DNA of 22,278 nucleotides from Cyanobacteria bacterium UBA11370 (GTDB lineage Bacteria; Cyanobacteriota; Cyanobacteriia; Cyanobacteriales; Coleofasciculaceae), in NCBI GenBank assembly GCA_003486645.1, contig DNGI01000157.1:16502-38779 (forward strand). Reading direction: 5' to 3'. Below the pieces are notes generated by a model. It searched no databases and was not told where the DNA came from. It worked only from the letters and a program-made list of their open reading frames with translations. A program made the translations under genes and the position numbers. Within the stretch, counting starts at the first letter, position 1. Each line of letters starts with the position of its first letter. Below are positions 1 to 22,278 of this stretch, one piece after another.

Positions 1-1300
1 TAACAACTGGAGATATTTCATTTTGAATATTATCGAGTGCTGCATTTAAAGTATTACCACTGAAAAGATTCACTCGCTTGACAACAACAGGTTCATCATT
101 CCATTTCTGCGGTAAAGTACGCGAAATTGGATGTGCACCAACAAGTCCCACTGCACCGTAGGTATAGGTTAACAACAGGTGATTTTCTAGTGCAGTTGCT
201 TCTTCTATCGAACTAACACCAATGAGAATTCTGCCGATAATTGGATCGATCACAATTTCTCGATCTTTCAGTGGCGGTTGTATTCCAGTTTCCCAAGCAC
301 AAAGATTTTCGCCGCGAATTGTCCACTCTTTCCAGTCTGGTGAATCAGTTTTAGTAAATTCAGGTTCAGGTAAATTTAGTTGTAACCCTACTTCAGAAAT
401 ATCGAGATAATTAATGTTAAAACTATTGCGATCATAAGTATTGATCGCCACGTATTTTTTTGGTCTTCCAGCTTCTGAATTTGTCGTTAATCGTGCTGTC
501 GGAATGGGGCTTGGTGTTTCGTCGAGTTGGGTAATGACAGGCGGATCTTTATCTGGATCGAATTGATAGGTATTAAACAATCGAATAGGTTCTGCTAAAG
601 GATGAACATAAAGTCGAACGATATGGGTTGCTTCATCTGGTTCTACTGTTCCTGTTGTTTTAACTTCTAGAATTGGCTTCGTAAATTTCACTCGATAGTC
701 TTTTAAGCGCCAGAGAAAAATGGCTAAATTGGGTAAGTTATACCGAATATTTCCCAACGCAGGCGGCTTCAAGTCGGCAATATGAGAAAATGGATCGAAA
801 GGAGTATTTAATAAACTCAGCATTGCCGGATCTCGCAGCGTTACTGTTCCGCCTCGGATGGGGGTAAATCGCGTCGCTGAGGCATAAGGTGGATTACCAC
901 CAATATCGGGGCGTTGATGGTTTAAATGCTGATTCCACACTAAATTCTCGCGCAATTCTACAGCATGAATTCCCCATTGAGTGAGGTTATAAGTCAGGCG
1001 TTCAATACTAGCTAAAGTTCCCTTGCGACGGCGTAAAGCGATGGTATCGGCAACATCGGCACGCAATGTCCAAGGATCGCCTTTGAGATGGCTAGTTCCT
1101 AATAAATCGCCGATATAAGGAATTACCCAATCGTCGCAGGTTTCAATAAATAGATCGTCATAGAGTGACTCGATATTTTCATGGATGGCATCAAAGATAT
1201 ATTGGATAATCGCCAAATAGTTTTTCAGTTGATCGGGTGGATGTTGTTCTTCATCTTTGACGCGGTAAATTTCAGGTAATCGATCATATAGTGGTTTCAT
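1..1300 (-). CDS. eCIS baseplate tail protein, P2-gpI-like (partial, runs off left edge)
   Basis: An open frame begins at ATG 1300 on the minus strand and stays open for 433 codons to the window edge, so the C-terminus is missing. The N-terminus starts MKPLYDRLPEIYRVKDEE and continues with a helical stretch (about residues 25-65, containing IPYIGDLLGTSHLKGDPW). This matches the phage-tail-protein domain found at the start of P2 gpI-like and eCIS Cis12-type baseplate proteins: an LPxxYR opening, then a helical segment ending in a G-D/W-L-G-like turn. The rest, to residue 433, is beta-rich with no motif I recognise. It follows the two baseplate-J genes with a 27-bp gap filled by heptamer repeats, and no clear Shine-Dalgarno is seen. 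Expected role: outer baseplate wedge or fibre attachment. The assignment rests on the N-terminus and on context. Confidence 0.72.
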   Translation of the reverse strand, partial: MKPLYDRLPEIYRVKDEEQHPPDQLKNYLAIIQYIFDAIHENIESLYDDLFIETCDDWVIPYIGDLLGTSHLKGDPWTLRADVADTIALRRRKGTLASIERLTYNLTQWGIHAVELRENLVWNQHLNHQRPDIGGNPPYASATRFTPIRGGTVTLRDPAMLSLLNTPFDPFSHIADLKPPALGNIRYNLPNLAIFLWRLKDYRVKFTKPILEVKTTGTVEPDEATHIVRLYVHPLAEPIRLFNTYQFDPDKDPPVITQLDETPSPIPTARLTTNSEAGRPKKYVAINTYDRNSFNINYLDISEVGLQLNLPEPEFTKTDSPDWKEWTIRGENLCAWETGIQPPLKDREIVIDPIIGRILIGVSSIEEATALENHLLLTYTYGAVGLVGAHPISRTLPQKWNDEPVVVKRVNLFSGNTLNAALDNIQNEISPVV

Positions 1301-1327
1301 AATTGGTAATAGCTAATGGCTAATGGG
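1301..1327. repeat. Heptamer array filling the gap between two eCIS genes
   Basis: Three tandem heptamers, TAATAGC, TAATGGC and TAATGGG (1307-1327), occupy nearly the whole gap between the stop codon at 1328-1330 and the ATG at 1300. They belong to the same family as the arrays at 9201, 15517 and 19693. The usual ribosome-binding position of the downstream gene is taken up by repeat. Confidence 0.8.
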
Positions 1328-4051
1328 TTAACAGGGTTTTGATGATGGGGGAGAAATGGGAGAAAGTTTCAAATGTTCGGTATATAAAGTGAGAATTTGT
1401 TGGGTGGTGCAGGCGATATTGGAGTTGGATTGAATGAGTCCGGGAGGATCGAGTTGTACGGGATCGTTGGCTTCACCAAGGGAGATGAAACCTGTTACTT
1501 CAACCCACAACACGCCTTCTACGTTTTGAATAATTCCAGCAATTCGCGTAGCATATTCTTTTTGTCCGAAGCGACGGTTTTTGAGTGAAAATAGCCCATT
1601 ATTTTCGCCTGTAACACCCAAAGCAGCTTGAATGAATTTTGAAACTAATTCTTGACGATAGGTGGGTGCAAAAGCCACATTTGCGGCGATATAGATATAT
1701 TTATGCTTGCCTTCTTTCACCTTGATCGGGAACCGTTGGGAACCTCGACAACGATCAAAGTTTGACAGAATTTTTTCGACTTCGGCAAACTCTTGAGTTC
1801 GTCCAGTTTCCATCAATACCGTTATTACTACACTGGGAATGTTATCGACTAATTCCCACGTTGCTAAGGCTTTAGAAACTCCAGGAATAGCTAACGTTTC
1901 ACTTTCAAAATCTTGCAAACTAACGAGGCGATCGAGACTTTGAATTTTTCCAGGTGCAGCTTCTTTAGCATTTTCACCACTTTCGGGTTCTGCACCACCT
2001 GTGACAATACCAGGAAGATAAATTTTATCGAGTTTATCTAGTCTACCACTCGCTTGAACTTTTGTTTCGGGTTTAAGCTGTCCGTAAGCACCAATTCCGG
2101 TGCGATATTTAGCGACGATATTTTTAATTCCCGATGGCAATTGTTTACCTGTTTTTCCATTCCCAAATTGTACCCAACTGTCGCCATTTGCATCTTCACG
2201 AACGATATAAATTTCTTCATCGGGTTTGTGGTTGAATAAGGTGGGGACTCGTTTCCAGAGGCGATTATTTACATAAATTTGCAATTCTGGAATTTCGGGA
2301 GGAGTTTCTCCAGGTAGATTGTGATAGGTTAAGGGTGATTTAGGTAGTTTGAAAGTTTGAAATTTCTGCCGACTATCGCCATTTCCTAAAACGGCTTCTT
2401 TTTCTGTTTTACCTTGATTTGCTTCGACTAAGTTGCCGTAAACTGTAACTTTAGGTTTATCCAGTAAAGGAAAGTCTTCAATGGTAAACTTTTCGGAGAA
2501 ATTGGGTAAGTAGAGAGGACGTAATTTTACGCTGTTATCCGGCTTGATCTGATTTTTATCGATGCTAACAGTCAGAGTTTCATGAGTGCCATCAGTTTTG
2601 ACAAAGCTTAAAGAACGTTGGTTAAGTTTTGCGTAAGTTTGGGAATTCCCGAAATAAAAGAGTTCGTTCGGGATTTTAGTATCTTTTTTTTGATAGACAC
2701 TCTGTAATTGGAAGCTTTTGCAAATAACTTCTAAAAACTCGATAGTGCGAATATCGGTGTAAATTTGATCGCCTGAAGAAATGGGTTGTTCGATCTCAAT
2801 CAGAGTCGTTCCGGCTGTAACTGCCCCCCAAGTCAGAGATGTTTTAGAAACTTTGTTTATCTGTCTTGCAAAGAAATATTCGCTGCCAATACCTGTTGAT
2901 TTTTTACTCAGTTGTAATTGAATGATTAAAGTAGATCCGACAGATAAATCGTCAACTTCTGTATCAAGGGGCATAACGCTAAAGGGAAGTGAAGGAACAT
3001 CTGCCAGGTTTGAAAAAAGAACGCTTGTTATGTTTACAAAAGGAACATCTGCTAGATTTGAAAGCTGATCGAATTGAAGATTGCTAATTTTTAATAGATT
3101 TTGACTGGCGATGGCTAGATTGCTAAATTTTCCTAATTCTTGACTTGAACTTTTAGGAACAGCTAAATCCCTAGGCAATAAACCTATTTGCCGATTAAAT
3201 GGGACAATTTTTGTAGTAGAATTATTCCCTTCAACTGTGACAAATTTAGGTGGACTGTTGTGACCAAAGTGTCTAAAACTCCGTCCTAACTTGTAAGCAT
3301 AAATGTTATCGCCCACAAATCCAGATTGCCAACTGCCTTCGATATGAATTTCTGTGCGATCAAAGTTTTGTTTAATCTCCTTAATTACAACAATTTGGCG
3401 TTTGGTATCAGATTGGGATGGGGTAACAGCTAAAAAGAGGCGATCGCCTTTATTTAACTCGATATTATTTTGCTTTAAAATTGATGTCTCGATTGAAAAA
3501 GAACTCGTTCCAGTATTGATATGAGGAAGCCGATAAGGACGATACAGATTGAATTGACTCAATTCTGGATAAGCAATAGTTTCCCCAGTTGTCTCAAATT
3601 CAACAGGTTGTGCAATATCTGCCAACTGTGCTTTGAGAGGAAATCCAGCGGGAATAGTAATAGCTTTTTCACCTTTGAATGTAAATGCAAAAGTTGCCTT
3701 TCCTCCCACTCCCGGCGAAAGTTGATAGCCTAATAGTCGGACTAAATCGGCAATGCTTTCGCGCCATTGCGCTGTACGTAAAAAAGCTTCATTAGCATAG
3801 AGTTCTTGATAAAATGTCAGAATATCTCCCAAAACGGCTACGCCTTCGAGTAAGGCAATTCCTGGATCGTCAGGTTCTCGATGCGTCCAATTTTTTAGCA
3901 CTTCATTTTCATTTAATTTCCGGAATATTGCTTCCAGAAAATCGGCATAGGTTCCGATGCGATAGTTGATGTGAGACAGTCCTGATCGATTGTAAATCTT
4001 CTTGGGAAATTCAAAGGGTTCAACACAATCGTTACGGCAGTTATTTGTCAT
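1328..4051 (-). CDS. eCIS baseplate wedge protein, gp6/baseplate-J-like (paralogue 2)
   Basis: This 907-aa protein should form part of the baseplate wedge ring around the spike. The N-terminal block at about residues 30-110 has the phage-tail-like putative baseplate assembly signature: HREPDDPGIALLEGVAVLGD, then TFYQELYANEAFLRTAQWR. A second block near residue 628 reads VQFGNGKTGKQLPSG, followed by a beta-rich region containing DFESETLAIPGVSKA. Both blocks recur in the neighbouring 810-aa protein, so the two are paralogues that diverged strongly. The region around residues 300-360 looks inserted and contains two copies of SNLADVP. The start overlaps the upstream gene as ATGA (4048-4051), with GGAGG six bases before the ATG, so it is translationally coupled. 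The C-terminus is rich in Pro and Ser and comes from a G-rich stretch. Length exceeds the common gp6 size. Confidence 0.87.
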   Translation of the reverse strand: MTNNCRNDCVEPFEFPKKIYNRSGLSHINYRIGTYADFLEAIFRKLNENEVLKNWTHREPDDPGIALLEGVAVLGDILTFYQELYANEAFLRTAQWRESIADLVRLLGYQLSPGVGGKATFAFTFKGEKAITIPAGFPLKAQLADIAQPVEFETTGETIAYPELSQFNLYRPYRLPHINTGTSSFSIETSILKQNNIELNKGDRLFLAVTPSQSDTKRQIVVIKEIKQNFDRTEIHIEGSWQSGFVGDNIYAYKLGRSFRHFGHNSPPKFVTVEGNNSTTKIVPFNRQIGLLPRDLAVPKSSSQELGKFSNLAIASQNLLKISNLQFDQLSNLADVPFVNITSVLFSNLADVPSLPFSVMPLDTEVDDLSVGSTLIIQLQLSKKSTGIGSEYFFARQINKVSKTSLTWGAVTAGTTLIEIEQPISSGDQIYTDIRTIEFLEVICKSFQLQSVYQKKDTKIPNELFYFGNSQTYAKLNQRSLSFVKTDGTHETLTVSIDKNQIKPDNSVKLRPLYLPNFSEKFTIEDFPLLDKPKVTVYGNLVEANQGKTEKEAVLGNGDSRQKFQTFKLPKSPLTYHNLPGETPPEIPELQIYVNNRLWKRVPTLFNHKPDEEIYIVREDANGDSWVQFGNGKTGKQLPSGIKNIVAKYRTGIGAYGQLKPETKVQASGRLDKLDKIYLPGIVTGGAEPESGENAKEAAPGKIQSLDRLVSLQDFESETLAIPGVSKALATWELVDNIPSVVITVLMETGRTQEFAEVEKILSNFDRCRGSQRFPIKVKEGKHKYIYIAANVAFAPTYRQELVSKFIQAALGVTGENNGLFSLKNRRFGQKEYATRIAGIIQNVEGVLWVEVTGFISLGEANDPVQLDPPGLIQSNSNIACTTQQILTLYTEHLKLSPISPPSSKPC
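2994..3063 (-). repeat. Imperfect 22-bp direct repeat, 48-bp period, inside the baseplate-J gene
   Basis: The plus-strand words GGAACATCTGCCAGGTTTGA (2994-3013) and GGAACATCTGCTAGATTTGA (3042-3061) differ at two positions and lie exactly 48 bp apart. The duplication is therefore in frame by 16 codons. In the protein it yields two SNLADVP segments. This looks like a short tandem duplication within a surface loop. Confidence 0.75.
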
Positions 4052-6480
4052 TGTCTTCCTCCCTGTATGTCAAATTTGATGAAGCCACCTTCGAGGTGAT
4101 CGCGATCATTTTTAACTTGTATAATTTCGTTACCCCGAACTTCAATAACATCCTTTGTTCCTGGCGTAACTTCATTCCAACGTTTTAACTTCACATCTAT
4201 TACGTGTGCGACTCCTTGAATTGCCTGTACAGCGCCAATAATTTGACTGACTCTAAGTGCTTGTCCAAACGTCCAATGATCGGGATGAAAGAAAGCCATT
4301 CGTCCGTCAGAAGTATAGCCTTCTGAAAATTCCTCTTCTAAAATAAAGCGGATATCTTCAATCCAATAATCAGGATGAATGCAAAGAGAAACTAGAATAT
4401 CTAACGGCACAAATCGGGGCGATCGAATCTCTAAATCTTCTCCAATTAAACGCACGGCTTCCAGATGACGAGCCACTTTTTCTCGCACTTCATCTGTTAA
4501 AATAGAAGTACCCACTGGATCGATCGCAATCTGCACGGTTCGCCAACTTCCTGTCCAGCGATATTGGGCAAATGCCCTAGAAACTTCTGGCAATTCAGCA
4601 GCGCGATTTTCGTAATCTTTGAGAGTAATTGCCCTCAATTGACGGTAGCGATAAGCTTGAGGAACGCGGCGCAAAATTTCAGCGACAGGTTCAGGTTCTC
4701 GTCCGTTTGTAACGTCAAAAGGATTCCAACAAGAACTTATTTGAGGAAAGGCATTACTATCGAAATGAATTAAACTATCTGCACCAACATTGCCATCTAA
4801 TCCTCGACCAATTTGATACGTGCAATGTACAGTCGCACCGTCAGGTAACTGCTTCCCATTAACACCATTGCCAAAACGAATTAAACTTCGTCCCAATTCA
4901 TCGGTTTCTACAATAAAGCGATCGCCTCGTTCATCGCTGTCGTCACTATGAATTAAGTCAGTTACTTCCTCCCATAAATCCTCTCCAACCTTAACTTCTA
5001 AAGTCGATTTTGGCGGCACTTCACCACCGGGAGGCGTATCGAGATAGGCTAAAGGAATTGCCGGAAGTCTACAAATTGTTTCCTGTTTTTTTGTTCTTTC
5101 GTAAAATAGAGGTGATTCTGGCATTAAGGGGAAAAATTCATCTAACTCTTGGAAACTTATAGAAATTGAACGACCGTGATAAACTTGAACTAAATTTCCG
5201 TGAAATAAAGAAATATTTATTACCGGGATTGTCGTATCGCCACTAGGACAATTGACTATAAAACAGTAATTCCGTTGTAACTTGTCCTTTTCCTCCCAAT
5301 GAACTCGCACAAACCACTCACCTGTTACTGGATCTTGCTTCTTTTCTGTTTTTTTAGAAATAAGTTTAAGTAGTTGTCTTCGAGTGGGATCTCGCCCTCC
5401 TATTTCTCCCGTTAGAGGATTGAGATGTTCTTGAATCAGCAAATGAGTAATCGTTCCATTACTCATTAATACTCTCACCGTTTCTGCGGCAATTTCTCCG
5501 GGTTCGGAAAGTTTTAAATCGGCACTCGTACTCCCCGCCGCCAATGCGGGAATTGCACCACTCCAACTGTACAAACCCATCTCATTCAATAATGGGTGAA
5601 CTGCTTGTTTTTGGCGCGTGATAAAGACAACAGAATCAGAATCTAAAATATCATTCCCTGACCAAACAACAAAACCTTTTGCTAAATTATGGGAGTTACT
5701 AACTTGCAGTCCTAACCAAGTATTTGCTTGATTTCCTTGATGAATGTGATAGTCCATTAAACGGGCGTGACGTGCCAAAGAAACGCGCTTTCGGGCAGTT
5801 GTTAAATATGCCTCATTCATCACGCGATCTTGATAGTCACTCAACTCATCAGCAGCGGCACTAAATAGGGATAACAATACTTGATCTAAATCCGCTTCAC
5901 TTGTCGGTTCCCAACCGGGAACGCGGTTCATCATCCAAGCCAATAAAGTATGGCGAAATGAGTCGTAATCTTTGGCTAAATAATCAATGGGAGGATTTGG
6001 TTTCGGTTTCGGAGGTGTATCCCAATCCAGCGCACAATTATTGAAACATCCTGGACGAAATTTGAATTGAATCTCGCTAAAAATAGGATCGATAAAAATT
6101 GGATCTATCTGGTCATTGTCATCAACAACGCTTAAAGTATAGGTAGAATAGTCCCCGATTGGCCGAACAGTTAAATGTAAAACCTTGTCATCTTCTGGAT
6201 CTGCTTCAACAGCAAAAACTTGCACCTCACCCGTCAGCGAACCGCCTAAAACTCGATAACCACCTGTAATGGTAAAAATCTTCTTAGCACGAGCAGGATT
6301 TGCTGCGATTTTGCTAATAATATTATTAAGTTGGTTGTTTTTATAAAAATAAACACTCAAAATCGCTTCCGTTGGATGTACCGAAGGAGACAAAGATACC
6401 AACACTAACCGGATACCGTTAAATTCACCTAAATTATTTGCCCGTTCGTTAAGCGCTTCTTGATTCTTAATCGCCATCAT
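4048..6480 (-). CDS. eCIS baseplate wedge protein, gp6/baseplate-J-like (paralogue 1)
   Basis: An 810-aa baseplate protein of the putative baseplate assembly family in phage-tail-like clusters (Cis11/Pvc11-like). After about 160 residues of N-terminal beta-rich sequence comes the signature helical block: DYLAKDYDSFRHTLLAWMM (about 164-183), then DLDQVLLSLFSAAADELSDY and EAYLTTARKRVSLARHARL. A second block near residue 533 reads IRFGNGVNGKQLPDG, followed by QLRAITLKDYENRAAELPEV. These match the same blocks in the next gene. It starts nine bases after the gp25-like gene and ends in an ATGA overlap with the next gene. Role: wedge of the baseplate, joining gp25 and sheath initiation to the outer ring. 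No membrane segment is seen, so nothing here shows membrane anchoring directly. Confidence 0.9.
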   Translation of the reverse strand: MMAIKNQEALNERANNLGEFNGIRLVLVSLSPSVHPTEAILSVYFYKNNQLNNIISKIAANPARAKKIFTITGGYRVLGGSLTGEVQVFAVEADPEDDKVLHLTVRPIGDYSTYTLSVVDDNDQIDPIFIDPIFSEIQFKFRPGCFNNCALDWDTPPKPKPNPPIDYLAKDYDSFRHTLLAWMMNRVPGWEPTSEADLDQVLLSLFSAAADELSDYQDRVMNEAYLTTARKRVSLARHARLMDYHIHQGNQANTWLGLQVSNSHNLAKGFVVWSGNDILDSDSVVFITRQKQAVHPLLNEMGLYSWSGAIPALAAGSTSADLKLSEPGEIAAETVRVLMSNGTITHLLIQEHLNPLTGEIGGRDPTRRQLLKLISKKTEKKQDPVTGEWFVRVHWEEKDKLQRNYCFIVNCPSGDTTIPVINISLFHGNLVQVYHGRSISISFQELDEFFPLMPESPLFYERTKKQETICRLPAIPLAYLDTPPGGEVPPKSTLEVKVGEDLWEEVTDLIHSDDSDERGDRFIVETDELGRSLIRFGNGVNGKQLPDGATVHCTYQIGRGLDGNVGADSLIHFDSNAFPQISSCWNPFDVTNGREPEPVAEILRRVPQAYRYRQLRAITLKDYENRAAELPEVSRAFAQYRWTGSWRTVQIAIDPVGTSILTDEVREKVARHLEAVRLIGEDLEIRSPRFVPLDILVSLCIHPDYWIEDIRFILEEEFSEGYTSDGRMAFFHPDHWTFGQALRVSQIIGAVQAIQGVAHVIDVKLKRWNEVTPGTKDVIEVRGNEIIQVKNDRDHLEGGFIKFDIQGGRQ

Positions 6481-6489
6481 TCTTTCCCC

Positions 6490-6867
6490 CTACACTTCAC
6501 TATTCCGTTGAAATTTCATAATTCGGCTATCTTTTGTTCCGGCAATTCGATATTGGATTTGAACATTCAGGGTTGAATTCTCTACGGTTACTTGTAAATC
6601 TTCTAAAGTAACTCGATGTCCCAACCAGCGAGAAATGGCTTGAGTTACTCTCGCTTTAGTTACACCTGCTGTAGTTTCACTGGCATTTTCAAATATTAAT
6701 CGTCGCACTCCTCCACCAAATTCTGGTAAGAATACTCGTTCTCCTGGGTTAGTTAGAATTAATTGAATTAACTCATCTCGAATGTGCGATTCTAGGGACG
6801 GAACTTGTGCTGTTTGTCCGTTGGAATTGATGCGGAATGGAAATAATAAATGTTTGTTGTTAGCCAT
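6490..6867 (-). CDS. eCIS baseplate wedge protein, gp25-like (Cis9/Pvc9)
   Basis: A 125-aa protein with the gp25/GPW family fold. The family core is plain: DELIQLILTNPGERVFLPEF followed by GGGVRRLIFE. It contains the conserved E-x-R element (NPGER) that forms the wedge core in T4 gp25, TssE and Pvc9. Length fits the family. In T4, gp25 nucleates sheath polymerisation at the baseplate. It sits directly upstream of the two baseplate-J genes, which is the standard wedge-module order. A 56-bp repeat-bearing gap separates it from the PAAR-like gene upstream. Confidence 0.94.
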   Translation of the reverse strand: MANNKHLLFPFRINSNGQTAQVPSLESHIRDELIQLILTNPGERVFLPEFGGGVRRLIFENASETTAGVTKARVTQAISRWLGHRVTLEDLQVTVENSTLNVQIQYRIAGTKDSRIMKFQRNSEV

Positions 6868-6923
6868 TAATTGTTAGTTGTTATTTATTAAAAAGCTTTT
6901 ACTTTCCCCCATCTCCCTATCTT
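6868..6923. repeat. Heptamer-like array in the gap between PAAR-like and gp25-like genes
   Basis: The gap holds TAATTGT, TAGTTGT and TATTTAT (6868-6888) and a C-rich stretch, CCCCCATCTCCCTAT (about 6906-6920), both resembling degenerate STRR units. No convincing ribosome-binding site is seen just before the ATG at 6867. Nothing else is recognised in this gap. Confidence 0.55.
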
Positions 6924-7256
6924 TTATAATGCCGATGCTTTCATCTGACTATTGGCAATAATGGCAACTCCTTGAATTGCATTTTCGGCGTTGTAACATT
7001 TGCCGATACTATTTTTTAAAAGAGGTGCTCTGCTGTTAGCAGAAGTTTGGGTTGATCCGGCAGACCATTCGATGCGGATGCAGGGAGAAGGTTTACCGTT
7101 GGGAAGGGTAAAGGGACAACCGATAACCGTATGAATATCCGATGCTAAAAGTATGGGTGAACCGTTGGCAAAAACTTTAGTATTTGATGTTAATAAGTTT
7201 GCCCGTCCACCGTGGGGACATAGAATTGTACTGGTCGTAGTTAAGTAATTTGCCAT
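6924..7256 (-). CDS. PAAR-like spike-tip protein (Cis10-like)
   Basis: A 110-aa protein starting MANYLTTTSTILCPHGGRAN, with further Cys residues in IGCPFTLPNGKPSPC and GKCYNAE. The CPHGG and GCPF motifs and small size match PAAR-like tip proteins, which form a sharp cone stabilised by a metal bound to Cys/His and cap the VgrG or gp5 spike. The four Cys plus one His (C13, H15, C47, C58 and C88 by my count) could form the site. It follows the gp5-like gene with a TAAATG junction (stop directly abutting start), so coupling is likely. The sequence is less canonical than type VI PAAR proteins. Gene order supports the call strongly. Confidence 0.82.
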   Translation of the reverse strand: MANYLTTTSTILCPHGGRANLLTSNTKVFANGSPILLASDIHTVIGCPFTLPNGKPSPCIRIEWSAGSTQTSANSRAPLLKNSIGKCYNAENAIQGVAIIANSQMKASAL

Positions 7257-7784
7257 TTAACGTACCTCAAAAGAACTGTTATTAATATTGACTCCACTTG
7301 CCGAAAGAACCAGTTGAGTTGAGCCAATTTTTAGCTTAATTTCACTGTCAGTCATCGTTATTTCTGCCCCCCCAGAATGAATAAGTTGCACCTTAGATTC
7401 TTCGTCATCTAAAATCAATTGATGCCCTCCCGAAGTTACTAAAACTCTCTTTTGAGTTCCAGCAGACGCGGGCATTTCACCACTTGCCCACCAACACCCT
7501 GTCCAAATAGGGCGCGAGGGATCTCCTGCTTCAAATTCAATCCACACTCCATCCCCCACTTCTGGCAACACCACAAAACCATGATTTTGTCCGGCAAATG
7601 GCACAGAAGGCAGCGCCCAAGGAGAATCTTCCTCACAATAAACTTCCGGAACTTGTGCCACGATTCGCCCCATATTTTCTGGATCATCTACATCGCGAAC
7701 AAGCCCTCGATATTTGCCGAAATATCGCCCTCGCTGAAATTCTGCGAGTTCAACCACCATTTGTTCCATATCTGACGCAATCAT
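7257..7784 (-). CDS. Spike protein, gp5/VgrG C-terminal half (OB fold plus beta-helix; Cis8 part)
   Basis: A 175-aa protein matching the phage baseplate assembly V / gp5 OB-fold family. Residues about 15-105 contain GKYRGLVRDVDDPENMGRI, PWALPSVPFAG and LPEVGDGVWIEFEAGDPSRP, the typical gp5/VgrG OB signature. The C-terminal 60 residues alternate short beta stretches (VQLIHSGGAEITMTDSEIKL, then GSTQLVLSASGVNI), consistent with a short trimeric beta-helix needle. In PVC/Afp and type VI systems this half is fused to the gp27-like half. Here it is a separate gene starting immediately after the stop of the gp27-like gene (TAAATG). A second Met at residue 6 could be an alternative start. Confidence 0.91.
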   Translation of the reverse strand: MIASDMEQMVVELAEFQRGRYFGKYRGLVRDVDDPENMGRIVAQVPEVYCEEDSPWALPSVPFAGQNHGFVVLPEVGDGVWIEFEAGDPSRPIWTGCWWASGEMPASAGTQKRVLVTSGGHQLILDDEESKVQLIHSGGAEITMTDSEIKLKIGSTQLVLSASGVNINNSSFEVR

Positions 7785-8906
7785 TTAGATTATTGACTCC
7801 GCTAAATTTGCTAGTCCAACGTTAGAACCTGAAGATTGGGCATTACGCTGGAGAGTAAAGTTTTGAGAATAGAACGATCGAGTTAAAGAATGAGTAACTT
7901 TGTGGATGAGATAATTGCCAGTGCGACGCTGATTTGCACCGCAAACGCTAACAATGCGATAGGGGGTAAGAATGCCGGAATAAGTGTCGTTAATGACGCT
8001 TCCAGTTGCTTCCGTGGAATAGCTAGAACGCAATGCTTCTGCTGTAACTGCCCGATCTAAATCCACCCCATCGTGATCGCGGGGATAGAGAATTTGGGTG
8101 GCTGTATTTCCCTCTTCAGCAAAGGTTTGTTCTTCACCGAGTAAATCTAATTGTCCAAAATAAGAGGTGTGCTGAGTGATAGTTTTATCGAAAATATTGA
8201 GAGTGGAAGCAGTAACTCTGGCTGGACGTTGGGCGTTATTACTAGGATTAACTTCGGCCACATTACGCCCTGCTCCTAATAGAATTAGCGGGGGCAAGCT
8301 ATCAGGTTGAGTGGGAAATGTTTTGAAACAACCGATACTTTTGCCGGGTTCAGTTCCGGGTAAAACGTAGGCGTGCATTCCTTGACGACGGGCAAGCGAT
8401 CGCAATAATTGCATAGCAGTTCCCCGTTGCACCACTACAGACGGGAAACTGCGGCTAGGGGCGGGGGGATTTTCAATTTCAGTTGTGGCAATTTGTGATA
8501 TTTCTCTAAATAATTGACTAGCAATTTCATGGTCAAGTAAATTTTCAAACCGAAAAACCCGATCCTCTCGATTCAAGCGAATACTGTCATCTTGAACAAT
8601 GACTGTTTTTATACTTTGATTGGGTTCGGAACTCAGGCGATCGCTCACTTCAACAATCGAACCATCAATTAGTGGTACAAATGCCCCATCTCCAATTTCA
8701 ATTTCGATCCGAACTTGGGTAAATTCTCGCAAAAACTCTTCATCTTCTCCTGTCCAATTTCCTTGGCTATCAGTGGCGATGGGAATTTCTATCCTCGCTT
8801 CCCACGCCATATCAACTTCCTGTTCCACAGTAATTTCTTCCACGCGATCCAGTTGTTCACGAGTGGCAGGATTGTTGTTAAAAAATAGTCGATAGTTAAT
8901 GGTCAT
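7785..8906 (-). CDS. Spike hub protein, gp27/late-control-D-like (VgrG N-terminal half; Cis8 part)
   Basis: A 373-aa protein resembling phage late control gene D and the gp27-like part of VgrG. Features seen: an N-terminal beta-rich segment ending in EVSDRLSSEPNQSIKTVIVQ, a middle helix-rich part with LLDHEIASQLFREIS and GTAMQLLRSLARRQGMHAYV, and the C-terminal element NYLIHKVTHSLTRSFYSQNF, typical of the hub barrel closing strand. Trimers of this fold adapt the six-fold tube to the three-fold spike. The protein ends just as the gp5-like half begins, so the canonical VgrG polypeptide is encoded as two adjacent genes. A HIP1 site occurs at 8396. Confidence 0.88.
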   Translation of the reverse strand: MTINYRLFFNNNPATREQLDRVEEITVEQEVDMAWEARIEIPIATDSQGNWTGEDEEFLREFTQVRIEIEIGDGAFVPLIDGSIVEVSDRLSSEPNQSIKTVIVQDDSIRLNREDRVFRFENLLDHEIASQLFREISQIATTEIENPPAPSRSFPSVVVQRGTAMQLLRSLARRQGMHAYVLPGTEPGKSIGCFKTFPTQPDSLPPLILLGAGRNVAEVNPSNNAQRPARVTASTLNIFDKTITQHTSYFGQLDLLGEEQTFAEEGNTATQILYPRDHDGVDLDRAVTAEALRSSYSTEATGSVINDTYSGILTPYRIVSVCGANQRRTGNYLIHKVTHSLTRSFYSQNFTLQRNAQSSGSNVGLANLAESII

Positions 8907-8920
8907 TTGTCATTAAGTAA

Positions 8921-9193
8921 TTACTGTCTAGGAACTTGAATAATTCGTCCGACTTCTTGAACGAGATCGTTAGCTTCGAGTTCGGTATTAGCATCAGCAA
9001 TGTGCCAAAACCAAGTTGGGTTTTGATAGTGGCGTTGGGCGATGATATCTAGGCGATCGTTTTCTTCAATAGCAGTGGGTTCTCCATTAACTGTAGGCAG
9101 TCGTCTTAAGCTGACTGCTTTGACGATACGACCATCTTTGGTGACAACATCAACTTGTTTTTGTCGGAAGTATCTTGAGGTTTCTAGAAACAT
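8921..9193 (-). CDS. Small LysM-domain baseplate/tube-adaptor protein
   Basis: A 90-aa protein whose C-terminal half is a LysM-like fold: NDRLDIIAQRHYQNPTWFWH, then ADANTELEANDLVQEVGRI and IQVPRQ at the end. In phage tails and eCIS this domain sits at the tube-baseplate interface and is commonly the C-terminal part of Pvc7/Afp7. Here it is its own gene, 91 bp downstream of a Pvc7-like N-terminal protein, with a heptamer array in the gap. It therefore most likely completes a split Cis7. Its LysM probably acts in protein contacts, not peptidoglycan binding; this is inferred from phage-tail homologues. Confidence 0.85.
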   Translation of the reverse strand: MFLETSRYFRQKQVDVVTKDGRIVKAVSLRRLPTVNGEPTAIEENDRLDIIAQRHYQNPTWFWHIADANTELEANDLVQEVGRIIQVPRQ

Positions 9194-9200
9194 GGCTTGG

Positions 9201-9249
9201 TAATTGGTAATGGCTAATGGCTAATGGCTAATGGCTAATTGTTAATTGA
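9201..9249. repeat. Seven tandem heptamers (STRR) in the Cis7/LysM gap
   Basis: TAATTGG, four exact TAATGGC units, then TAATTGT and TAATTGA run without interruption from 9201 to 9249. They lie in the 91-bp gap between the Pvc7-like and LysM genes. Read on the minus strand the main unit is GCCATTA, identical to that of the array at 15517. Confidence 0.93.
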
Positions 9250-9284
9250 GTCAATTAGTTAGAAAAACTATCAATTCTTGACCG

Positions 9285-9947
9285 TTAAAATGGAATTAAA
9301 TCAATGGCTAACTCGACCGTATTCGCTAAATTAATAATCGCCTGTGCTTCTTTAGCAACATTGGAATACTTCAGCGCACCTTTGCCCACCTTATCTTCAG
9401 GATTGGATGCAACTGCTAGCGTGAGGGCTACTTCTGCTTGAATGGGATTGAGAAAACTGTCGTATTGCTGTTCGGTAATACTCATGGAATCTATCAGTAC
9501 AGGCAAAACCCGTGTTGCTCCCCAAATAAATAGAATTTGCGGATACTGTTCTCTAGGAATGGGTTGTGTGGGACAGTCATCGTTTCCTCCTAACCCAATC
9601 GCATCTCCAATAGCATCCAATGCTTCTCCTAACAATTCACCAATAAAATTGCTGGGATAAACCATCTTTTCTAAGGCTGCCAATTGGGGACTAATCCCCA
9701 AGGTTTCGGCAATAATATTCCCTGAATCCAATTGATCGGCAGCACTGAAATGAGCGGTAAAATTAATCCGTTCTACCGGAATTTCTCCAGCTTGTGATGT
9801 TTCGCGGCTGCTTACACCTGTGGGACGTTGAGGAATTGAAATATTGCGAGTGAGAGTATCAGGATTAAACTGAAAAATAACGACATTTGGCAGTGGCCCT
9901 AAGAAATCGCTGGCATATTCAATCAGTGCGCCGCGTAGTAAAACCAT
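9285..9947 (-). CDS. Pvc7/Cis7-like tube-baseplate adaptor (lacking LysM)
   Basis: A 220-aa protein with the N-terminal CIS tube-protein domain: VVIFQFNPDTLTRNISIPQ at about residues 22-40 and VERINFTAHFSAADQLDSGN. The later segment ILFIWGATRVLPVLIDSMSI, then EQQYDSFLNPIQAEVALTLA, is the typical Pvc7 pattern (F/I-W-G, strand, sticky loop, P-x-x-A/R-x-x-x-x-L). Pvc7/Afp7 proteins normally carry a LysM domain after this; here the chain ends and the LysM lies in the next gene. Role: joining the inner tube to the gp27-like hub. The gene starts three bases after the preceding stop, and its GGAGG lies within the end of the upstream gene, implying coupling. Confidence 0.87.
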   Translation of the reverse strand: MVLLRGALIEYASDFLGPLPNVVIFQFNPDTLTRNISIPQRPTGVSSRETSQAGEIPVERINFTAHFSAADQLDSGNIIAETLGISPQLAALEKMVYPSNFIGELLGEALDAIGDAIGLGGNDDCPTQPIPREQYPQILFIWGATRVLPVLIDSMSITEQQYDSFLNPIQAEVALTLAVASNPEDKVGKGALKYSNVAKEAQAIINLANTVELAIDLIPF

Positions 9948-9950
9948 CTT

Positions 9951-10223
9951 TTATTTCCTCCCAATTCTGGCAGTAATGGCACTCGTTATAACACGAGCAA
10001 TTTCTGTTCTGAGTTCGTTGGCATCTCCCCTTCGCTGCAATCTTAATCTCCCCAAATTTAGATCGCCTAACTGAATCTTTTGTCCCGGCTGAACTAAACC
10101 CTGTTGCGCTAAATTGTTCATAACTTCTTGACCCAATCCCTCAATTGCTGAACGCGCAATTTGGGGTGGTATGCCTCGACTGCGAAGGTTAATGTGGTTA
10201 AGATGAATCTCGTTTTTATCCAT
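9951..10223 (-). CDS. Small conserved-context eCIS protein of unknown function
   Basis: I do not recognise this 90-aa protein. It opens with EIHLNHINLRSRGIPPQIA, has a helical middle (GLGQEVMNNLAQQGLVQPGQ), then a beta-like stretch (KIQLGDLNLGRLRLQ) and a basic helical tail ending ARIGRK. It lies between the ATPase (8-bp overlap) and the Pvc7-like gene (3-bp gap), so it is surely translated with them. Pvc6/Afp6, a small protein next to Pvc7 in other clusters, is a positional analogue, but I see no sequence motif proving equivalence. The tight packing argues for an assembly or structural role in the tube-baseplate module. Confidence 0.78.
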   Translation of the reverse strand: MDKNEIHLNHINLRSRGIPPQIARSAIEGLGQEVMNNLAQQGLVQPGQKIQLGDLNLGRLRLQRRGDANELRTEIARVITSAITARIGRK

Positions 10224-12417
10224 TGTTTATTCTCTCAACTAATTTGGCGTAAACTCCGAATTGTTCTAAACTAACTGAACGGTTTAATTTGTCATACTCC
10301 CGTTTTATACAAATAACAATTTCCTCCATTCTTAACTGGATAAACTTTCCTTCTCCACTCCCCACTCCCCACTGCCCATCACCTATTGCAGTTCCCGCAG
10401 TTTGCAAGCAAGCATTGAAAACTATCGAGCGAATATTTCCACCTGCTAGGGGAAATTGTTTGGCGAGAAACTCAAAATCAAGTTGGGAAGCATCCACTTT
10501 TTGGGGAATAGCCTGCTGCCATATTTTTTGGCGATCGCGCACGTCTGGCAGAGGAAAATCAACGATATAGCGAAGTCGCCGTAAAAATGCTTCATCTAAA
10601 TCTTTTTTCCGATTGGTTGCCAAAATCGCTAATCCTTTAAACCGTTCCATTCGTTCCAACAAGTAGCTAATTTCCAAATTTGCATAGCGATCATGGGCAT
10701 CTTTCACTTCAGTACGACGACCAAATAAGGCATCGGCTTCGTCAAAAAATAGCACGGTATCAGAAATATCAGCAGCATCAAAAAGTCGCTTCAAATTCTT
10801 TTCAGTTTCACCGATATATTTATTAACGACTTGGGAAAGATCGATGCGATACATAGGAAGTTCTAACTTCGCGGCTAAAATTTCCGCTGCCATCGTTTTT
10901 CCTGTCCCTGGAAGTCCCGCAAACAGCACCGAAATACCGCACTCATTCCAAGCTTTTGCTGTTCCCAATTCATAGTGGACTTGTGTGAGGGATTTCATGG
11001 CTTGATAAATATCTTCAAATAGTGCCTGTTGTTTGGGAGGAAGAACTAATTCTTCTGGATTAAATCGAGGAGTAACGGATTGGGCAAGTTCGCCAATATT
11101 GAGGTTTAATTCGGCGCGACAAGCGGCGAATAAATCTGTTGATGAAACCTGAAAATCCTGTCCTACCAGTCCCATACAGATAGTGTGAATGGTTTCTTTT
11201 TCATAGCGAAAGCGACGAGAACATTCGGCAATAGTTTGGTTTAAATCTGGATTAGTAGTCTGGAGTTCTTCTTGCCAAACCCGGACGCGATCGCTATAAG
11301 ATAGCGTAGGAACCTCAACAATAGGCAGGAGTAAATCACTGGGAATATGAGTTAAATCTTGACGATCGCGAATCCCAATAAAAATCACAATGGGTATCGA
11401 TTCTAGGAAAAGCAAATAGCGGTTTTTCTCACCTTCTTTCACTTCACTTCCATCCCTGGAAATAAATAAATCCTGTCCAGTTAACCAGCACAGCGTTACT
11501 AAGGATTTGAGATATACCCCATTTTCCAATAAAGTTTGATTTCCGTTCAATTCAACAACGTTTCGTTGTGCAATTCCCGATATTTCTTGAATCACCTCTG
11601 TGGGGATTGAACCTCTTGATGCTTGAATCGGAACAATCCGAAGTCTATCGGCTAAATTCCGCAATCGGAAGGCGACAATTTGCCAATCCGCGCAGGTGAA
11701 TTTTGTTTTTGTAGACGCGATTTTTACCGCTGAATCCTCTAACGGAATCAAAATCTGGGGTAAGGGAGAATGAGGAAACAGCAAGCGATTTGCTACTAGC
11801 GGCGGTACGACAAAGGGACTCTGCCAATCCACACCCACGATAGAATGAGATTGAACAGATTGCAGCAATCCATAGCGCCATAGAGGATGTTCTGGATCAG
11901 CGATCGCTAATACCTCTTCTGGTCTTTCCCATAATTTTTGTGCTAATGCTAATGTAGGATAATTCGCCGCCGAATCATTCAAACAAGCAGCAATAACTTC
12001 ACTAGCCGCATGGTCGAAGGAAACAATTAAACCCAATGCTAAAATAAAACTTGAAGCTTGCTCCAACCTCAATGTATCAACAACCCAGCTAAAGGAACCT
12101 CGCACCGCAGGATAATTTGTAGGTCGTTCTACAGTTAGTTTATCAGTAAGATATTTCCCCGTCGGATCGCTTTGATAAAACTGAAATTTTTCCTCCGAAT
12201 AACGACTCATATCCAGCGCGTCAGTTAATTTATTTGTTAGGGGAGGTAGCAAGGAAGACGATGCAACAGTTATGCCATCTTGCAGGTACCAACGCCAGCA
12301 AATTTCGCGCCGTAACCGCACTGTAACTTGCCGCAACCAATAATTTGCTAGAGGATCTTCTGTTTGCAAACTCGGTGAAAAGGTGATAAATTCTTGTTGG
12401 TTACTTGTAGCATTCAT
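10216..12417 (-). CDS. AAA+ ATPase of the eCIS (Cis15/Pvc15-like)
   Basis: A 733-aa protein. The N-terminal 450 residues are a weakly conserved helical region, followed by one AAA+ module. Walker A is GLPGTGKT (501-508), Walker B is VLFFDEADALFG (Asp559, Glu560), and sensor 1 is in ILATNRKKDLDEAF. An arginine finger pair lies in FLRRLRYIVDFPLPD, and a C-terminal lid is present. Every eCIS cluster carries such an ATPase. Its exact role is unsettled; assembly, remodelling or cargo loading have been proposed. The start overlaps the cap gene by ATGA (12414-12417), and the end overlaps the next gene by 8 bp. Oddity: a Gly-rich segment near residues 677-688 (GDGQWGVGSGEG) is encoded by tandem heptamers. 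Confidence 0.94.
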   Translation of the reverse strand: MNATSNQQEFITFSPSLQTEDPLANYWLRQVTVRLRREICWRWYLQDGITVASSSLLPPLTNKLTDALDMSRYSEEKFQFYQSDPTGKYLTDKLTVERPTNYPAVRGSFSWVVDTLRLEQASSFILALGLIVSFDHAASEVIAACLNDSAANYPTLALAQKLWERPEEVLAIADPEHPLWRYGLLQSVQSHSIVGVDWQSPFVVPPLVANRLLFPHSPLPQILIPLEDSAVKIASTKTKFTCADWQIVAFRLRNLADRLRIVPIQASRGSIPTEVIQEISGIAQRNVVELNGNQTLLENGVYLKSLVTLCWLTGQDLFISRDGSEVKEGEKNRYLLFLESIPIVIFIGIRDRQDLTHIPSDLLLPIVEVPTLSYSDRVRVWQEELQTTNPDLNQTIAECSRRFRYEKETIHTICMGLVGQDFQVSSTDLFAACRAELNLNIGELAQSVTPRFNPEELVLPPKQQALFEDIYQAMKSLTQVHYELGTAKAWNECGISVLFAGLPGTGKTMAAEILAAKLELPMYRIDLSQVVNKYIGETEKNLKRLFDAADISDTVLFFDEADALFGRRTEVKDAHDRYANLEISYLLERMERFKGLAILATNRKKDLDEAFLRRLRYIVDFPLPDVRDRQKIWQQAIPQKVDASQLDFEFLAKQFPLAGGNIRSIVFNACLQTAGTAIGDGQWGVGSGEGKFIQLRMEEIVICIKREYDKLNRSVSLEQFGVYAKLVERINNG
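10355..10389. repeat. Translated heptamer array inside the ATPase gene
   Basis: On the plus strand CCACTCC, CCACTCC, CCACTGC, CCATCAC and CTATTGC run in phase from 10355 to 10389. The first three are near-identical. On the coding (minus) strand these read as GGAGTGG-type units and are translated to a Gly-rich linker near the C-terminus. Three units make 21 bp, which preserves frame. Confidence 0.75.
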
Positions 12418-13601
12418 GGAACTATCACCTCTGGGCTGTTTTGCGCCTGTTGACCATTTACTCGCAGAATAACTCGATAAGTTCCTGATGGTATGGTATC
12501 TGCGATTGCCACTCGTAATTGGGTTTGGGCGGGAGGGGCAGGTAAAATATCCTCAAACACATCAAAAATTCTCACCGTTTTGCCAGTTTGATAAAGCGCG
12601 ACAAAAACGTCATCGCTTTTTTTTCCTAACAGAAAACCCTCTAAATTAAGATTACCGAGAGAGAATTCGACACTAGTGAGAATAGGTAACAAGTTTGCTA
12701 CTAATAAGTTACTTGATCGCGTCTTATTATTGGGTAAGCTTTGCACAACACAAACAGGATGACTCCCCGCAGAAATAGCACTGCCATCCCTAATATTGCC
12801 ATTCAACTCGCACTTCAAACTATCCGGCGACTGGGCAATAATGGGCAATTCTACCGAACCCAACCGAACCGTTAAATTAGATAGGGCTAAATTACTGCCC
12901 TTAATTGTTAAGATAGATGTTTCTAAAGGAAGTGGAGGAACAATTTTAGTCGGGAAAATTCCCTCAATTTTCGGTTCCATCCCAGGTAAAACAGGAATTT
13001 TAATCCCCTCCGCACCAATAACTGTATCATTGACATAATCGACTCCTACTAACAGCGAATAGGAAGCAGGTTCGCCCGTTGCAATCATTACCGGGCGGAC
13101 TTCAAAACCAATGGAACAGCGATATTTATCCTCTGATCCCTGCATCAATTTAGAAATTAATTCCGAAGAAGTCGGATCGAAAGTAATCTTTAACGCTTCG
13201 GGATTGGGATTGAGTGCCTTTAACAAATCTGATGGTAAATTACCTAATGGTAAGAATGACAATTCTTGAAGAACTCGCATCCCTTCCCCTAGGTATTCGT
13301 GTGCCTCATAACTATCACTATCTCCCCCTGTGTCAAAGGCAGTTAGCAAATACTTAAGAACCAGCCAAAGAGGAGTTGGTTGCCCCGGATCTAGGGATCT
13401 ATTCCTCAGATTAGAATCTAGCTGAATCTCGTATAGAAATAGATTTAATCGGGGATTTGTTATGCCTTCACCTATTTCTTCAGGTTTGCCAATTCTAACA
13501 TTATTAACTGTCCCCGCTAAACGCGCCAACAGGCGATCGCGAAGCAGTTGACTAACTGCCCCAATTGCTTTTCCAGTATCTGCAAGTGCCACGATCGCCA
13601 A
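12414..13601 (-). CDS. Tail terminator/cap protein, Pvc16-like (DUF4255) with IPT-like domains
   Basis: A 395-aa protein. The N-terminal about 200 residues match DUF4255/Pvc16_N: an opening helix ALADTGKAIGAVSQLLRDRL, then RLNLFLYEIQLDSNLRNRS, LWLVLKYLLTAFDTGGDSD and EALKITFDPTSSELISKLMQ. This domain caps the distal end of tube and sheath. The rest resembles two immunoglobulin-like IPT/TIG units, about 210-300 (starting KIEGIFPTKI, with TIKGSNLALSNLTVRLGSV) and about 305-395. IPT extensions occur in some Pvc16 relatives and could reach outside the particle; a role in contact with membrane or partner is inference. It starts eight bases after the disordered protein gene and overlaps the ATPase start by four bases. 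Confidence 0.92.
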   Translation of the reverse strand: MAIVALADTGKAIGAVSQLLRDRLLARLAGTVNNVRIGKPEEIGEGITNPRLNLFLYEIQLDSNLRNRSLDPGQPTPLWLVLKYLLTAFDTGGDSDSYEAHEYLGEGMRVLQELSFLPLGNLPSDLLKALNPNPEALKITFDPTSSELISKLMQGSEDKYRCSIGFEVRPVMIATGEPASYSLLVGVDYVNDTVIGAEGIKIPVLPGMEPKIEGIFPTKIVPPLPLETSILTIKGSNLALSNLTVRLGSVELPIIAQSPDSLKCELNGNIRDGSAISAGSHPVCVVQSLPNNKTRSSNLLVANLLPILTSVEFSLGNLNLEGFLLGKKSDDVFVALYQTGKTVRIFDVFEDILPAPPAQTQLRVAIADTIPSGTYRVILRVNGQQAQNSPEVIVP

Positions 13602-13609
13602 TCTCCTAT

Positions 13610-14614
13610 CTAACGAATATAATGTCGGTTGAGTCGAGAAGTTTGTCTGGCTGGTTTGATATCTGGCTTGGATTTTACAGGTGGTAATAGCGGCTTTTGA
13701 CTCTCTGATTGAGGTGCTTCAACGGTTAAACTAATCGTCCCGATGGAAAGCGTGAAATTCTGACTTTCTTGATAGTTTGAATTAGGTGATGGGGGATGGT
13801 AAATAGGGAATTTATTTTTTTGATTGTCCTCTAGTGTTCCTACTGTAAAATCATAATATTCTTGAAATTGCTGTTCTGAATTATCAAGAAATGAACTATT
13901 CTCTTTTGAATTTTGAATTCTCTTAGCGTAGCGGGGCGTAGCCCATTTTGAATTTTCCTCTCCTGTTTCCGCTACCCATTCTCGAACGGCTTGTAAATTT
14001 ACCTGATGGGTTGAGAATAGATCGGGTTCTGGGAATTGTACTTGCTCATCTTGAGATCTAAATTCAGGCAATTCACCTGCGGGAATAGTTTGCGATCGCC
14101 CTATTCTCTTGACAAGATTCCTACTCTTTTGGGGATTCTCTTCTATTTCTAAATTTCTTGTAACCCTAGCCGATTTAGATTCAAGAGTATCATCATTCAA
14201 TTCTTGTGGTATTTCTGATAATCTTTCTCTATTATGCTCGACAAAATCAAGTTTTTCTTTATCCATAGATGGACTCAATTGAGAGACATCATTTTCTAGA
14301 GGATAAAGCAGATTGTTGTTGGGTGGAATCGCCGCTGGATCTACCAAATTGGGTGAAAACAGCCTGGGAACTGATGAAGAGTTAGAGTCCCTATTCATCG
14401 TTTCTTGCTTGTAGTTTTCTCCATCCTCTACTGTTGCTATCTTCACACCATCATTACCAGGTATAACGTTCTCGATTGATAAGTTTGTCGTCAGAAATTT
14501 ATCGCTCTCTACAGCACTAAAGTCCTGATTATAAATTGAATTGCTAGAAGATACTTTATCTGTTTCTAGGGCAATTCCAGTTTGTTGAATGAGTCGAGAA
14601 AAATAGCCACTCAT
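13610..14614 (-). CDS. Disordered eCIS accessory protein with conserved ends
   Basis: The start is placed at ATG 14614. There it overlaps the preceding stop as ATGA, has GGGAGGT about ten bases upstream, and yields the N-terminus MSGYFSRLIQQTGIAL; an upstream ATG at 14665 would add 17 residues and lacks this arrangement. The protein is then 334 aa, low-complexity, rich in Ser, Asn, Glu and Pro, with no globular pattern across residues 20-270. The C-terminus is more ordered: FTLSIGTISLTVEAPQ, then a Pro/Lys stretch and RLNRHYIR. From memory, a short FFxRLxxRTG-like start plus an IGxIxVxAP end recurs in an accessory protein of many eCIS loci, usually next to the Pvc16 gene as here. Function unknown to me. 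It could be a long tether whose ends bind two CIS parts. Confidence 0.8.
   Translation of the reverse strand: MSGYFSRLIQQTGIALETDKVSSSNSIYNQDFSAVESDKFLTTNLSIENVIPGNDGVKIATVEDGENYKQETMNRDSNSSSVPRLFSPNLVDPAAIPPNNNLLYPLENDVSQLSPSMDKEKLDFVEHNRERLSEIPQELNDDTLESKSARVTRNLEIEENPQKSRNLVKRIGRSQTIPAGELPEFRSQDEQVQFPEPDLFSTHQVNLQAVREWVAETGEENSKWATPRYAKRIQNSKENSSFLDNSEQQFQEYYDFTVGTLEDNQKNKFPIYHPPSPNSNYQESQNFTLSIGTISLTVEAPQSESQKPLLPPVKSKPDIKPARQTSRLNRHYIR
13904..13956. repeat. Translated interspersed repeat within the disordered-protein gene
   Basis: The plus strand carries TAGCGTAGCGGGGCGTAGCCC (13924-13944), a GC-rich near-palindrome flanked by TTTTGAATT units on both sides. I recall this GCGTAGCGGGGCGTAGCCC word as an interspersed repeat in filamentous cyanobacterial genomes. 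Here it is read in frame as WATPRYAKRI in a disordered region, so its insertion was tolerated. Confidence 0.65.
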
Positions 14615-15471
14615 TGATAATTTACCTCCCGTTGGATTAGATCTAAATAACGCGATCGCCGCCAAGGAGGAATGGCAAAAATATCCGATTCTCTCCAGTG
14701 ATAATGAGAAGCCAAGCGGTGAACAGTTATCAGTAATTGTTGCTGCGCCCTATACAATTGCTGAAGCGCCCAATCACCGAGATCGAAGTCATGTAGATTT
14801 TCAGTACCACAGTAGGGACAATTCACCTGAAGACTAAAATTCACGAGAGGATCGATCTCTTCCATAACTTGATTCAGCGTTTGCATCCAATGCTTCTCCT
14901 GGCTAAAAATTTGCTGAAAACTAGATATTTGTTCCACAGGAAGCAACGTTTGCACCATAGCTAGAGTTGCCGAATCTTCATCAGGAAACTGCTGTTCTAG
15001 CCAGGATTTTTGGTCGATTCCTGTAGGTTTTCGCAGCGAAAACTTTTTAGTTTCGAGGGCAATTTCAGTTGGGTGATTCTCAGCTTGCTGCTGTAGGAGA
15101 ATGAGTTCTAACAGAAGAATCGTAATTTCCATCTGTCGCTGACATTCGGAGTTATAGCAGTTGAGATTAAATTCGATTTGTGAACGATTGGGTAAAGTAG
15201 CTACGGTTAACAGATATTCAGTTCGCTTGCCAATTTCCAAATTCCAGAAAAAGCTAGAATCGATCTTTATTCCCTCTCGGTTTCCCATACAACATGCTAA
15301 TATCTGGATCTCCAAATCAGGGCGGTGCGTTTGCTGAAAATCAATTTCTAAATCTTCCTCAAAGTATCCAAATGGACGGATAGATAATTCCCTCACAACC
15401 AATTTTTCTGTTGTGGCTTCGGAAATTTCTGAAGAAGATATTACATCGCTAGTTCTATCTGATATCAACAT
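14611..15471 (-). CDS. T4-gp26-like baseplate hub protein with Cys motifs (probable)
   Basis: A 286-aa protein. The C-terminal third contains NCPYCGTENLHDFDLGDWAL, then YRAQQQLLITVHRLASHYHW, DIFAIPPWRRSRYLDLIQRE. The ending (LAxxYxWxxxxIxxLPxxRRxxYLxLI) is the pattern I associate with the T4 gp26/gp51-type baseplate family present in eCIS clusters. CPYC near residue 220, plus NCYNSEC near residue 126, could form a Zn-binding knuckle; Cys-Cys at about residue 58 adds candidates. The CPYC may equally be a vestigial redox-like pair. It sits between the tube and the disordered protein; its stop overlaps the next ATG. No Shine-Dalgarno is evident before ATG 15471, which follows a repeat-rich 102-bp gap. 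Confidence 0.72.
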   Translation of the reverse strand: MLISDRTSDVISSSEISEATTEKLVVRELSIRPFGYFEEDLEIDFQQTHRPDLEIQILACCMGNREGIKIDSSFFWNLEIGKRTEYLLTVATLPNRSQIEFNLNCYNSECQRQMEITILLLELILLQQQAENHPTEIALETKKFSLRKPTGIDQKSWLEQQFPDEDSATLAMVQTLLPVEQISSFQQIFSQEKHWMQTLNQVMEEIDPLVNFSLQVNCPYCGTENLHDFDLGDWALQQLYRAQQQLLITVHRLASHYHWRESDIFAIPPWRRSRYLDLIQREVNYQ

Positions 15472-15516
15472 ATAAACGGGGAACGGATAACAGAGGATGG
15501 AAAAAAAGGTTTATTC

Positions 15517-15579
15517 GCCATTAGCCATTAGCAATTAGCCATTAGCAATTAGCCATTAGCCATTACCTATTCCCTATTC
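15517..15579. repeat. Nine tandem heptamers reaching into the tube gene stop codon
   Basis: Units from 15517: GCCATTA, GCCATTA, GCAATTA, GCCATTA, GCAATTA, GCCATTA, GCCATTA, CCTATTC, CCTATTC. The last unit covers 15573-15579 and contains the tube gene stop (TAG on the minus strand, 15574-15576). The array fills about half of the 102-bp gap to the gp26-like gene. Confidence 0.93.
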
Positions 15580-16098
15580 CGGTTCAGTAAACGAAGGTTC
15601 TGTTGGTTCCGTGACATCATAATCTCTTTCCCAACCTTCATGCTGAAGCTGAATACTTTGAATTGCGATCGCATTAGCACTCGCATCGAGTTCAGGTAAA
15701 GCTGTAAATTCAGACACCCAGCAGCGATAAACTTTGTAGGATATCGCCACTTGTCCCGCCTCATTCATCATTTCAATAATAATGTCCTTGCGAAAATCTT
15801 TAAGCGAAACTTCCGCACCCAAACCCGAACCCAAATTCCAAATCTTATTCGCCCACTGTTCAAAATCTCTATCGTGAGTTACACCGCGTTCTAACATAAT
15901 GGCTTCGTACTTACTTTGTCCCGGCGATCGCCGCACCGTACTCGGATCGCCTCCCTCCCGATGTTCTACCACTTCTGTCGTCCGTTTTAGCGCCCCAACT
16001 TTACTAATTCCTGCCACATATCTACCATCCCATTTAACCCGGAATTTATAGTTTTTATACGGATCGAATCGCTGGGCATTGACGCTAAATTTAGCCAT
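15574..16098 (-). CDS. Inner tube protein, gp19/Hcp-like (Cis1/Pvc1-type)
   Basis: A 174-aa protein of the T4-gp19-like tail tube family. The start MAKFSVNAQRFDPYKNYKFR, then VKWDGRYVAGISKVGALKR and VVEHREGGDPSTVRRSPGQS, followed by KYEAIMLERGVTHDRDFEQW, is the diagnostic pattern. Hexameric rings of this protein stack to form the rigid tube driven out on contraction. A strong AAAGGAG lies seven bases before the ATG. It is the only tube gene in the window, whereas PVC/Afp loci usually have two (Pvc1 and Pvc5). The C-terminus TEPTEPSFTEPE ends where the heptamer array starts. Confidence 0.96.
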   Translation of the reverse strand: MAKFSVNAQRFDPYKNYKFRVKWDGRYVAGISKVGALKRTTEVVEHREGGDPSTVRRSPGQSKYEAIMLERGVTHDRDFEQWANKIWNLGSGLGAEVSLKDFRKDIIIEMMNEAGQVAISYKVYRCWVSEFTALPELDASANAIAIQSIQLQHEGWERDYDVTEPTEPSFTEPE

Positions 16099-16182
16099 AA
16101 TTTTACTCCTTTGCGCTCTCTTACTCTATTGCTTTTTTCCAGGAATGCGTAATCTTAACCTAAATCTGTCGATTAGTTTGTA

Positions 16183-16209
16183 GGTTGAGTTGAGGAACGA
16201 AACCCAACC
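16183..16209 (-). repeat. Hairpin-forming interspersed repeat between sheath and tube genes
   Basis: On the plus strand the arms are GGTTGAGTT (16183-16191) and AACCCAACC (16201-16209). In minus-strand RNA, the strand of the operon transcript, all nine positions pair (eight Watson-Crick and one G-U); in plus-strand RNA one position would be an A-C mismatch. I recall TAGGTTGGGTT...AACCCAAC as a widespread cyanobacterial palindromic repeat. No T-run follows, so it is not an obvious terminator. Confidence 0.65.
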
Positions 16210-16270
16210 AAATCTATGCTTTACCTATTCAAAAATCAAAAGTCAGGCATTCACCTCTTTCAATTTGTTC

Positions 16271-16305
16271 TCCGTTCCCCGTTCCCCATTCCCTATTCCC
16301 CATTT
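16271..16305. repeat. Five tandem heptamers abutting the sheath stop codon
   Basis: TCCGTTC, CCCGTTC, CCCATTC, CCTATTC and CCCATTT run from 16271 to 16305 on the plus strand. The last unit overlaps the sheath stop codon (TAA on the minus strand, 16304-16306). Together with the hairpin repeat it accounts for much of the 205-bp sheath-tube gap; the remainder of that gap shows only the tube gene's ribosome-binding site. Confidence 0.85.
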
Positions 16306-17851
16306 AAGTAACAATATTCCCCGCAATTTGCTGGAACTTAATAATGACAAATTCAGCAGGTTTAAGCGGGGCAAAACCGACAATAATATTAACAATACCC
16401 CGGTCAATATCATTCTGCGTCGTCGTTTCCTTATCGCACTTAACGAAATAAGCCTCCCTCGGTGACTTCCCTTGAAACGCACCTTGGCGAAACAAATTAT
16501 TCATAAATGCGCCAATATTCAAGCGAATTTGCGCCCACAAAGGCTCATCATTGGGTTCAAAAACCACCCATTGAGTACCGCGATACAGGCTTTCTTCAAG
16601 AAATAGCGTCAGTCGGCGAACAGGAATATATTTCCACTCCGAAGCAAGACGATCTGCCCCTTGAAGTGTGCGCGAACCCCAAACCACTCGCCCCACTCCG
16701 GGAAACGATCGCAAACAATTAATTCCCAACGGATTTAATTCACCGTTTTCTGCATCAGTTAGGCTAACACTTAATGCTGGTACACCATTTAAAGTTGCTT
16801 CCAATCCCGCAGGTGCTTTCCAAACACCTCGTTGTGCATCTGTACGCGCAAAAATTCCCGCAACTGCACCACAAGGCACAAAAGTTTCAATCTGATTGTC
16901 TCGTAAAAGATTAGCTTGCCTGAGACGCGGAAAGAAAATCGCTGCATTCTTACTAGTTGTTCCTACACCTGTGCCGATCCCTGTTTTTGCAGCATCCTTA
17001 TTCGTCCAATCAGAGGGCGGATCGATTAATAGCATCGCCCGACGTTCATCGCAGTAACTCGCAGCAGATGTAATTAAACCTGACTCAATATCACCTTCGA
17101 GAACGTGAGGAGGAATGCACAATAAATTAAAGAGATCGGTTTTTTTCAGAGCATACAAACCTTCCTTATTATTTTCTTTGCCAAATCCAGTAAAGTCTAA
17201 TTCTGTGAGCGGGTTTCCATTAGTTCCACCACCCGTTGCCGGAATCGGAGTATTAACTGGAGTAACACTAGGGCGAACATTGGGGAAATCAGCTATTTTG
17301 TCTACCCGAACAAGCGCAGAGGTTTGTTCTAGTACCTTGGGTAAATATCGGGAATTGGCTTCGTTAATCGAAACGTTGAGAAATTTTTCTGTTGCACCAT
17401 TTGCATCAAAAATTGTCAGATTGAAAAGGCTGATGTCAGGAAAATCCTCATCTTTATCCTTAGTTTCGTGATCTACCGCAGCTTTGAGATTGTTTCCCCA
17501 CTCACCCTCATTAGCAGCAACTAGGTGAAGCAAATCATTGGGCGCTGTGGCTCCCGTTGGTAAATCAAGGCGAGCGGGGGTAGCACCATTATGCAAGCGC
17601 ACGATAATTGCCTGACTTCCCCCATTAAGGTAGAAATCGCGCACGGCATAACTCATGCTGCTTTCCACCCACAATCCACCGAAAATTCGCTCGTAATCGC
17701 CGTAGCTATTAATAGTAATTGGATCGTTAACAGATCCGCGCCAAGCACGTCCGATAAATGCCGTAATCGAAGTAGCAACCCCCGTAATAGTACGAACGCC
17801 ACTGGGAATTTCTTCAATATAAACGCCGGGATAAGTAGGAGTGATGGGCAT
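16304..17851 (-). CDS. Contractile sheath protein (Cis2-like)
   Basis: A 515-aa phage-type tail sheath protein. The N-terminus TYPGVYIEEIPSGVRTITGV, then TSITAFIGRAWRGSVNDPI and SYGDYERIFGG, is the hallmark of the sheath family. The C-terminal domain contains GVGRVVWGSRTLQGADRLAS, WKYIPVRRLTLFLEESLYRG and TQWVVFEPNDEPLWAQIR, and ends FAPLKPAEFVIIKFQQIAG. The terminal arms mediate the sheath mesh that stores contraction energy. It is the single sheath gene visible here; PVC has three. GAGG lies eight bases before the ATG. The 205-bp downstream gap with a hairpin may let sheath and tube mRNA segments differ in stability; that is inference. Confidence 0.97.
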   Translation of the reverse strand: MPITPTYPGVYIEEIPSGVRTITGVATSITAFIGRAWRGSVNDPITINSYGDYERIFGGLWVESSMSYAVRDFYLNGGSQAIIVRLHNGATPARLDLPTGATAPNDLLHLVAANEGEWGNNLKAAVDHETKDKDEDFPDISLFNLTIFDANGATEKFLNVSINEANSRYLPKVLEQTSALVRVDKIADFPNVRPSVTPVNTPIPATGGGTNGNPLTELDFTGFGKENNKEGLYALKKTDLFNLLCIPPHVLEGDIESGLITSAASYCDERRAMLLIDPPSDWTNKDAAKTGIGTGVGTTSKNAAIFFPRLRQANLLRDNQIETFVPCGAVAGIFARTDAQRGVWKAPAGLEATLNGVPALSVSLTDAENGELNPLGINCLRSFPGVGRVVWGSRTLQGADRLASEWKYIPVRRLTLFLEESLYRGTQWVVFEPNDEPLWAQIRLNIGAFMNNLFRQGAFQGKSPREAYFVKCDKETTTQNDIDRGIVNIIVGFAPLKPAEFVIIKFQQIAGNIVT

Positions 17852-17901
17852 AATTCATTCCTCTGATTCTATTCCTGATGATTGATTTCTACCGACTGGA
17901 A

Positions 17902-18318
17902 TTAGGGAGTTGCATCTCGTCCGACGAGAATTTCGATCGCCGCATCTTTGTTAGTAGTACCTGCTGCATAATCATTTTTGAACTCGATAACTTTCGGAGC
18001 AATGCCAAATACAGAAACTCCTCCTTTCCCTAGATAAAGATGGAAGGCTTGAGCGAGCTTAATCCTCTCTGAAGTTGGAAAATTATTAGCTCCCCCATCA
18101 TTAACTACATAGGTTAGCTTTTCGTCAACTAAACTTGATTTAATCAGCAAGAAGTTCACCTGTCCTGCACCTCCAGGTTGAACTGCAACGTCTAGCGTGT
18201 CACCAGGTTTTACTGTTACCTCAATTTTGTCGTAAGCTTCAACCGATAGGGGTTGGGAAATGAGGGCTTGAGGTCCACCAACGACCTGGACGTTCAATGC
18301 TAAATTGATAGTTGCCAT
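17902..18318 (-). CDS. Leading gene of the eCIS cluster, unknown beta-rich protein
   Basis: I do not recognise this 138-aa protein. It starts MATINLALNVQVVGGPQAL and is beta-rich throughout, with IEVTVKPGDTLDVAVQPGG, QVNFLLIKSSLVDEKLTYVV and a C-terminal EILVGRDATP. No signal peptide, membrane segment or Cys is seen. It is the first gene of the cluster, 50 bp ahead of the sheath gene on the same strand. Its compact beta-sandwich look and position suggest a structural or decorating part of the particle made in quantity with the sheath. It is not a second tube: the tube family motifs are absent. No good Shine-Dalgarno precedes ATG 18318. Confidence 0.8.
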   Translation of the reverse strand: MATINLALNVQVVGGPQALISQPLSVEAYDKIEVTVKPGDTLDVAVQPGGAGQVNFLLIKSSLVDEKLTYVVNDGGANNFPTSERIKLAQAFHLYLGKGGVSVFGIAPKVIEFKNDYAAGTTNKDAAIEILVGRDATP

Positions 18319-18573
18319 AAGAGTTATTTGGCTAAGAGCTTCTTAAAATAAACTCGAGTTAAAACTCCTGGGAAAATGAGCGATCACCGGAAGAAAAATT
18401 TTGACTCCTAAAGATTTTTTTTAGAGAAAGCCATTCGGCAATAATACACTATTGAGCTGAAAGGCTTACGAAATATATAGGAAAAGCTGCAAAGATTAAG
18501 ATTTCTTAATTTAACCTTTATCAAAGTTTATTTTTCTATAATTGTCCTCCTATTTTCCACAGTTATTACAACC
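18319..18573. other. Upstream region of the eCIS cluster, no gene
   Basis: AT-rich region that should hold the main promoter for the minus-strand cluster, but no strong sigma-70 pair stands out; TATATT (about 18472-18477 on the minus strand) and TATTAT (about 18441-18446) are weak -10 candidates without good -35 boxes. A 10-bp palindrome AACTCGAGTT lies at 18351-18360, about 33 bp before the first ATG. A loose two-part hairpin has AAGCC (18428) pairing with GGCTT (18463) and CAATA (18439) pairing with TATTG (18450). Confidence 0.35.
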
Positions 18574-18755
18574 AATAGCAACGACAAACGGCAGCTTCAA
18601 CTAGAACTTGTAAAATTAGCAACAATGTTCGAGCGCAGACTGGCAACTTTGTTCAACAACTTATAATAGAAGTACGCGGTCTTTCTTTCGAGGCGGCTGC
18701 TCAGGTAGCAGCGGTTGCTGTAGAAACGATGGCAATTAAAGGAAACCAGGCTTAG
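18574..18755 (+). pseudogene. Possible frameshifted coding remnant
   Basis: Two overlapping plus-strand frames look protein-like in sequence. Frame A (stop TAA 18664-18666) gives RQLQLELVKLATMFERRL, an amphipathic helical stretch. Frame B (stop TAG 18753-18755) gives LIIEVRGLSFEAAAQVAAVA followed by VETMAIKGNQA. One single-base shift near 18655-18665 would join them into one helical C-terminus. Neither has a convincing start. I read this as the degraded 3' end of a gene; chance cannot be excluded over so short a length. Confidence 0.28.
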
Positions 18756-19024
18756 TCAGTTGATAATCTAATCCCTGCTGAGTTGTGAGTTATTTTCTAG
18801 TTGATGCTGTTGTTCCAGACGCTGAAGAAGCGGAATAATGGATTGAAAGAACTCAACGTCAGAATGACTTAAGCGACTTCCTGGAGTAGCTTGCCAATTG
18901 CCAACAGAGAGCTTGGCGACCATGACTGGAGTAGTTTCCTGAACAGGTGTTAAAGTCAGGGTTTGTTGAGTCGGGTTCCAGTCAGCGGTGTATTTAGTAC
19001 CTTCGTGGTGGTGAGTACCCGCTA

Positions 19025-19129
19025 ATACCAAGTTGCGGTCAAAGATAGTAGATAGGAAAGACTTGGAGGACAAGGGGGACAAGGGGGACAAGGGGAAAGA
19101 AAGTACTACGTATGAATGCAACTTGGTAT
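19025..19129. mobile_element. 105-bp MITE-like element with perfect 12-bp terminal inverted repeats
   Basis: The left end ATACCAAGTTGC (19025-19036) is the exact reverse complement of the right end GCAACTTGGTAT (19118-19129). Between them lies a core with three GGACAAGGG nonamers (19068-19094). No open frame of its own exists, so any movement would need a transposase in trans. A clear target duplication cannot be assigned. It interrupts the coding remnant around it. Confidence 0.7.
19068..19094. repeat. Three tandem GGACAAGGG nonamers
   Basis: Exact units at 19068-19076, 19077-19085 and 19086-19094. The 9-bp period gives tripeptide repeats (SPL or VPL) in the minus-strand frames. The same nonamer recurs, less perfectly, inside the kinase gene at 21801-21827. 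Confidence 0.9.
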
Positions 19130-19486
19130 AAATCTAAAGTTTTGGCAACAACAGCCGCTACCAGTTCCGTGCGCTGCTGTTGAATGGCTTGTGCGATTAA
19201 AGACTCGGACTGTGTTGATGTGACAGTGGTTTGTGCCTGTTGAGTTTGACTGGCTTTCTGAGTCTGAGCAGCCATATCGGCAAAGGGGACAATCTTGCCA
19301 TCAATATAATCCCCCAGCGGTTCCATATACAGTCCCCAGACCTGCTCTTTTCCCTGAAAACTATCTAGCTCTTTGGCACTATGCTTTTCTAGGGATGCCC
19401 ATTGCTATCTATTTGGAAGCAACATTGCCGAAAATGGCTGTTGTGCCAAAGCCCAAGGTATATTTCAACGATAGATGCTGTTAAGC

Positions 19487-19624
19487 CTATGCTGACGACA
19501 GTTTGCCGAAAAGGGTCTTTCTCGGTAATGTTTCCACAAGAAGGCCATCTCCCCCGAAAAAAATCGCTCTCGTATGATCGGGGAATGGAGGCGGAAGAGC
19601 GATCGCATTTACTGTTTCCGTCAT
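19487..19624 (-). pseudogene. Short ORF, possible 5' remnant of the adjacent decayed gene
   Basis: ATG 19624 to TAG 19487 encodes 45 aa starting MTETVNAIALPPPFPDHTRA. It ends about 80 bp upstream of the open frame of the coding remnant, on the same strand, so it may be a detached N-terminal piece. A HIP1 site (19599-19606) falls within it. I recognise no domain, and the length is too short for certainty. Confidence 0.25.
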
Positions 19625-19692
19625 AGTCTTATCAAGAATTGCTGCAATTATTCGGGACTAGCAAGAATATTTAAGGCTGGAGTAAGACGTAA

Positions 19693-19741
19693 AGCTAATA
19701 GCTATTAGCCATTAGCTATTAGCCATTAGCTATTAGCCATT
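19693..19741. repeat. Seven tandem heptamers (STRR) upstream of the terminator
   Basis: AGCTAAT, AGCTATT, AGCCATT, AGCTATT, AGCCATT, AGCTATT and AGCCATT occupy 19693-19741. AGCTATT and AGCCATT alternate three times, suggesting 14-bp amplification. The array stops directly at the T-tract of the terminator. Confidence 0.93.
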
Positions 19742-19743
19742 AT

Positions 19744-19792
19744 AAAAAAAAAGAGTAACCCTACTCAAATTCTGGGCAATTGAGTAGGGTTA
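19744..19792 (-). terminator. Intrinsic terminator of the DUF3155-like gene
   Basis: A perfect 13-bp stem, TAACCCTACTCAA (19756-19768) with TTGAGTAGGGTTA (19780-19792), closes an 11-nt loop. On the minus strand it is followed shortly by nine T residues (complement of 19744-19752). It lies about 38 bp after the stop codon of the gene at 19831-20148. Confidence 0.9.
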
Positions 19793-19830
19793 AATAAAAG
19801 TGCCTGTCAGTCAATTGTACCAACGCTAGA

Positions 19831-20148
19831 TTAGCGACTGTGAGCAGCAACCACAGCCTTTTCTGGGGGTGAATCGACTAACCGCAAACTCGGGAACAGA
19901 AAATGATTTTCTTCGACATATTGAGCTCCAAATAAACCTTTTTCTGCCCAGAAATAACGGTCTGTAGTATGCTCATTTCGCTTGACTAGCAGCAAAGCGG
20001 GTGGAATAATTCCTGCTGCTTGAATATACTTACGTGCTGCTGTAACTGGTTTATCTTCGCCGCTTTCTATATTATACTGAGGCACGTGTTCCAGAATCTT
20101 GCGCCCTTCTTGGCGTCTGCGACTTTTGCGCTTGCGTCTTCTTGCCAA
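19831..20148 (-). CDS. Cyanobacterial conserved small basic protein (DUF3155-like)
   Basis: A 105-aa protein of unknown function that I recognise as the DUF3155-type family of cyanobacteria. It begins with a very basic segment, MARRRKRKSRRRQEGRKILE, then QYNIESGEDKPVTAARKYIQ and PPALLLVKRNEHTTDRYFWA, with FGAQYVEENHFLFPSLR near the end. The basic N-terminus suggests nucleic-acid or ribosome contact, which is inference. The start is TTG at 20148, chosen because GGAGGT precedes it by eight bases and no better ATG fits. It has its own promoter (20206-20234) and terminator (19744-19792), so it is monocistronic. It looks intact and of normal length, unlike the decayed DNA next to it. Confidence 0.87.
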   Translation of the reverse strand: MARRRKRKSRRRQEGRKILEHVPQYNIESGEDKPVTAARKYIQAAGIIPPALLLVKRNEHTTDRYFWAEKGLFGAQYVEENHFLFPSLRLVDSPPEKAVVAAHSR

Positions 20149-20205
20149 CCTCTTTACCTCCTCTGTCTGCTGACAGTTGTAATGTTAGTTACAAAAGCCG
20201 TCGTA

Positions 20206-20234
20206 AGTATATCTGCCTGACTTCAAAATATCAA
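20206..20234 (-). promoter_or_regulatory. Sigma-70-type promoter of the DUF3155-like gene
   Basis: On the minus strand TTGATA (20229-20234) and TATACT (20206-20211) are separated by exactly 17 bp. They lie about 58 bp upstream of the TTG start, giving a short leader. The leader contains a small hairpin, CTGTC-TGCT-GACAG (20163-20176), just before the ribosome-binding site. Confidence 0.65.
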
Positions 20235-20619
20235 CTTGTTTTCATGGTTCGATACAAACCCTCTAAACGCCTCAATGATAAGCATTGAAAGCATTATCGG
20301 GCAAAAATAGATTACATTAAATTATAATTTTTTTAACATAACTTAATAATTAGGGGAAAGAGGAGGGGCAAAAGGGCTTAAATTAGTGACCCGTGATCTG
20401 ATACCCGGTAGACTCTGACAGATGGAAAATCAAGTGGGTGTAACCTGTAGTGATATCGACCACAAGCAAGCAACTGTTGATTGAAAAAACGGCTGGATTA
20501 TGTTTGCCCATAGACAATGGCTCTATTGATAGCCACTTATGTAACAAGTTCGACATGATAGAAAGGAAGCCAATGAGGGTTTCATTCAAAATAGCACTGT
20601 CCGGTAATACATCAATCCC
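20235..20619. other. Divergent intergenic region before the kinase gene
   Basis: No convincing gene. The part near 20310-20350 is very AT-rich. A weak plus-strand promoter candidate is TTGATT (20477-20482) with TATGTT (20499-20504), 16 bp apart. Short ORFs on both strands lack ribosome-binding sites and protein-like composition. Confidence 0.4.
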
Positions 20620-22191
20620 ATGTTCATTCCTGCTAGTTCAGAATTTGTTGCCTTGTGTCAATCGCAGGTGGCAGTGTTAACTCAAGGCTTAGGTGCAGCG
20701 TTGAGTGCCGTGTATCTCACAACAGAAGAACTAGTAGAAGGAATACAGCCTAAACTAATTCCAGTAGTCGTCTATCCTGAAGCCGCCGCCGTTTGGGAAG
20801 AGGATAATACGGATTTAGTGTTGCCCGATCGCATAGACGATATTGATACCATCCCCCAATTAGTCAAAGCAGCACCCCGACTACTTCCTCAGACGTTTGA
20901 CAATGACCAACAGGTCGATTCAACGTCATCAAACTGGGACGAAAATTCCTTGGATCGACAGCGCCAAATTGTATTACCCCTGATCCACGAAGGTGTAGTG
21001 ATGGGATTATTAGTAACGGGTCGGGAAGACCGACCGTGGAATGAGCGAGAAAAGGTAGCGATTGAACGAATTGCTCGGACGTTAACGATCGCCTACCTCA
21101 TGGATCAGCGTCGCGCTTGGTTTGAGCAGCACTTGACTCAACAACGACGACTGCACGCTCAACAACGGGATCTGCTTGATGACCTATTGCATCAATTTCG
21201 CAACCCCCTCACCGCTTTACGGACTTTCGGGAAACTGCTGCTCAAACGATTTCTACCGGGGGATAAAAATCAAGAAGTTGCCTCTAGTATCGTGCGAGAG
21301 AGCGATCGCCTGCAAGAGTTACTGCAACAGTTTGATGAATGCTTGGATATGTATGCAGAAGATAGTACACCCTTGACGTTACCCGTAACAGCAATTGGTG
21401 AATCTTGTCCACTTCCTGCTAATGAGGATGAGATGATCCAGACCGTTAATTCTACAATAGAGACAGGCGCAGGAGTATTGTCTCTCCTTCCTGGCAAAGC
21501 GCTAAATCTAGAATCTTTTTCGGTTACAGATGTCTTAGAACCACTGCTTATTTCTGCTAAAGCGATCGCTCAAGAGAGAGATTTGGATTTATTGTATTCA
21601 ATCCCCAGTGATTTACCTCTAGTGCGGGGCAATGCTAAAGCGCTGCGGGAAGTATTAAACAATTTAATTGATAACGCTTTAAAATACACTCCAGCCGGGG
21701 GGGAAATTGATATCCAAGTGGGTATTGGGGAAGGAGTGGGGGAGAGGGAGAGGGGAGGAGAGGGGGTACATCCCAAAGTTACACAAATAGTTTCGATAAG
21801 GGACAAGGGAGACAAGGGGGACAAGGAGGATAGTACTAAGAAAAAAATATATAGTTGCAAAAATGCGATGCTCTCAGGAGAGAGAGAAAATAGTGAAATG
21901 ATGGGGATTGCTATTTGTGATACGGGTCCTGGCATTCCTCCTGAAGATTTAGAGCATTTGTTTGAGCGGCATTATCGAGGTGTTCAGGCTGGAACGTCAA
22001 TTCCTGGAACAGGTTTAGGTTTAGCGATCGCTAAAGAACTGGTGGAACAAATGCAGGGTGAAATAGAAGTATTTAGCCCAGCACAATCCCTCTGGGCTAA
22101 ACAAAATTCAGACTGTACAACAATTGGCAATACTCAAGACCATTTAGCAAAAGGAACGACTTTTGTTATCTGGTTGGTTATTAGTGATTAG
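20620..22191 (+). CDS. hik2: Soluble GAF histidine kinase, Hik2 / chloroplast sensor kinase family
   Basis: A 523-aa sensor kinase without membrane segments. The N-terminal GAF-like domain (1-170) starts MFIPASSEFVALCQSQ; Cys13 aligns in position with the conserved Cys reported as an Fe-S ligand in Hik2/CSK. Next come a helical linker and the DHp helix with LLDDLLHQFRNPLTALRTF (phosphoacceptor His191), strongly typical of Hik2/CSK. The ATPase domain shows NNLIDNALKYT (N box, 347-358), DTGPGIP (Asp434) and GTGLGLAIAKEL (463-474). An in-frame stop at 20605-20607 makes ATG 20620 the first usable start. Hik2 links redox or salt state to photosynthetic gene control through Rre1 in other cyanobacteria. 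About 55 extra residues (about 370-426) between the N and G1 boxes derive from repeats. Unlinked in function to the eCIS as far as can be seen. Confidence 0.85.
   Translation: MFIPASSEFVALCQSQVAVLTQGLGAALSAVYLTTEELVEGIQPKLIPVVVYPEAAAVWEEDNTDLVLPDRIDDIDTIPQLVKAAPRLLPQTFDNDQQVDSTSSNWDENSLDRQRQIVLPLIHEGVVMGLLVTGREDRPWNEREKVAIERIARTLTIAYLMDQRRAWFEQHLTQQRRLHAQQRDLLDDLLHQFRNPLTALRTFGKLLLKRFLPGDKNQEVASSIVRESDRLQELLQQFDECLDMYAEDSTPLTLPVTAIGESCPLPANEDEMIQTVNSTIETGAGVLSLLPGKALNLESFSVTDVLEPLLISAKAIAQERDLDLLYSIPSDLPLVRGNAKALREVLNNLIDNALKYTPAGGEIDIQVGIGEGVGERERGGEGVHPKVTQIVSIRDKGDKGDKEDSTKKKIYSCKNAMLSGERENSEMMGIAICDTGPGIPPEDLEHLFERHYRGVQAGTSIPGTGLGLAIAKELVEQMQGEIEVFSPAQSLWAKQNSDCTTIGNTQDHLAKGTTFVIWLVISD
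21801..21827. repeat. Nonamer repeats within the kinase ATPase-domain insert
   Basis: GGACAAGGG, AGACAAGGG and GGACAAGGA are read in frame as a DKG-type repeat (RDKGDKGDKED). Preceding DNA (about 21730-21770) is a G/A-rich purine tract encoding GVGERERGGEG. Both lie between conserved kinase boxes and are absent from the usual domain pattern. Confidence 0.8.
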
Positions 22192-22278
22192 TTGTTTGTG
22201 GTTTGTGGTTAGTTGTTAGTTGTTAGTTGTTAGTTGTTTGTGGTTTGTGGTTAGTTGTTAGTTGTTTGTTGTTTGTTG
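22188..22278. repeat. Thirteen tandem heptamers starting at the kinase stop codon
   Basis: From 22188 the units are TTAGTTG, TTTGTGG x2, TTAGTTG x4, TTTGTGG x2, TTAGTTG x2, TTTGTTG x2, exactly reaching the window end. The kinase stop TAG (22189-22191) is within the first unit. The array probably continues past the window. Confidence 0.95.

What the first reader, a model, noticed from the sequence alone, without database searches (positions are those of the whole stretch)
1..18318. Compact cyanobacterial eCIS cluster with the cap and ATPase placed early
Sheath, tube, cap, ATPase, hub, spike, tip and wedge genes lie on one strand in one run. Unlike PVC/Afp, where the ATPase and cap come near the end (15, 16), here the order is lead gene, sheath, tube, gp26-like, disordered protein, cap, ATPase, hub, spike, wedge. 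No lysis, capsid or type VI membrane genes are seen. Cyanobacterial systems are known to anchor to thylakoids, but no anchor can be identified from this sequence.
Basis: partly seen in the sequence, partly recalled or inferred. Interest (0 to 1): 0.75.

Follow-up and report, generated by a model that had tools for sequence, protein, structure and literature searches.

The report
Ordinary-order cyanobacterial contractile injection cluster
A cyanobacterium carries genes for a phage-tail-like injection machine in the gene order that is usual for its type, and the 'disordered protein' in it turns out to belong to an unnamed protein family kept at the same place in related clusters of many phyla.

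Summary
Seventeen genes on the minus strand (window 2-18318) encode a contractile injection system: sheath, tube, cap, AAA ATPase, hub, spike, tip and wedge. The window cuts the cluster. It continues 7.5 kb to the left with the rest of a wedge gene, a DUF6519/beta-helix gene and a DUF4157 (eCIS_core) gene. No capsid or terminase was found.

'Cap and ATPase early' is the rule for this type. Sheath, tube, gp26-like, cap and ATPase were all found in 65 of 83 related loci, in the window's order in 64. In a thylakoid-type (tCIS) locus both genes lie even earlier, before the sheath. The window is not tCIS-type: its sheath is only distantly related to Anabaena's and no tCIS-type membrane helix was found.

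The new part is the 'disordered protein'. It belongs to a family with no Pfam, PHROG or PADLOC name. Both ends are conserved, the disordered middle is not, and lengths run from 194 to 1116 aa. It lies between the gp26-like gene and the cap in 62 of 64 loci with all three. Some related systems lack a tape-measure gene, which makes this an untested candidate for length control or assembly.

The parts
17902..18318 (-). lead gene, 138 aa, predicted all-beta protein of unknown role
   Evidence: No Pfam or PHROG. Profile hits in 14 of 83 related loci, just before the sheath gene in 12, on the opposite strand and further off in L069 and L071. AF2 pLDDT 82; Foldseek: two PDB matches at E <= 0.001, both virus coat jelly rolls, query-normalised TM-score at most 0.50 in the 50 rows shown.
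16304..17851 (-). sheath
   Evidence: PF04984 5.5e-11, PF17482 1.2e-10; PDB 8bky 7.7e-79
15574..16098 (-). inner tube
   Evidence: PF06841 1.1e-44, TIGR02241 6.3e-43
14611..15471 (-). gp26-like baseplate hub protein
   Evidence: PF12322 below cut-off; PHROG 150 baseplate hub 4.4e-6; two relatives 1.3e-17 and 5.9e-11
13610..14614 (-). two-ended disordered protein, 334 aa, start overlaps the gp26-like stop (ATGA)
   Evidence: Family; no Pfam, PHROG or PADLOC match; one NCBIfam match far below its cut-off (14.6 against 242 bits)
12414..13601 (-). cap / tail terminator (Pvc16_N, TIG)
   Evidence: PF14065 7.5e-25
10216..12417 (-). AAA ATPase (Cis15-like, probable cargo loader)
   Evidence: PF00004 1.7e-27. 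The best NCBIfam and PADLOC matches are the anti-phage ATPase IteA/IetA (102 bits against a cut-off of 510; 6.9e-31): shared AAA domain, no defence partner was looked for.
9951..10223 (-). small protein after the ATPase, 90 aa
   Evidence: Similar small ORF after the ATPase in 47 of 61 loci, found with a loose motif; AF2 pLDDT 83; Foldseek PDB 0 hits
9285..9947 (-). tube-initiator-like protein (CIS_tube, Cis7-like)
   Evidence: No Pfam or PHROG for the window copy; two relatives match PF19266 just below its cut-off
8921..9193 (-). LysM / gp53-like baseplate protein
   Evidence: PHROG 7145 baseplate wedge 3.5e-4; a relative weakly matches LysM
7785..8906 (-). hub (gp27/GPD-like), stop followed directly by the spike ATG
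   Evidence: No Pfam for itself; its profile hits the fused hub-spike protein of L109 (262 bits), which matches Phage_base_V and, below cut-off, Phage_GPD
7257..7784 (-). spike (gp5/VgrG OB domain)
   Evidence: PF04717 9.7e-25
6924..7256 (-). spike tip (DUF4280, PAAR-like)
   Evidence: PF14107 2.5e-4, below cut-off
6490..6867 (-). sheath initiator / wedge gp25
   Evidence: PF04965 1.7e-15
4048..6480 (-). baseplate wedge J1 (Cis11-like)
   Evidence: PF04865 4.5e-9, TIGR02243 4.6e-54; PDB 9gtp 3e-7
1328..4051 (-). baseplate wedge J2 (second TIGR02243 protein)
   Evidence: TIGR02243 3.8e-50; PHROG 219 3.4e-19
2..1300 (-). tail-protein-I-like wedge gene, 5' part; interrupted by a 184-N run just left of the window
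   Evidence: TIGR02242 4.4e-4, below cut-off; one long gene in 3 of 3 cyanobacterial relatives (733, 1536, 740 aa), one of which just reaches the Tail_P2_I cut-off

Best explanation
The run is the structural gene cluster of a contractile injection system of a widespread class-II-like type, scattered over many phyla and rare in cyanobacteria, in the gene order usual for that type. Shown: the components, their order, and the continuation left of the window. Inferred: the baseplate (hub, spike, tip, gp25, two J-like proteins, a tail-I-like protein) nucleates the tube and sheath; the cap ends the tail; the AAA ATPase loads DUF4157-containing cargo, as Pvc15 loads cargo in PVC; the DUF6519/beta-helix protein next to the wedge genes is the likely target-binding fibre; contraction drives the tube into the target. 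The disordered protein beside the gp26-like and cap genes is most likely an assembly factor that links two parts of the particle by its conserved ends (untested). No tCIS-type anchor is encoded in what could be read, so the particle is probably assembled free in the cytoplasm, to be released by lysis or to act in the producing cell.
For: Families. Order: five genes found in 65 of 83 loci, same order in 64 of those, plus 2 of 2. Rarity in cyanobacteria: sheath at E <= 1e-60 in 6 of 386 genomes, own genome included. Three of three cyanobacterial relatives end J1, J2, tail-I-like gene, DUF6519-like gene; the window's contig ends the same way and then has a 325-aa gene and DUF4157. ATPase-dependent loading in PVC: PMC11495950 (abstract and passages). 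DUF4157 as CIS effector domain: PMC8894136 (section 5) and PMC8213781 (passages).
Against: The dbeCIS subtype is unresolved: the sheath scores 268 bits against the S. coelicolor IId sheath and 262 against the haloarchaeal IIa sheath (lineages). Exceptions to the order: L083 has cap and ATPase before the sheath; Streptomyces L051 and Kitasatospora L058 have no detected cap or ATPase although the DNA goes on; L048 and L087 carry hub-side genes on the other strand. Neither expression nor particle formation is shown.
Confidence: 0.85

Rival explanations
1. It is a thylakoid-anchored CIS like that of Anabaena, with an anchor not yet recognised.
For: Cyanobacterial host. The wedge gene where an anchor might lie is interrupted by 184 N. 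The DUF6519 protein has four hydrophobic stretches. In one of three cyanobacterial relatives (G199) the long tail-I-like protein has one strongly hydrophobic stretch, residues 773-791, mean 2.35.
Against: Sheath far from All3325 (144 bits against 268 for Streptomyces); tCIS-type sheaths split off in the tree, and no All3325-type match reaches E <= 1e-60 in this genome. Hub and spike are separate here and fused in tCIS-type L109. No hydrophobic segment in either readable part of the tail-I-like gene or in J2. Hydrophobic stretches in DUF6519 proteins are common (median 1, range 0-10, none in 37, of 108 relatives of 1100 aa or more).
Confidence: 0.07
2. It works like the cytoplasmic CIS of Streptomyces: particles stay in the producing cell and fire there under stress, causing cell death.
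For: The Streptomyces sheath is the best solved match, by a small margin. No tCIS-type anchor was found.
Against: No candidate for the CisA membrane protein in the window: no segment passes the hydropathy test in the 17 window proteins except one each in sheath and ATPase, which I take to be globular. The cluster has a beta-helix fibre candidate, while Streptomyces clusters are reported to lack a conventional fibre (PMC10066040, passages). A sheath closer to the Streptomyces one sits on another contig, C333 (354 bits).
Confidence: 0.3
3. It is a prophage or tailocin remnant.
For: The parts are of phage-tail descent.
Against: No capsid, portal or terminase among the 28 proteins from the contig given to Pfam. 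It has a CIS-type AAA ATPase, Pvc16_N cap and DUF4157 gene. Left of it lie transposase, PIN, Uma2 and Tn7-like genes.
Confidence: 0.02
4. The early cap and ATPase are a local rearrangement peculiar to this genome.
Against: Same order in 64 of 65 loci that have the five genes, from many phyla.
Confidence: 0.01

Closest known systems
Streptomyces coelicolor cytoplasmic CIS (CISSc, dbeCIS IId; PDB 8bky, 9gtp)
   Same: Best solved sheath match (7.7e-79); a 9gtp J-like chain is the only PDB match of J1 at E <= 0.001. No Afp14-type tape-measure gene reported there (PMC10066040, PMC12237407, passages); no named tape-measure family was hit here.
   Different: Two tube homologues and no conventional fibre are reported for Streptomyces; the window has one gp19-type tube gene and a beta-helix fibre candidate next to it. 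This genome's C333 sheath is closer to CISSc (354 bits).
Thylakoid-anchored CIS of Anabaena PCC 7120 (tCIS; PDB 7b5h)
   Same: Cyanobacterial hosts; sheath, tube, cap, ATPase, spike and gp25 present.
   Different: Distant sheath; fused hub-spike and ATPase-cap before the sheath in tCIS-type L109; no tCIS-type membrane helix seen in the window cluster.
Haloarchaeal CIS of Halogeometricum borinquense (clade IIa; PDB 9ezm)
   Same: Sheath match almost as good (5e-77). Plug, tape-measure and crown homologues reported absent (PMC11566945, passages).
   Different: Membrane-bound in cryo-tomograms, with a six-helix membrane protein upstream in its clade (same paper); no such protein in the window.
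Unnamed relatives in Chloroflexota, Pseudomonadota, Myxococcota, Actinomycetota, other cyanobacteria and others (L012-L091, L110-L112)
   Same: Order sheath, tube, gp26-like, disordered protein, cap, ATPase, in most also a small protein after the ATPase, then the hub side where the locus reaches it.
   Different: Most of the 11 wider loci read carry genes that look like DUF4157 effectors between the small protein and the tube initiator; the window has none there and its DUF4157 gene is at the far end. Five of 27 relatives are as compact as the window at this place.

Membership tests
Contractile injection system of the eCIS kind | Sheath plus gp19-type tube | tested here: met
   PF04984, PF17482, PF06841 above cut-off
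Contractile injection system of the eCIS kind | CIS-type AAA ATPase and Pvc16_N cap | tested here: met
   PF00004 and PF14065 above cut-off
Contractile injection system of the eCIS kind | Associated DUF4157 (eCIS_core) protein | tested here: met
   C504:9012-10502, PF13699 1.1e-35, left of the window
Contractile injection system of the eCIS kind | No head genes | tested here: met
   None among 18 window and 10 left-flank proteins in Pfam; the other listed ORFs were not tested, and the contig ends at the window's right edge
Contractile injection system of the eCIS kind | Particle assembles and contracts | not testable with these tools
   Needs microscopy
Thylakoid-anchored CIS (tCIS) | Sheath of the All3325 group | tested here: not met
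Thylakoid-anchored CIS (tCIS) | Cis13 with C-terminal membrane helix | tested here: not met
   No segment of mean hydropathy 1.6 or more over 19 residues in either readable part of the tail-I-like gene; the 184 N between them are unread, and no Cis13 sequence was compared
Thylakoid-anchored CIS (tCIS) | Cis19 crown | not tested
   No Cis19 sequence was compared
Cytoplasmic CIS / dbeCIS subtype IId | Sheath clearly within the IId clade | tested here: inconclusive
   IId and IIa solved sheaths nearly tie (268 and 262 bits); dbeCIS models not available
Cytoplasmic CIS / dbeCIS subtype IId | CisA-like membrane protein in the cluster | tested here: not met
   Hydropathy scan of 17 window proteins and four left-flank proteins, of which only the DUF6519 one has hydrophobic stretches; other contigs not searched for CisA
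Prophage / tailocin | Capsid, portal or terminase genes | tested here: not met
   with the limits given above; lysis genes were not searched for by name

The most novel reading that the evidence does not exclude
The two-ended disordered protein is the length-setting or tethering component that replaces the tape-measure protein in this CIS type: its conserved ends bind two fixed parts of the growing tail (for instance baseplate hub and cap) and its variable middle sets or bridges the distance.
Probability: 0.15. Interest if true: 0.8.

Novelty: new member of a known kind. Interest (0 to 1): 0.45.

Why it matters
The cluster itself is ordinary for its type, which corrects the idea of a special gene order, and shows that a cyanobacterial CIS need not be of the thylakoid-anchored lineage. 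The by-product matters more. A protein family with no name in Pfam, PHROGs or PADLOC has conserved ends and a free middle, and sits in a fixed place in related clusters of at least ten phyla by record title, one of them archaeal. How systems without a tape-measure gene make particles of one length is open in print: CISSc particles were all alike at 268 nm with the gene noted as absent (PMC12237407, passage). A survey of CIS core domains by Pfam enrichment (PMC8213781, passages) would not show a family without a Pfam model. The protein gives a concrete gene to delete or shorten.

Tried and rejected
Programmed frameshift between the gp26-like gene and the disordered ORF (as in phage tail chaperone pairs; recalled): the disordered ORF is in the -1 frame and overlaps, but it has its own ATG overlapping the stop (ATGA) after GGGAGG, and 45 of 59 relatives picked without any motif show the same overlap, so ordinary coupled translation explains it.

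Simple extended ruler against CISSc: the S. tanashiensis protein (289 aa, L051) would span about 104 nm at 0.36 nm per residue (my figure) against a 268 nm particle. L051 is not shown to be the CISSc cluster, so this is no fair test.

Nonsense split of hub and spike: the hub stop is followed directly, in frame, by the spike ATG. Fourteen other loci also give hub and spike as separate ORFs, and only the two tCIS-type loci give one fused ORF, so no mutation is needed.

Small protein after the ATPase as the Cis6 spike plug: the model (pLDDT 83) gave no Foldseek PDB match; left open. Lead gene: only weak jelly-roll matches. DUF6519 protein as membrane anchor: hydrophobic stretches are common in its family. 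The disordered family in viral contigs: 14 pattern matches, 0 confirmed. Promoter- and terminator-like sites in 5000-22278 were at or below chance (37 against 33.8; 8 against 17.1), so they say nothing on a single transcript. Rfam: 0 matches in the window.

Biases in my own counts: the profile of the disordered family was built from rows of the same loci it was counted in. The first test of its ends (360, 397 and 175 of 400 for N-terminal, C-terminal and middle) used rows chosen by end motifs, so it leaned towards conserved ends; I repeated it without any motif and rely on that. Independent of both is the search of 386 genomes.
Full report
WHERE IT IS. The window is bases 16502-38779 of contig C504 (38,779 bases) of a 7.1 Mb assembly in 550 contigs. 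HIP1 octamers occur 16 times against 0.16 expected from base composition, which marks a cyanobacterium (HIP1 as a cyanobacterial mark is recalled). The best named relatives of the sheath are cyanobacterial too (Calothrix 80%, Microcoleus 76%, Nodosilinea 73%, best 120 of 8000 scored). The right end of the window is the end of the contig.

OBSERVATION. Seventeen genes lie on the minus strand between 18318 and 2, with gaps from -8 to +205 nt. Profile searches identify sheath, tube, cap, AAA ATPase, spike, gp25 and two J-like wedge proteins above curated cut-offs. Hub, tube-initiator-like and LysM-like proteins are identified mainly through relatives. The gp26-like protein and the DUF4280 tip are below Pfam cut-offs in the window copy. 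The disordered protein starts at 14614 (334 aa), overlapping the gp26-like stop codon as ATGA.

BEYOND THE WINDOW. To the left the cluster goes on: the rest of the tail-I-like gene after a 184-N run whose two flanks share a short stretch, a 1233-aa protein with DUF6519, a carboxypeptidase-regulatory-like domain and a beta-helix region, a 325-aa protein, and a 496-aa protein with eCIS_core (DUF4157) and a peptidoglycan-binding domain. Then follow a DDE transposase piece, a PIN domain, a Uma2 protein and a Tn7-like set. In 3 of 3 cyanobacterial relatives the tail-I-like gene is one long gene (733, 1536, 740 aa) followed by a DUF6519-like gene.

GENE ORDER. I fetched 80 loci from genome contigs by a sheath alignment (the best 80 of 580 confirmed) and three more from whole cyanobacterial genomes, and marked the genes with profiles built from them. 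Sheath, tube, gp26-like, cap and ATPase were all found in 65 of 83 loci; 64 of the 65 have the window's order on one strand. The exception is L083 (Burkholderiaceae), with cap and ATPase before the sheath. Of the 18 incomplete loci many stop at contig ends; L051 (Streptomyces) and L058 (Kitasatospora) are long enough and have the hub side straight after the disordered protein, with no cap or ATPase detected. Two more cyanobacterial loci (G024, G376) have the same order. In 27 loci with both ATPase and tube initiator, the latter lies after the ATPase in 26 and on the sheath's strand in 25 (L048 and L087 differ). The distance is 1.5-1.8 kb in five of them (L023, L031, L038, L060, L079), 3.0-8.8 kb in the other 20 on the sheath's strand, and 1.7 kb in the window. 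A tCIS-type locus, L109, reads ATPase, Pvc16_N cap, a 407-aa protein, sheath, two tubes, CIS_tube, fused hub-spike, PAAR, gp25, J. So cap and ATPase are early in both cyanobacterial types, as far as one tCIS-type locus shows. The PVC/Afp order was not tested here. That CIS clusters had already been sorted into six classes by composition and organisation is told in PMC8910223 (passage).

LINEAGE. Solved relatives of the sheath include S. coelicolor 8bky 268 bits, H. borinquense 9ezm 262, PVC2 166, Afp3 162, AlgoCIS 147, Anabaena All3325 144. CISSc is lineage IId (PMC10066040, passages) and the H. borinquense cluster clade IIa (PMC11566945, passages), so the subtype stays open. In a quick tree of 87 sheaths the tCIS-type sheaths and this genome's C333 sheath branch off with support 96; the window lies among mixed phyla, and its exact place has open forks (the tCIS rows fill under a fifth of the columns and the C333 row is a long branch). 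Window-type sheaths (E <= 1e-60) occur in 6 of 386 cyanobacterial genomes, own included; All3325-type sheaths (E <= 1e-60, 188-residue query) in 3 of 386, not in this genome.

ANCHOR. In Anabaena the anchor is a membrane helix at the end of Cis13 plus a Cis12 extension (PMC8894136, section 5 read in full). A hydropathy scan of the 17 window proteins found segments only in sheath and ATPase, which I take to be globular, and none in the readable second part of the tail-I-like gene. The DUF6519 protein has four segments, but 108 relatives of 1100 aa or more show 0-10 of them (median 1, none in 37), so I do not read them as membrane helices. Against this stands one relative of three, G199, whose 1536-aa tail-I-like protein has a stretch of mean 2.35 at 773-791.

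THE DISORDERED PROTEIN. In related loci the ORF after the gp26-like gene begins with a motif like MSDFLTRLAARTLGxxxxVQPRxPSRFEP and ends with one like VxVTIGRIEVRA...LSLDDYLRQR. The window copy is a divergent member. In a first pass 70 of 82 loci had a gp26 hit and gave a candidate ORF; with the window that makes 71 rows, 62 of them closed, 57 of the closed with the C-terminal motif (not L052, L058, L071, L079, L081); lengths 194-1116 aa, median 294. Because that pass used end motifs, I repeated it with position only: of 69 loci (L012-L091 with gp26), 59 gave a closed ORF of 120 aa or more, 8 were cut by the contig end and 2 gave none. The start overlaps the gp26-like stop by the same register in 45 of 59; lengths run from 194 to 1116 aa, median 293. 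In 400 random pairs the real local score beat a shuffled partner for 352 N-terminal, 374 C-terminal and 198 middle segments, mean scores 33.6 against 16.5, 76.9 against 25.2, and 25.1 against 25.1: conserved ends, free middle. With profiles, 71 of 76 loci with gp26 have it (missing L044, L056, L071, L072, L081), and it lies between gp26-like and cap in 62 of 64 loci with all three (L080 and L083 differ). These profile counts are partly circular, as the profile came from the same loci. Independently, it was found in 7 of 386 cyanobacterial genomes: all six with the sheath, plus G167, where it sits beside a cap and an ATPase in two pieces, with no sheath in the 19 kb read. By record titles and tree labels, many of them of MAGs, the holders span at least Chloroflexota, Cyanobacteriota, Pseudomonadota, Thermodesulfobacteriota, Myxococcota, Bacteroidota, Nitrospirota, Actinomycetota, Verrucomicrobiota and Nitrososphaerota. 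It matches no Pfam family (0 of 10 members); the window copy matches no PHROG and no PADLOC model. A search of 5.8 billion proteins gave 17 relatives, the window's own protein among them by its contig length, none with a Pfam domain; the source-given names are 'hypothetical protein'. No confirmed viral relative. Literature searches for a disordered conserved CIS component (listings, with passages of two papers) showed nothing that describes it; this covers only the held open-access library.

WHAT IT MAY DO. Conserved ends joined by a free, length-variable middle suggest a tether or ruler. CISSc particles are all alike at 268 nm although no tape-measure gene is present (PMC12237407, passages), and a tape-measure homologue is also missing in H. 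borinquense. But CISSc is not shown to be of the window's type, the second CIS of this genome (C333, CISSc-like) shows no such protein on its contig, and I found no measured particle of the window's type. The ruler remains a hypothesis at 0.15; an assembly tether or chaperone without length control is likelier.

CARGO. In PVC the ATPase loads cargo by disordered signal peptides (PMC11495950, abstract and passages). In most of 11 relatives read, one or more genes with DUF4157-type openings (such as LLQRKCACGG) lie between the small protein after the ATPase and the tube initiator (recognised by eye, not by profile; the 11 were chosen among the wider ones). The window has none there; its DUF4157 gene is at the far end, and the genome holds seven DUF4157 matches on six contigs.

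VERDICT. An ordinary member of a widespread CIS type, correctly recognised, with a standard gene order wrongly thought unusual, and with an overlooked conserved component that deserves a test.

Noticed in passing
C504:38-5510 (L003), left of the window: A Tn7-like set: TnsA-TnsB fusion (907 aa), TnsC/TniB-like ATPase and a 530-aa TniQ that matches the PADLOC model TniQ_IB (4.4e-56), as in type I-B CRISPR-associated transposons (recalled); the contig ends there.
   Followed up: partly
C333 (L011):8996-13497: A second CIS locus in the same genome: Pvc16_N cap, sheath (354 bits to the Streptomyces sheath) and three gp19-like tube genes (two below the Pfam cut-off), followed by a ClpB gene.
   Followed up: partly
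C437 (L010):12502-13944: A third sheath-like protein, distant from CIS sheaths (best PDB match 7e-10), about 1.2 kb after a TnpB gene; probably phage-like.
   Followed up: no
window 9951-10223: Small protein after the ATPase; a similar ORF in 47 of 61 loci, in relatives opening with an INLHIERLVLDG-like strand that resembles the C-terminal IGRIEVRA motif of the disordered protein. A shared binding partner is conceivable, untested.
   Followed up: partly
window 20620-22191: Divergent histidine kinase with GAF domain upstream of the cluster; a kinase upstream of a GerE regulator is reported for some eCIS loci (PMC8213781, passage). The contig ends right after it.
   Followed up: no
C504:16250-16530: The N run is flanked by a shared stretch of about 22 bases, and the left flank holds a fold-back repeat (by eye): looks like a scaffolding artefact.
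   Followed up: partly
L066:13791-14846: In Komarekiella the disordered protein carries tandem GDWGLGT-like repeats that the close Nostoc copy (L068) lacks: a sign of how freely the middle changes.
   Followed up: no
whole genome G000: Seven DUF4157 (eCIS_core) matches on six contigs; six of the seven are not on C504, C333 or C437, where the sheath genes lie. Their surroundings were not read.
   Followed up: no
G167:C7:498000-517000 (L125): Disordered-protein, cap and split ATPase genes without a sheath gene in the 19 kb read: possibly a decaying CIS cluster.
   Followed up: no
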